From NCBI GenBank assembly GCA_020832135.1, contig JAFIFG010000032.1, positions 1-50,510 of the forward strand: 50,510 nt of DNA. Reading direction: 5' to 3'. Within the stretch, counting starts at the first letter, position 1, and each line of letters opens with the position of its first letter. This document shows positions 1-50,510 of the stretch, piece after piece. The stretch is from Clostridiaceae bacterium (GTDB lineage: Bacteria > Bacillota > Clostridia > Peptostreptococcales > Natronincolaceae). The notes under the pieces are model-generated. The model searched no databases. It had not been told where the DNA came from and saw only the letters and a list, made by a program, of their open reading frames with translations. A program made the position numbers and the translations under genes.

Positions 1-123
1 AATGGTAAATTTGTCTATTTAAAGAAATAAATTACATAATATGTTCTGCTATAATACCTAAATTTGTAGGAAAAATAAGATATTCTAAGAAAACAAGAGT
101 AAGGAACCTTTATTCGTGTCCAG

Positions 124-528
124 CTAGGCTATACCACTCCATCTAGTTTCTTTAATTCTATCAATAGCTGCTGCTGTTCCTGGAACTGCTTGAACTACAA
201 CAATTGCCTTTACTTCTGGATCAGCTGCTAAGGCAACGATTTGAGAAATTGTAGTTTCTTGCTCCTGCATAAATCTATCAGGATATGTAACGTGTCTAAT
301 GACATCAGCACCATATCTAGCCACCATTTCCTCAGCTGCACGGAACTCTTCTTCATTTTGAGATACTGTTGATGTTGCTAAGCCAATCTTAAACCCTAAA
401 CCTTCTTCAACCTCTGCAACTTCCTCTCCATCTACAGGTGCTTGTGCTGGTTCATCATTACCTCCACATGCCATTAAACCCAACATCAATACAAATACCA
501 TTAACAAAGCTAATAGCTTTTTACTCAT
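124..528 (-). pseudogene. DUF3798 lipoprotein, 3'-truncated
   Basis: N-terminal part of a DUF3798-family substrate-binding-like lipoprotein. The start is the ATG at 528, preceded by GGGGGAG at good spacing; an upstream in-frame ATG at 567 has no such site. Residues 1-20 are a signal peptide ending in a lipobox with Cys21 (LMAC), then an acidic linker, then the conserved family start with the TVSQNEEEFRAAE segment and the QETTISQIVALAADP segment. Family members are usually several hundred residues; this one stops after about 134. Homology ends at KETR and is followed by five unrelated codons and a stop. Positions 1-123 do not continue the protein in any frame I can see. I infer a deletion or rearrangement that removed the 3' part. 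The product may still be exported, but is unlikely to work as the full protein does. Confidence 0.7.
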
Positions 529-568
529 AATAATCTCCCCCTTGATTTTGTAAAATAAATAGTGCATA

Positions 569-1044
569 GCAAATTATTTTTTACTCTTTAATCTCCCATC
601 CCCCTTTCTTCATAATAGTATTATTTAAATAACTTGCTATTGTAAGATAATTTCAAGTTATTTAATGTAGTTGTGTTTACTTTAAATAATTTTTTTGTAT
701 ATATACTTAAGTTTTATATAAAATAAAAGAAGGCAAATCATTAAATACCCTGCCATCGATACCTTTTTATTTAACTTGACATTTAAATATAACTTTTTTA
801 GAAATGTAACTTTTCTCTAGGTTCTTTGTAAATCATTTACTTATTGTGGTTTATATTACTTATATAGTTAAAATTACCCATAATATTGTTTATATTTTAA
901 CCTATAGTCCTAAAAAAATCAACTATAATTTTTTGAATATTAAAAAATTTTTAATAATAAAATAAAAAAGTAGAGAAGCTATAAATCCTCCTCTACCTGT
1001 CATTACATTCTATTAATTATAATATTCATATAACTGAATTAAAT
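569..1044. other. Intergenic stretch, no gene seen
   Basis: About 475 bases of AT-rich sequence between the truncated lipoprotein gene and the end of the flavoprotein gene. I see no convincing ORF, RNA gene or strong hairpin. The part next to 600-660 should hold the promoter for the lipoprotein gene, but no clear -35/-10 pair stands out. Confidence 0.5.
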
Positions 1045-2625
1045 TTATTTTAATTTAACAATAGCCTCTGCTACTTTAATACCATCTACAGCTGCAGAAA
1101 TTATGCCTCCTGCATATCCTGCACCCTCTCCTGCTGGATGAAGTCCTCTAATATTACTTATACAGTCTCCATCTCTTTTAATACGAATAGGTGAAGAACT
1201 TCTAGTTTCCACCCCTGTCATCACAGCATCTCCTAAATTAAATCCATGAAGTTTTCTATCTAAGCCTATAATACCTTCCTTCATAGTAGCAACAACATAG
1301 TCAGGTAGACATTTTCTTAAATCCGTTAAAACAACACCAGGAGTATAAGAAGGTTTCACCATCCCTAAGTTTTCAGAAGGCCTATCCTCTAAAAAGTCCT
1401 TTACCAATTGGGCGGGTGCTTTATAATCACCACCTCCTACCTCAAAGGCTTTCTCTTCCCATTTCCGTTGAAAATACATTCCTGCCAATGGATGCTCACT
1501 TTCAAAATCCTCGATATCTATTCCTACTAGAAGAGCACTATTGGCATTTTCCTTATCTCTAGCATATTCACTCATGCCATTGGTAACAAGCCTCCCCTCC
1601 TCTGAAGCAGCAGCCACCACCTGTCCTCCAGGGCACATACAGAAAGTATATGCAGAGCGTTTGTTTTTACAATGGTATGCCATTTTATAGTCGGCTGCCC
1701 CCAACCTTGGATGACCTGCAAAGGTCCCATACTGTGATGCATCAATCATACTTTGTGGATGTTCAATTCTTACACCTATAGAAAAAGGTTTTTGATGTAT
1801 TTCTACTGCATTTTCATGTAACATTTCAAAGGTATCTCTAGCACTATGTCCAATAGCTAAAATGACATTCTCCGTTTCAATGGTTTCTTCATTATTTACC
1901 ACTACACCTTTAACCTCACCGTTATTTATTAAAATATCTGTTACTTTACTTTGAAATCTTACTTCTCCACCTAACGATAAAATTTGTTGTCTTATGTTTT
2001 TCACAACATCTCTTAAAATATCTGTTCCAATATGAGGTTTGCTTTTATAGATAATTTCTTGTGGTGCTCCTGCCTCCACCAGTTCCATTAAGACCTTTCG
2101 ACACCGCACATCCTTAATCTGTGTAGTAAGCTTCCCATCAGAAAATGTTCCAGCTCCACCTTCTCCAAACTGAACATTGGACTCTGTATTTAGTTTGCCA
2201 CTTCTCCAAAACTCATTTATGTCCTTTGTTCTTTCATCTACATCCTTACCTCTTTCCAAAAGGATAGGGTTGTAACCCATTTGGGCCAATACCAATCCAG
2301 CAAAAATTCCTGCAGGACCTGTTCCTATAATAACAGGAGGATTTTGAGTTTTTCCTACAGATTGTGGGGATTTATAGCTCAGATCTGGCGTTAAGGCAAT
2401 TTTTTTATCCCTGCTTCTTTGCAGTACACTATTTTCATTTCTCACTTCAACATCTACTGTATAGACAAAATAAACTTTATCCTTTTTCCTAGCATCTATC
2501 GCCTCTTTGTAGATCGTATAGTCCAACAAATCTTCAGGCTTTATTCTTAACTTCTTCAAAATTTGTAATTTTATAGCCTCTTTATTTTCTTCTATATCTA
2601 TTTTTATATCCGGTACTCGAATCAT
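1045..2625 (-). CDS. FAD-dependent dehydrogenase, COG2509 family
   Basis: Uncharacterised FAD/NAD(P)-dependent oxidoreductase of the COG2509 type, about 526 residues. An N-terminal domain of about 90 residues (IRVPDIKIDIEEN...) precedes the FAD Rossmann motif GTGPAG near residues 101-106 and the following LERGKDVDERT segment that binds the ADP ribose. The segment SNVQFGEGGAGTFSDGKL and the C-terminal PAGEGAGYAGGI segment are typical of this family. The ATG at 2625 is preferred because GAAGGTG lies about 9 bases upstream; in-frame GTG 2637 and ATG 2634 would overlap the upstream stop. It directly follows the HI0933-type flavoprotein gene, so the two are probably co-transcribed. Substrate is unknown; family members are often noted as flavoproteins without an assigned reaction. 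Confidence 0.85.
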   Translation of the reverse strand: MIRVPDIKIDIEENKEAIKLQILKKLRIKPEDLLDYTIYKEAIDARKKDKVYFVYTVDVEVRNENSVLQRSRDKKIALTPDLSYKSPQSVGKTQNPPVIIGTGPAGIFAGLVLAQMGYNPILLERGKDVDERTKDINEFWRSGKLNTESNVQFGEGGAGTFSDGKLTTQIKDVRCRKVLMELVEAGAPQEIIYKSKPHIGTDILRDVVKNIRQQILSLGGEVRFQSKVTDILINNGEVKGVVVNNEETIETENVILAIGHSARDTFEMLHENAVEIHQKPFSIGVRIEHPQSMIDASQYGTFAGHPRLGAADYKMAYHCKNKRSAYTFCMCPGGQVVAAASEEGRLVTNGMSEYARDKENANSALLVGIDIEDFESEHPLAGMYFQRKWEEKAFEVGGGDYKAPAQLVKDFLEDRPSENLGMVKPSYTPGVVLTDLRKCLPDYVVATMKEGIIGLDRKLHGFNLGDAVMTGVETRSSSPIRIKRDGDCISNIRGLHPAGEGAGYAGGIISAAVDGIKVAEAIVKLK

Positions 2626-2626
2626 C

Positions 2627-3886
2627 TTATGCATCACCTTCTATATATGAATTTAGTACAGCATTTTCACCAGCTATATACCCTGATGACCAGGCCCATT
2701 GAAGGTTAAACCCTCCACAATCTCCATCAATATCTATAATTTCTCCAGCAAAATATAACCCTGGAACTATTTTTGATTCCATTGTTTTCGTATCAATATC
2801 CTTTACATCAATACCTCCGGCTGTAGTTTGGGCATTTTTCCAAGGTTGTGTTCCTATAATCTCCACTTTCCATGCTTTTAAAATCTTAATAATTGCCTTT
2901 AATTCCTCTTCAGTTGCCTGACTGCACTGTTTTTGCAGATTTTTCATACCCGCTTCCTTCAATATTACAGGAATAAGTCGTTTGTTGATCAATCCTATAA
3001 AGCTAAAATCCAGTTGTTTTTCCGGTTGATAGCCTAACCTAATGTATAACATTGTCAATAATTCCTCTTCCGATAAATTAGGAAACATATCTATTTTTAT
3101 ATATACCTTCTGCTTTTTCGTCAACTGTTCTGCCGCTTTTCTACTTAATTGTAGAATCGGAGGACCGGAAATACCATAGTCCGTGAAAAGTATTTCTCCT
3201 TCCTCTTTCCGCAGCACCTGATCTCCCTTTAATACCTCTGCAGTTCCGATAAACTTCACACCCTTCACTCCCTTTAAGAAGGATGCCTTTAAGTCTAATT
3301 GTACTAAAGCAGGAAATGGCATTATTACTGCATGTCCTAGTTTTTCTGCAAGTCCATATCCACCACCTTTAGAACCCAACTGTGGACTAGCCTTGCCTCC
3401 CGTAGTAACAATGACTTTGTCTCCTTTGATCTTTTCTCCATTTTTCAGGTGGACCTCAAATTCATTTTTCCTAGATCTTATATCCATTACTTCTGCATTG
3501 CAATACTCCTTAACCCCTAGGTTCTGCAATTCATACCTTAATACATCTAAAACACTAGCGGCTTGTCCCGACATTGGAAATACCTTTCCTCCATCCTCTA
3601 TACGATGGGCTACCCCTAGATATTCAAAAAAATCTATGGTTTGTTGTACATCAAAGGCCCCCAGCACACCACGGGCAAACTTAACATTTGTTCCGTGAAA
3701 ATATTTTAGATCCATATGTATGTTTGTATAATTGCATCGTCCATTACCAGTAGCTAGAATTTTTTTACCTACCCTATCGAGGGCTTCTAAAATAGTAACC
3801 TTAGCCCCTCCCCTAGCAGCAGCAATAGCAGCTGTTAATCCAGCTGCTCCACCACCGATTACTAATACCTTCTTTTGTTTAACCAT
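2627..3886 (-). CDS. NAD(P)/FAD-dependent oxidoreductase, HI0933 (YhiN/BaiN) family
   Basis: Flavoprotein of the HI0933/BaiN family, 419 residues, the normal family length. The FAD dinucleotide-binding motif GGGAAG lies at residues 11-16, and the family signature GKKILATGNGRCN at about 40-52. The C-terminal segment QTTAGGIDVKDID and the FAGEIIDIDGDCGGFNLQWAWSSG motif close the FAD site. Some family members reduce double bonds in bile acids or other substrates, but I cannot infer the substrate here. Its TAA stop lies one base before the ATG of the downstream COG2509 flavoprotein, and the end of this gene supplies that gene's ribosome binding site, so translation is probably coupled. Confidence 0.88.
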   Translation of the reverse strand: MVKQKKVLVIGGGAAGLTAAIAAARGGAKVTILEALDRVGKKILATGNGRCNYTNIHMDLKYFHGTNVKFARGVLGAFDVQQTIDFFEYLGVAHRIEDGGKVFPMSGQAASVLDVLRYELQNLGVKEYCNAEVMDIRSRKNEFEVHLKNGEKIKGDKVIVTTGGKASPQLGSKGGGYGLAEKLGHAVIMPFPALVQLDLKASFLKGVKGVKFIGTAEVLKGDQVLRKEEGEILFTDYGISGPPILQLSRKAAEQLTKKQKVYIKIDMFPNLSEEELLTMLYIRLGYQPEKQLDFSFIGLINKRLIPVILKEAGMKNLQKQCSQATEEELKAIIKILKAWKVEIIGTQPWKNAQTTAGGIDVKDIDTKTMESKIVPGLYFAGEIIDIDGDCGGFNLQWAWSSGYIAGENAVLNSYIEGDA

Positions 3887-4010
3887 TTTTATTGCCCCTT
3901 TTAATTTTTCCTATGGTATATTTCATAGTTTTTAAAAATATCAATATCTATCTTTGATTAAATGTTAAATTCAAATATTTTATGCAATCTCTATTAAATC
4001 ATATTTTAAC

Positions 4011-4490
4011 CTAATTTTCATCCATAAAATACTTCATACTAGTTTTTTTGAGTTCCTCACTACTGAAGAGTAAACTGTATTCATGAATATCTACTGTCTC
4101 TCCTATTCGCTGGGCAATTTCATAGCAGTCCTGCTTACTTCTTCCATGCACCATAGTAAATAAATTATAGGGCCACTCAGGATAAACTGGTCTTTCATAG
4201 CAATGACTTACTTCTGGGAATTCTGCCATCTTCTTACCTATTTCTTTAGTTTTATCAGGATCTGCTTTCCACACCACCATTGCATTTGCAGTAAATCCTG
4301 TTTTCCTATGCCTTATAACTGCCCCAAACCTTCTAATAATCCCTTCATCTATATAGTATTGAATTTTATTTAAAAGTTCTTTTTCATCTATTTGTAAAGT
4401 ATTAGCAATTTCTCTAAAGGGTTCCTCCGATAAAGGTAAATCCTCTTGTAAAGCCTTTATAATTTTTTTATCTAAAGCTGTAATTTCCAT
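4011..4490 (-). CDS. ahbB: Siroheme decarboxylase subunit AhbB (Lrp/AsnC-like)
   Basis: Second subunit of siroheme decarboxylase, 159 residues. AhbA and AhbB together remove two acetate carboxylates from siroheme to give 12,18-didecarboxysiroheme. The protein has an N-terminal winged-helix region (LDKKIIKALQEDLP, then EGIIRRFGAVIRHRKTGFTANAM) and a C-terminal Lrp-like ferredoxin fold containing HCYERP and PYNLFTMVHG. The IRHRKTGFTANAM segment is characteristic of the B subunit. The ATG at 4490 is preceded by GGAGG and sits two bases after the stop of the A subunit gene, so the two should be translationally coupled. It is the last gene of the four-gene heme operon. These proteins can also be mistaken for Lrp-type transcription factors, but the neighbours settle it. 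Confidence 0.88.
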   Translation of the reverse strand: MEITALDKKIIKALQEDLPLSEEPFREIANTLQIDEKELLNKIQYYIDEGIIRRFGAVIRHRKTGFTANAMVVWKADPDKTKEIGKKMAEFPEVSHCYERPVYPEWPYNLFTMVHGRSKQDCYEIAQRIGETVDIHEYSLLFSSEELKKTSMKYFMDEN

Positions 4491-4492
4491 AT

Positions 4493-4948
4493 TTAAACCT
4501 CCATTAGATTGAACTTTACTTCTACCTTAAAAAAGTTTTTAGAGGGTAAATTCATAAGATCCTCTATACCGCTTTTTCTCTTAATTTCCTCTAAGGTTTC
4601 CTGTATATATTCCTCTGAAGGTCCTATTAAAGTGAACCACATATTGTATTGGTGATTTCTTAAGTAATTATGGGTGACTCCAGGAATTTTGTTAATAATA
4701 GTAGCAACTTCATCTAAATCTTCCTTAGGCACTTTTATTGCACACAAGGTACTATAATATCCTAGCTTTCTAGAGTCAAAAACTCCTCCTAGTCTTCGAA
4801 TGATCCCCTCTTCCTTTAAATTCTTTATTCTATTAATGACTTCTTTCTCCGTCAGCTGTAACTCATTAGCTATATATTTATAGGGTCTTTCTACAATCGG
4901 AAAATCTTTTTGTATCATGGTTAAAAGCTCTTTATCCAACTGATTCAT
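4493..4948 (-). CDS. ahbA: Siroheme decarboxylase subunit AhbA (Lrp/AsnC-like)
   Basis: First subunit of siroheme decarboxylase, 151 residues. It carries the family pattern: winged helix (LDKELLTMIQKDFPIVERP), then EGIIRRLGGVFDSRKLGYYS, then a ferredoxin-like domain with HNYLRNHQYNMWFT. The FDSRKLGYYSTLCA segment marks the A subunit. The true start is the ATG at 4948, preceded by GGAAGGAAGGGG; the open frame runs further upstream, but only inside the radical SAM gene. The start overlaps the end of ahbD by 17 bases, which suggests translational coupling. Product and context assign it to the alternative, siroheme-dependent heme pathway used by sulfate reducers, archaea and some clostridia. Confidence 0.87.
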   Translation of the reverse strand: MNQLDKELLTMIQKDFPIVERPYKYIANELQLTEKEVINRIKNLKEEGIIRRLGGVFDSRKLGYYSTLCAIKVPKEDLDEVATIINKIPGVTHNYLRNHQYNMWFTLIGPSEEYIQETLEEIKRKSGIEDLMNLPSKNFFKVEVKFNLMEV

Positions 4949-5948
4949 CGGTTGCCAACCCCTTCCTTCCGTGATATAAGCACCAAGGTTCCTCCGCCAT
5001 ATAATCTCCATCGTTATAAAAGGCCGCCCTTGCCCTACAGCCACCACAGGCCACTTTGTATTTACAGTTTCCACATCCGCCAGTGTATTCCAAAGTACGT
5101 AGTGTATTAAATATTTCACTATTTTTCCAAATCTCACTAAAGGGTGTTTTCCTAATGTTCCCAACCTCCATATCTAAGTAAGCACAGGGTTGTACTCTGC
5201 CTTTAGGACTAATAATACAATAGGATGTTCCTGCTAAACAGCCTCTCTGAAACCTAGTGGTTACCCCCATCTCCTTTGCTATCCTCATAAATTGTGGAGC
5301 ACAGGTAGGTTTTAATTCAATATCTACTTCCTTTTGTTTGCTCATAATTCTTTTTAATACACTTTCATACTGCTCTGCCCTTAAGGACTCCTCCTCTATG
5401 GTTACGGCTCTTCCTGTAGGTACTAAGAAGAAAATATGATGGGCTACCGCTCCCATTTCTACAGCTAAATCCGTTAGTTCTTCTATCTCATCATAGTTCC
5501 AATCCATAAGAGTTGTGTGGATTTGAAAGGAAAGGTCATTATTTTTACAATTTCTCATACCTTCAAGGGCACTTTCCCAAGCTCCGGGAAATCCCCTCAA
5601 TTTATCATGTTTCTCTGCAGTCACACTATCAAGGCTTATACCAACACCCATGGTTCCTGCTTGTTTTAATCTTTTAGCCATAACATCATCAATCATAGTC
5701 CCATTGGTACCAAAAACCGGTCTTAATCCTAAGGATGTGGCATGCTGTACCAATTCTACTATATCCTCCCTCATAAAGGGCTCTCCACCACTAAATATCA
5801 TGATCTTAAAGCCTGCCTTAGCAATTTCACCCAGTAGTGCTTTACCTTCCTCTGTATTTAACTCTTCATCTACTTTCGCTCCTGCATCTCTATAGCAATG
5901 CTTACAATACATATTACACTGATTGGTAGTGTTCCAAGATATAATCAA
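4932..5948 (-). CDS. ahbD: Radical SAM heme synthase AhbD (NirJ2-type)
   Basis: Radical SAM protein of 338 residues, NirJ2/AhbD type, expected to oxidatively decarboxylate the propionates of iron-coproporphyrin III to vinyls, giving heme b. The CxxxCxxC cluster motif is at Cys11, Cys15 and Cys18, followed by the SAM-binding FSGGEPFMRED segment. A Cys-rich tail (CGNCKYKVACGGC and a final Cys in EEPWC) forms the auxiliary-cluster region. The start is a TTG at 5948 with AAGGAG nine bases upstream, lying directly after the TAA of the preceding gene; no better-placed ATG exists before the cluster motif. Assignment as AhbD rather than a heme d1 enzyme rests on the operon and the absence of nitrite reductase genes here. 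Confidence 0.83.
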   Translation of the reverse strand: MIISWNTTNQCNMYCKHCYRDAGAKVDEELNTEEGKALLGEIAKAGFKIMIFSGGEPFMREDIVELVQHATSLGLRPVFGTNGTMIDDVMAKRLKQAGTMGVGISLDSVTAEKHDKLRGFPGAWESALEGMRNCKNNDLSFQIHTTLMDWNYDEIEELTDLAVEMGAVAHHIFFLVPTGRAVTIEEESLRAEQYESVLKRIMSKQKEVDIELKPTCAPQFMRIAKEMGVTTRFQRGCLAGTSYCIISPKGRVQPCAYLDMEVGNIRKTPFSEIWKNSEIFNTLRTLEYTGGCGNCKYKVACGGCRARAAFYNDGDYMAEEPWCLYHGRKGLATDESVG

Positions 5949-7136
5949 TTAAGCCAACTCCTTCTGTATAGCAATCTCATCATTAGTTAGATAACAGGCT
6001 GGATCAGACTCCCAATAATCTCCTGTTACTGCTTCAGCCCTTGCTCTAAAATTACCATTACATACTTCAAGCCATTTACATACACTACATCTGCCCTTTA
6101 ATAAAGGTTTTCTATTTTTTAATCCCCCTAATATGGGGTGGGATTGATCCTTCCAAATTTCACTAAATTGTCTTTCCTTAACATTACCCAATGTATGATT
6201 TTGTGTAAATTGATCAGGATGAACATTTCCAAGACTATCTACATTCGCAAAGGCAATCCCGGAGCGATTACCACCATTGATTTTCATTAAATTATATACT
6301 TCCTCAGCCCTCTTAGGGTCTATCTCTTTTAACTTCATATAGATGTAAATACCATCTGCATGATTATCTACTGTTAGGATTTCTTTGTTTAAACCTCTAC
6401 TATGCATATCTAATGTCTTGTCTATAATTAAGTCTAATGCTTGCCTAGATTCCTCGTGACTAATATCCTCCTTCATCATTTCATTCCCTCTACCACAGTA
6501 GACTAAATGATAAAAACATACTCTATCTATCTTTAATTCCTCCACTAACTTAAATATATCCTCTAATTCTCTATGATTGTGTTTATTGATAGTAAATCTC
6601 AAACCTACCTTTTGTCCTACTGCAACACAGTTTTCTATCCCTCTAACAGCCAAGTCGAAGGCACCACTTTGTCCTCTAAATTTATCATTGGTTTCCTTCA
6701 GTCCATCTAAACTTATACCTACATACCCTACCCCTATATCCTTAAGCTTTTGTGCTACCTTACGGGTAATTAAGGTTCCATTGGTGGATATGGTAGGTCT
6801 GATTTTATGCTTTGCTGCTTCTTTAGCTAAATCAAAAAAATCCTCCCTCATAAGGGGTTCACCACCAGAAAAAAGCAGTACTGGAACTTTGAAAGCTCCT
6901 AAATCTCCTATGAAATCTACTGCTTCCTTATGGGTTAATTCTCCATCATATTTCTTACATTCAGAATCCATATAGCAGTGAATGCATTTTAAATTACAGC
7001 TCCTGGTCATATTCCATGCCACCACCGGTCCATAACCTTCACTGGTTCCATTTACTATATTTTTAGAGGTCTGTCTATATCTTAGTTTATCTCCAAAATT
7101 ATCGCTTCCTATCAAAAACTTTGTTACACTAATCAA
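5949..7136 (-). CDS. ahbC: Radical SAM 12,18-didecarboxysiroheme deacetylase AhbC (NirJ1-type)
   Basis: Radical SAM protein of 395 residues, NirJ1/AhbC type. AhbC removes the two acetate side chains of didecarboxysiroheme to give iron-coproporphyrin III. The cluster motif is Cys47, Cys51, Cys54 in RSCNLKCIHC, followed by LFSGGEPLMRED. A SPASM-like tail (CSVCKWLEVCNGN, and a last Cys in SDPAC) is present. The start is a TTG at 7136 with AAAGGCGGAG just upstream. It is the first gene of ahbC-ahbD-ahbA-ahbB, packed without gaps. The upstream genes for siroheme are not in this window. Confidence is high for the family and slightly lower for the exact reaction. Confidence 0.84.
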   Translation of the reverse strand: MISVTKFLIGSDNFGDKLRYRQTSKNIVNGTSEGYGPVVAWNMTRSCNLKCIHCYMDSECKKYDGELTHKEAVDFIGDLGAFKVPVLLFSGGEPLMREDFFDLAKEAAKHKIRPTISTNGTLITRKVAQKLKDIGVGYVGISLDGLKETNDKFRGQSGAFDLAVRGIENCVAVGQKVGLRFTINKHNHRELEDIFKLVEELKIDRVCFYHLVYCGRGNEMMKEDISHEESRQALDLIIDKTLDMHSRGLNKEILTVDNHADGIYIYMKLKEIDPKRAEEVYNLMKINGGNRSGIAFANVDSLGNVHPDQFTQNHTLGNVKERQFSEIWKDQSHPILGGLKNRKPLLKGRCSVCKWLEVCNGNFRARAEAVTGDYWESDPACYLTNDEIAIQKELA

Positions 7137-7333
7137 TTGAACTCCGCCTTTCTATATATAAAAGTATCATACTTATTATATTATCCCTTTTTAGGAGGAT
7201 TTAACCTAATGTATTTACATTTAATACTAATTGGAACAATAATTTCTTTAAGAAAATTTGTATATGTTAAGGAATATGGTAGAATGATTATAAAGTACAT
7301 GATTAACATCCTTTGTTAGGAGAGATGCAAAAG
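7137..7333. other. Divergent promoter region between ahbC and the MATE gene
   Basis: About 195 bases that must hold the promoters for the leftward heme operon and the rightward exporter gene. The sequence is very AT-rich, with several TATAAT-like stretches, and I cannot choose one promoter with confidence. No riboswitch-like conserved element was recognised. Confidence 0.4.
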
Positions 7334-8710
7334 ATGAAACAAATGCAAAATAATGATAAATTAGCCACGGAACCAATTCTGCCTCTGCTTTTTAAATTAT
7401 CTATTCCAGGCATTGTATCTATGTCGGTACAAGCCTTTTATAATGTAGTAGATAGTCTCTTTGTGGCTAGAGTAAGCGAAAATGCCTTAGCAGCCCTTTC
7501 CATAGCCTTTCCTGTTTTTATACTTTTAATTGCCATCTCTGTTGGGACTGGTATAGGGACAAGTTCTCTAATATCTAGGCTATTGGGACAGGGTAAAGAA
7601 GATAGAGCTGTTATAGCCGCCGAACATGTTCTTTTAATTGGTAGTATGTATGGTATTGTTATGGGTATAATAGGTATTTTTCTATCAGATAATTTAGTAG
7701 CAATATTTTCTAACACTCCTGAAATCATTGCTTACGGCAGTCAATATATAAGGATTATTCTAATTGGTTCCTTTTCTCTTTTTCTATCTATCATCGCCAG
7801 TGATATATTAAGGGGTCAAGGAAATACCTTTTATCCCATGATGGCGATGTTAATAGGCGCTATTACCAATATTATCCTAGATCCTTTTTTAATCTTTGGT
7901 ATAGGCCCCTTCCCTAGAATGGAAGTAATGGGGGCTGCTATTGCAACTGTTTTTTCACAAACCCTTAGTTGTATTTTTATTTTGTTTATCCTCTTCAGAG
8001 GTAAAAATAGGGTACAACCTAGATTTAAAAATTTTGTCTTTGATAAAGATATAGTAAAAAGTATCTATCGCGTAGGCCTTCCTTCAATGGTTATGCAATT
8101 TTTAGGATCCTTTATGTTAAGCGGTATCAATCTCATTGTCGGTAGCATGAGTGAAGTGGCCATCGCTGCAACAGGCATTTATTTTAGACTTCAGTCCTTT
8201 GTATTTATGCCTGTATTTGGATTAAACCAGGGGTATATTCCCATTATCGGATACAACTATGGTAATAAAAATATCAAAAGAGTAAAGGAAACCCTTAAAT
8301 ATGGTATCCTGGCTGGATTCACCTTTACTTTTTTAGGTTTCCTATCCTTTCAACTTTTTCCACATCAATTGATGGCATTATTTGCCGCCAGCGATGAACT
8401 ATTGGAAATCGGTACTCAAGCTTTAAAAACCATAAGCATAGGATTTCCTATTATAGGCCCCGCCATTATAGGTGCCACCACCTTTCAGGCCATTGGTAAA
8501 GGTATGCCTAGTTTAGCATTATCCTTTTTGAGACAAATTGTTCTACTGCTACCACTAGCTTATATTTTAGGAAGTATGGTTGGTTTGCATGGTGTTTGGT
8601 ATGCCTTCCCTATATCGGAAGTTATTGCCTTTATTATGATGTTTATTTGGCTTAGGAAAACCCTGAAGCAAGAATTTACAAGGATAGAAAATGGTTTATT
8701 AAAAGAGTAA
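7334..8710 (+). CDS. MATE family efflux transporter
   Basis: Multidrug and toxin extrusion family membrane protein, about 458 residues with the twelve hydrophobic segments typical of the family. The start region PILPLLFKLSIPGIVSMSVQ and the following FYNVVDSLFVARVSENALAAL are the MATE N-terminal signature, and the half-repeat GLNQGYIPIIGYNYGNKN is typical of the second half. It should export organic cations or drugs by Na+ or H+ exchange; the substrate cannot be told from sequence. Several in-frame starts exist (TTG 7313, ATG 7325, 7334, 7343). AGGAG at 7318-7322 fits ATG 7334 best. It is divergent from the heme operon and convergent with korAB, with a shared terminator. Confidence 0.85.
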   Translation: MKQMQNNDKLATEPILPLLFKLSIPGIVSMSVQAFYNVVDSLFVARVSENALAALSIAFPVFILLIAISVGTGIGTSSLISRLLGQGKEDRAVIAAEHVLLIGSMYGIVMGIIGIFLSDNLVAIFSNTPEIIAYGSQYIRIILIGSFSLFLSIIASDILRGQGNTFYPMMAMLIGAITNIILDPFLIFGIGPFPRMEVMGAAIATVFSQTLSCIFILFILFRGKNRVQPRFKNFVFDKDIVKSIYRVGLPSMVMQFLGSFMLSGINLIVGSMSEVAIAATGIYFRLQSFVFMPVFGLNQGYIPIIGYNYGNKNIKRVKETLKYGILAGFTFTFLGFLSFQLFPHQLMALFAASDELLEIGTQALKTISIGFPIIGPAIIGATTFQAIGKGMPSLALSFLRQIVLLLPLAYILGSMVGLHGVWYAFPISEVIAFIMMFIWLRKTLKQEFTRIENGLLKE

Positions 8711-8722
8711 TCTTTTTTCATA

Positions 8723-8756
8723 AAAAGCACCTGCTACTTTGAGAGCAAGTGCTTTT
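8723..8756. terminator. Bidirectional intrinsic terminator
   Basis: A 13-bp stem with one mismatch pairs AAAAGCACCTGCT (8723-8735) with AGCAAGTGCTTTT (8744-8756) around an 8-base loop. A/T runs on both sides suit termination of both the MATE gene and the convergent korAB operon. Confidence 0.8.
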
Positions 8757-8778
8757 CGTATAGTATGAATTTTTACTT

Positions 8779-9636
8779 TTACCTAAAGTCCTCCATAAAT
8801 TTCTCTGCCTCTTTAGGATCCCACTTACGATCCACTAAAGGCGGTCCTTCATTTAAATAAGGTACCCCATCTATATAAGTAGGTTTTTCATTCTTATAAA
8901 TAACACCTAGAGGTACACCCTCCTCCCATTCAAGAGCCTTTTGGAAGGCGGCTACTTTATCTGTAGGGTCATAGCTTTCATCTAGATAATAGCTATTTTC
9001 CTTGTACCATTTATATGTGTTAACATGATTAAAAATAACACAAGGCTGTAGGATATCCACTAGAGCATATCCCTTATGGGTAATGGCCTGTTTCATAATA
9101 GAGACAAGATGTTCCTTATCTCCTGAGAAACTTCGAGCCACAAAGCTACAATCTAAAGATACTGCTAAGGCTAATGGTCTTAATTGGTCCATTCTTACAC
9201 CATCAAACTGCATGGTGGTTTTTTGGCCCTTTGTGGTGGTTGGAGAACCTTGACCTTTTGTTAGTCCATAAATTTGATTTTGATGGACAAAATGAGCAAT
9301 ATTAACATTTCTTCTAATACCATGTATTAGATGGTTACCACCTTCTCCGTAGGTATCTCCATCTCCTGAATGGATAATTACATTTAAGTCTTTATTGGCT
9401 ATCTTAATGCCAGTGGCGGGAGGTACGGCCCTACCGTGAAGTCCGTTAAATCCATTGACTGTAATATAATGGGGCATTTTAGCCGCCTGACCTATTCCTG
9501 AAGCCACCACTACTTCATGAGGCTCTAATTCTAGCTCTGCCAATGCCTGTTTTAAAGCTGGTAATATACTGAAATTACCACAACCAGGGCACCATGCTAT
9601 TTCGTCTTTTGAATCATACATTTTTACATCCAACAT
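8779..9636 (-). CDS. korB: 2-oxoacid:ferredoxin oxidoreductase, beta subunit
   Basis: Thiamine diphosphate-binding beta subunit, 285 residues. Together with the alpha/gamma protein it oxidatively decarboxylates a 2-oxoacid, probably 2-oxoglutarate, to the acyl-CoA and reduces ferredoxin in the cytoplasm. Cluster ligands Cys16 and Cys19 lie in WCPGCGNF. The ThDP/Mg motif starts with GDGD at 91-94 and continues to GGNHLIHGIRRN. The ATG at 9636 directly follows the korA stop, with GGGGAGGTG inside the end of korA, so the two are coupled. Oxoglutarate is the best guess by family resemblance; pyruvate or branched-chain oxoacids cannot be excluded. Confidence 0.85.
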   Translation of the reverse strand: MLDVKMYDSKDEIAWCPGCGNFSILPALKQALAELELEPHEVVVASGIGQAAKMPHYITVNGFNGLHGRAVPPATGIKIANKDLNVIIHSGDGDTYGEGGNHLIHGIRRNVNIAHFVHQNQIYGLTKGQGSPTTTKGQKTTMQFDGVRMDQLRPLALAVSLDCSFVARSFSGDKEHLVSIMKQAITHKGYALVDILQPCVIFNHVNTYKWYKENSYYLDESYDPTDKVAAFQKALEWEEGVPLGVIYKNEKPTYIDGVPYLNEGPPLVDRKWDPKEAEKFMEDFR

Positions 9637-11313
9637 TTATAACACCTCCCCTTTCACTCTAGAGTAAATTTCATGGGAGCACATTTGTCTTCCATCATAT
9701 TTTAAGATGCTTTTACTACAATGTATTCCAGTTTCTTGTCTTATTAACTTCGCTAATTGTCCCGTATAGTTTTGTTCTACATTAAGGATTTGTTTGGCCG
9801 TAGTACTATACTTTTCTAAAAGCTTAGTTGGCAATGGATAAATATCTCCAAATACTAAAGTTCCTACAGAGATTCCCTCTTCCTGTAATAATGCCACCGC
9901 TTCCTTTAACGGTCCATACATAGAACCCCAGCCAATTAAAAGGTTTTCTGGATGATCAACACCAAAATAATCCGGTTCTATTAATTCTTCCTTTAAAGCA
10001 TCCATACGTTTCATACGCTTATCCATCATGGCTGTTCTTACTTCAGCTGACTCTGTAATATGCCCATACTCATTATGCTCATCGCTGTCCGTCAAGACAA
10101 TCTGTCCCCTGTGCTTTCCAGGTATAATTCGTGGTGAAAGTCCATCCTCCGTAGGCTGATAGCGTTTATATTCTCCATCCTTGAAAGATTCCTTCCCAGC
10201 TATATGTCTTTCAATCGTAACTTTACTAAAGTCATAGGGCTTGATGGTTTCTGTTGCATCAGATAAATATTGATCCCCTAAAATAATAACTAGCATTTGA
10301 TATTTATCTGCAAGATTTAGTGCCCTTACGGTTTGATAAAAGGCATCTTCAGCATGTCTCACAGCCAATACCATCCTAGGAATTTCCCCATGGGATGCTG
10401 TTAGAATAAAGCTTAAATCACTTTGCTCAGTTCGTGTTGGTAATCCAGTAGCGGGACCAGGACGCTGAATATTTGCAACTACTAAAGGATTTTCCATAAT
10501 GCCAGCTAGACCTAAAGCCTCCGTCATAAGGGAGAATCCACCTCCAGAGGTTCCCGTCATAGAACGAACTCCAGCATAGGAAGTACCTATGGCCATATTA
10601 ATGGCAGCTATCTCATCCTCCACCTGTTCCACTACCATTTTTGCATCCTCCTGTTTTTCAGACATATAGGTCATAATGCTAGTAAATGGTGTCATAGGAT
10701 AACCCGCAAAAAAGCCTACTCCCCCAGCTAAAGCTCCTAAGGCAATAGCTTGGTTACTATTAATTAAAATATGTTGATCTTCTCCACCTTTTTCTATGTG
10801 GAATTGCTGTTGTGCATACTCATATCCCTCTTGAAAAGCTTTGAAGTTAAGCTCAGTGGTCTCCTTTTCAAATTTCTCTTCAAATACTTCCTCTACTCTA
10901 TCGAAGTTCATGCCAAATAATTTTAATACAACCCCCATACAAATAGTCCCTGTTACCTTTGGGTTGCCTAATTCTTTAGCCAGTTCCTTCAATGGTAAAG
11001 CAAGCACTCTTTTATCTTCAATCTCTATGGCTTGGTCGCAGATAATAACCCCATTCTCTTGAAGCCTCTCGGTATGAAAATCTATTGTATTTTTATCTAG
11101 AGCTACAATGATATCCAACTTCGGATCATGAGAGCTTATGGGCTCTGTACCAAAACGTATTTGTATAAAGTTATGGCCTCCCCTAATACGGGACATATAG
11201 TCTTTATTAGAAAAAACATAATAACCCTTTCTCTTTATTATTTTTTCCAGTAAAACCGCCCAGGTATCCATCCCCTGTCCGGCTGAGCCGCCAATCAAAA
11301 TATTGTACTTCAA
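9637..11313 (-). CDS. korA: 2-oxoacid:ferredoxin oxidoreductase, fused gamma-alpha subunit
   Basis: Fused gamma and alpha subunits, 558 residues. The gamma domain occupies roughly residues 1-180 (ILIGGSAGQGMDTW, then SRIRGGHNF); the alpha pyrimidine-binding domain starts with GNQAIALGALAGG-like sequence (here NSNQAIALGALAGGVGFFAG), followed by MVVEQVEDEIAAINMAIG and TGTSGGGFSLMTEALG. The start is a TTG at 11313, six bases after GGAGGTG. The longer open frame from TTG 11328 would place the ribosome binding site inside the gene. There is no separate ferredoxin-like delta subunit in the window. It forms a two-gene operon with korB. Confidence 0.86.
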   Translation of the reverse strand: MKYNILIGGSAGQGMDTWAVLLEKIIKRKGYYVFSNKDYMSRIRGGHNFIQIRFGTEPISSHDPKLDIIVALDKNTIDFHTERLQENGVIICDQAIEIEDKRVLALPLKELAKELGNPKVTGTICMGVVLKLFGMNFDRVEEVFEEKFEKETTELNFKAFQEGYEYAQQQFHIEKGGEDQHILINSNQAIALGALAGGVGFFAGYPMTPFTSIMTYMSEKQEDAKMVVEQVEDEIAAINMAIGTSYAGVRSMTGTSGGGFSLMTEALGLAGIMENPLVVANIQRPGPATGLPTRTEQSDLSFILTASHGEIPRMVLAVRHAEDAFYQTVRALNLADKYQMLVIILGDQYLSDATETIKPYDFSKVTIERHIAGKESFKDGEYKRYQPTEDGLSPRIIPGKHRGQIVLTDSDEHNEYGHITESAEVRTAMMDKRMKRMDALKEELIEPDYFGVDHPENLLIGWGSMYGPLKEAVALLQEEGISVGTLVFGDIYPLPTKLLEKYSTTAKQILNVEQNYTGQLAKLIRQETGIHCSKSILKYDGRQMCSHEIYSRVKGEVL

Positions 11314-11490
11314 CGAAAGCACCTCCAAATTTTAGTTTCTAAGTAGTTATATGTAACCTAAACTGTTACTATGATTAGTCTTATACTGACCATAGGATTA
11401 TTCCCCTATGCTTATTTGAAAAGAGATTTATTTTCTCCTTATTTTCACCTATACCCTTGAGAGTTATTATCAATCAAATTTCATCTAATT

Positions 11491-11521
11491 AAAAATCTCC
11501 TTATCTATCCTTCAGATAAAG
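11491..11521 (-). terminator. Intrinsic terminator after rarD
   Basis: Read on the - strand, CTTTATCT pairs with AGATAAG around a short loop and is followed closely by a TTTTT run (11491-11495). It lies just after the rarD stop. Confidence 0.6.
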
Positions 11522-11532
11522 AAGTCCCCTCA

Positions 11533-12471
11533 TTATATTTTCTGCTCTTTTACTTGTTTGGAATAGTTAGTAGCAATTTTTCTAAATAACTTTGTTTGGG
11601 ATATTGAGTAAATGATCAACCCCGTCCATATCAAAGAAAAACTTATAAAATGAATCTTTGTAAAATCTTCTTTAAAAATAAATACCCCAATCATTAAACT
11701 AATAGTAGGTGAGATATATTGTGCGAATCCCACCATAGACAATGGCACTCGCTTTGCAGCCTCAGCAAACATTAAAAGTGGTGTAGCGGTTACAACTCCA
11801 GATAAAGTAAGTATGAGAAAGGTGGTAAGAGAAATCGTACCCAAGGCTCCTACACCGGTGATTTGTTTAAAAAGGATATATCCAAGAGCTATCGGCATAA
11901 TAATAAAAGTTTCTAGTGCTAGACCTCTAATAGAATCTATTTTTGTAAGTTTTTTAAATAACCCATAGAGACCAAAAGATATAGCTAGAATTAAAGACAC
12001 CCAAGGTATTCTCCCATATTGTACCGTCATAACCCCCACACCTATGGCAGCTAGAAAAATAGATATTTTTTGAGGAAGCTCTAGCTTCTCCTTCATTACC
12101 ACCATCGCTAAGAAAACCACCACCAAAGGATTTATATAGTATCCCATACTGGCTTCTACTATGAAGTTAGAGTTAACTGCCCATATATAAGTAAACCAAT
12201 TTATAGAAATAGTTACAGCACATAGTATTGTCATAAATAATGTCTTTTTATCTGATAAAATAACTTTTAAATCCTTTAATTTCCGTTGATAAAATAAAAT
12301 GCCTATTAAAAAAACGAAGGACCAAAATATTCTATGACTTAATATTTCATCGGCTGGAATTTCATTTAAGAGTTTCCAATACAAGGGGAGTACTCCCCAT
12401 AGCATAAAAGAACCTATGGCTAGCAAAATTCCTGTTAATCTTCTGCTATCCTGTGTTTCAGATTTATTCAT
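11533..12471 (-). CDS. rarD: EamA/DMT family permease RarD
   Basis: RarD-type membrane protein of the drug/metabolite transporter superfamily, 312 residues with ten predicted hydrophobic segments. The conserved start GILLAIGSFMLWGVLPLYWKLL and the HRIFWSFVF segment are typical of RarD. RarD proteins were named from chloramphenicol-sensitivity work, but their substrates remain uncertain. The start ATG 12471 has GGGGTAGG upstream. It stands alone, with its own terminator. Confidence 0.85.
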   Translation of the reverse strand: MNKSETQDSRRLTGILLAIGSFMLWGVLPLYWKLLNEIPADEILSHRIFWSFVFLIGILFYQRKLKDLKVILSDKKTLFMTILCAVTISINWFTYIWAVNSNFIVEASMGYYINPLVVVFLAMVVMKEKLELPQKISIFLAAIGVGVMTVQYGRIPWVSLILAISFGLYGLFKKLTKIDSIRGLALETFIIMPIALGYILFKQITGVGALGTISLTTFLILTLSGVVTATPLLMFAEAAKRVPLSMVGFAQYISPTISLMIGVFIFKEDFTKIHFISFSLIWTGLIIYSISQTKLFRKIATNYSKQVKEQKI

Positions 12472-12569
12472 TACATCCTACCCCTTCTACAAGACATTTT
12501 ATTTATATTATACTGCTGTATTCTATGCTTTAAAAGTGTAAAGTAATAGACTTTTTATTTTTTGCCTAA

Positions 12570-12600
12570 AAATAGGACCTCCAATCGGAAATCCTATCTT
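12570..12600 (-). terminator. Hairpin downstream of the malic enzyme fragment
   Basis: On the - strand GATAGGA pairs with TCCTATT around a 14-base loop, followed by TTTTAGG. It is a moderate terminator for the truncated malic enzyme copy. Confidence 0.5.
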
Positions 12601-12625
12601 GTACAAACATTGTTGTTGAAGTTTA

Positions 12626-13257
12626 TTATATCATGAACTTTTTTTCTAGTTCTTCTATATCTATGTCCAATCTTGCCACACCTGTCTCTAGCGCAGCCTT
12701 TGCTACACCCAATGCAACTGCAGTACCAACCCTTTTATCAAAGGCTTTAGGAATTACATTTTCTTCATCTAGTTCTTCTTCTTTAACCAGTTCAGCTATA
12801 GCATAGGCAGCTGCTAGTTTCATTTCTTCATTAATATCTGTAGCCCTCACCGCTAAAGCACCTTTAAATATTCCTGGAAAAGCTAACACATTGTTCACTT
12901 GGTTAGGAAAATCTGATCTTCCAGTACCTATTACTCTAGCACCTCCAGCCTTAGCATCTTCAGGCCAAATTTCCGGAACAGGATTAGCCATAGCAAAGAC
13001 GATGGCATCCTTATTCATCTTTCTCACCATAGTTTCATCTAACACCTGAGGACCAGATACACCAATAAATACATCAGCTCCCTCTAGCGCTCCCTCTAGA
13101 GCATCCGCTAGTCCTCCTATAACTCTACTTCTATTGGTTATTTTTGCAATTTGTTCCTTACTTACATCATTTTTTTGATTCCCTGGTTGAATGATACCCC
13201 TTCTATCACAAACAAGAATATCCTTTACATTTGCATTAAGTAGAAGCTTTGTAGCAG
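12626..13257 (-). pseudogene. Malic enzyme, 5'-truncated duplicate
   Basis: C-terminal half of an NAD(P)-dependent malic enzyme, nearly identical over its length to the intact gene at 21558-22769 and in the same orientation. Homology starts at TKLLLNANVKD, which is about residue 200 of the intact enzyme, so the malate-binding domain and the GxGxxG start of the NAD domain are missing. The 5' break coincides with the start of the REPIN-like hairpin at 13258. A 12-bp in-frame repeat gives ALEGALEGAD instead of ALEGAD. The apparent start, a TTG at 13261 within the hairpin, is accidental. It cannot encode a working malic enzyme. Confidence 0.88.
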
Positions 13258-13423
13258 ACAAGGACCGTCAGACCGCCCCAATAATCCAATAATTGGATAG
13301 GTCAATCTTGATATAATATACATAAAATCACCCATAATAGGAATAAGGACGATTTTATGCATGCTATTTTAAAAACACCTTATCCATTTACTGGATTTTT
13401 TGCGAGGTCTGCCGTCCCCTTGT
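13258..13423. repeat. REPIN/MITE-like long inverted repeat
   Basis: A 166-base element made of two imperfect arms of about 72 bases in inverted orientation around a 21-base loop. The left arm begins ACAAGGACCGTCAGACC; the reverse complement of the right arm begins ACAAGGGGACGGCAGACC. Both arms then carry an ATCCA(n)TAA(n)TGGAT palindrome and end in CATAAAATC next to the loop. The terminal motif resembles the GGGGACGG-type repeats common in clostridial genomes and associated with REP-type transposases (recollection, not searched). Immediately to the right, CCTTGTCCTGTG and CCTTATCCTGTG repeat at 20-base spacing. It lies exactly at the broken end of the malic enzyme copy. Confidence 0.75.
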
Positions 13424-13476
13424 CCTGTGAAACGTGCCCTTATCCTGTGTCGCAGCTAAATATCTATCTTTCTAAT

Positions 13477-13947
13477 TTATAAATATATCCTTACTTTACA
13501 AACATCAATCCATGAAGAGTAATTTGAATATTTTTCAAGTTCTTCAATTTTCAATTCAATGGCACTATTACTACTTCCACAAGCCGGGAACACTGTTGTG
13601 AATCGTTTAAGGGAGTCATCAAGATAAACAGTCACATCGTCATTAATATTAAAAGGACATACACCACCAACAGCATGTCCTACTAAATCAATTACTTGGT
13701 CTGGCATAAGCATCTTTGCCTTTGTTGAAAATTGTGCTTTGTATTTTGGATTATCGATTCTAGCATCACCTGCAACTACAATTAAAATAGCTTTCTCATC
13801 TACCATAAAGGATAGTGTCTTTGCAATCCTTTTGGGCTCACAGCCTACTGCCTCTGCAGCTAATTCAACAGTTGCACTTGAAACATCAAATTCAAGTATT
13901 CTATCTTCCATGTTCCATTGTTTGAAATATTCTTTTACTTTTCCCAT
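13477..13947 (-). CDS. YbaK/EbsC-type aminoacyl-tRNA deacylase
   Basis: YbaK/ProX-family protein of 156 residues, expected to hydrolyse mischarged tRNA in trans, such as Cys-tRNA(Pro) or Ala-tRNA(Pro). The core carries KTLSFMVDEKAILIVVAGDARID and the conserved GHAVGGVCPFNI loop, where GGVCPFG-like sequence is the family mark. The start is the second ATG at 13947, seven bases after GGAGG; the ATG at 13953 is too close to it. It stands alone, just beyond the repeat element. Which tRNA it edits cannot be told from sequence. Confidence 0.82.
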   Translation of the reverse strand: MGKVKEYFKQWNMEDRILEFDVSSATVELAAEAVGCEPKRIAKTLSFMVDEKAILIVVAGDARIDNPKYKAQFSTKAKMLMPDQVIDLVGHAVGGVCPFNINDDVTVYLDDSLKRFTTVFPACGSSNSAIELKIEELEKYSNYSSWIDVCKVRIYL

Positions 13948-14356
13948 TATCATTCCTCCATGTTCACAAAATAAATATAAATAATCTATTCTTCGTTATT
14001 CTATATTAGAGCATCTAAGTCCTTTAAAACCTAAAACATGTTTCAATAAGCCAAATAGCAGTAGATACAGTTAGATACCTCAGTTCCAACAAACTGTATC
14101 TTTTATTATATTCCTACCGCCTACCCTAAAAGAATCTCTATGGTCTACAACCTTCTCCCATGCTCATTCATCCAGGATACAATATTTGTTTCACAAAACA
14201 TGTAATCCTTACTTTATTCTCTTTTCACTTTTCTTTCTTGCTTTTCTTGGCAAATAAAACACCTTCTAAACTAGATTGCTATTGTTTAGGAGGTATTGTC
14301 AATAACCTCGTCCCCTCGACATCATAAAATTAAACACAACCAAATACCAATATACC
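13948..14356. other. Intergenic stretch with one hairpin
   Basis: About 400 bases without a convincing gene. At 14261-14294 ACCTTCTAAAC and GTTTAGGAGGT form an 11-bp stem with one G-T pair around a 12-base loop. Read on the - strand it is followed by GTTTTATTTG and could terminate transcription, but no - strand gene precedes it. It may be left from a lost gene. Confidence 0.45.
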
Positions 14357-14411
14357 TTGACAATTTATTGAAATAAATATAAACTATACATAGATTTCCG
14401 ATGCATAGTTT
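14357..14411 (+). promoter_or_regulatory. padR promoter with overlapping PadR-type operator
   Basis: A perfect -35 TTGACA (14357-14362) is followed after 17 bases by TAAACT (14380-14385). The -10 overlaps an 11+11 bp inverted repeat: AAACTATACAT (14381-14391) and ATGCATAGTTT (14401-14411), nine bases apart, with one mismatch. PadR proteins typically bind such ATAC/GTAT-type palindromes near their own promoter, so autorepression is likely (inference). Confidence 0.75.
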
Positions 14412-14425
14412 AAGGAGGTATTATG

Positions 14426-14764
14426 ATGAAAATTGATAAGGATCTTATGAAGGGCAGTACAACCATGTTAATACTTAATCTACTGAGTAATGGTGATATG
14501 TATGGTTATCAAATGGTGAAGGAATTGGAAAAACGCTCTGATAATACCTTTACTCTCAAGGAAGGCACCATGTATCCAATTCTTCATTTTTTAGAAAGTG
14601 AAGCCATAGTTGAAGCCTATTGGGATGAAGGTGCTTCAAGCAGGAAGCGTAAGTATTACCATATTACCAGTAAGGGGAAGAAATTACTTAAGGAAAAGAA
14701 AAAAGAGTGGGAAATTTATAGTAAGACTGTTAATAAGCTGATAGGGGGTGTTTGCTTTGAATAA
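14426..14764 (+). CDS. PadR family transcriptional regulator
   Basis: Small PadR-type repressor, 112 residues from ATG 14426. The winged-helix core is clear: NGDMYGYQMVKELEKRSDNTFTLKEG, then MYPILHFLESEAIVEA, then the wing SSRKRKYYHITSKGKKLL. It belongs to the short (PadR-s2) type. AAGGAGG at 14412-14418 lies seven bases before ATG 14426 and four before ATG 14423. It overlaps the next gene, a pairing common for PadR regulators and membrane proteins with a permease-prefix domain. The palindrome over its promoter suggests it represses its own operon, and a ligand or membrane stress would release it (inference). Confidence 0.88.
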   Translation: MKIDKDLMKGSTTMLILNLLSNGDMYGYQMVKELEKRSDNTFTLKEGTMYPILHFLESEAIVEAYWDEGASSRKRKYYHITSKGKKLLKEKKKEWEIYSKTVNKLIGGVCFE

Positions 14765-16112
14765 ACATATTTCTAGTTTTTTAGATAAAGTCTCTGAACA
14801 GATCAAATATAGAAATGTTATGGAAAGTATTTCTGAAGAATTGAAATCTCATATCTACGAATTAACCGATAACTATATTGAAGATGGAATGAGTGAAGAT
14901 ATAGCAATACAAAAAGCAATAAAACAGATGGGTGACCCTGTAGCAATAGGAAAAAAACTAAATAGAACCCATAGACCTAAAACTGAATGGTCCATCATCT
15001 CCTTACTTGGTGCTATGATTTTAATTGGTGGGATTGCTTTATTTTCTCTTGTCAATGACCAGGCTTCATTATTAAATCTTGATCATTTTTTTAAATCCTA
15101 TTTCGTTTATACAATATTAGGTATTGGCGTGTGTACAGCTTGTTATTTATTTGATTATACGAAGCTTGAGAAATATTCACTTCCTATTTTTATAGCTACC
15201 ATTGTTTTTTTACTTATTATTCAAAATTTCGGTACTCATGTGAATGGCATACCCTATATAAGAATTGGAGGATTTATCTCTAACCCTATATCCTTAGCAC
15301 TACCACTTTTTCTTATATCCTTCTCAGGTCTTATCAATAGATGGGCTACTGGAAATATGAAAAATATGTTAAAGCTATTTGGATTATCCTTTATAGCCAT
15401 CTTTATATTAATGAGGCATCCTTCTCTTTCAAGTGCTATACTACTTAGTAGTGGGTTTATCATTCTTATCACAATAGCAGTTATGGGCAAAGGTTTTATT
15501 GGAAATAAAAAGAGGATTTTAGCCTCCATCTATGGGAGTATAATCTTTGGAGCACTTTTATTATTATTTCGTATTTTAATTCAGGGTGGTTATATGGCAG
15601 CTAGGCTTTTAGTATTCCTAAACCCTAGTTCAGATCCAAGGGAACCAGGATATATTAATTTCCTTGTAAATGAGATGCTATCCAATGCTAAATTTTTTGG
15701 AAAAAGTGATAGTCTCTACTTAACCATCGAAGGAGTTGACAGAATAGCATTGCCGGAAGCAAACACAGATTTTATCTTTGCTTACATTGTAGCTGCCTTT
15801 GGCTGGATAATAGGGATGGTAACTATTGTAGTCATTACCTTAGCTGTAGTCCGTATGTTTTTAGCAACAAAAAAAATCAACCATATATATGGTAAATATC
15901 TAGCTTGCTCTATCGTATCTGTATTTACATTGCAAGCATTAGGTAATATTTTAATGAATATTGGAATGGCTCCTATATTAGGTTTTTCTTTACCCTTTAT
16001 CTCCTATGGCGGTACTAATTTTGTTGCAAATATGGCTTTAGTTGGACTATTGTTGGGGGTATATCGTAGAAAAGATTTAGTTAATTTATCAAACACCATA
16101 ATTGATATATAG
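14757..16112 (+). CDS. FtsW/RodA/SpoVE-like membrane protein with N-terminal permease-prefix domain
   Basis: Membrane protein of about 451 residues. Residues 1-75 form a soluble helical permease-prefix domain (VMESISEELKSHIYELTDNY, then AIQKAIKQMGDPVAIGKKLN). About ten transmembrane segments of the SEDS (FtsW/RodA/SpoVE) type follow, with the family-like end LGFSLPFISYGGTNFVANMALVGLLLG. SEDS proteins polymerise peptidoglycan from lipid II; whether this paralogue does is unknown. The likely start is TTG 14757, six bases after GGGGGTG, which gives an 8-base overlap with padR; an in-frame GTG at 14748 would lie in that binding site. PadR control suggests it is an inducible envelope-stress relative, not the main cell-division enzyme. 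Confidence 0.8.
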   Translation: MNKHISSFLDKVSEQIKYRNVMESISEELKSHIYELTDNYIEDGMSEDIAIQKAIKQMGDPVAIGKKLNRTHRPKTEWSIISLLGAMILIGGIALFSLVNDQASLLNLDHFFKSYFVYTILGIGVCTACYLFDYTKLEKYSLPIFIATIVFLLIIQNFGTHVNGIPYIRIGGFISNPISLALPLFLISFSGLINRWATGNMKNMLKLFGLSFIAIFILMRHPSLSSAILLSSGFIILITIAVMGKGFIGNKKRILASIYGSIIFGALLLLFRILIQGGYMAARLLVFLNPSSDPREPGYINFLVNEMLSNAKFFGKSDSLYLTIEGVDRIALPEANTDFIFAYIVAAFGWIIGMVTIVVITLAVVRMFLATKKINHIYGKYLACSIVSVFTLQALGNILMNIGMAPILGFSLPFISYGGTNFVANMALVGLLLGVYRRKDLVNLSNTIIDI

Positions 16113-16215
16113 TAATCAGCTTTGTTTTTTATATGATCTACGATATTGTCTATTGGAAAACAGTAGAAAATTAAAAATAACCTACTTCTTTATGGCGGTT
16201 TGGTTAATTATGTAT

Positions 16216-16251
16216 AAAGTAGGGAAACTATTTTCATAGCTTCCCTACTTT
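16216..16251. terminator. Hairpin after the padR operon
   Basis: AAAGTAGGGAA (16216-16226) pairs with TTCCCTACTTT (16241-16251), extended inwards by CTAT/ATAG with one bulge. The stem is strong; the T-run on the + strand is poor, so it may act mainly as a transcript end stabiliser. Confidence 0.6.
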
Positions 16252-16302
16252 ATTAGCATATTTCTTAATTGCACCACAATTTTGGTTAAAAAAATACATA
16301 AA

Positions 16303-16342
16303 AAAGCTCAGTTTAAAATCTTGTGATTTTAAACTGAGCTTT
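16303..16342 (-). terminator. Strong intrinsic terminator
   Basis: A perfect 18-bp stem: AAAGCTCAGTTTAAAATC (16303-16320) and its complement (16325-16342) around TTGT. Read on the - strand it ends in a TTTTTT run, so it terminates the small membrane protein gene. Confidence 0.85.
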
Positions 16343-16354
16343 GTCTACGAGCTA

Positions 16355-16374
16355 AGAGTAAATCAATTTATTCT
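16355..16374. repeat. 3'-end palindrome, copy 1
   Basis: AGAGTAAATCAATTTATTCT, a near-perfect 20-base palindrome that contains the TGA stop of the small membrane protein gene. It is matched by the perfect version at 17270-17289, at the 3' end of another exported-protein gene. Confidence 0.65.
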
Positions 16375-16752
16375 ATCTTTTTTTTCTTTTAAACTTGCAT
16401 TAACCATTGTTTGATTGCTTATTTTATCTAATTGCATAACACTTCCAATACTACTATTAAACAAATTAAAAGATTCATTATAGAAAAAAACAAAATAAAC
16501 ATCTTCTTTTTCTTTAAACATATACATATTTTCACCAATCTTATTATATTCTGTTTTTACATAATAATAATTATTAGATATTCTTAAAGTATTATCTCTA
16601 AAAAAATTAAAAGTTAATCCATTGCTTTGATAACACCCAATTATAGATCTTTCATAATTATTTGATGAAATTACTTTGACAAATAATATAAAATTAAAAA
16701 GCACCGATATACAAAGAAATAAAATAAACAAATTTCTTTTAGAACATTTCAT
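16363..16752 (-). CDS. Hypothetical membrane-anchored protein
   Basis: Protein of 129 residues that I do not recognise. A hydrophobic N-terminal segment (residues about 7-27, LFILFLCISVLFNFILFVKV) looks like a signal anchor, and the remainder is a polar, Asn- and Tyr-rich extracellular domain with GCYQSNGLTFNFFRDNTLRI, a pattern resembling small lipocalin-like or DUF-type exported domains with a glycine-rich first strand. ATG 16752 has GAGAGGTG upstream. Its 3' end shares a palindrome and layout with the secreted-protein gene at 17311-17919, which suggests the two belong together, perhaps as agr-associated exported proteins (inference). Confidence 0.6.
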   Translation of the reverse strand: MKCSKRNLFILFLCISVLFNFILFVKVISSNNYERSIIGCYQSNGLTFNFFRDNTLRISNNYYYVKTEYNKIGENMYMFKEKEDVYFVFFYNESFNLFNSSIGSVMQLDKISNQTMVNASLKEKKDRIN

Positions 16753-17228
16753 ATTTCACCTCTCTTCTTTATATCTAATTATAATTGTATATGATCCCAT
16801 TTAATAACCTCTAAATACTTCTGCATTTTAATGGAATTTTTTTATAAAAATGGTATTATAATAATTTTATAGAAATATTATCATAAATTACTTAAAATTA
16901 AAATGAAAAAAAAGAATTAATTTTTAGTTGATTAAGGACAATATCCCAATCACGGTAATGCTGAATCCATTCATATTAAGAATACCAGCCAATTCACTAC
17001 CTGATATGAAGCAAGGAACGGCAAACTTTATGACAATACTTTCTTAAATTTTTCTAGATGTAATCTATGTATAGGAATTTTAAAAAACTAATAGCAGAAT
17101 AGATCAAGAACGGGATTCAACATCTACTAACTTCTACCAGTCGTTTCATCGAAATGACATCTCTGTCCATTAAAGATATGAAGGGTGCTAATTGGTTTTA
17201 GCACCCCTTGCGACTGCCCGTCACACAA
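16753..17228. other. Intergenic stretch, possible gene remnants
   Basis: About 475 bases without an intact gene. Two stretches read as protein-like (around 16930-17045 and 17095-17190 on the + strand), but stops interrupt them and I cannot assign a family. The promoter of the small membrane protein gene should lie near 16770-16860, in very AT-rich sequence. Confidence 0.35.
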
Positions 17229-17249
17229 AAAGTAGCATCATGCTACTTT
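17229..17249 (-). terminator. Intrinsic terminator of the secreted-protein gene
   Basis: AAAGTAGCA and TGCTACTTT form a 9-bp stem around TCA; on the - strand the stem runs into TTTTTGTG. Confidence 0.7.
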
Positions 17250-17269
17250 CAGACTTTGTCTTAAGTCTG

Positions 17270-17289
17270 AGAGTAAATTAATTTACTCT
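17270..17289. repeat. 3'-end palindrome, copy 2
   Basis: AGAGTAAATTAATTTACTCT is a perfect 20-base palindrome, followed on the + strand by a run of T. It matches the palindrome at 16355-16374, and both are followed (towards lower positions) by a GTCT-containing spacer and a terminator hairpin. The T-run means it could also stop + strand readthrough. Confidence 0.65.
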
Positions 17290-17310
17290 TTTTTTAACAT
17301 GTCCTTACAA

Positions 17311-17919
17311 CTAACGTGTTTCCTCAAAATCAAAACTTACACCTGTAACTTCGTGGGGTCTTATAACTTCCCAAAGTTCTTTGGTACCATTACTGTGATG
17401 TTTGTATATATTTATCTCTCTAACTTGATACTCTCTAGCAACTTTCAATTTAAACCAACCAGAGCCTGGGGTGTTAACATTAACATGTCCAACTCCTGAT
17501 GCTGATGCTAGACCTAAACCAACGCTAAAATTAACAAATTCTCCACCAACACTTACACTAACACTTACAGATGGAGATGAACTATCTTTCCAAGCAAAAG
17601 AACCACCATGTGGAAAATTATAACCATCTCTTGGTTGTCCACCAGCGTAACCATAAGAAGTTTTTCCATTTACAGTCTCTACTGTTTCAGTTGAATAGTA
17701 TGAACGATCTTGTATACTAATTATACTTTGTAAATGTTCATCAATTTGGTTTTGAAAATTTTCTTCAATGATTTCATCAGGCAAATAGTAAGTTGTTGCT
17801 TCACCTGATTTATCTTGTACTTCTTCTTGAGCATTTACTACTATTGTAGATCCTGCTACTAACAGTATACTAAAAACTATCAAAATACTTAAAGATTTTT
17901 TAATTGTTCTTTTTAACAT
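17311..17919 (-). CDS. Secreted hypothetical protein
   Basis: Protein of 202 residues, not recognised. It has a clear signal peptide (KKSLSILIVFSILLVAGSTIVV) with a likely cut after VNA near residue 30. The mature part has a polar region of about 60 residues, then a Gly/Ser/Val-rich beta-strand region (SVSVSVSVGGEFVNFSVGLG) and a tail rich in charged residues. ATG 17919 has GAGGAG upstream, and a perfect TATAAT lies at 17965-17970 on the - strand. The alternating small/hydrophobic strands recall pore-forming or cell-surface peptides, but this is only an impression. It lies beside the agr locus, so quorum control is plausible. Confidence 0.6.
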   Translation of the reverse strand: MLKRTIKKSLSILIVFSILLVAGSTIVVNAQEEVQDKSGEATTYYLPDEIIEENFQNQIDEHLQSIISIQDRSYYSTETVETVNGKTSYGYAGGQPRDGYNFPHGGSFAWKDSSSPSVSVSVSVGGEFVNFSVGLGLASASGVGHVNVNTPGSGWFKLKVAREYQVREINIYKHHSNGTKELWEVIRPHEVTGVSFDFEETR

Positions 17920-17964
17920 ATTAATCTCTCCTCACAATTTTGTTGAATGATAATTTTTTTATTT

Positions 17965-17970
17965 ATTATA
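17965..17970 (-). promoter_or_regulatory. Candidate -10 of the secreted-protein gene
   Basis: A perfect TATAAT on the - strand about 45 bases before the ATG. The -35 is poor (TTAAAA at 16-base spacing), which would suit an activated promoter. Confidence 0.35.
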
Positions 17971-18013
17971 GCTCAAATTAGAAATATTTTAATTTGCTTA
18001 GCTTTTTCATGCA

Positions 18014-18145
18014 TTACTTTACACTACCAGATCTTATATAATATTTTCTTCTTAAACAAATTAATTTGAAAATAAAACACTTCGCACTTTCTCCAATCGG
18101 TAGTACAATAATAAATAATACTACAGTGACTATTAAGATAACCAT
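18014..18145 (-). CDS. Small membrane peptide ORF, 43 residues
   Basis: Short ORF with one hydrophobic segment (residues 2-17, VILIVTVVLFIIVLPIG) and a basic tail (KLICLRRKYYIRSG). Its ATG lies four bases after the stop of the preceding 25-codon ORF, so translation could be coupled; it has no good ribosome binding site of its own (AGGA lies about 12 bases upstream). Similar single-pass peptides include toxins and regulators, but I recognise no family. It lies on the side of the AgrA-like repeat away from agrBD. Confidence 0.35.
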   Translation of the reverse strand: MVILIVTVVLFIIVLPIGESAKCFIFKLICLRRKYYIRSGSVK

Positions 18146-18149
18146 CTGC

Positions 18150-18227
18150 TCACACTTTCCTACAGCTATCACAGATATCTTTACAGTCATTTTTTTTGTG
18201 GGTCTCTAGTCTAGAGCATCTCTTCAT
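18150..18227 (-). CDS. Cys-rich small ORF, 25 residues
   Basis: Short ORF of 25 codons with a strong ribosome binding site (GAAGGGGGTGG, seven bases before the ATG). It has four Cys, including a CxxxCxxC pattern (CKDICDSC) that could bind a metal. No family is recognised. It is the first ORF on the leftward side of the inverted repeat at 18338-18414 and may begin a transcript divergent from agrBD. Confidence 0.4.
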   Translation of the reverse strand: MKRCSRLETHKKNDCKDICDSCRKV

Positions 18228-18337
18228 ACAATACCACCCCCTTCAAGTAAAATTTTCCTTCTCTTAAACTAAGCTGTACTTGCTTGTCCTTAATCTCACC
18301 TTCAGCATAGCATATATTTTCCACTATTAGGGGTTAT

Positions 18338-18414
18338 TGTAACGAAATGGGAGTGAAGTGTAATGAAATGGTATAAAAAGTTTTTTTGTTACATTTCACT
18401 CCCATTTCATTACA
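18338..18414. promoter_or_regulatory. Candidate AgrA (LytTR) binding region upstream of agrBD
   Basis: Two 26-base arms, 18338-18363 and 18389-18414, are inverted repeats with only two mismatches. The motif TGTAAYGAAATGG occurs at 18338-18350 and again exactly 21 bases on at 18359-18371, and in the other direction at 18402-18414, with a weaker match 21 bases from that one at 18381-18393. Tandem repeats two helical turns apart are the usual layout for LytTR-domain regulators. A further copy lies upstream of agrA at 21320-21332. Confidence 0.75.
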
Positions 18415-18420
18415 CATGGA

Positions 18421-18449
18421 TTGTATATTTTTTACAGCTATGTTATTAT
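18421..18449 (+). promoter_or_regulatory. agrBD promoter
   Basis: TTGTAT (18421-18426), a 17-base spacer, and TATTAT (18444-18449), six bases downstream of the repeat region. The position next to the -35 is that expected of an activator site. Confidence 0.7.
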
Positions 18450-18481
18450 TCTAGCTAACTTGGTAATATAAGGGAGGAATT

Positions 18482-18973
18482 ATGGTGCATAGTCCTATTG
18501 ATATTTTTGCTTATAAGATTTATAAAAAGAAGCTTTTACCCAATAAAGATATTCGTAAGATGAAGTATGCTATGCAAGTTATCTGGGGGGAACTTTATAA
18601 ATTTGTAATATTGTTTGCCTTGTTTGCAATAGTAGATAGGGTATATCTGTTCTTGTTTTGTCTTGGGCTGCTATTGCCTATCCGCACTCTTTCTGGAGGA
18701 CTTCACTTTAAAAGGGGAATTACTTGTTTTATAGTAAGTCTAAGCTTTTTCTCTTTAGTAATATTCATACTGCCAAGCTTAATCAATATGACTACAAATC
18801 TAGCCATGCTTTTGATGTTCATTAGTGTGCTGGTTATTTACCGATATGCTCCTATACCTTCTCCCTTTAGACCTATTTCTAATAAAAAAAAGAAAACGGA
18901 TTTTGAAATATCTGTCCCTTTTCTTTACACTATTGTATATTTTTATTTTATTTCATTTTATTTTTGCCTATAG
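18482..18973 (+). CDS. agrB: AgrB-type cysteine protease for autoinducer maturation
   Basis: Integral membrane endopeptidase of 163 residues that cuts the C-terminal part of AgrD and forms the cyclic autoinducer. The conserved RTLSGGLHFKRGITC segment contains the catalytic His75 and Cys82, with the same seven-residue spacing as His77 and Cys84 of Staphylococcus aureus AgrB. Several hydrophobic segments follow. ATG 18482 has GGGAGG seven bases upstream. It is co-transcribed with agrD, 78 bases downstream, from the promoter at 18421. Confidence 0.9.
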   Translation: MVHSPIDIFAYKIYKKKLLPNKDIRKMKYAMQVIWGELYKFVILFALFAIVDRVYLFLFCLGLLLPIRTLSGGLHFKRGITCFIVSLSFFSLVIFILPSLINMTTNLAMLLMFISVLVIYRYAPIPSPFRPISNKKKKTDFEISVPFLYTIVYFYFISFYFCL

Positions 18974-19051
18974 TAAGATTTTTTTCACATGTGCTATATG
19001 GACAGTGTTTCTACAGGCATGTCAATTATTACTTGGAAGGGAGGGAAAAGG

Positions 19052-19192
19052 ATGAAGAAGAACAGTTCTATTTTCAATGCTATTTTACTTTCTATTGCAT
19101 CTACCTTTGTGATTGCTTCAGATTTCATTGTTAACTCAGGATCCGTAATTCTTTGGGGAGAGCCTAAATGTCCTAAAGATCTATTAAAGTAA
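19052..19192 (+). CDS. agrD: AgrD cyclic autoinducer precursor
   Basis: Precursor peptide of 46 residues. An amphipathic N-terminal part (residues 1-27) anchors it to the membrane; the C-terminal tail with GEPKCPKDLLK matches the conserved, proline-containing AgrD tail removed by AgrB. Alignment to other AgrD peptides puts the ring at Ser31-Trp35 (SVILW), closed as a lactone through Ser31 instead of the usual Cys thiolactone. ATG 19052 has GGGAGG seven bases upstream. Its 3' end overlaps the convergent agrC stop by 9 bases. The exact N-terminus of the mature signal cannot be read from sequence. Confidence 0.85.
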   Translation: MKKNSSIFNAILLSIASTFVIASDFIVNSGSVILWGEPKCPKDLLK

Positions 19193-20440
19193 TATCTTAA
19201 ATATGGTATATCCCTCATCAAAGGAAAGCTCTATGGTTCCCTTGTAATAATCAACTATTTTCTTTACATTGTATAGGCCATAGCCTCTATGCTTTCCTTT
19301 TTTGGTGGTAAAGCCTTTTTGAAAAATAGAGTCAATAGTCTCTTGTGGTAAATCTTCCCCTATATTTCTCACCTCTATTATTTTAGTATCCTTTTCTATC
19401 CCTAATATTAAAACTACTTTAGCAGCATTTCCTCTATCCTCTGTAGCTTCAATGGCATTGTTTAATAGATTTCCTAATAGTTCAACAAGTTCGTATTTTT
19501 CTAATGGATATTCTGGTATTTCCCCTTGAAATTCAACATCAAAAGAAATATTTTTTTCTTCTGCTAATGATTTTTTGCTGTAAATAATGGCACTTAGGAT
19601 ATTATTCTTTATCTGCAAAAGCTGATCTGGTGTTTTAGCTCTTTCAATTATTGTTTCTATATACTGTTTCATTTCTAACTTAGCTTCCTTAGGATTTTCT
19701 ATTTGTGTTAATCCATACAGCACACTTAGATGATTTTTAAATTCATGCTGTCTTTGTCTTACTTCATCCACCATATCCTCTAAAAAAGGTGTATATTTTT
19801 TATGGATATCAAGTAGTTTTTGCTGTTCTTTAATTTGTATAGATTGATATAGAAAGTAGATATTTAGCCCTTCCCATACAATAATTGCTAATAACAAATA
19901 GAAGATGTGGTCTTTTACAAAGCTTTCATTGACACGCCATACATACATGAATAATAATACCATCCCGGCAATATTGGTGATGATTATTGTCATATAATTT
20001 CTATATCTTAAGTAATATGTGTGTATCTTATCAAATGCAACAAATTTTTTTATAAGGATAATAGTTATAAGAGTAATTGTATTAACCATCAGACCATTTA
20101 TAAACAAAAATCCTGGCATATCGGTGAAGCCCCATAAAATATGAGTAAGTACAAGTTGAATACTTGCTATTGCAATAATTACAATAGCTAATTGTAGAAC
20201 TGCCTCTTTGATGGATAACTGAAATAAGGCTCTAACCATAATGCATAATACTATGAAATTAATGATAAATCCTATATCTATGTTGTGTATAAAAAATATC
20301 ACTGTTGTTACTGCTATGGTAATAATAACAACGATGTTTTTTATTGTGCTGATATTGAGTTTATTATTTAACTTGTTCCATATCATTAGCATTGCTGTTA
20401 ATTCTATTATAGACAGTGTAAATATCTCATATCCTTGCAT
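19184..20440 (-). CDS. agrC: AgrC-type sensor histidine kinase
   Basis: Membrane sensor kinase of 418 residues. Six to seven hydrophobic segments fill residues 1-200, forming the peptide sensor. The phosphoacceptor His232 lies in QHEFKNHLSVLYGL, and the GHKL ATPase domain carries the N box GNLLNNAIEATED, the VRNIGE segment and the G box HRGYGLYNVKKIV. This is the HPK10 class typical of AgrC. ATG 20440 has GAGGGG upstream. It lies downstream of agrA on the same strand, 16 bases after its end, and runs head-on into agrD with overlapping stops. It should sense the product of the adjacent agrD. Confidence 0.87.
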   Translation of the reverse strand: MQGYEIFTLSIIELTAMLMIWNKLNNKLNISTIKNIVVIITIAVTTVIFFIHNIDIGFIINFIVLCIMVRALFQLSIKEAVLQLAIVIIAIASIQLVLTHILWGFTDMPGFLFINGLMVNTITLITIILIKKFVAFDKIHTYYLRYRNYMTIIITNIAGMVLLFMYVWRVNESFVKDHIFYLLLAIIVWEGLNIYFLYQSIQIKEQQKLLDIHKKYTPFLEDMVDEVRQRQHEFKNHLSVLYGLTQIENPKEAKLEMKQYIETIIERAKTPDQLLQIKNNILSAIIYSKKSLAEEKNISFDVEFQGEIPEYPLEKYELVELLGNLLNNAIEATEDRGNAAKVVLILGIEKDTKIIEVRNIGEDLPQETIDSIFQKGFTTKKGKHRGYGLYNVKKIVDYYKGTIELSFDEGYTIFKILL

Positions 20441-20456
20441 CTAACCCCTCTTTTCC

Positions 20457-21190
20457 TTATTCTCCATATGAAAATCTATCTTTAAGCTTTTCTTTATAGC
20501 TATTACTTACATAGGCAGTTAAAGGATAACCTTTGAAATAGACGACCCATGAATTTTTTTCATGTCTTTCTATCTGATAGATGTTTTTAAGGTTTATTAT
20601 GTAGGATTTATGGGTTTGTATAAAGTATTGATTTGATAATATCTCCAGCACCTTTTTTATAGTCCTGTTTTTTATTGTATATCTCCGTCCTTTGTATGGA
20701 TGATACAATCTCTTCTTTGAGATTCAATAAATAATATTTCATCAGCGTACATCTTTATTATACAATCCTTCATCTGAAAGCTAATCTGCTGTCTATCTGT
20801 ATGACTAATTTGTTTTTGCTTTAGAACTCCTTTGGCTAAACGGTCAATGATTTCAGTGAGTTCCTCTTTTTTATATGGTTTTTCAAGAAAATCATAACAA
20901 TGAATTTTTTTAAAGGCTTCTAATTGTAGATATACGTGGGTAGTAACAAAGATGATATAGGTAAGTTCATATTGAGGTATTTTTCTAATTTCCTCTGCAA
21001 TTTTCAAACCAGATGTATCTGGCAATTCAATGTCTAAAATAAAGATATCTATTGCTACATTATTTAAAATACGTAAACCTTCTTCACCCTTTGATGCTTC
21101 ATAAATAGTAAAGTCTCTAGAAATAGATTGAAGTGTTCTTACGATGTTACCTCTTTCATATGCATTGTCTTCCAACACTAATATATTCAA
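20457..21190 (-). pseudogene. agrA: AgrA-type LytTR response regulator, frameshifted
   Basis: Response regulator split by a frameshift near 20690-20700. The first frame (21190-20672) has the receiver domain, with phosphoacceptor Asp53 in FILDIELPDTSG and a conserved Lys in FLEKPYKKEE, and the first strands of the LytTR DNA-binding domain (DEILFIESQRRD). The reading frame then ends in GDIQ-stop. The second frame (from about 20700 to 20457) continues the same domain with GRRYTIKNRTIKKVLEIL and QTHKSYIINLKNIYQIER. One missing base, or a -1 shift, would join them. No slippery heptamer is evident. The start is TTG 21190 with GGTGGTGA upstream. Either a true mutation silencing the agr locus or a sequencing error. 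Confidence 0.85.
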
Positions 21191-21528
21191 TGCAGCTCAC
21201 CACCTTTTTTAGCTATATTTATTTTATAGTTACTCTCTACGAAGGCAACTACTTTTCCTTTAAAATCCTTTCGAAATATCCAAAATATATGTGAGAAACA
21301 TGATATTATCACATATATGCCGTTTCATTACATGAAAAGAATATTGTAGAAATAGGATAGGGATTTCATGGTTTAATAGAATAGGTTTTGGTTGAAGTGC
21401 ACTGCTTTTTAATGATGTAATTACAAATAATTAGATTCAAAATTGCTTATTTATAACTAAAGCTACTTAAAATTTATAAATCGTGTTCAAATAAATCATA
21501 ATAAGAATGAAAAACAAAATATTTAGTA
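21191..21528. other. Intergenic region upstream of agrA
   Basis: About 340 bases that should hold the agrA-agrC promoter; TTGCCT with TAAAAT at about 21215-21240 on the - strand is a possibility. It contains one copy of the agr motif (21320-21332). No other gene is seen. Confidence 0.45.
21320..21332 (-). promoter_or_regulatory. Single copy of the agr-type motif upstream of agrA
   Basis: On the - strand TGTAATGAAACGG matches the TGTAAYGAAAYGG repeats upstream of agrBD at 12 or 13 of 13 positions allowing Y. It sits about 130 bases before the agrA start. A second copy at 21-base spacing is not convincing. Confidence 0.5.
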
Positions 21529-21559
21529 ACACCTGCTTGATTTAGCAGGTGTTTTTTTT
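21529..21559. terminator. Intrinsic terminator after the malic enzyme gene
   Basis: ACACCTGCT and AGCAGGTGT form a perfect 9-bp stem around TGATTT, with eight T on the + strand. The T-run orients it for + strand transcripts, but the stem lies just past the stop of the leftward malic enzyme gene and may serve both. Confidence 0.65.
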
Positions 21560-22769
21560 ATAGTATTAATGCTTTCTTTAATTCTTCTATATCTCTATTT
21601 AGTCTCGCCACACCTGTCTCTATAGCAGCCTTCGCCACACCCAGTGCAACTGCAGTACCAACCCTTTTATCAAAGGCTTTAGGAATTACATTTTCTTCAT
21701 TTAGTTCTTCTTCTTTAACCAGTTCGGCTATAGCATAGGCAGCTGCTAATTTCATTTCTTCATTGATATCCGTAGCCCTCACCGCTAAAGCACCTTTAAA
21801 TATTCCTGGAAAAGCTAACACATTGTTAACTTGATTAGGAAAATCTGATCTTCCAGTACCTATTACTCTAGCACCTCCAGCTTTGGCATCTTCAGGCCAA
21901 ATTTCCGGAACAGGATTAGCCATAGCAAAGACGATGGCATCCTTATTCATCTTTCTCACCATAGTTTCATCTAACACCTGAGGACCAGATACACCAATAA
22001 ATACATCAGCTCCCTCTAGAGCATCCGCTAGTCCTCCTATAACTCTATTTTCATTGGTTATTTTTGCAATTTGTTCCTTACTTACATCATTTTTTTCATC
22101 CCCTACTTGAAGGATACCTCTTCTATCACAAACTATAACATCCTTAACATTGGCATTAAGTAACAGCTTTGTAATTGCAACTCCAGCCGCTCCTCCTCCA
22201 TTCACCACCACTGTAATATCTGACATTTGTTTCTTGATTACTTTTAGTGCATTTATAATTCCTGCTAAAACTACAATAGCTGTACCATGTTGATCATCAT
22301 GGAATACAGGAATATCCAACTCTTTCTTTAGACGTTCTTCAATTTCAAAGCATCTAGGTGCTCCAATATCTTCTAAGTTTATCCCTCCAAAGGATGGTGC
22401 GATATTTTTTACTGTTGCTATTATTTCCTCTGTATCCTGTGTATCTAAACAGATGGGGAAGGCATCGACATCAGCAAATGCTTTGAATAGAATAGCTTTT
22501 CCCTCCATCACAGGCATCCCTGCCTTAGCCCCAATATTTCCTAAACCTAATACTGCTGATCCATCGGTCACCACCGCCACCATATTTCCTTTATTGGTAT
22601 ATTCATAAATTAATGTTTCATCCTTTTCAATTTCCTTACAGGGCTCCGCCACACCAGGGGTGTAGGCGAGACTCAAATCCTTAGCATCCTTCACTTCTAC
22701 TTTGCTTATCACTTCAATTTTACCTTTATTGTCTCTATGTAACTTTAATGCTTCTTCTCTTACGTCCAT
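21558..22769 (-). CDS. Malic enzyme (NAD(P)-dependent, decarboxylating)
   Basis: Short bacterial malic enzyme, 403 residues, that converts L-malate to pyruvate and CO2 with reduction of NAD(P)+. The malate-binding domain shows SLAYTPGVAEPCKEI, VVTDGSAVLGLGNIGAKAGM and the catalytic-lysine segment GKAILFKAF, and metal ligands lie in NLEDIGAPRCFEIE and FHDDQHGTAIV. The NAD-binding motif is VVNGGGAAGVA. ATG 22769 has GGAGG upstream. It follows the LarA-family gene by 24 bases, so they probably form one transcript. A near-identical C-terminal copy lies 8 kb to the left. NAD versus NADP preference is not decided here. Confidence 0.9.
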   Translation of the reverse strand: MDVREEALKLHRDNKGKIEVISKVEVKDAKDLSLAYTPGVAEPCKEIEKDETLIYEYTNKGNMVAVVTDGSAVLGLGNIGAKAGMPVMEGKAILFKAFADVDAFPICLDTQDTEEIIATVKNIAPSFGGINLEDIGAPRCFEIEERLKKELDIPVFHDDQHGTAIVVLAGIINALKVIKKQMSDITVVVNGGGAAGVAITKLLLNANVKDVIVCDRRGILQVGDEKNDVSKEQIAKITNENRVIGGLADALEGADVFIGVSGPQVLDETMVRKMNKDAIVFAMANPVPEIWPEDAKAGGARVIGTGRSDFPNQVNNVLAFPGIFKGALAVRATDINEEMKLAAAYAIAELVKEEELNEENVIPKAFDKRVGTAVALGVAKAAIETGVARLNRDIEELKKALIL

Positions 22770-22793
22770 TTTATTTCCTCCATTTTATGTATA

Positions 22794-24050
22794 TTATTCT
22801 ACTACAGGCAAAGTAGAATTGGCATAGGGCATGATTAACACCTTTGCATCTTCTCCTAAATCCTGCAATGCTTCTTGTAAAGCTTCTTCTACTGTATCTG
22901 CATGACTAAAAAACAATGCTTCTGTTTTTTCTTTATCAAAGGAAGATATGAGGTAGGTGGGGGCTTTATCTAGTGCCATACAAATAGCTGCCGCCTTGTG
23001 GGCTCCTAGGACAAATTTTTCTTGAATCCACTGAATAGGATCCTTATGAGTTCTAGCCCTCTCCATCCAATCTTCAAAGCTTGCTTCTCCGAAACCTTCT
23101 GGACATTCCGCCAACAGAATGATCCTTCCTCCTTCCTTCACTGCATAACTACAATATTCTAGACCTTTTTGAGCTTGATATAAATTAATATCCTTTGGAA
23201 AGCCTCCAGTAGAACCTATGACAATATCTGCTGGATGTGGAATAATTCTTTTATACATTTTATCTAATGTTTTTATTCCCTCCCTATGGGCTTGTATAGG
23301 ATCTCCAGCTACTGCCTTTACAATTTCTTTTCTATTGTTTAAAACAACATTTACTATAAATACCATTCTAGCTTTTTTCCCTACTTCTTCAATATCCTGC
23401 CTCATTGGATTGCCTTCTATTACCCCAGCTTCACTTCCTGTAAGTGTCATCATGGCATGATTCGCTTCGATAGTATCTTTACCACATACTCCAGGCATCA
23501 AGGCTTTATAGCCTGCACTATAACCAGCATTATAATGGAACTCTAAGTTTCCTGTTCCAATAATCAAATCTGCCTCTACTACAGGTTTGAAAATTTCCAT
23601 AGGGGTCCCTCTGGAAGTGGTACCTATATTGATGCATTGATGGATATCATGGTCTATACATTCAATACGACTGTAAATTTCCTCCCCCACAAGTTTTTTC
23701 TTTTCTTCTTCTGTATGCTTTCGATGATATCCAAGACCAAAGATAATAGTGATCTTATCATCTGTTAAACCACCTTGGTTTAATGCATCAATAATGGGAG
23801 GCAATAATTTATAGCTAGGTACTGGTCGTGTCACATCACTGACTAAAATAACAGCATTAGCTTTATTATGAGCAATTTCCTGTAACTTTAAAGATCCAAT
23901 AGGATTCTCTAAAGCTCTTGTCACCTCTAATGCTTCATCAGCAGCACCAGCTAAGTCCTCCGGTGTAAGTACCCCCATAAAATTTTTCTCTGGCACCGTT
24001 ACCTGTGCTTTTTCTTTTCCATACTTTAATTCAAAAACCTTATTCTCCAC
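22794..24050 (-). CDS. larA: Nickel-dependent LarA-family 2-hydroxyacid racemase
   Basis: LarA-family protein of 418 residues. Key residues align with Lactiplantibacillus LarA: Asp72 in SDVTRPVP, His109 in GLGYHRKH, His172 and the cofactor-binding Lys182 in EFHYNAGYSAGYKAL, and nickel ligand His198 in EANHAMM. These enzymes use the nickel pincer nucleotide to move hydride and invert 2-hydroxyacids. The family includes racemases of lactate, malate and other acids. The gene lies 24 bases upstream of malic enzyme, which suggests malate racemization (inference). No larB, larC or larE cofactor genes are in the window. The start is ATG 24050. Confidence 0.85.
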   Translation of the reverse strand: MENKVFELKYGKEKAQVTVPEKNFMGVLTPEDLAGAADEALEVTRALENPIGSLKLQEIAHNKANAVILVSDVTRPVPSYKLLPPIIDALNQGGLTDDKITIIFGLGYHRKHTEEEKKKLVGEEIYSRIECIDHDIHQCINIGTTSRGTPMEIFKPVVEADLIIGTGNLEFHYNAGYSAGYKALMPGVCGKDTIEANHAMMTLTGSEAGVIEGNPMRQDIEEVGKKARMVFIVNVVLNNRKEIVKAVAGDPIQAHREGIKTLDKMYKRIIPHPADIVIGSTGGFPKDINLYQAQKGLEYCSYAVKEGGRIILLAECPEGFGEASFEDWMERARTHKDPIQWIQEKFVLGAHKAAAICMALDKAPTYLISSFDKEKTEALFFSHADTVEEALQEALQDLGEDAKVLIMPYANSTLPVVE

Positions 24051-24117
24051 CTCAGTTACCCTCCTCCTTATACAAACTATATAAGCTCAAATTGTAAAAG
24101 CTTATCTTTATTTAGTA

Positions 24118-24711
24118 CTAGGCCTTATAAGGATACTCCATATATCTAGCAGTTCTTAGAGCTACTTCTTTACCACAAAGTCTTTCCACCACATATAAGG
24201 ACATATCAATACCCGCTGATATACCTGCTGCTGTCAGGATTTTACCATTATCTAAAAATCTTTCTTCTGAACAAATATCTGCATTGGGAGCCAACTCCTT
24301 TAAAAAATCTATACATAGATGATGGGTTGTAGCCTTTAACCCTTCTAATAATCCAATTTTACCTAAAATAAAGGACCCAGTACATACAGATAAGACTAAT
24401 TCTGCTTTATCATTTACTTCCTTAACCCACTCCAGTATAGTTCCCTTCATAATAACTTTGCGAGCTCCAACTCCTCCAGGTAGAATTAAAACATCTATAG
24501 GTGGAGTATTTTTCATTGTATAGTGAGGGTTTACACTAAGACCATTTACAGCAATGATTGGCCTTTCCTCCTCCGCTACAAGAAACACATTAAAGTGTCC
24601 TGGGCTTTTCTCGTCTTTTTGGCCCGTAATAGAGAAAACCTCAAATGGTCCTGCAAAGTCTAAAGTTTCCATATCATCGTATATAAAAATACCTACATTT
24701 CTTCTAGTCAT
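24118..24711 (-). CDS. DJ-1/PfpI family protein (isonitrile hydratase-like)
   Basis: DJ-1/PfpI superfamily protein of 197 residues. The nucleophile Cys110 lies in the elbow LSVCTGSFILGKIGLLEG, followed by ATTHH, as in isonitrile hydratases and ThiJ-type proteins; the conserved Glu of FEVF is near residue 24. The start ATG 24711 is six bases after GGAGG; ATG 24717 touches it. The real substrate is unknown: close relatives include isocyanide hydratases, glyoxalases and AraC-linked domains. It lies 67 bases upstream of larA and may be co-transcribed with it, though a link in function is not evident. Confidence 0.78.
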   Translation of the reverse strand: MTRRNVGIFIYDDMETLDFAGPFEVFSITGQKDEKSPGHFNVFLVAEEERPIIAVNGLSVNPHYTMKNTPPIDVLILPGGVGARKVIMKGTILEWVKEVNDKAELVLSVCTGSFILGKIGLLEGLKATTHHLCIDFLKELAPNADICSEERFLDNGKILTAAGISAGIDMSLYVVERLCGKEVALRTARYMEYPYKA

Positions 24712-25014
24712 AATCATCCTCCTTTATCCTCTATGTATCGTTAAATCAGATTTGACTTTCACTGAATATTTCTACATTAACTATAACATATTTCCCTTAC
24801 TTTAAAATAGAATTTCATCGAAAGATAGCATGAATTTTAAAATATAACTTTATTCTACAAACTTTAAATTTATACCAATTTTTTAAAGAGACAAGCACCA
24901 AATTACACTTTAGAAAATATATTACTATTAGCTAATGAAAAACTTAGCCCCATGCAACTTTTTAAACTAAGTCTAACAAAACACTTTGTTTTTATACTCT
25001 TGGGAGGGATTTTT
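24712..25014. other. Divergent promoter region before the metal ABC operon
   Basis: About 300 bases between the DJ-1 gene and the metal ABC transporter. It is AT-rich and should hold divergent promoters. I looked for a Zur-, MntR- or Fur-type palindrome and found none that is convincing. Confidence 0.4.
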
Positions 25015-25776
25015 ATGGAAACAAATCATGTAGTGAAAATAGAAAATTTATCGGTTTCCTACCATGGCACGGAAGCTTTACAGAATATTTCTTTTTCTGT
25101 TTTACCAAAACAGCTTATAGGTATTATCGGACCAAATGGTGCTGGTAAATCCACCTTAATTAAAGCAATCATGGGATTAATTGATAAGGATGAAGGTGAT
25201 ATTAAACTTTTTAATGATTCTATGGAGAAAGCTTATAAAAAAATTGCTTATGTTCCTCAGCACAATGACATTGATTTAGATTTTCCAGTCTTGGTGGAGG
25301 ATGTTGTTATGATGGGTCGTTATCCTCATCTGCCCTGGTGGGGAAGACCTCGTACAAAGGATTATCAAACTGTTGAAGCATGTCTTAAAAAAGTAGGTAT
25401 GCTTTCCTTTAGAAAAAAACAAATCGGGGCATTATCCGGCGGACAACGTCAAAGGGTATTTTTAGCTAGAGCACTAGCTCAAGAGGCACATTTGTTTTTT
25501 CTAGATGAGCCCTTTGCTGCTATTGATGTAACTTCAGAAAAAATCATCATAGATATTTTAAGAAGATTAAAGGAAGAAAGTAAAACCATCTTTGTTGTGC
25601 ATCATGATTTGAGTAAAGCTGAAACTTATTTTGATAGCTTGATTTTACTTAACAAAAAACTTGTCAAATATGGTAAAAGCCATGAGGTATTTAACATAGA
25701 AAAACTTCAAGAGGCCTACGAAGACAATGTAGCTATTTTATCAGATAAAAATAAATTTGTGGCGGTGAGTGGATGA
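25015..25776 (+). CDS. Zinc/manganese ABC transporter, ATP-binding protein
   Basis: ATPase of a ZnuABC/MntABC-type importer, 253 residues. The Walker A GPNGAGKST is at residues 39-47, the Q loop at VPQHND, the signature LSGGQRQR with VFLARAL, Walker B in LFFLDEPF, and the switch His in VVHHDL. The start ATG 25015 has GGGAGGG upstream; the open frame extends 63 bases further but without a ribosome binding site. It overlaps the permease gene by 4 bases (ATGA). The metal (Zn, Mn or Fe) cannot be separated by the ATPase; the binding protein offers the best evidence. Confidence 0.9.
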   Translation: METNHVVKIENLSVSYHGTEALQNISFSVLPKQLIGIIGPNGAGKSTLIKAIMGLIDKDEGDIKLFNDSMEKAYKKIAYVPQHNDIDLDFPVLVEDVVMMGRYPHLPWWGRPRTKDYQTVEACLKKVGMLSFRKKQIGALSGGQRQRVFLARALAQEAHLFFLDEPFAAIDVTSEKIIIDILRRLKEESKTIFVVHHDLSKAETYFDSLILLNKKLVKYGKSHEVFNIEKLQEAYEDNVAILSDKNKFVAVSG

Positions 25777-26645
25777 TGGAGAACATTACATTTTTCTTAA
25801 ATGCCCTTAGAAGTTATCAATATTTGCAAAATGCTATGATAGCAGGTGTGTTAGTAGGTATTATCTGTGGTGTCATGGGGTGCTTTATCATCTTAAGGGG
25901 TATGGCCCTTATGGGAGATGCTATATCTCATGCAGTGCTACCCGGTGTGGTCATCGCCTATATGCTTGGATTTAGCTTTTTTATTGGAGCTGTTATTTCT
26001 GGTGTAATTACCGCTTTGGGTATAGGCTATATCAGCCAAAACACCAAAATAAAAGACGATACCGCCATTGGTATTATGTTTACTGCAGCCTTTGCTTTAG
26101 GGATTGTACTTATCACATCCTTAAGAGGTACAGATGTGCATCTATGGCACATTCTATTCGGCAATGTACTGGCAGTATCTCGTCAGGATCTTTGGATTAC
26201 CTTTATTATCGGGGCCATTGTGTTAAGCTGTATTGCTCTTTTTTATAAGCAATTTCTTTTAAGTAGCTTTGACCCTATTATGGCTCAGGCTATTGGAATG
26301 CCCACAAAGCTTATACATTATTTTCTTATGCTATTGCTTTCTCTAGTTACAGTAGCGGCTTTAAGCACCGTAGGGATTGTTTTGGTGGTGGCTATGTTAA
26401 TAACCCCTGGTGCTACAGCCTTCTTGCTGACGGAACGGTTGCCTACCATGCTGATTATCTCAGCAGCTGTAGGGGTTGTTTCCTCTGTACTAGGTGTTTA
26501 CTACTCTTTTATCTACGATGTGGCAACAGGAGGTTCCATCGTATTGGTGGCTTCCATCCTATTTGGTATTACCTTTTTATTCGCCCCAAAGCAAGGACTT
26601 TTGATGAATTGGCTAAGAAAAAAGAAAATTTTAAAGTATTTATAG
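25773..26645 (+). CDS. Zinc/manganese ABC transporter, permease
   Basis: Membrane permease of the ABC-3 (ZnuB/MntB/TroC) family, 290 residues with about eight or nine hydrophobic segments. The conserved GIICGVMGCFIILRGMALMG, GDAISHAVLPGV and VVAMLITPGATAFLLT segments identify the family. ATG 25773 overlaps the ATPase stop. A dimer of this protein with two ATPases forms the membrane channel that receives metal from the lipoprotein encoded next. Confidence 0.9.
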   Translation: MMENITFFLNALRSYQYLQNAMIAGVLVGIICGVMGCFIILRGMALMGDAISHAVLPGVVIAYMLGFSFFIGAVISGVITALGIGYISQNTKIKDDTAIGIMFTAAFALGIVLITSLRGTDVHLWHILFGNVLAVSRQDLWITFIIGAIVLSCIALFYKQFLLSSFDPIMAQAIGMPTKLIHYFLMLLLSLVTVAALSTVGIVLVVAMLITPGATAFLLTERLPTMLIISAAVGVVSSVLGVYYSFIYDVATGGSIVLVASILFGITFLFAPKQGLLMNWLRKKKILKYL

Positions 26646-26693
26646 TATCTATCTTATAGTGTTATACAAAAATAAAAAGGAGGAAAATATATT

Positions 26694-27656
26694 ATGCAGA
26701 TTTCTAAAAAGTTTTATTTCTTTGTAAGTATGCTATTGATTTTTACTCTAGTAATGGTTGGCTGTGGTAGTTCAACGATTGATGAAGGTGTTGAAGGTGT
26801 TGAAGATGTTGGAAGTATTGAAGGTGCCGAAGCTAGTGAAAGTAGTGAGGGATTAGAGATTATTGCAACAGTTTCTATTATAGCTGATATAGCTACTAAT
26901 ATCGTAGGCGATCGAGGTAATATAACTTATCTCGTTCCAATTGGAGAAGAGCCAGAGGAGTATGAGCCAACCCCCAGTGATTTTCAAAGAGTAAGTGATG
27001 CTGATGTTTTATTTGCCAATGGGTTAAACTTTGAAGGATGGCTAGAACAGCTATTAGCTAATATTTCTGATATAGAGCTAGTACACGTGACAGATGGAGC
27101 ACCAACCATAAAACTTGTAGGTCAGGATCTAGATGACCCCCACCTATGGTTAGATGTAAAACTTATTATAGATTATTATGTTGAAAATATCCTGAATACA
27201 GTTATACGTCTAGACCCTGAAGGAGAGGATATCTATAGAGAAAATGCAGATACTTATATAAGTAAATTGCAAGAACTCGAGGATTGGATTGTATCAGAAG
27301 TCTCTACCATCCCTGAGGAAGGAAAGGTTATTATTATTAGCGAAAATGCCTTTAAATATTTTGCCGATGCCTATGGATTTGAGACAGATGGTATTTGGGA
27401 GTTAAATGCCCATGAGGAGGGAACACCTCAACAGATCTCTAGAATTGTGGAATTAGTAAAGGATAAAAATGTTCCTGCACTATTTGTAGAAACAACTGTA
27501 AGTAGAAGGTATATGGAGATGATAGAAAATGAAACTGGAGTACCTATTGTAGGAGAACTGTATACCGATGCTATTGGTAAAGACGGTAGTGGGGCTGATT
27601 CCTATATTAAAATGATGCAACATAATGTTGAAACTATTGTAAGTGGATTGAAATAA
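26694..27656 (+). CDS. Zinc/manganese ABC transporter, substrate-binding lipoprotein
   Basis: Cluster A-I metal-binding lipoprotein (ZnuA/TroA/MntC family), 320 residues. A signal peptide ends in the lipobox VGCG with Cys24, followed by an acidic Gly/Glu/Ser linker (about residues 28-55). Likely metal ligands are His in DDPHLWLD, His in NAHEEGTP, and Glu/Asp near the end (ETTVSRR, GELYTDAIG). There is no His-rich loop of the kind found in many zinc-specific members, so manganese is as likely. It ends the operon, with a strong terminator seven bases later. Confidence 0.88.
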   Translation: MQISKKFYFFVSMLLIFTLVMVGCGSSTIDEGVEGVEDVGSIEGAEASESSEGLEIIATVSIIADIATNIVGDRGNITYLVPIGEEPEEYEPTPSDFQRVSDADVLFANGLNFEGWLEQLLANISDIELVHVTDGAPTIKLVGQDLDDPHLWLDVKLIIDYYVENILNTVIRLDPEGEDIYRENADTYISKLQELEDWIVSEVSTIPEEGKVIIISENAFKYFADAYGFETDGIWELNAHEEGTPQQISRIVELVKDKNVPALFVETTVSRRYMEMIENETGVPIVGELYTDAIGKDGSGADSYIKMMQHNVETIVSGLK

Positions 27657-27662
27657 ATAAGG

Positions 27663-27704
27663 AAAGGCATAAGAGGTAATATTTAATCTCTTATGCCTTT
27701 TTCT
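27663..27704 (+). terminator. Terminator of the metal ABC operon
   Basis: AAAGGCATAAGAG (27663-27675) and CTCTTATGCCTTT (27688-27700) form a perfect 13-bp stem followed by T-rich sequence. It probably also serves the convergent thiamine-binding gene. Confidence 0.85.
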
Positions 27705-27713
27705 TTTCCTTTC

Positions 27714-28013
27714 CTAAAGCTTACTTTCTACAGAAGCAATCTTTCCCTTTATGGTTGTTTCTTTATCTCTACGATCATCAATTTTAATAGTAGTAGCCAC
27801 CCGCATTGCCCCTTCTTGAAAAGGAACATTGTGCAATTTCTTTGCAATTTCAAATAACCTATCTAGGTCAGCTTCTATTACTGTAGCCATAGGAGTTAGT
27901 TGGTACTGAATCTCCTTCTCTTCCTTCAATACTTTATGACAGGCTGCTACATACTTGCTTACACTAGTACTTTCTGTTCCTAAGGGAACAACAGTAATTT
28001 CCATAAGTGCCAT
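27714..28013 (-). CDS. MTH1187-family thiamine-binding protein
   Basis: Small cytoplasmic protein of 99 residues of the MTH1187/YqgV family (formerly DUF77), whose members form ferredoxin-like tetramers that bind thiamine. Family marks are the start MEITVVPLGT, then SKYVAACHKVLKE, YQLTPMATVIEAD and EGAMRVATTIKIDDRRD. ATG 28013 has AGAGGAGG upstream. It starts 15 bases after the DUF1874 gene, suggesting one transcript. Why a thiamine-binding protein should pair with a ring nuclease homologue is unclear. Confidence 0.85.
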   Translation of the reverse strand: MALMEITVVPLGTESTSVSKYVAACHKVLKEEKEIQYQLTPMATVIEADLDRLFEIAKKLHNVPFQEGAMRVATTIKIDDRRDKETTIKGKIASVESKL

Positions 28014-28028
28014 TTTAAAACCTCCTCT

Positions 28029-28382
28029 TTACTCTAATCTCTCCATTAACTTCAAGGTATAACCTATATCTAGCATTTCATCTTTATTTAAAATGCTTCC
28101 TTCTGCAGGTCTTGTATTTAATTTCAGAACAACAGCTCTTTGTCCTACCTTTTGTTGAAATTGAATACGATTCATAGGTATTTCTATTTGTAGTATATCT
28201 GACATAACTTCCGCCGCTGCTTCATGACCTATGGCTGATACAAAGCTGTATCTTTGGATCATTTTTTTTGCCTCTTCAATAGATATATCAGAAATTTTAT
28301 AAATGCCATTGGTTGTAGCTACGGTTCCATTAAACAATGCGATTGGGAAATCCCCACTTGTTTGTAAGTTTGATTGAACCAT
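28029..28382 (-). CDS. DUF1874 protein, AcrIII-1/ring nuclease family
   Basis: Protein of 117 residues of the STIV B116/YddF (DUF1874) family. Viral members (AcrIII-1) cut cyclic tetra-adenylate, the messenger of type III CRISPR defence. Here the active-site segment is SAIGHEAAAEVMS with His53, matching the catalytic His of the viral enzymes, followed by the conserved NRIQFQQKVGQRAVVLKLN and RPAEGSIL. An N-terminal extension of 10 residues precedes FNGTVATTNGIY. ATG 28382 has GGGGGAT upstream. No CRISPR array or cas gene lies in the window. It may be a prophage remnant, a housekeeping nuclease, or have another role. Confidence 0.83.
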   Translation of the reverse strand: MVQSNLQTSGDFPIALFNGTVATTNGIYKISDISIEEAKKMIQRYSFVSAIGHEAAAEVMSDILQIEIPMNRIQFQQKVGQRAVVLKLNTRPAEGSILNKDEMLDIGYTLKLMERLE

Positions 28383-28837
28383 TGTTATCCCCCTTCAGTA
28401 CTATATTTTCACAATATTACTTTATCTGTATTATACAAATCCATTGGCGATCTATACTATTATTTAGTACCTTAGTACCATAAGACACAATGAATAAGTA
28501 AATTAGAAGACTTTGTATAACCTATATGTATAAAATACTTATGATTTTCTTAAACGATAATCCTTATCTAAATTAAGTCCTACCTTATATATTAGATATT
28601 ACTACCTCATTTCCTGCCAATTAATCTTATATTTTTCAAATCCTTTAAGATTCTACCGACATATTATAAATGTTAAGTTTATTTGGAATGAAAGAACTGG
28701 TCAGTATTATAGTGAATATAAAGCAAAGGGTACTATCTATAAGGATTTTGATATCGAGGAGGTTTGAGATGCATTGTATAGGGTATATTATTAAAAAATC
28801 ATTTACTTTAGATATGCTATAGGAAGGAGATATATTT
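28383..28837. other. Intergenic stretch with a short protein-like fragment
   Basis: About 450 bases with no intact gene. At 28651-28767 on the + strand the frame reads as a plausible C-terminal fragment (WNERTGQYYSEYKAKG, ending DFDIEEV-stop), with codon use unlike random sequence. I do not recognise the family and see no matching start. The tpx promoter should lie at its right end. Confidence 0.35.
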
Positions 28838-29350
28838 ATGGAAAAAAGAACTGGTATTATTACAATGCAAGGAGCTCCTCTAACTCTTGTAGGTAAAGAA
28901 GTGAAGATTGGGGATAAAGCTCCAGATTTTACTGTTGTAACAAAAGAATTAAAACCCTATACATTAAAAGACCTAGGTGATAAGGTTAAACTAATTAGTG
29001 TTGTTCCCTCCATTGACACAGGAGTTTGCGACCTACAGACGATACACTTCAATGAAGAGGCAGCTAAATTTCAAGACATAGCCATCGTTACCATCAGTAT
29101 GGATTTACCATTTGCCCTGAACCGTTACTGTGCAGCTAAGGATATAAAAAATCTTGAAACCTTATCTGACCACAGAGAGGCTTCCTTTGGATCAAACTAT
29201 GGTTTCCTTATTGATGAATTGAGACTATTATCTCGAGGAATCATTATACTGGATGGTAACAATACTATTCAGTATGTAGAGTATGTAAAAGAAGTCACTA
29301 ACCACCCTGATTATGATAAGGCACTAGAAGAAGTGAAAAAGCTTTTATAA
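28838..29350 (+). CDS. tpx: Thiol peroxidase (Tpx type peroxiredoxin)
   Basis: Atypical two-Cys peroxiredoxin of 170 residues that reduces hydroperoxides in the cytoplasm with electrons from thioredoxin. The peroxidatic Cys64 lies in PSIDTGVCDLQT and the resolving Cys98 in NRYCAAKDI, the same spacing (34) as in Escherichia coli Tpx. DHREASFGSNYG and the Arg in LLSRG are also conserved. ATG 28838 has GGAAGGAG upstream. It is a single gene closed by a long hairpin. Such enzymes are common in anaerobes for oxygen tolerance. Confidence 0.93.
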   Translation: MEKRTGIITMQGAPLTLVGKEVKIGDKAPDFTVVTKELKPYTLKDLGDKVKLISVVPSIDTGVCDLQTIHFNEEAAKFQDIAIVTISMDLPFALNRYCAAKDIKNLETLSDHREASFGSNYGFLIDELRLLSRGIIILDGNNTIQYVEYVKEVTNHPDYDKALEEVKKLL

Positions 29351-29371
29351 TTACATTGAACATTTAAATAT

Positions 29372-29430
29372 TTACAATAGTAAAAGGCATTTTTCTCCAG
29401 TTTCAGAGAAAATGCCTTTTACTATTGTAA
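29372..29430. terminator. Long hairpin terminator after tpx
   Basis: Two arms of about 25 bases (29372-29397 and 29406-29430), each containing AAAAGGCATTTT or its complement, pair with one bulge around CAGTTTCA. It is longer than a normal terminator and reads the same in both directions. Confidence 0.75.
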
Positions 29431-29594
29431 GTAATTGTTATAATTTATATATGGAAATATCTAGAAAGATGAGATATAATATAGATAAGAGTACTATGGT
29501 ACTCATGATTAGTTTTCAATCCTCAACCTAAATAGGATAATGATTGAAAAAAGGGGGATTATCACTAAAAATTAGAAGGGAAGGGGAAGATAAT

Positions 29595-29993
29595 ATGATG
29601 AGGGAAACTTTTTCATTTTCAGGTGAAAAAAATAACAAAGAAGGTTCCAAGAAGAAAATGATCTATTTTATATTGGAGAGCAAGGTAACTGGTGATATTT
29701 GGACAAATTCTAAGGACTACAATGATATGCAATCAAAATACAATAAAAATGGATGGACCTATGAGGATGTAAAAGGTTCAAATGGACGAATTATATTAGA
29801 AACCATATCAAGATCAGAGTTTGAGGCTACATTAAAAATGCTAAAACCTGTTCCGTTAGGATTTAAAGTAGAAGAAAGCTTAAAAAAATCATTAGAAAAA
29901 ATAGCAGAATCCAAAAGAATAGGCCTAATCGATGCAACGTCAGAGGCCATAAAAGAATATATAGATAATAATAAGCAGTTAATAAAGGAATAA
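29595..29993 (+). CDS. Hypothetical protein
   Basis: Protein of 132 residues that I do not recognise. After a polar start (SGEKNNKEGSKKK) comes a compact domain (MIYFILESKVTGDIWTNSKDY, then NGWTYEDVKGSNGRIIL) and a helical, charged C-terminal part (VEESLKKSLEKIAESKRIGLIDATSEAIKEYIDN), which faintly resembles a ribbon-helix-helix protein tail. ATG 29595 has AAGGGGAAG upstream; the frame is open for 17 more codons without a good site. It is a single gene followed by a terminator. It is cytoplasmic, with no signal or membrane segment. Confidence 0.6.
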   Translation: MMRETFSFSGEKNNKEGSKKKMIYFILESKVTGDIWTNSKDYNDMQSKYNKNGWTYEDVKGSNGRIILETISRSEFEATLKMLKPVPLGFKVEESLKKSLEKIAESKRIGLIDATSEAIKEYIDNNKQLIKE

Positions 29994-30066
29994 CAAGTTA
30001 ATCTTCTGTTTAACTTGGTTAATTTGGTTAATTTTTTAACTAAATTGCAATTTAAAGCATCTTAAT

Positions 30067-30103
30067 AAAACAGATATTTAGTCCTCAACTAAATATCTGT
30101 TTT
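30067..30103. terminator. Bidirectional terminator
   Basis: AAAACAGATATTTAGT and ACTAAATATCTGTTTT form a perfect 16-bp stem around CCTCA. It lies between the hypothetical gene and the convergent dinB gene. Confidence 0.85.
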
Positions 30104-30145
30104 ATATTTTAATAAGTCTGTATTTTTTACTCTTTTTCTATAAAT

Positions 30146-31189
30146 CTATAAAAAGCTTAATTGTTCAACTACACCTTCAGAAAAATTTGAAACTGAAAGT
30201 CCTATTAGTCGTATATCTTTTTCAAATACTATATTCTTCAAAATAGCTTCTGCCACTTTATAGATATCTTTATGAGAATGAATAGCATGATTTATTGTTC
30301 TGCTTTTTGTATGATTTGTAAAATCAGCTTCTTTTATCTTAATGGTAATAGTTTTAGCATATAATTCTCTTGTTTTGAGTGAAGTAGATATATCTTGAGA
30401 AAACTCCCATAATATTTTTTTCATATAAACCTTGTCTCTTGTATCTTCCTTTAAAGTGGTTTCTCTACCGAAGGATTTTGATTCCCTTCCGATTTCTATA
30501 CTTCTATGGTCTATTCCTCGTATTCTATTATATATATCTATCCCCATTCGTCCTAGAATGCTAACTAAATATTCCTCTGATAGTTCTAACAAATCCTCTA
30601 TGGTAAATATACCTATTTCATTTAATTTTTTGCCAGACTTACTGCCTATACCGTGTACTTTTTTAACCGGTAAAGATTTTAAAATATCTGGAATCATATC
30701 TTGACTGATAACTTTTATACCATTGGGTTTATTCCAATCAGAAGCTAATTTTGCTAAAAATTTATTATAGGATATACCAACTGAAAGGGTTAAACCAGTT
30801 TTTTCTTTCACTTGTTTTTTTATGTAATAGGCTAGTTCAATAGGGTCTCTCCCTACATCCGTTATATCTAAATAGGCTTCATCTATCGACAGAGGTTCTA
30901 CTAAATCTGTTATGCTATAAAATATATGAAAAACCTCTCTAGATACCTCCTTATACCTCCAATGCCTTGTTGGTACATAAATACCATGGGGGCATTTTTG
31001 CTTTGCCATAAATATAGGCATGGCAGAATGGACCCCATATTTTCTTGCTTCATAGCTACAAGTAGTTACAATGCCTCTTTTACTGTTTCCACCTACAATA
31101 ACAGGTTTGCCCTTTAACTTAGGGTTATCTTGAACCTCCACTGCAGCAAAAAAAGCATCTAGATCTACATGAATGATTTTCCTCTCCAT
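30146..31189 (-). CDS. dinB: DNA polymerase IV
   Basis: Y-family translesion DNA polymerase, 347 residues, normal length. Catalytic acidic residues lie in HVDLDAFFAAVE (residues about 7-18) and SIDEAYLD, with the fingers motif VTTCSYEARKYGVHSAMP, the HhH segment LPVKKVHGIGSKSGKKL and the little-finger domain from FGRETTLKED. The C-terminus lacks an obvious QLSLF-type clamp motif but ends in VEQLSFL, which fits a beta-clamp-binding peptide. It lies 47 bases downstream of the broken AIM24 gene on the same strand, so its original transcription from that gene's promoter may have been cut by the insertion. Confidence 0.92.
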   Translation of the reverse strand: MERKIIHVDLDAFFAAVEVQDNPKLKGKPVIVGGNSKRGIVTTCSYEARKYGVHSAMPIFMAKQKCPHGIYVPTRHWRYKEVSREVFHIFYSITDLVEPLSIDEAYLDITDVGRDPIELAYYIKKQVKEKTGLTLSVGISYNKFLAKLASDWNKPNGIKVISQDMIPDILKSLPVKKVHGIGSKSGKKLNEIGIFTIEDLLELSEEYLVSILGRMGIDIYNRIRGIDHRSIEIGRESKSFGRETTLKEDTRDKVYMKKILWEFSQDISTSLKTRELYAKTITIKIKEADFTNHTKSRTINHAIHSHKDIYKVAEAILKNIVFEKDIRLIGLSVSNFSEGVVEQLSFL

Positions 31190-31236
31190 ACCTTTTCACC
31201 TCTACTTTTATTATAGCAGAAGTATTGCTTCATCCA

Positions 31237-31553
31237 TTATCTTTTTGATGGTGTTGGTAAGTAGGGATACATTTCTCCAGCCATACTTTGAATCGGCATA
31301 GTTTGCACCCATACCTTTCCAGGCCCAGTTAAGGTTGTCAAGAATAATCCTTCCCCACCAAAGAGAACATTACTAAAGCCCTTTACCATCTCTATATTCA
31401 TGTTTACAGTAGATTCGTACATGCCAACAGAACCAGTTTCCACCTTAATTGATTGTCCTTTTTCTAATTCTATTTCAACAGCCTCTCCATCAATCTCAAC
31501 AAAGGCCAACCCTTGTCCTTTGAGTTCCTGCATGATAAATCCTTCTCCCCCGA
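31237..31553 (-). pseudogene. AIM24/TIGR00266 family gene, 3' part (split by the mobile element)
   Basis: C-terminal part of an AIM24-family protein (about 104 residues). It starts at the element junction in [22 protein letters not shown], and includes the family motif [20 protein letters not shown] and the end PTPSKR. The frame is open into the element, where it reads VNRI before the GGEGF start, but the earlier domain is missing. An internal ATG at 31533 has GGGGGAGAAGG upstream and could start a short product. The missing 5' part lies at 49315-49681. Removing the intervening 17,761 bases at the CCGA core gives an in-frame gene of 228 codons, including the stop. Confidence 0.9.
31550..31553. 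other. Left attachment core
   Basis: CCGA at the junction between AIM24 3' sequence (left) and element sequence (right). The element continues with TTCTGTTTACTTATATTTG. It matches the CCGA of the right junction. Confidence 0.75.
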
Positions 31554-31900
31554 TTCTGTTTACTTATATTTGTTTACTATTAAAATACTGCCTAATATCA
31601 ATTTCCTATATAGTTTATATTCACTATTATATACTATGATTACCAAGAGAGTAATTTTCTCAGATATAGTAAGATAAGCTAATAATTATTTCTCTATATG
31701 TGTAACCTAATTCCTCGTCTATACCTTATATTTATGTCCCAAGATATTTGCATTTTTTGTTTCTTAATTTAATTACTAATCCAAGGATATCTTCGCCAAA
31801 CAGTATTATGCCATAATCATTCACTTGATTAGAACTTATATTTAAATGTGTTGGTAATTTTTAGAAATTAGTACTACACATTTCTATCTAATACAGTTTT
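31554..31900. other. Left end of the element, non-coding
   Basis: About 350 AT-rich bases between the left junction and the first small transcript. No gene is seen. It should contain recombinase binding sites, but no clear repeat shared with the right end stands out beyond TTATATTT close to each end. Confidence 0.45.
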
Positions 31901-32085
31901 TGTTATAATAAAATGTAGGCATATATATAGTATTACATTAAATAGAGGAGGGCTATACTTATGAACATTTTTCGAAGTCCGTCTAGTTGCTTCACAATTT
32001 CATCAAATAGAAAAAGCTTACAAATTATTGTAGAATGAGGTTTTGACTTATAGTATTGACTATAAACCAAAACCTCATTTTTTAT
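31901..32085 (+). ncRNA. Small transcript at the left end of the element
   Basis: An extended -10 (TGTTATAAT, 31901-31909) and, downstream, a strong terminator stem: AATGAGGTTTTG pairs with CAAAACCTCATT (32034-32079) around an inner TATAGT/ACTATA stem, ending in TTTTTT. The transcript would be about 170 bases. It contains a short ORF with a good ribosome binding site and may be a leader, a small mRNA or a regulatory RNA. Confidence 0.5.
31961..32038 (+). CDS. Short ORF, 25 residues
   Basis: ATG 31961 has AGAGGAGGG eight bases upstream, one of the better ribosome binding sites in the region. The product would be 25 residues (starting MNIFRSPSSCFTI), with no clear hydrophobic segment. Its stop lies in the terminator stem, so translation could influence the hairpin. 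No known family. Confidence 0.35.
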   Translation: MNIFRSPSSCFTISSNRKSLQIIVE

Positions 32086-32232
32086 TGTCTATAAATATAA
32101 ATAGATTTGAAAGGGGTGAGGTATATGTAAAACAACATGTTGAAACAAATTATTCTAAAATACAGCAATCCATAGTTAAGCTACTATAATTAGTAGATAT
32201 AAGAAAATATTTTTTATCAAGGAGGAATATCA

Positions 32233-32919
32233 TTGAAAAGTAAGAATAAACGTCCAAGTATGGAGGAAGCAGGTAAACTACTTCTTCAAGCAGTTACAAA
32301 TGGAGATTATGCTGCTAGTTCTACTGTGACAAGAAAGGAAATTTTAAAAAAAATACTACACGCTCCTACTAGAAGGTTAGAAAAGATATCAATGAAAAGT
32401 TTAATAAGTACTCCAGCTGAATGGAGGTTAATGCTACCAATATCAAAGGAAAAATTTATAAAAACTTTATACTCTATATTAATCCATGATTTATTTTACC
32501 CAATCATTGTATGGGAAAAAGATGATGGTAATTACATGATTCTATCGGGGTACCTACGTATTGATTGTTATAGAATCCTAAATAGTCTTCATGAAGATGA
32601 AAAAACACATGAAATTATATCAAATTTCAAAGATGTAAAATTACCTATAACGCTAGAAAACTTTAAAACTAGAGACTTCAATTATATTGAAGCTCTGATT
32701 TATGCAAAACATGAAATTAATGAACAACAAGCTTATGAAATCATAATAAATTCTAATTATCTTAGAAGAGAAGCTAATGAGAAATTAACTTCTAAGGTTT
32801 TAGACAAAAAAGTAGTTACAGCTGTCTACCACAAAGAATTAATGAATAAGATAGAATCTACTCTAAATAAAGAATTCCTTACTACTGACAAGTATAATAT
32901 CAAAAAAAATTTTACCTAA
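32233..32919 (+). CDS. ParB/sulfiredoxin-like domain protein (cargo)
   Basis: Protein of 228 residues with a ParB-like core: LMLPISKEKFIKTLYSIL, then FYPIIVWEKDDGNYMILSGYLRIDCYRIL, which fits the pattern of a ParB/Srx fold (conserved GxxR near the second motif, here GYLRID). The rest is helical and charged and resembles the DNA-binding half of ParB only loosely. The start is TTG 32233 with AAGGAGG upstream. ParB-like proteins bind CTP or nick DNA; in mobile elements they often act in partition or control. The function here is not known. It is the first cargo gene from the left end. Confidence 0.6.
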   Translation: MKSKNKRPSMEEAGKLLLQAVTNGDYAASSTVTRKEILKKILHAPTRRLEKISMKSLISTPAEWRLMLPISKEKFIKTLYSILIHDLFYPIIVWEKDDGNYMILSGYLRIDCYRILNSLHEDEKTHEIISNFKDVKLPITLENFKTRDFNYIEALIYAKHEINEQQAYEIIINSNYLRREANEKLTSKVLDKKVVTAVYHKELMNKIESTLNKEFLTTDKYNIKKNFT

Positions 32920-33082
32920 TATATACACCTGTAATAATTTGCTAACGAGATATAGTAAAAACCCTACAGTGAAAAATATCTTTTCTTTTGCTTAAAGAGG
33001 CATTAATGAGGCTCACAACTCAAGGTCCAATAAAAAATTTCTCGATAATAAAATATAAATTAACGGAATGGAGCCAAACTCA

Positions 33083-33469
33083 ATGATAATTAATTACGAA
33101 AACGAAGAACACCGAAAAAAAGTTTTAGGTCTGCTTAAAAAATATAACAAAATTCATTCTGAATCTAACAAAGTTGATATAGAGTACCTTTCAGCTTTCT
33201 TTCTTTTATCTACATCTTTGTTAAATCATAAAAAATTAGAGAAATATATTCATCCCTCTGGAATTGGTATAAATTTCCTAAAAATGGTAGAAGATGAATA
33301 TCTCAGTTCCTCAGAAGAGGTGATGATTAAGGTAGCTTGGAATCTATATAATAGTGATGGAGATATAAAACCTATAGAAATTATTCGTTTTCTTAGCAAT
33401 GAAAACTATAATTTAGTAATCCAAGCTATGGAACTTAGAAGAGTAAAGCATTATTTAGAAGAGTTATAA
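33083..33469 (+). CDS. DUF6075-like small protein (cargo)
   Basis: Protein of about 128 residues. The pattern ENEEHRKKVLGLLKK, AFFLLSTSLLNHKKLEKYI, YLSSSEEVMIKVAWNLYNSDG and IRFLSNENYNLVIQAMELRR matches the DUF6075 family as I remember it; the family's function is unknown and it is often found on phages and integrative elements. ATG 33083 has GGAG at nine bases and is preferred to ATG 33068. A perfect 30-base palindrome follows as terminator. It may be co-transcribed with the ParB-like gene, 160 bases upstream. Confidence 0.6.
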   Translation: MIINYENEEHRKKVLGLLKKYNKIHSESNKVDIEYLSAFFLLSTSLLNHKKLEKYIHPSGIGINFLKMVEDEYLSSSEEVMIKVAWNLYNSDGDIKPIEIIRFLSNENYNLVIQAMELRRVKHYLEEL

Positions 33470-33488
33470 AACCATTGATAAGTATAGG

Positions 33489-33518
33489 AAAGGAAATACT
33501 ATATATAGTATTTCCTTT
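33489..33518 (+). terminator. Palindromic terminator after the DUF6075-like gene
   Basis: AAAGGAAATACTATA and its exact complement form a 30-base palindrome (33489-33518) that would fold into a tight hairpin, with AT-rich flanks. Confidence 0.65.
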
Positions 33519-33922
33519 AATCCATCAAAGATGCAATACATATGGATGCACCCACTCTAGATTGAAGCTTGATATTTTGAAATGTAGCCCTTTAGAGCTT
33601 CTATATACTATGTCTCCACAAGGGCTACATTACTATATTTTGTGAAATATTTCCTGGTGAGTTGCTAAATACCCTTGTTTTAGTGTGAAAAATCTTGCTA
33701 ATAAATAAGCAGCTACTATTACACCTTAAGTTTTCCGATAAATCTATTAACCATATCTTTCACACCTTTGTGATTTCAATGCTTTTATAAAATTCCACTA
33801 ATCGGAATAAAACAAAAATTAATAAATTATTTTAGAATAGTCTTTTTGTTATCTATAGTTACCCCTTATCTATCTTACATAAATGAAAATAAGGGAGCTC
33901 TTTTATTCTATATTAGCTAACC
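33519..33922. other. Non-coding stretch with a 12-bp inverted repeat
   Basis: About 400 bases between the DUF6075-like gene and hsdR. AATGTAGCCCTT (33581-33592) and AAGGGCTACATT (33620-33631) are perfect inverted repeats with a 27-base loop, probably the end of the leftward hsd transcript. No gene is seen. Confidence 0.5.
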
Positions 33923-36916
33923 CTATGCCCTCTGATTCAAACTTTCATAAACTTCTTCGAACATAAAATTCATTACAGTATCTTTAAAATCTGTATCTTC
34001 AAGAATTTTCATGAAGAATCTTTCATTTTGTGTCATTCTATCTATAACAACATCAAGAAATGCTTTTTGGTAGCTAAACCTAAAGTTATCCTTGGTATTA
34101 TTGTGAGCTTTCTGCACTAAGTCTTGATTATTTACGATGTCTTCTTTAATTTGGTCATAGGATAGTTTATCTGTTTCTGTAAATTCTGTTGCAAATTTAT
34201 CATTAAGCCTTTCTATAATCTCCGATAGCCGCTCTTTTTCTTCCTCTTGTCCTTTACCTTTCCCATAGGATGTGGGCTTTAGTTCTGCACCTTCATCTAC
34301 TTCTAGAGATATACTCCCTTCAAAAACTTTATCGTTTCTATAATATTGTAGGGCTACATCATCAGCTAGGTATACTCCTTCCGAAGCATTTTTAGGCAAT
34401 TTCTTTAATAGAAAATTTAAATATACATATAACTTATGTAATTCCACATCTGCAAAGGGTCCTATTTGCAAAATAAAAGAGTAGGTTCTTATAAACTTAC
34501 TTGATGCTCCCTTAAATTCATCTTGATTTTCCTTATCTAACTCTTTTTTATACCTAACAACTGCTTTATCGAGAATAGCGTTTAATTTTTCTTGAAGTCT
34601 AGCGGTTTTCTTCTTGTCACTAAATTCTAATTCACATACTTCATTAATTTCTTCTTCCGTATAAATCTGACATGCATCTAATTCCCTCTGGAGGTCATAA
34701 AGTATGTTAGGATTAGTCATGCTTTCTAATCCCGTTACCTCGTAATAGGGCTGAAATGCATTCTGTATATCCTCTGCTTTATTAACAAAGTCAAGTACAA
34801 ATGTGTCATTTTTACCCTTACATGTTCTATTTAACCTTGATAAAGTTTGTACAGCCTTTATTCCATCTAACTTTTTATCAACATACATTGTATGTAGTAG
34901 AGGCTCATCAAAACCAGTCTGATACTTTTCTGCTACAAGAAGAACTTGATATTCATCGGTATGGAACTTCTCAGGTAGTTCTTTTTCACCAAAACCATTC
35001 ATCTCAACTTCTGTATAACTTTCACCAGATTTGTCCTCAACTTTTCCTGAAAAGGCTACAAGGGTATTTAAATCTCTATAGCCCTTCTCCTTAATGTATT
35101 TATCAAAGGCTTGCTTATATTTAACAGCATGCAAGCGGCTACCTGTTACCACCATCGCCTTAGCTCTACCACCAATTTTCTGTCTTGTAACTTGCCTAAA
35201 ATGCTCTATCATAATTTCCGTTTTCTGTGCTATATTATGGGGATGAAGGGAAACATATTTAGCCATTTCTTTATATGCTTTTTTACTTGATACCTCTGGG
35301 TCCTCTTCTATTTTCTTTGCAATTTTAAAGAAGGTTTTATAAGTGGTATAGTTTTTTAATACATCTAATATAAAACCTTCTTCTATAGCCTGCCTCATGG
35401 TATAGGTGTGAAAAGCCTCTGGTTTTCCATCCTTACCAATAGTCCCGAACTTTTCTATAGTCTTAGCTTTAGGTGTAGCAGTAAATGCGAAGAAGGATAT
35501 ATTATCTTGTTTACCACTTTTTATAATAACTTCGATAATCTTTTCTTCTATATCTTCTAAATTATCTTCATCAATTCTATCGTTCTCTAGAGCTTCTTCT
35601 AATGTCTTGGCGGATAAAATATTCGTCATGGCGGTTGCAGCCTTACCCCCTTGAGAACTATGGGCTTCATCTATAATAACAGCATATTTTCCTTTTTCAA
35701 ATTCTCCAACCTTCTCTATAATGAAGGGGAATTTTTGTAGGGTAGTAATAATAATTCTGGTGTTGTTAACAATGGCATCTGCTAATTGGTTAGAATCTTT
35801 ATCAATTTTCTCCACCATACCTGCTTTATGCTCTAATTGATAAACAGCATCTTGAAGTTGTTTATCTAAAACCCTTCTATCTGTTATCACTATTACAGAA
35901 TTGTATATGGGCTCATTGTTACTATCATGAAGTTTTGCAAGTCTATGGGCTAGCCAAGATATAGAATTGGTTTTTCCGCTGCCTGCTGAATGCTGCACCA
36001 AGTAGTTAGTTCCAACTCCATTTACTCCTACATCCTGTTCTATTTTTCTGACAACATCAAGCTGGTGGTATCTGGGAAAAATTACTGTCTCTCTTTTATC
36101 TATAATTTCACCTGTACTATCCTTTATGTCTTCTTTATTTATGTACACAAATCGAAAGAGGATGTCTATAAGGCTATCCTTCTGAAGGATATACTTCCAT
36201 AGATAGGATGTTCTATAATCATTATAAACTACAGGGTTCCCCCTACCGCCTTTAGAGCCTTTATTGAACGGAAGAAAAAATGTTTTTTCTTTGTTCAGTT
36301 GTGTAGTCATATAAACTTCGTCTGGGTCAACTGCAAAATAAACAATATTTCTTTTTTTAAATTGAAATAGTAATTCCCGCGGGTCCCTGTCTTTCTTATA
36401 CTGCTTTATTGCATCATCTACCGTTTGATTGGTTAAAGGGTTTTTAAGCTCTAATATTGAAATGGGAAGTCCATTTAAGGAAATCATCATATCAACACTA
36501 TTCTTATTCTTTTCGCTATAATATACTTGTCTACTTACAGTGAATATATTTTTATCGTACAGGTCTGCTAATAATTGATTTAAGGAGCTAGGTGGTTTAT
36601 TATAAGCCAATTTTAGAGTGACACCATAATCCTTTATACCATGTCGTATGCAATCAATCATACCTCTAGCACTTAATTCCTTTGTAAGCCTATCTAATAT
36701 TTTAAGTTGATAGTTTTCTTTATATGCTTTTTTTAGTCTTTCTAACTGCTTAGGTTGACTTGCTTCCAGGAAGCTAAAAAACTGTTCTACATCTATAGCA
36801 TATTTCTTAAAGTCCTCTAAAGCTTTCCCCTGTAATTGCCTTTTCTCATATCCAGATTCTATTAGACTGTCTTCTATATTCGTCTCAAAACCTTTTTCTG
36901 TATAATCTATTGCCAC
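33923..36916 (-). CDS. hsdR: Type I restriction enzyme, HsdR subunit
   Basis: Motor and nuclease subunit of about 997 residues. The PD-(D/E)xK nuclease lies near the N-terminus (VDMMISLNGLPISILELKNPL). Helicase motif I is HSAGSGKTNSISW, the DEAH-type motif II is VIIDEAHSSQGG, and motif III FFAFTATPKAKT, with motif VI near QTLSRLNRTCKGK. The start is probably GTG 36916 (MAIDYTEKGFE), with GGGGGG about seven bases upstream; a GTG at 36931 abuts AAGGAG. It is the last gene of the hsdM-hsdS-orf-hsdR operon. It restricts unmodified DNA together with HsdM and HsdS at the cell interior; no break in the frame is seen, so it is likely active. Confidence 0.9.
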   Translation of the reverse strand: MAIDYTEKGFETNIEDSLIESGYEKRQLQGKALEDFKKYAIDVEQFFSFLEASQPKQLERLKKAYKENYQLKILDRLTKELSARGMIDCIRHGIKDYGVTLKLAYNKPPSSLNQLLADLYDKNIFTVSRQVYYSEKNKNSVDMMISLNGLPISILELKNPLTNQTVDDAIKQYKKDRDPRELLFQFKKRNIVYFAVDPDEVYMTTQLNKEKTFFLPFNKGSKGGRGNPVVYNDYRTSYLWKYILQKDSLIDILFRFVYINKEDIKDSTGEIIDKRETVIFPRYHQLDVVRKIEQDVGVNGVGTNYLVQHSAGSGKTNSISWLAHRLAKLHDSNNEPIYNSVIVITDRRVLDKQLQDAVYQLEHKAGMVEKIDKDSNQLADAIVNNTRIIITTLQKFPFIIEKVGEFEKGKYAVIIDEAHSSQGGKAATAMTNILSAKTLEEALENDRIDEDNLEDIEEKIIEVIIKSGKQDNISFFAFTATPKAKTIEKFGTIGKDGKPEAFHTYTMRQAIEEGFILDVLKNYTTYKTFFKIAKKIEEDPEVSSKKAYKEMAKYVSLHPHNIAQKTEIMIEHFRQVTRQKIGGRAKAMVVTGSRLHAVKYKQAFDKYIKEKGYRDLNTLVAFSGKVEDKSGESYTEVEMNGFGEKELPEKFHTDEYQVLLVAEKYQTGFDEPLLHTMYVDKKLDGIKAVQTLSRLNRTCKGKNDTFVLDFVNKAEDIQNAFQPYYEVTGLESMTNPNILYDLQRELDACQIYTEEEINEVCELEFSDKKKTARLQEKLNAILDKAVVRYKKELDKENQDEFKGASSKFIRTYSFILQIGPFADVELHKLYVYLNFLLKKLPKNASEGVYLADDVALQYYRNDKVFEGSISLEVDEGAELKPTSYGKGKGQEEEKERLSEIIERLNDKFATEFTETDKLSYDQIKEDIVNNQDLVQKAHNNTKDNFRFSYQKAFLDVVIDRMTQNERFFMKILEDTDFKDTVMNFMFEEVYESLNQRA

Positions 36917-36951
36917 ATCCCTTCCCCCCACTCCTTTTATTACATACCCTT

Positions 36952-38064
36952 TTAATCAAACCTACTTATATATCTTGTTAGTACCCATCCTTTGATTATT
37001 TCATCGTTATCCATATCTACATATTCTATCAGTGTCCAATTTTTATTCTTGTATAGTATGTTCACTATATTCCCTTGATGTAATTTATAGATAACAGCAG
37101 CTTCCATCCTTTTATTATTTCTTACAGGTAGCTCCTCAATAGTGACAAACCTGTATTTATTGTACACTTCTTTTTTTACAGCACAATTCTCAGTATGAAT
37201 ATTTATAGTTATGTTGACTTGTTGTTTTATTTCTTTATTAATTGTCCTTACTTCAGTCTCCTCATTATGAATTCTTACGTTATTAATTGCAGAAGATACT
37301 TCATCAACAACATAATTAGCTGCATAGGGAATGGCAAATTCTATCACAGCTACATAAATTATAAATGCAATACATGGATGCTTTTCTTTAAAAATCATTA
37401 GTAATTTCCATATTCTTTGCTCAAAAGATATATCTTCTTTTAAACAGTCTTTAGCACTTTCTATTTCTTCCTCTAGAGCTTCATCATCTTCGTAAACTTC
37501 ATCTCTATTTTCCCATATATCTCCTAATAAATCCTCTATGTTTAATTGCAGTGTATTTTGAAATTGATAGCTATTAAATAAACCTCTATGCTGTTCTAGA
37601 ATTCCACTTATGCCCCCCATACGCTCCATCATCTGCAAGGTAGGTTTAAATGCTTCTTGTACAGCACTCATTGATTTCATTATTTCAGAGGTAGGTCTGA
37701 GTGCATTATGAACGATTCCTACTGATTTTATCATCTCACCTGCTGATTTAAATGATTCTTCCTGTAACACTGATGTAGATGCCATCATTTTTGCTGCTAC
37801 ACCATCTATATGCTGACTTACTCCTAAACCTAAGATATTTCTCATACGTGCTACTGAATCTTGTTGCATTGCCTCTACAGCACTTATCATTTGACTCGCT
37901 GGGCTATACGTCTTCTTTAGTGCTCCTATTGAGTTTAGTATCTCCTGCGTTGGTCTAAAAGCTTTCTGTATTGTTCGTGTAGACTGAACACTTTCCATAG
38001 CCTGTGATTTAAGTATTCTATCTAATTTTATAGCTGTGCCCCCTACAACTCTATTTTCACCCAT
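36952..38064 (-). CDS. Membrane protein with internal repeats and SH3-like C-terminus, inside the hsd operon
   Basis: Protein of 370 residues, not recognised as a family. Residues 30-150 hold a helical region with repeated units: FRPTQEILNSIGALKKTYSP, then LRPTSEIMKSMSAVQEAFKP, separated by QMISAVEAMQQ- and MIKSVGIVHN-type segments. An acidic stretch follows (EDDEALEEEIE). A transmembrane segment lies at about 229-250 (CIAFIIYVAVIEFAIPYAAN). The tail from about 303 (VTIEELPVRNNKR..., ending KGWVLTRYIS) looks like a bacterial SH3 domain. ATG 38064 has GGAGGAT upstream. It sits 20 bases after hsdS and just before hsdR, so it is translated from the same messenger. Its role is unknown; possibly it senses DNA entry or envelope damage, or guards the restriction complex (inference). 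Confidence 0.7.
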   Translation of the reverse strand: MGENRVVGGTAIKLDRILKSQAMESVQSTRTIQKAFRPTQEILNSIGALKKTYSPASQMISAVEAMQQDSVARMRNILGLGVSQHIDGVAAKMMASTSVLQEESFKSAGEMIKSVGIVHNALRPTSEIMKSMSAVQEAFKPTLQMMERMGGISGILEQHRGLFNSYQFQNTLQLNIEDLLGDIWENRDEVYEDDEALEEEIESAKDCLKEDISFEQRIWKLLMIFKEKHPCIAFIIYVAVIEFAIPYAANYVVDEVSSAINNVRIHNEETEVRTINKEIKQQVNITINIHTENCAVKKEVYNKYRFVTIEELPVRNNKRMEAAVIYKLHQGNIVNILYKNKNWTLIEYVDMDNDEIIKGWVLTRYISRFD

Positions 38065-38084
38065 TTTATCCTCCTGTTAAGCTT

Positions 38085-39389
38085 TTAATTTATATCTCTT
38101 ACATCAATTTTTCCTGTAACTGCTTCTGATATAAGGGATTGACGGTATTCTTTTAGTTTTTGGATTTGTTCATTGATAAGGTTTATACTGCTATCAATTT
38201 CTTTAACCTTATAATTAAGATACTCTATAATCTCTGACTGCTCATCAATCTTAGGTAAAGGATATATAAAGTTAACAAAAGTATCTTGATATAGATGCTT
38301 TATCGTAGAACCTGTTTCCATATGTTTTATATATGTTTTGAACATTTCAGAAGCTAACATGTAATACATAAATTCCGTTGTATATTCTTGGTTTAAACAC
38401 CTAGTCACGAAAATTCCACTATTTAGTATTGCTTTTTCTGGCTTATTCTTAACAATCGCTACTTTTCCAATTGTGCCATCTTTAGTAATCAACAAATCAT
38501 TCTCTTTTAGTTGTATAGCTGGTGCTTCATTATACCTTTCTTCACTAATATGATAGCAACTTTCCCAAGTTACAATTCCATCTTTAAAATCTGTTCCAGT
38601 CACCAAATATGGTCCTTCGTCTGTAAATTCATCTGACCTTAATCCTTGCCAACCAATTCTTCCTTTTACATAGGATGTATACTTTATTTTGCTAAGCTCC
38701 CAATGTTCTGGTATGTCTCCAATCCATTCAACACCAGAATCCTTCATTTTTACACTATCATTCAATCCTTTTGTAACTGCTTCTGTTATAATAGCTTGTC
38801 TTTTTTCTTCTAGTAAAGTTATCAGTTTTTCTTTGTCAGTTATGAGAGCATCTATTTTAGATGTTATATTATTTAGGAAATAAGCAATTTGAATTTGTTC
38901 CTTAAGACTTGGCGACATAATTTTAATATTTCTTATATGTTCCCAGTTGGCTCTTGGCATTTTAGCTCCATAGGTAGAAGAATTGACTTCATTTATGAAT
39001 CTGTCATCTAACATTATATATTTTAAGTACTCACCATTTTTTGTTTCTAACACCAATAGCTCAGAGGTGCATTTTCCATCAGAATTAGCTACTATACATT
39101 TTTTTAAATACGGTCTAAGCTTTCCAAATAAAACATTCCCACTAAAGTATCTTAATGCTTCTCCTTCTGCTTCCACATCTAAATTATCATAGCCTTCTAT
39201 AATATTTCCTGTTTCTTTCTCAATATGTTCTAACCCTAAATACTTCAATTCAACGTTATGTTGTGCTACCTTATAAGTTATTGAATTAGCTATATACTTT
39301 AGCCTATTAACCTTCCATTGCTCTGGTATTTCACCTATCCACTCAACTCCACTTTCCTTATATCTATCATACCTCTTATATTTAACCAT
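38085..39389 (-). CDS. hsdS: Type I restriction enzyme, HsdS specificity subunit
   Basis: Specificity subunit of 434 residues with two target-recognition domains. Each half begins with a related segment: YKESGVEWIGEIPEQWKVNR near residue 10 and MKDSGVEWIGDIPEHWELSK near residue 215, followed by variable recognition sequence and a conserved coiled-coil spacer (LITDKEKLITLLEEKRQAII, and EQIQKLKEYRQSLISEAV). ATG 39389 overlaps the hsdM stop by one base (TAATG). It sets the DNA sequence methylated and cut by the complex; the actual recognition site cannot be read here. Confidence 0.92.
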   Translation of the reverse strand: MVKYKRYDRYKESGVEWIGEIPEQWKVNRLKYIANSITYKVAQHNVELKYLGLEHIEKETGNIIEGYDNLDVEAEGEALRYFSGNVLFGKLRPYLKKCIVANSDGKCTSELLVLETKNGEYLKYIMLDDRFINEVNSSTYGAKMPRANWEHIRNIKIMSPSLKEQIQIAYFLNNITSKIDALITDKEKLITLLEEKRQAIITEAVTKGLNDSVKMKDSGVEWIGDIPEHWELSKIKYTSYVKGRIGWQGLRSDEFTDEGPYLVTGTDFKDGIVTWESCYHISEERYNEAPAIQLKENDLLITKDGTIGKVAIVKNKPEKAILNSGIFVTRCLNQEYTTEFMYYMLASEMFKTYIKHMETGSTIKHLYQDTFVNFIYPLPKIDEQSEIIEYLNYKVKEIDSSINLINEQIQKLKEYRQSLISEAVTGKIDVRDIN

Positions 39390-41407
39390 TACCCCATCAC
39401 CTTCTTCAGCTTTTCCTGTATGCTCTTTTCCAGTGTTATAATTTCCTCCATTATCTCTTCTGAACTCCTTAAGGGAGTATACTTATAGAAATGTCTTGTA
39501 AATGGAATGTCATAACCTGTTTTAGTCTTGCTTTCATCTATCCAAGCATCTGGAACATGGGGTTTTACTTCTTTTTCAAAATAATCATGTATATCCTCTT
39601 TTAATGGCACATTTTCTGTATCCCTTAAATCAGGGTCTGCTTCTGAGTTCCCTTTAGAATCTTTGCATATATCTGCAGCTTCATCCTTCTCACCTAGAGC
39701 TGATAAAATAGCCTTTAGCAAAGGTGCTTTTATATTGATTTCTTTTTCTTTAAATGATTGCTTGACTAATTTTATAAAATCCTCTCTATTCTTATAAAGT
39801 GTATCTGAGCTCAGGGAAGTTAAAATTTCTATAATTTCTTTTTGAAGTTTTTCTCCTTCTTCCTTTTCCTTTATTCCTGTTTCCCCTTTTTTCTTAGATT
39901 TAGGTAAGTTTTTAAAGGCAGTTTCATTGTGTAATTTTTCTAATCTGTCTTCATCTATTTTAAAATTAAGTCTTAAGGGTCTTTCAACAGTTATTTTTCT
40001 ATAGCCAAAGTCTTCATTATCGAATATTTTACAGTTTTCACTTTCCCTCATGTCACCATAAGTTTTTACAATTTCTTCTATATGTGTATCTGTTAATTCG
40101 TTCCGCTTGCTTCCAAGGCTTTTTCTCATTTTGTGGTAGAAGTTTGTTCCATCTACTAGCTGTATTTTACCTTTTCTTAAAGAATTTTTATTATTGGTTA
40201 GTATCCAGATATATGTAGCTATACCTGTATTATAAAATAATTGGTCTGGCATTGCTACAATGGCTTCTACAAGGTCATTTTCTATAACGTATTTTCTAAT
40301 TTCACTTTCCCCTGACCCTGCATCTCCTGTAAATAGAGGGGAACCATTCATTATAATGGCAATTCTGGAACCCTTCGGTTCTTCTTCAGTTACTGGTTTC
40401 ATTTTTGCTACAAGATTTTGAAGGAACAATAACTGCCCATCACTAATTCTAGGTAACCCCGCTCCAAATCTTCCATTAAAGCCTAAATCGTCGTGTTCCT
40501 CTTTGACTGACTTTTCAGCTGGCTTCCACTCTACACCATAAGGTGGATTCGTTATCATGTAATCAAAGTGCATATCATGAAAAGCATCTCTAGATAGTGT
40601 ATTTCCAAAGGCTATATTCGAGGCACTTTCCCCTTTAATGAGAGTATCAGCTTTACAAATAGCATAGGACTCTTCATTTATTTCCTGTGCAAAAAACTCT
40701 AAATGGGCAGAGGGATTAAGTTCTCTTAGATATTCTGCTGCTACTGAACCCATGCCTCCTGTTCCTGCGCAGCTATCATATAATGTCTGGGTTATGCCTT
40801 GTTTAGTAAGGATATCATCATCTTCCATGAACAATAAATTTACCATTAGCTTAATAACTTCCCTTGGGGTGTAGTGGTCTCCTGCTTCACCATGTTCCGA
40901 GAATCTCCTTATTAGTTCTTCAAAGATATACCCCATCTCTACATTAGACACTTTTTCAGGGTGTAGGTCTATTTCACTAAACCTTTTTACCACAAGATAA
41001 AGTAGGTCATTTCTATCCATCTTCTCTATCTGCTTATCGAAATCAAAGTATTCTATAATATCCCTTGCTGTTTTAGAAAAACCATTTATGTAGTCTCTTA
41101 GATTGTCAGCAATATTGTCGGCATCAGCTAATAACTTTTTAAAATCAAATTTACTAACATTACTAAAGTTTTGCTTTGCTACTCTGTTCAATATTTCATC
41201 CCTTGACTCTTGTGGTAAATTTTTATATTTTTCATATTGTTCCAATACATCTTCTTTTGTATCTGCTAGTACACAGTCAAATCTCCTAAGAACAGCCATC
41301 GGTAATACTACTTTGCCATATTCCTCTTTTTTGTATGGACCTCTTAATATCTCTGCTATTGTCCATATGAAATTTACCTTTTCTTGAAAGTTAATCAAGC
41401 CCTTCAT
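39389..41407 (-). CDS. hsdM: Type I restriction enzyme, HsdM methyltransferase
   Basis: Adenine-N6 methyltransferase subunit of 672 residues. The SAM-binding motif is DSCAGTGGM, the catalytic motif NPPYG in DYMITNPPYGVEW, preceded by HYTPREVIKLMVNLL. A C-terminal extension of about 170 residues with coiled-coil character and VPDAWIDESKTKTGYDIPF makes it longer than the best-studied HsdM proteins. The annotated start is ATG 41407, but AAGGAG is directly adjacent; TTG 41398 (MINFQEKVNF) is nine bases from it and may be the true start. It is the first gene of the operon. It methylates host DNA against HsdR. Confidence 0.92.
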   Translation of the reverse strand: MKGLINFQEKVNFIWTIAEILRGPYKKEEYGKVVLPMAVLRRFDCVLADTKEDVLEQYEKYKNLPQESRDEILNRVAKQNFSNVSKFDFKKLLADADNIADNLRDYINGFSKTARDIIEYFDFDKQIEKMDRNDLLYLVVKRFSEIDLHPEKVSNVEMGYIFEELIRRFSEHGEAGDHYTPREVIKLMVNLLFMEDDDILTKQGITQTLYDSCAGTGGMGSVAAEYLRELNPSAHLEFFAQEINEESYAICKADTLIKGESASNIAFGNTLSRDAFHDMHFDYMITNPPYGVEWKPAEKSVKEEHDDLGFNGRFGAGLPRISDGQLLFLQNLVAKMKPVTEEEPKGSRIAIIMNGSPLFTGDAGSGESEIRKYVIENDLVEAIVAMPDQLFYNTGIATYIWILTNNKNSLRKGKIQLVDGTNFYHKMRKSLGSKRNELTDTHIEEIVKTYGDMRESENCKIFDNEDFGYRKITVERPLRLNFKIDEDRLEKLHNETAFKNLPKSKKKGETGIKEKEEGEKLQKEIIEILTSLSSDTLYKNREDFIKLVKQSFKEKEINIKAPLLKAILSALGEKDEAADICKDSKGNSEADPDLRDTENVPLKEDIHDYFEKEVKPHVPDAWIDESKTKTGYDIPFTRHFYKYTPLRSSEEIMEEIITLEKSIQEKLKKVMG

Positions 41408-42097
41408 CTCCTTCTGTCTTTACATATTTAGTTATTTTTTCCTTTTACAACATTAAATAGACCATTTTATGGTTATTTATAATAGAATTTATTCATTAAA
41501 ATAATCCTAAAGTAATATTTCTATATAATTGCATCTTTTCCTTCAAAATATGGCATTTCATGACACAAAGTATCCTATTGAGCTTATTGTTAAGTATTTT
41601 AAAATCATTAAATTACTCCTGAAATATAGTGTAAGTCAAGTTATTTAACAGCTGATACTTTCTAATTAGTGTATTTCCTCTCTTTAGTTTTATGTTTTTG
41701 TCTTACAACAATATTAAACTATTGATTATCTTTGATAGTACACTCTATGATTACCTTTAACAGTATCTATGTAAAGTAGCTAGAAAAAGTCGCTATAGTA
41801 AAAACATATATCGTTCTGCCACTTAGCCCTATCTCTGTATCTGCTTTCTTTTGGTTTCATTTATAGCATTTAGCACTATCAGACTTTTTTATTTTTTCAA
41901 ACTTATAGTTTGCTCCCTCTATGCCTCTACCTAAACCCATACTGATTGTACTTGGCTTAGGTTTATAAGACCTTTGCCAAATCAGTATGCTTGCTTTAAC
42001 ATCTATATTATAGCTTTCTGATTCCATAGATTAGAATTATATTTGTAAAGGAATAGGGGTTTCATGAATAATAAATAAGGTATTTCCCCAAAATATC

Positions 42098-42438
42098 ATT
42101 AGTTGTAACTGACCTAAGTCACTAATTTAAACAGTTTCAAAAAATTCCACCCAGTGAAAATGGTGGAATATAATTAACTATCACCAATTTGGTGTCATTT
42201 GCTTTTCTGTTCTTACAACTAATTTTGTCCTAATCCAGTTTCTTACCAAGGTCTTTCAATATGCACTTCAAGCCTATTAAAGTGAAATAGATAAGTGTAA
42301 ATATTATTAATTTGATGGATTTGCTTTTTATCTATTAAACTTTTTAGATTCCTTTGTTTTTAACTATTTTTATTATATAACACCAATTAAGTGATATTTA
42401 AGCTCTAATGAATTCAACTCTTAAAGTATAAGATAAAA
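42098..42438. repeat. Diverged direct repeat, copy A
   Basis: Copy A begins AGTTGTAACTGACCTA and ends near TATAAGATAAAA. It aligns with copy B in the same order: GTGAAA...TGGAATAT, then CACCAATTTGGTGTCATTT, AAGTGAAATA, TTAATTTGATGGATTT, and CACCAATTAAGTGATATTTAA. Identity is only partial, by eye. Confidence 0.6.
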
Positions 42439-42540
42439 ATCAGCTATTACAATAGTTTCTCATTAATCAAGATAGTGTTTTCAATAGCATTCACAGGATG
42501 ATGGAGCAATCAAAAAATGAAAAGATTTTTTCGAAAAAAT

Positions 42541-42950
42541 TACTAGTTGTAGCTGCCCTACGTCCTTGATTTCAAGTGTTTTAAAGAATACTACCAAGTG
42601 AAAAAGATGGAATATATTAAATAATCACTAATTTGATGTTATTTATTTTTCTATCCTTGCCACTAACGTTGACCAATTCAGATTCTTATTAAAATCTTTG
42701 AATGTATTATATGGAGCTTATTTAAGTGAAATAAAGAAACTTAACTATTGCTAATTTGGTGGATTTCATACCCTCTCTATCATGCTTTTTAGCTTCCTTC
42801 ATTAAAGGTGCTGCCATACCTTACTTTTCAATTATTTTAACCTCTTTTTATTTCTATCTGTAATATTTTTAACCAATAAACTTTATAAATAGCACCAATT
42901 TAGTAATATTTAAAATTTCATTGGTTCAGGACCTTAAAATCTAAAATAAA
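42541..42950. repeat. Diverged direct repeat, copy B
   Basis: Copy B begins AGTTGTAGCTGCCCTA and ends near TCTAAAATAAA. It shares blocks with copy A, including CACTAATTTGATGTTATTT, AAGTGAAATA, CTAATTTGGTGGATTTC and CACCAATTTAGTAATATTTAA. It is about 70 bases longer than A. Confidence 0.6.
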
Positions 42951-43021
42951 GGTGAACCATCATTAATTAGATGTAAATATTTTCCTATCCCCGAATTGCC
43001 TTTAACTCAATATAAGCAACT

Positions 43022-43053
43022 AAAAAACATCTATACATTTATAGATGCTTTTT
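43022..43053 (-). terminator. Terminator of the recombinase operon
   Basis: On the - strand, AAAAGCATCTAT pairs with ATAGATGTTTT around AAATGT, ending in TTTTTTAG. It lies about 65 bases after the tnpC-like stop. Confidence 0.8.
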
Positions 43054-43115
43054 AGTTTCCAGTTAATTCTAATGCATTATTTTGGCTGTTTTGCTGGAAC
43101 CTTTTTTAGAAGAAA

Positions 43116-43583
43116 TCATAATTCTGTACCTAATCCAAATATCTTTAATTTTTTATAAAGTATTTGCATTTCCCCTATTAGCTTTTGATTTTTAATTTTT
43201 TCTTTTTCAAGTGCTACTTCAAGTGTTTCAATTCTTAATTTTTTAGCATCTAAATCTTTTTGTAGGTTCCTAGCTTTATTGTGTGATTTCTGTAGTTCAT
43301 TCTCAATCATTATTACCATATTTCTATAATTTTTTTCATGATTCTCCCTCTTTATAACCTTAGCATCTTTAAACCTTCCTATCTTATTGTCTTTTAATAC
43401 TTCAATTATATGAGGTTTACTGAAAGTTGCCCTCGACAATCCTGTTCTCTCTATAAGCATACCAGTTTTAATATTATCGTACCCTAAACTTTTAAGTTCA
43501 TCTATAGCTTGCTGTACCTTATTAATTGATTCAAGTCTTTGCTTTTCTTGTTTCTCCATTAAAGATTTAGGTAATTTCCTCAC
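43116..43583 (-). CDS. TnpC-like HTH/coiled-coil protein (DUF6262 type)
   Basis: Protein of 155 residues with an N-terminal helix-turn-helix (INKVQQAIDELKSLGYDNIK, TGMLIERTGLSRATFSKPHI) and a long C-terminal coiled coil (from about residue 85; IENELQKSHNKARNLQKDLD). This matches the small accessory proteins of Tn554 (TnpC) and other elements, annotated as DUF6262. In Tn554, TnpC affects frequency and orientation of insertion. The start is GTG 43583 with GAGGTGAT upstream, overlapping the upstream recombinase by 17 bases. It is the last gene of the operon. Confidence 0.72.
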   Translation of the reverse strand: MRKLPKSLMEKQEKQRLESINKVQQAIDELKSLGYDNIKTGMLIERTGLSRATFSKPHIIEVLKDNKIGRFKDAKVIKRENHEKNYRNMVIMIENELQKSHNKARNLQKDLDAKKLRIETLEVALEKEKIKNQKLIGEMQILYKKLKIFGLGTEL

Positions 43584-45183
43584 CTGATATCACCTCACAT
43601 TCTTCCCTCTGCTTTGTATTTATTATAGATTTAATTTTTTTAATGATATTTTCACATGCCCTTAAATTATACATGGCATTTTCCTTCAGAGCTGGATGTT
43701 CTTTAAATAAACCTATCTTCCGTGTCCATTGCTTTACTTCTTCTTCAAAATAATCTAAATCTTCAGCATTAGGAATGAAATAATCACAATTTAAACAATC
43801 ATATGTTTTATTTTTGCATCCTGTAATATCACTACATATACCATATTTCAATTTATGTGCTCTAGGATTTCTTAGTAATCTTTCCTCTAACGTATTATCA
43901 AGCTTTAAAATTTTTCCTTTGAAATATACTTCAGTTGTATTTTTATTATCTTCGTTTTCTTTTTTTCTATCATGTACTAACCGCTGTTTTTCTTTAAGCT
44001 TTTCCTTTTGACTATGATAATAAGACTTAATAATCATTTCTTCATTTTTGTGAGAAGTCAATTCTTTAACTTCTATAGGTGAAAATCCTTCATATAATCT
44101 ATCAGTAATAGCAGTATGCCTAAATTGATGGGATGTTATAGTGTAAATCCTTCCTTCTTTATCTGAAATACCGCATCTTTCACAAATTCTATTTAATTGG
44201 TATGTAACAATTTCAGGTTTAAGTATTATAACATCTTTCTCTTTACTAAACTTAATTTGCCCTGTTCTTTCATAGAGCTTATAATGAAACCTCCTTTTCC
44301 TATATGTAAATAGTAATCCCGTTTCCTCCTCATCAAGTTTATTCTGAGCTTGAAATGCCTCTTCTTGCTGTTTTTTAATTAAATCTAGTAAATATGCTCC
44401 ATGTCCATTATTGCTTAGATGAATTGCATTTATTTCTGGTTCTATATATCCCCCATTTTGTTTCCAAGAAGGAATGAAAATAGCATGGCTATCTTGATAT
44501 GCTTTAATACACTCTATATTCATTCCTATAATTTCACTTATTCTCAAAGGAATGCTTCTTGCTATCCAATAGAATGTTCTTATATAATCTGGGATTGGAG
44601 ATTCTTCATCTTTAAAAACGCAGTCCAATTGACTTGTAATATGTTCTGGAATATACTTATCTGGGCTTTTAATATCTTCTGTTTTAAAGGGGTTATCTTT
44701 TTTTACAGGATTCTTTTTATTAGCCTCTGTATAATTTATTAATCTATCAAAAAAAATATATAGTGTTGAACAATAGCCATGTTTAGTAAAGGTAGAGGTA
44801 TATTTATCATCTAAGTATTTGTAATAATCACTAATAATGCTCTTGTTTACATGCAAGATATCTATACCCTTATAATTTTTCTCTAGAAACTTTAAAAAAG
44901 TAGAAATGCCACTAGTATTACCTCTTAATGTTGATAATTTTTTCCTTTCATTATACCTAACTAATATAATAACTTTAGCAATTTTTTTATATTTCTCTGG
45001 AATTTTGGTGAAATAAATTTTGCAGCTATGATTTAATTGGGTTGCATTTCTGACTAATTTATCACATTCCCAGATATCATCTTCAAACTGAATATTGTTC
45101 CCCATCCAAAAAGTTGATTTCTTTAAATTGTCGATTTCTTTAAAACTATAATCTTTTTTTATAATAACGTGGTTTTTCAACAA
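43567..45183 (-). CDS. Tyrosine recombinase, third of the operon
   Basis: Site-specific recombinase of about 538 residues. The catalytic domain has Arg in IPLRISEIIGMN, His-x-x-Arg in TSHQFRHTAIT, His in LTSHKNEEM, and the nucleophile Tyr in KSYYHSQ, a complete set. A Cys-rich tail (CSDITGCKNKTYDCLNCDYF) looks like a zinc-binding module, as in the second recombinase. The start is TTG 45183 with GAGGAGTG ten bases upstream. Tn554 itself has only two recombinases, so this is an additional, TnpB-like member. All three may be needed for integration. Confidence 0.83.
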   Translation of the reverse strand: MLKNHVIIKKDYSFKEIDNLKKSTFWMGNNIQFEDDIWECDKLVRNATQLNHSCKIYFTKIPEKYKKIAKVIILVRYNERKKLSTLRGNTSGISTFLKFLEKNYKGIDILHVNKSIISDYYKYLDDKYTSTFTKHGYCSTLYIFFDRLINYTEANKKNPVKKDNPFKTEDIKSPDKYIPEHITSQLDCVFKDEESPIPDYIRTFYWIARSIPLRISEIIGMNIECIKAYQDSHAIFIPSWKQNGGYIEPEINAIHLSNNGHGAYLLDLIKKQQEEAFQAQNKLDEEETGLLFTYRKRRFHYKLYERTGQIKFSKEKDVIILKPEIVTYQLNRICERCGISDKEGRIYTITSHQFRHTAITDRLYEGFSPIEVKELTSHKNEEMIIKSYYHSQKEKLKEKQRLVHDRKKENEDNKNTTEVYFKGKILKLDNTLEERLLRNPRAHKLKYGICSDITGCKNKTYDCLNCDYFIPNAEDLDYFEEEVKQWTRKIGLFKEHPALKENAMYNLRACENIIKKIKSIINTKQREECEVISGEEIT

Positions 45184-45196
45184 ATTATGTCACTCC

Positions 45197-47458
45197 TCAA
45201 TAGTCTTGGCTTTCAATTTTACTTATTATATCTTTATATAGATTCAAAAAATGCACTTCTTTTTCGTACTCCCTAAAATCCCTATAAACATCATAGTTTA
45301 TTTCTTCCTTTCTATATATTTCTTCTAACTGATAAACTATTTTCTGCTGTTCATCTTTTAAACTAATCCATTCAGACAAATATTTTTTACCTGTACATAG
45401 CTTATTGCATTCTGTACAATTGCTTTTACCTACTTTCTTGCCACATTCTCCTTCTGATATATGCTTTGTACAATAGCCTAATAAAACATTTCGATTATTT
45501 AATCTGAAATCGATATACAGGGCTTTTCTTTCCTCTTCGGTATACAGCTGTAGTTGTTCATCCCCTACCGCAACTTCAAATTTTTTCTTGAAGAAATCAG
45601 TATTAAGTTGTTTTAGAGTCATTCTCCTAACTTCATCATAATATTTTCTTGATGTCCTACTGCTTAAATGACCTAGCTGATAAGATATCTCTGCTCTAGT
45701 TGCTCCATTTTCTATCATATTTGTAATAGTGGTTTTTCTAAACTGCTTAGTAGTCAAATGCCATAGTTCTCCATCATAATCTCTAATATCATACTTTTTA
45801 ATTAGCCTTCTAATTGCATTCAAAAACCCCTTCCCTTCTGTTAATGCAGGTTTATAATATTCTCTCTTATGAATAAATATAAAGGTTAACAAGTGCTCTT
45901 CTCTAAGTTCTTTTGTTCTTTCGCATTGTTCTTTAATGACCTTAGCTATTTCCTTGGGTATTATTATTGTATTTTTTTCTGACCTCGATTGTTTTCTAAT
46001 GTGCATTAATGATTTATAGGGAGTATATTTTAATAACATTAAACTTTCCCACTCCGTACTTTCTAAACAGTCTTCCTCTAGGTGAATTACTTCCTTTAAT
46101 CTTAGTCCAGTTACTGAGAAAATATAATATATAAGTTGATACCTTGGCTCTAGTTCTTGGAGATGCTTCATTATTTGTTCATCAACTATATCTGGTATAA
46201 TTTCAGTACCTTTATGCATATTGCTAGTATTGTAAAACGCATAGGTATTAAATAAATTATTTTTAGGTATTTGTGTAATCAGTTTATTTTTTTTAGCATA
46301 ATTAATTAAAAAATCTGTAGTCTGTCTACAAATTCCTATAATCTTCGTCATCGTGGCTACACTTACACCATTGTTACTATCCTTTTGTTCATAATGCTTT
46401 TTATAATCATTTTCTAAATGTGCCACTAGCGCTCTTATATGCTCTATTTTGACTTTTGCTAGGCTGTCTATTTTAGGGTCATACCTGACAAAAAAATTTA
46501 GCGCAACTATAAGTTCATAAAATGCTGTATCATTAAGTGATTTATTTTTTTCAAATCTATACTTCATAAATAGTTTTGCTTCATACCTCAAATGCTCACC
46601 TTGTATTTTTGTAAAATCGTAAGTAGCTGAATGAAGACTTGGTCCGTGCATCCAATAAAATTTCCAAATATCATTGTTTATTTTCATTTGCTGATAATTG
46701 GTTGTAGTAAAAATTTTACATTGTTTATTATATTCTTCATCAACATACTTACTAATTACATTAATATATTTTTCTACTAATACCCTACTATTTTTTCTAC
46801 TTATAACGATACTTCTTCCAAAAATCATCTTACTTATTTTAGTTAAAGTAATAGTTTCTCTTTGCTCAGTAAATTTAGAACCAAAATAATTGATATAGTT
46901 CTTTAACAAGTCCTTATCAGCGGAAAATACTACATCATGAACTATATATTCAGGAATTGTTTTTGTTAACTGGTCTAGTGCTCTAGTCTGCTCCATATAT
47001 TGCAGAATAATTTTTCTGCTGTAGCATTGAAATTGCTTTTCAATAAGTTCCTTTATAGCATCACTATAAATAGCTATATTATTTTGTCTATGCGACTTTT
47101 TACCAATTATCATCTTTAATACGTATCTCCACTGCCCTTTGTACTTTTTTTTGCAGGAAAAATATTGTTCTTCTAAACATTTTATTAGAAAGTAATCTAT
47201 ATACGGGACAATTATTTCACTAGAAAATAGGAAGAATAACTTTAATATATTTGTTGTTCCTATCTCTTCAGTAAGTTTAATTAAGTCCAACTTGTTGTTC
47301 AGCTTGTATTCAATATTATGAATCAATTTTCTTAGCAACTCTTCTGATTCGTATTTACACATTTGATAATCTAAATTAACAAATCCATCATTAATTTTCC
47401 ATGTTGAATAACAGTGTCGTATTTTAGGGTTATATTTTTCAACTAGTTTTATCTCCAT
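45197..47458 (-). CDS. Tyrosine recombinase, TnpB-like
   Basis: Large recombinase of 753 residues. An N-terminal region of about 400 residues precedes the catalytic domain: Arg in VTGLRLKEVIHLEED, the HxxR position in TTKQFRKTTIT, where Lys replaces His, His in YQLGHLSS, and Tyr in SRKYYDEV. A tail with CTKHISEGECGKKVG and CTECNKLCTG may bind zinc. Its length and order after the TnpA-like gene match TnpB of Tn554 (630 residues). The Lys substitution may reduce or alter activity. ATG 47458 overlaps the upstream gene by 20 bases. Confidence 0.82.
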   Translation of the reverse strand: MEIKLVEKYNPKIRHCYSTWKINDGFVNLDYQMCKYESEELLRKLIHNIEYKLNNKLDLIKLTEEIGTTNILKLFFLFSSEIIVPYIDYFLIKCLEEQYFSCKKKYKGQWRYVLKMIIGKKSHRQNNIAIYSDAIKELIEKQFQCYSRKIILQYMEQTRALDQLTKTIPEYIVHDVVFSADKDLLKNYINYFGSKFTEQRETITLTKISKMIFGRSIVISRKNSRVLVEKYINVISKYVDEEYNKQCKIFTTTNYQQMKINNDIWKFYWMHGPSLHSATYDFTKIQGEHLRYEAKLFMKYRFEKNKSLNDTAFYELIVALNFFVRYDPKIDSLAKVKIEHIRALVAHLENDYKKHYEQKDSNNGVSVATMTKIIGICRQTTDFLINYAKKNKLITQIPKNNLFNTYAFYNTSNMHKGTEIIPDIVDEQIMKHLQELEPRYQLIYYIFSVTGLRLKEVIHLEEDCLESTEWESLMLLKYTPYKSLMHIRKQSRSEKNTIIIPKEIAKVIKEQCERTKELREEHLLTFIFIHKREYYKPALTEGKGFLNAIRRLIKKYDIRDYDGELWHLTTKQFRKTTITNMIENGATRAEISYQLGHLSSRTSRKYYDEVRRMTLKQLNTDFFKKKFEVAVGDEQLQLYTEEERKALYIDFRLNNRNVLLGYCTKHISEGECGKKVGKSNCTECNKLCTGKKYLSEWISLKDEQQKIVYQLEEIYRKEEINYDVYRDFREYEKEVHFLNLYKDIISKIESQDY

Positions 47459-48590
47459 TTGACCTCTTCCTCTTTTTATTTATTTTCTCAGCCGCTGTTT
47501 TAGCAATAATTTTATTTTCATGATTCCTATAAGGCTCTAAACTATCAATGCTTTTCCAACCCATTATTTCTAATATCTGTGCATCACTTAAGTTATCCTC
47601 AGGATACAGAACTTGATGTTTGAGCAAATCCATAGTCTTCGTACTTCTTCCACTATGTGTTCTAATTTTTTCGGGTGATATTCCAGCCCTTGCAGCACAT
47701 TTTTTCAATACACCATAATAATTTCTATAACCTATTGACAGTCCCTGATATTTACCTTTTTTTATATTTATGAATAGGTATTCTATAATTTTATGAGACT
47801 CAATCTCTGCATCAGCTCTTTCTGTAAAAATATAATCATCAATTACTTTACATGTAGCTTCTGGTAATTGTATACTTCTTAGCCATTTGCTTTTAGACCT
47901 ACTTGGTTTTAACTCTTTATCGTCGCTACTATAATCTTCTAATTTAATACTTATTACTTCATCTATTCTCATTCCTTCTAACATACATAAAAACATCGCT
48001 TTATCTCGTAAATTATTAAAATTGCTTAATATTGCTTCAATTTCTTCATCGGTATACCATTTTATATATTCCTTAGTTGGCTTTAATGTTTTAATATATA
48101 CATCAATTATTGAACTATAATCTTTGCTCCATATTTGTCCATAATAATATGATTTTTTTGCTCCTATCTGTGAAACTTTACGTTTAAATTCTACATCTAA
48201 GTTCTCAACTTCATCTTCTAACCATTTATAAAATCCAGTAATAACCGATAGGTTTTTTCTAATTGTTCCATAGGTTACTGATGCTTTAAAGCTAAGTACA
48301 TCTACATCATACAGATTTTTATATATTAAAAACTTAATGTAATTTTTAATGTCTTTATTACTGGCGTATAAATAGCTGATATCCTTTAAGTCTAAAAAAT
48401 TTAGGAATTTAACTAATTCATTAGCATATGTTTTTCCAGTATTTAAACACTTAAAACTTTTTTCATCTAACCATTCATTAACGTCAAATAATGGTATTCC
48501 TCCATCTGTTATAAACCATCTATAAATACTTTCCTCTTCACCTGTTGGTAGCTTAGCTAATACAACTTTGAATCTCTTCTCATTCATCAT
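47439..48590 (-). CDS. Tyrosine recombinase, TnpA-like
   Basis: First recombinase of the operon, 383 residues, close to TnpA of Tn554 (361). It has an N-terminal SAM-like core-binding domain and a catalytic domain with Arg in LEGMRIDEVISIKL, HxxR in RTHSGRSTKT, Trp in MGWKS where the second His usually stands, and Tyr in SLEPYRNHEN. A Trp at that position occurs in active family members. ATG 48590 has GGAG upstream. The downstream gene starts within it. A strong promoter and a terminator hairpin lie upstream, possibly for attenuation. Confidence 0.85.
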   Translation of the reverse strand: MMNEKRFKVVLAKLPTGEEESIYRWFITDGGIPLFDVNEWLDEKSFKCLNTGKTYANELVKFLNFLDLKDISYLYASNKDIKNYIKFLIYKNLYDVDVLSFKASVTYGTIRKNLSVITGFYKWLEDEVENLDVEFKRKVSQIGAKKSYYYGQIWSKDYSSIIDVYIKTLKPTKEYIKWYTDEEIEAILSNFNNLRDKAMFLCMLEGMRIDEVISIKLEDYSSDDKELKPSRSKSKWLRSIQLPEATCKVIDDYIFTERADAEIESHKIIEYLFINIKKGKYQGLSIGYRNYYGVLKKCAARAGISPEKIRTHSGRSTKTMDLLKHQVLYPEDNLSDAQILEIMGWKSIDSLEPYRNHENKIIAKTAAEKINKKRKRSNGDKTS

Positions 48591-48840
48591 TTTTGCTTAC
48601 TCCTTTAATCTTAAATGTTTTCTTTTGCATCTGATTTAATTTCTCATCCATAAACTACATGAATAAATAGCTATCCTTTCCTTTTAAAACGAGTAAAGAG
48701 TGTAAATTTAAAGATTTAGCAGTTGTAAAACCTTTAAATTTCTCTTATCGTCTCAAGTGAATGTTACCTATACCTTATTGCCAATAGCAGTTGTCTTTGA
48801 GATTATCAATTAGCTTCTTCGTGCATTTTTCAAAAAAAAC
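48591..48840. other. Leader between the attenuator hairpin and tnpA
   Basis: About 250 bases with no ORF that I can support. It may be the leader of the recombinase messenger if transcription reads through the upstream terminator. Confidence 0.4.
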
Positions 48841-48911
48841 AAGCAGGATTTACTTTTGCCTTAAAACAACACTTAGTCGTTTTTTTTTCTAGGCAAAAAT
48901 AAATCCTGCTT
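48841..48911 (-). terminator. Strong hairpin upstream of tnpA (terminator/attenuator)
   Basis: Arms of 21 bases (48841-48861 and 48891-48911; 20 of 21 match) flank a 29-base loop that can pair further (AAAACGAC with GTTGTTTT). On the - strand a run of eight T follows (after CTTG). It lies about 35 bases past the expected start of transcription from the promoter at 48947-48975. Confidence 0.75.
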
Positions 48912-48946
48912 AATTATAATTAACTACTATATTTACTTTTTCAAAA

Positions 48947-48975
48947 ATTCTACTATAATAACTACAGTTTGTCAA
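48947..48975 (-). promoter_or_regulatory. Strong promoter upstream of the recombinase operon
   Basis: Read on the - strand: TTGACA (48975-48970), a 17-base spacer, and TAGAAT (48952-48947). It is one of the best sigma-A matches in the window. The transcript would start about 48940 and reach the hairpin at 48911-48841, making a small RNA of about 110 bases, or tnpA messenger on readthrough. Confidence 0.72.
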
Positions 48976-49310
48976 TATAGGTAATTGGATATTAAATATC
49001 TAATCCATCTAGTTAAATAAATTCTATCTGTTTTTCTGTAACATATGAACAGTAATACATTATAGTAGTAACCTATAATATTTTTACCTCCCCCCTTTAG
49101 GTTATATTGTTTATTTTTTCTTTTTCGAGAATAAGTATCTACTGATAAAAATATTAATCAGTTTTTTGTTTGGCTTATATTACTGCCTCTTTTTCTAATA
49201 TAGTATATATTTTAGTAATTACTCACCATTATGCAAAGTAGTTATTAGAATATATTGATTTGTGTTTTTGATTATAATATTATTATAGTTTCTATCAACT
49301 AAATATAACT
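48976..49310. other. Right end of the element, non-coding
   Basis: About 335 bases up to the right junction. On the - strand a purine-rich AAAGGGGGGAGG (near 49087-49098) resembles a ribosome binding site, but no start codon follows at the right distance. No gene is supported. Confidence 0.4.
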
Positions 49311-49314
49311 CCGA
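49311..49314. other. Right attachment core
   Basis: CCGA at the junction between element sequence (ending AAATATAACT) and AIM24 5' sequence (AGAACCCAGAGCC, + strand). It matches the left core. Confidence 0.75.
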
Positions 49315-49681
49315 AGAACCCAGAGCCTAAGCGTTTTTGAAAGGCAATCTCTAATTCTACACCTTCTGTACTACAAAGAAAAGCTCTTTTCTGACAAACA
49401 ATAGATTGTTTACTAACATCTATTGCTACAATATGTCCTGGAAATGTATGGCCAAAGGCAATACATTCTCCATCTTTTTCAGCTTTGAAAAAATTTAAAA
49501 ATCCGCTTTCTCCCATCATCTTTCTTTTGAAAAAGCCACCAACACCACCATCCATACTGGTTTTCATTTCTATTGTACTGTCCATCCATTTCATTGCCCC
49601 AGCTTGAGATTTGATGACCTCTCCTTTTTTAAGTGTTAATTGTACTAGTGGCATGACACTGCCTAAGATTTTATATTCCAT
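49315..49681 (-). pseudogene. AIM24/TIGR00266 family gene, 5' part (split by the mobile element)
   Basis: N-terminal part of an AIM24-family protein, about 122 residues: MEYKILGSVMPLVQL, GEVIKSQAGAMKWMD and the TFPGHIVAIDV and EIAFQKRLGSGFFG segments typical of the family. The true start is ATG 49681, after GAGAGGAG; upstream codons to 49705 lack a site. The frame passes the junction and ends after five residues in the element (stop at 49295). The natural next residues, [10 protein letters not shown], are found at 31549 on the same strand. A truncated product could be made from its own promoter. Confidence 0.9.
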
Positions 49682-49812
49682 TGCTTGTCTCCTCTCTTTT
49701 TTCATATAATTTGTTGTTTTATTTCTTATTTATATTACTTATATTAAGTATTTAAATACTCTCTAGAGTTCTGTATTTCATCTCTAAAACCCTTTTTATA
49801 TATAAATAATAA

Positions 49813-49859
49813 AGAAGCACACTCTTTTTATTATTATATGAAAAAGAAATGTGCTTTAT
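49813..49859 (-). terminator. Hairpin after the small coiled-coil gene
   Basis: AAGCACA-C-TCTTTTT pairs with AAAAAGA-AA-TGTGCTT around an AT loop. It lies just after the stop of the gene that ends at 49862, and has T-rich sequence on the - side. Confidence 0.55.
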
Positions 49860-49861
49860 TT

Positions 49862-50116
49862 TCAATCATTATTTAATCTCTCTAAACGTCTTTGTAATTC
49901 ATCAATTTCCCGTTTAATCTGTTTTTTTTCTGCTTCTCTTTCTTCTATAAACTCCTCTGTATCAGCTATAGCCTCTAATATTTCACCAAAAATAGATATC
50001 CAACTGCCAATAATAGCTGCCTTTGCAGGGTTTTTTATTGATTTTGATGTTAATGTTGCAAACAAAGCAACTATTAAGGCTAAACTTTTAGCATCTACTG
50101 AATCGAATAACCCCAT
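49862..50116 (-). CDS. Small hypothetical protein with hydrophobic and coiled-coil parts
   Basis: Protein of 84 residues, not recognised. Residues 10-45 are hydrophobic (LALIVALFATLTSKSI, then AAIIGSWISIFGEILEAIA), perhaps one membrane segment or an amphipathic hairpin. Residues 55-82 are a strongly charged coiled coil (EEREAEKKQIKREIDELQRR). ATG 50116 has GGAGGGGG upstream, a strong site, so it is likely expressed. Similar small proteins in Firmicutes are often listed without function. Confidence 0.65.
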   Translation of the reverse strand: MGLFDSVDAKSLALIVALFATLTSKSIKNPAKAAIIGSWISIFGEILEAIADTEEFIEEREAEKKQIKREIDELQRRLERLNND

Positions 50117-50184
50117 AAAAATCCCCCTCCTATCTATATTTTATGTATGCTAGCTATTTTAGTGCTATTGAAGATAAAAATTTA

Positions 50185-50208
50185 AAGAGATACCCGAAGG
50201 CATCTCTT
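50185..50208 (-). terminator. Terminator of the dipeptidase gene
   Basis: On the - strand AAGAGATGCC pairs with GG(G)TATCTCTT, with a short TTC loop, followed by TTTAAATTTTT. Confidence 0.65.
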
Positions 50209-50252
50209 CATAACTTATTCTACTAATCAATTGTAAATCATTGGTTAGGTTT

Positions 50253-50510
50253 TTATATCAAAACCTCTTTAAATACTCTTAAAAAATTTCCATAGGCTAT
50301 TTTCTCTAAATCCTTTTCTCTATAGCCCTTCTTGACAAGATGATTTATCAGACCTTGAATATACCTAGCATTAGGCATATCCTTTATTTCTTTGTACTCT
50401 TGGTCTTGAATCCCTAAAGTCTCAGATCGTAAAAAATCACAAAAATCAAGGCCAAGTCCAATATGGTCTATCCCCACCATATCCACAATAACATCTATGT
50501 GATGAGATAG
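50253..50510 (-). CDS. Membrane dipeptidase (peptidase M19), C-terminal part, cut by the window end
   Basis: C-terminal 85 residues of a renal-dipeptidase-type (M19) metallopeptidase. The frame is open to the last base of the window. LSHHIDVIVDMVGIDHIGLGLDF carries the conserved His and Asp that complete the binuclear zinc site, and the end GYREKDLEKIAYGNFLRVFKEVL is the usual family end. It would hydrolyse dipeptides, often with D-residues. The ATG or GTG starts inside the visible part are not real starts. Confidence 0.85.
   Translation of the reverse strand, partial: LSHHIDVIVDMVGIDHIGLGLDFCDFLRSETLGIQDQEYKEIKDMPNARYIQGLINHLVKKGYREKDLEKIAYGNFLRVFKEVLI

Follow-up and report, generated by a model that had tools for sequence, protein, structure and literature searches.

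A 17.76-kb insertion encoding type I restriction and three tyrosine recombinases splits the AIM24 gene of a Clostridiaceae bacterium: a probable site-specific mobile island

The interrupted AIM24 gene

The window—that is, the whole stretch of DNA analysed here, 50,510 nucleotides of contig JAFIFG010000032.1 from a Clostridiaceae bacterium—raises the question of whether two separate AIM24 pieces once formed a single gene, as the initial annotation had proposed, and what kind of DNA came between them. A profile search of this 4.0-Mb draft genome detected a single AIM24 gene, which consists of these two pieces, separated by a 17.76-kb insertion. Both lie on the minus strand and each exceeds the Pfam cut-off for AIM24 (PF01987): the 5' part (49315..49681; E 4e-35) spans positions 1-122 of the profile and the 3' part (31237..31547; E 8e-25) positions 115-205 of 205, the model being covered end to end; and each scores under the whole-protein cut-off of TIGR00266, as is expected of halves. 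Read onward into the element, the 5' part gives a truncated protein of 128 aa with the C-terminus GFFGVIFS. When the flanks are joined with either of the 6-bp blocks present at the two junctions, a 227-residue AIM24 protein results, in agreement with the earlier claim that joining restores the motif FFGGEGF in frame.

That motif is also found unbroken in independent genomes. Nineteen AIM24 loci of relatives were retrieved and 14 of them inspected at the insertion point, and in 14/14 the sequence runs on across it, as FFGGEGF in 12 and as LFGGEGF in 2. In the relative G010 the intact gene adjoins the same neighbour gene as in the window, and a single stretch there accounts for both window pieces: G010 9304-9675 corresponds to positions 49682-49311 of the window, and G010 9674-10959 to positions 31551-30297, with 0 bases gained or lost and CCGA placed on CCGA. 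The alignment of intact relatives across the junction, by which the initial annotation had proposed to check its reading of a split gene, thus upholds that reading. The draft state of the assembly (155 contigs, contamination 2.29) might suggest that two unrelated AIM24 fragments had been brought together on one contig by error; but the halves lie on the same strand and complement each other base for base, the 5' part, the 3' part and the following gene all align within a single uninterrupted stretch of G010, and a recombinase operon is located at one of the junctions, so that we consider an artefact of this kind very improbable.

Among 391 genomes of the class, an AIM24 match was present in 123 (our own included), and only in our own genome is the gene broken by an insertion at profile positions 115-122. 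The AIM24 gene of G410 is broken between positions 98 and 115 with its pieces adjacent, and the partial matches in G378, G069, G375 and G211 end elsewhere than at the insertion point. These figures bear on the idea of a developmental switch of the kind known from the sigK skin element, in which the island would leave AIM24 in one cell type and so restore the gene. Excision would indeed restore the exact protein, and the genome yielded no second AIM24 copy; yet the case is single, no other AIM24 gene is broken at this point among the 123 AIM24-bearing class genomes, elements of this kind move between genomes, and we know of no role for AIM24 in sporulation, all of which leaves such a switch with hardly any credibility. 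The insertion also provides a natural AIM24 knock-out: an island with a type I restriction system breaks the one AIM24 gene detected in the genome, in a family that to our knowledge has no known role in bacteria.

Ends of the insertion

Between the two 6-bp blocks the insertion extends over 31554-49308 (17,755 bp), or over 17,761 bp with one block included, by which count the length originally given is reproduced. The block at attL (49309..49314, minus strand) reads TCGGAG on the minus strand and CTCCGA on the plus strand, in a register that rests on the relatives; the block at attR (31548..31553, minus strand) reads TCGGGG, or CCCCGA on the plus strand. The CCGA that had been noted at both junctions is there (31550-31553 and 49311-49314) and is collinear with G010; but as a core it is too short, because these 4 bp are common in the window (62 occurrences found vs 66.45 expected) and alone are no evidence. 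The related elements suggest rather that the core is the 6-bp block containing CCGA, TCGGAG/TCGGGG giving the better reading. The direct repeat at the ends, read by eye, comprises that block only (5/6 identical).

Immediately inside the blocks, the left terminal repeat C (49296..49308, minus strand; TTATATTTAGTTG) matches the right repeat C' (31554..31566, minus strand; TTCTGTTTACTTA on the plus strand) in 9/13 bases. This inverted repeat is weak: three other choices of register or length among 72 also score 9, and the probability of a chance match at that level is 0.0096 with the register fixed, 0.018 when the best of three is taken and 0.0028 against random positions in the element.

The recombinase operon and the cargo

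At one junction the insertion carries a four-gene operon, ABCD, encoding three tyrosine recombinases and one small DUF6262-like protein, in an order that is the same in the relatives. The recombinases, all on the minus strand and all matching PF00589, are those of gene A (47439..48590; 383 aa; E 4e-16), gene B (45197..47458; a large protein of 753 aa; E 1e-12) and gene C (43567..45183; 538 aa; E 2e-11). In an alignment of the window with 10 relatives, R208, K233, H312, R315, W345 and Y354 of gene A were invariant, as were R453, R574, H597 and Y607 of gene B and, where aligned, R214, K241, H352, R355, H378 and Y388 of gene C; at the HxxR position of gene B the usual H is replaced by K or R, and in one instance by M. 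Gene D (43116..43583, minus strand; 155 aa) matches PF19776 below the cut-off (E 1.3e-5), has a homologue in 9/10 relatives and occupies the position of GinD, Srap or TnpC. The set of recombinases is an unusual one.

Between gene A and a promoter-like site revealed by a promoter scan (TTGACA-17-TAGAAT, 48975-48947) lies a hairpin with a 22-bp stem followed by a run of T (48841..48911, minus strand), whose fold has a z of -9.35, 0/200 shuffles being as stable. It is a possible leader terminator, absent from the output of a terminator scan probably because of the loop limit of that scan.

The cargo includes a type I restriction system on the minus strand, with hsdM (methyltransferase, 39389..41407; PADLOC MTase_I E 1.5e-297, TIGR00497 below cut-off), hsdS (specificity subunit, 38085..39389; PADLOC Specificity_I E 1.6e-123) and hsdR (restriction subunit of 1002 aa, 33923..36931; PADLOC REase_I E 4.4e-35, TIGR00348 E 1.3e-61 below cut-off, PF04313 above cut-off). 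Between hsdS and hsdR is a gene for a 370-aa protein with a weak SH3_3 match (36952..38064, minus strand; PF08239 E 8.7e-6, just below cut-off). On the plus strand follow a DUF6075-like protein of 133 aa (33068..33469; PF19552 E 5e-4, below cut-off) and a 228-aa protein matching no Pfam or PADLOC family (32233..32919). Rfam gave no match in 28000-50510, and the window contains no tRNA.

Related elements

Eight related elements have two readable ends, and in these the 6-bp block lies inside conserved codons of a protein gene and is often slightly unequal between the ends. The blocks are GTGCTG/GTATTG in L037, ATTTTG/ATCCTT in L049, GCTGTT/GCAGTA in L047 and GTGATG/GTGCTG in L029, with terminal repeats of 12/13, 10/13, 12/13 and 7/13, respectively; for L050 (ATTCTG/GTCATG), L052 (ATTTTG/GTCCTC) and L062 (GCAGTC/GCAGTC) the scoring covered the end blocks only, and in L045 7 bp, TGAACGG, read by eye, are common to both sides. 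One end only was readable in L030, L038, L040 and L041 (left) and in L039 and L051 (right), and neither was resolved in L028/L044 and L046. The right part of L051 matches PF00145, and the left part of L045 has no Pfam or NCBIfam match; from their motifs the targets of L045 and L041 are presumably cytosine methyltransferases, and the names dinB, mnmH, agr and malic enzyme are likewise presumptive. Several relatives hold a copy of their own target gene.

The element copies of L049, L050 and L052 are 92.9-95.7% alike over 11-14 kb and the flanks of L049 only 69-78% alike to those of the others; because the copies are far more alike than these flanks, and because G520 carries several copies of the element, movement in the family appears to be recent. 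The contig scan of genomes yielded 12 loci with the alignment A1 as query and 0 with a single protein; among viral contigs, 84 stretches match a pattern, of which 0 encode a relative of gene A, and a search of these contigs for an AIM24 junction pattern had no match; from the phage collection came 3 records, of which one is related at 45%. Neither a close relative of the window element nor any related element in AIM24 was found in the genomes, viral contigs and phage collection searched. Nor did AIM24 recur as a target at loci L024-L053, among which only the intact G010 locus (L031) has AIM24 and several stop short of the far end of their element. The remark of the initial annotation that AIM24 is not a known target of this class agrees with the literature searched: no publication pairing AIM24 with an integrase was found, nor any sign of such a target in titles or abstract openings on the AIM24 family or TIGR00266. 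AIM24 thus looks like a new target gene for an element of a known general kind.

Comparison with known systems

The window element was compared with the GInts as these are described in print. Common to both are an operon at one end with three integrase-fold genes and one small gene, variable cargo and site-specific insertion; a 6-nt staggered cut has been proposed for GInts and Firmicutes members are mentioned (PMC5385486), and those of E. coli are reported to carry defence systems (PMC10121019). But GinC is without the first catalytic arginine, whereas A, B and C of the window all keep it; gene B is without the histidine of HxxR; GInts have imperfect direct repeats of 10-17 nt, whereas the window has, by eye, the 6-bp block only; and GInts probably leave their targets not fully inactivated, whereas here the target is cut mid-gene. 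With no recombinase lacking the first arginine and no 10-17-nt direct repeats, strict GInt membership is rejected.

With the Tn554 family the element shares insertion within a coding sequence, and gene A, the first of the operon, is 26-27% identical over 91% to staphylococcal records, one of them annotated as tnpA of Tn552-II, with whose tnpB gene B aligns over 44%; a DUF6262 protein is encoded by the last gene of a two-recombinase operon of Priestia. In this family the donor block is taken to the right end, and Tn552-II carries tgl and targets a YolD-like gene (PMC12486829); the target-gene copies held by our relatives resemble that carriage of tgl. Against this, the Tn552-II block has 7 bp instead of 6, the target differs (YolD-like vs AIM24), and there is one recombinase more, so that strict Tn554 membership, which requires the three genes tnpA-tnpB-tnpC, is rejected for an operon of four genes, three of them recombinases.

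SEs (strand-biased circularizing integrative elements), which their authors found in Gammaproteobacteria only (PMC10214605), likewise have a four-gene operon with one ordinary and one large recombinase and a 6-bp block unequal between the ends; for inverted repeats within the SE range of 13-19 bp, L037, L047 and L049 score 10-12/13, L029 7/13 and the window 9/13 in a register that is not unique. Strict membership requires a second gene without RHRY, and whereas the Tfp of SEs has no catalytic residues, gene B keeps R453, R574, H597 and Y607; strict SE membership is rejected as well, none of the three recombinases lacking its tyrosine. RIT elements (recombinase in trio), finally, also have three consecutive recombinases that all possess the catalytic tyrosine, but these are of 315-410 aa and the terminal inverted repeats are of 34 bp (as summarised in PMC10214605), whereas two of the window proteins exceed that size (753 and 538 aa), the terminal match is 9/13 and a fourth gene, D, is present; RIT membership is rejected on the last two counts. 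The relations among GInt, SE, RIT and Tn554 are still vague according to the SE authors (PMC10214605), and the window element bears on them.

Proposed movement

In our view the inserted 17.76 kb probably form a mobile, site-specific island of the kind to which GInt, Tn554 and SE belong, which would move through a circle. The operon would supply the three tyrosine recombinases together with a small protein as helper; the recombinases would cut at the 6-bp block flanked by the imperfect inverted repeats, and the ends would be joined in a circle retaining one block, which would then insert into conserved target codons, in this case those for (F)FGG(E) in AIM24. Under the rule borrowed from SE and Tn554-type elements, with their 6-7-bp blocks, the target's own bases remain at the gene-A side and those of the donor go to the far side (PMC10214605, PMC5385486, PMC12486829); TCGGAG would accordingly be the target's and TCGGGG a relic of the previous home. 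The two blocks encode the same AIM24 amino acids, which suggests that this previous home was probably an AIM24 gene also.

The tyrosine recombinases, the precise ends and the fact that either block makes the gene whole again would also fit an ordinary cut-out/paste-in integrative element that by chance has three integrases (an IME, a phage satellite or a degraded ICE) and whose excision would restore AIM24, and an empty site has been detected in three GInt strains (PMC5385486). Yet the ten element proteins searched by models (three antisense ORFs being left out) match no relaxase, replication, capsid or excisionase family, and a four-gene operon with unequal 6-bp blocks fits elements for which copy-out is proposed; we accordingly consider cut-out and paste-in unlikely. 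The island probably moves by copy-out, in which event an empty AIM24 site may never appear, even with an active element: in SEs, and in several of the GInts, circles arise while no empty site can be detected (PMC10214605, PMC5385486). The split gene, the ends, the operon, the cargo and the like anatomy of the junctions in relatives are seen in the sequences; the circle, the copy-out, the direction of the 6-bp transfer and the present activity of the window element are what we infer.

More tentatively, and with some doubt on our part, the window element might stand for a separate clostridial branch of copy-out islands with three catalytic recombinases and a DUF6262 protein, specialised on conserved two-codon motifs in protein genes, whose travelling 6 bp would stay near-synonymous by return to the same gene and of which one lineage would habitually reside in AIM24 as a permanent knock-out. 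Ends and a target gene are now available for a group of clostridial mobile islands, among them one with a restriction system. As both ends can be read in several relatives, sequence alone now allows a test of the rule by which the 6 bp of the donor go to the far end.

An AIM24 Gene Interrupted by the Element

The two AIM24 halves which the initial annotation had proposed to be split by an insertion are real. On the minus strand, the 5' half (49310–49675) matches positions 1–122, and the 3' half (31297–31572) positions 115–205, of the Pfam AIM24 profile; and one continuous stretch of G010—the closest relative by the 5' fragment, with 91% amino-acid identity over that fragment—aligns to window positions 49682–49311 and then 31551–30297. 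In that genome an intact AIM24 gene is followed by a gene which we take to be dinB-like. The 5' fragment was matched in 37 of 60 genomes, the window's own included (36 of 59 others), and in all 14 loci inspected, out of 19 fetched from relatives, the break point was unbroken, reading FFGGEGF in 12 and LFGGEGF in two. Rejoining the window flanks with either of the 6-bp blocks at the element ends restored, as had been predicted, an AIM24 protein, of 227 aa and collinear with the 226 aa of G010. No further AIM24 match beyond the two halves was found in the window's own genome (4.0 Mb, 155 contigs), nor any AIM24 copy carried by the element. The initial annotation was right about what the sequence contains; its CCGA core is present in the junctions, but those 4 bp are better read, from the junctions of relatives, as part of the 6-bp block.

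Organization of the Element

Between the blocks the element comprises 17,755 bp with 30.1% G+C, the flanks having 34.2% and 31.6%. On the minus strand the blocks read TCGGAG at the left end (attL, 49309–49314) and TCGGGG at the right (attR, 31548–31553), with bounding repeats matching at 9 of 13 positions. The chance of such a match was 0.0096 at a fixed register, 0.018 when the best of three was taken, and 0.0028 against random element positions; since three other choices out of 72 also reached that score, the register of the window block rests on the relatives.

At the AIM24 5' side lies a four-gene operon encoding proteins of 383 (A), 753 (B), 538 (C) and 155 aa (D), in which A overlaps B, C overlaps D, and 13 bp separate B from C. 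The first three products match Phage_integrase, and D matches DUF6262 weakly. Beyond D follows a type I restriction system, with hsdM, hsdS and hsdR in that order and a 370-aa protein encoded before hsdR, and finally two small plus-strand genes. The N-terminal half of the 370-aa protein (36952–38064, between hsdS and hsdR) looks repetitive, with a weak SH3 match. A 153-nt repeat (42083–42679; two copies, 74% alike, 444 bp apart) sits in the 1.7-kb stretch without long open reading frames from gene D to hsdM. The window yielded no tRNA, and the stretch 28000–50510 no Rfam family.

Alignments of each window protein with ten relatives gave as invariant R208, K233, H312, R315, W345 and Y354 in A; R453, R574, H597 and Y607 in B, with K or R (M in one) at the H of HxxR; and R214, K241, H352, R355, H378 and Y388 in C, of which relative L046 ends before the last four. 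Thus none of the three recombinases has lost the first arginine or the tyrosine, in which respect they differ from GinC of GInt islands as described in PMC5385486, and from Tfp of SE as described in PMC10214605.

Relatives and Their Targets

Gene A has one match in its own genome and, at E-values up to 1e-15, none in the 19 other genomes of the family. Matches occurred in three of 324 other genomes of the order (1e-20), three of 390 of the class (1e-30) and two of 397 of the phylum sample (1e-25), one of the latter at just 34%; the samples have genomes in common. Scanning genome contigs with a profile yielded 12 loci, some of which come from the same genomes. Gene A is 42–48% identical in the full-length matches, and the order A-B-C-D was kept wherever the contig was long enough. 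Three records (L049, L050, L052) hold a near-identical element (92.9–95.7% DNA identity over 11–14 kb), whereas the L049 flanks are only 69–78% like those of L050 and L052, which combination points to recent spread.

The left ends of L029, L030, L037, L038, L040, L049, L050 and L052 lie in a small gene, borne on conjugative-element-like DNA, at the codons preceding P-T; L047 and L062 are inserted into such a gene too, at D-S-A-V. In L042 and L043, the carried genes of this type match DUF6133. What look like cytosine methyltransferase genes are the targets of L041 and L051, apparently at one common site, and of L045, at a different site. Seven elements (L029, L030, L037, L042, L043, L047, L062) carry their own DUF6133-like gene upstream of gene A (by Pfam in L042 and L043), as if to replace the one broken by the element, and comparable with tgl of Tn552-II.

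Both ends were readable in eight relatives, the left/right blocks being GTGCTG/GTATTG in L037 (bounding repeats 12/13), ATTTTG/ATCCTT in L049 (10/13), GCTGTT/GCAGTA in L047 (12/13), GTGATG/GTGCTG in L029 (7/13), ATTCTG/GTCATG in L050, ATTTTG/GTCCTC in L052 and GCAGTC/GCAGTC in L062; in L045 the block falls within 7 bp, TGAACGG, common to both ends. Read in the frame of the target gene, the two blocks of each pair specify identical or similar residues.

Habitual insertion into AIM24 was not seen: an AIM24 half is absent from every related locus, the window's insertion was alone at profile positions 115–122 among the 123 AIM24-bearing genomes (391 in the class), and AIM24 did not come up as a target of such elements in the papers searched. 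AIM24 looks like a new target, and the element is a new variant inside the GInt/Tn554/SE group.

Proposed Transfer of the Block

In SE, according to the account in PMC10214605, the target's 6 bp remain at the intA side and the donor's 6 bp turn up at the far side, the circles hold the left 6 bp only, and an empty site is not left behind; Tn552-II is reported to behave likewise but with 7 bp, a minority of circles having the other block (PMC12486829). Under that rule, the host AIM24 would have had GGA at the first glycine before insertion, and TCGGGG would have been brought from an earlier home itself reading as AIM24, as we infer from this one site. The element could still be mobile even if no empty site were found. 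In genome G520 the right block on one contig (C4, L039) equals the left block on another (C9, L040), both GTGCTT, which match the rule would allow, though it is a single 6-bp coincidence across contigs.

Possible Control of the Operon

Folding the region upstream of gene A in eight chosen loci revealed, in six, a hairpin over the ribosome-binding site, reaching or including the presumed start codon (z −2.9 to −9.5): L029:3935–3996, L042:435–493, L043:440–500, L047:9950–10003, L049:9940–10003 and L062:2190–2246. This arrangement suggests a translational shut-off of the recombinase when transcription comes from outside. No such hairpin was seen in L045 (z −0.9) or in the window (z +0.3). On the window's minus strand, a stem of 22 bp followed by a T run (48841–48911), a possible leader terminator, follows a promoter-like TTGACA-17-TAGAAT site, about 250 bp before gene A; and a terminator-like hairpin crosses the attL junction (49307–49327, minus strand; one found in the scan, 0.1 expected in shuffles) and might terminate transcription of the AIM24 5' fragment. 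Hypothetically, the two could keep host transcription from turning on the recombinases.

Other Features of the Window

A locus at 18482–21190 resembles what we take to be agr-type quorum sensing, with presumed AgrB-like and AgrD-like products, a kinase and a regulator, the last split over two overlapping frames (20457–20708 and 20672–21190). By eye, a 211-aa frame at 12626–13261 is like the C-terminal half of a gene at 21558–22769, presumably malic-enzyme-like.
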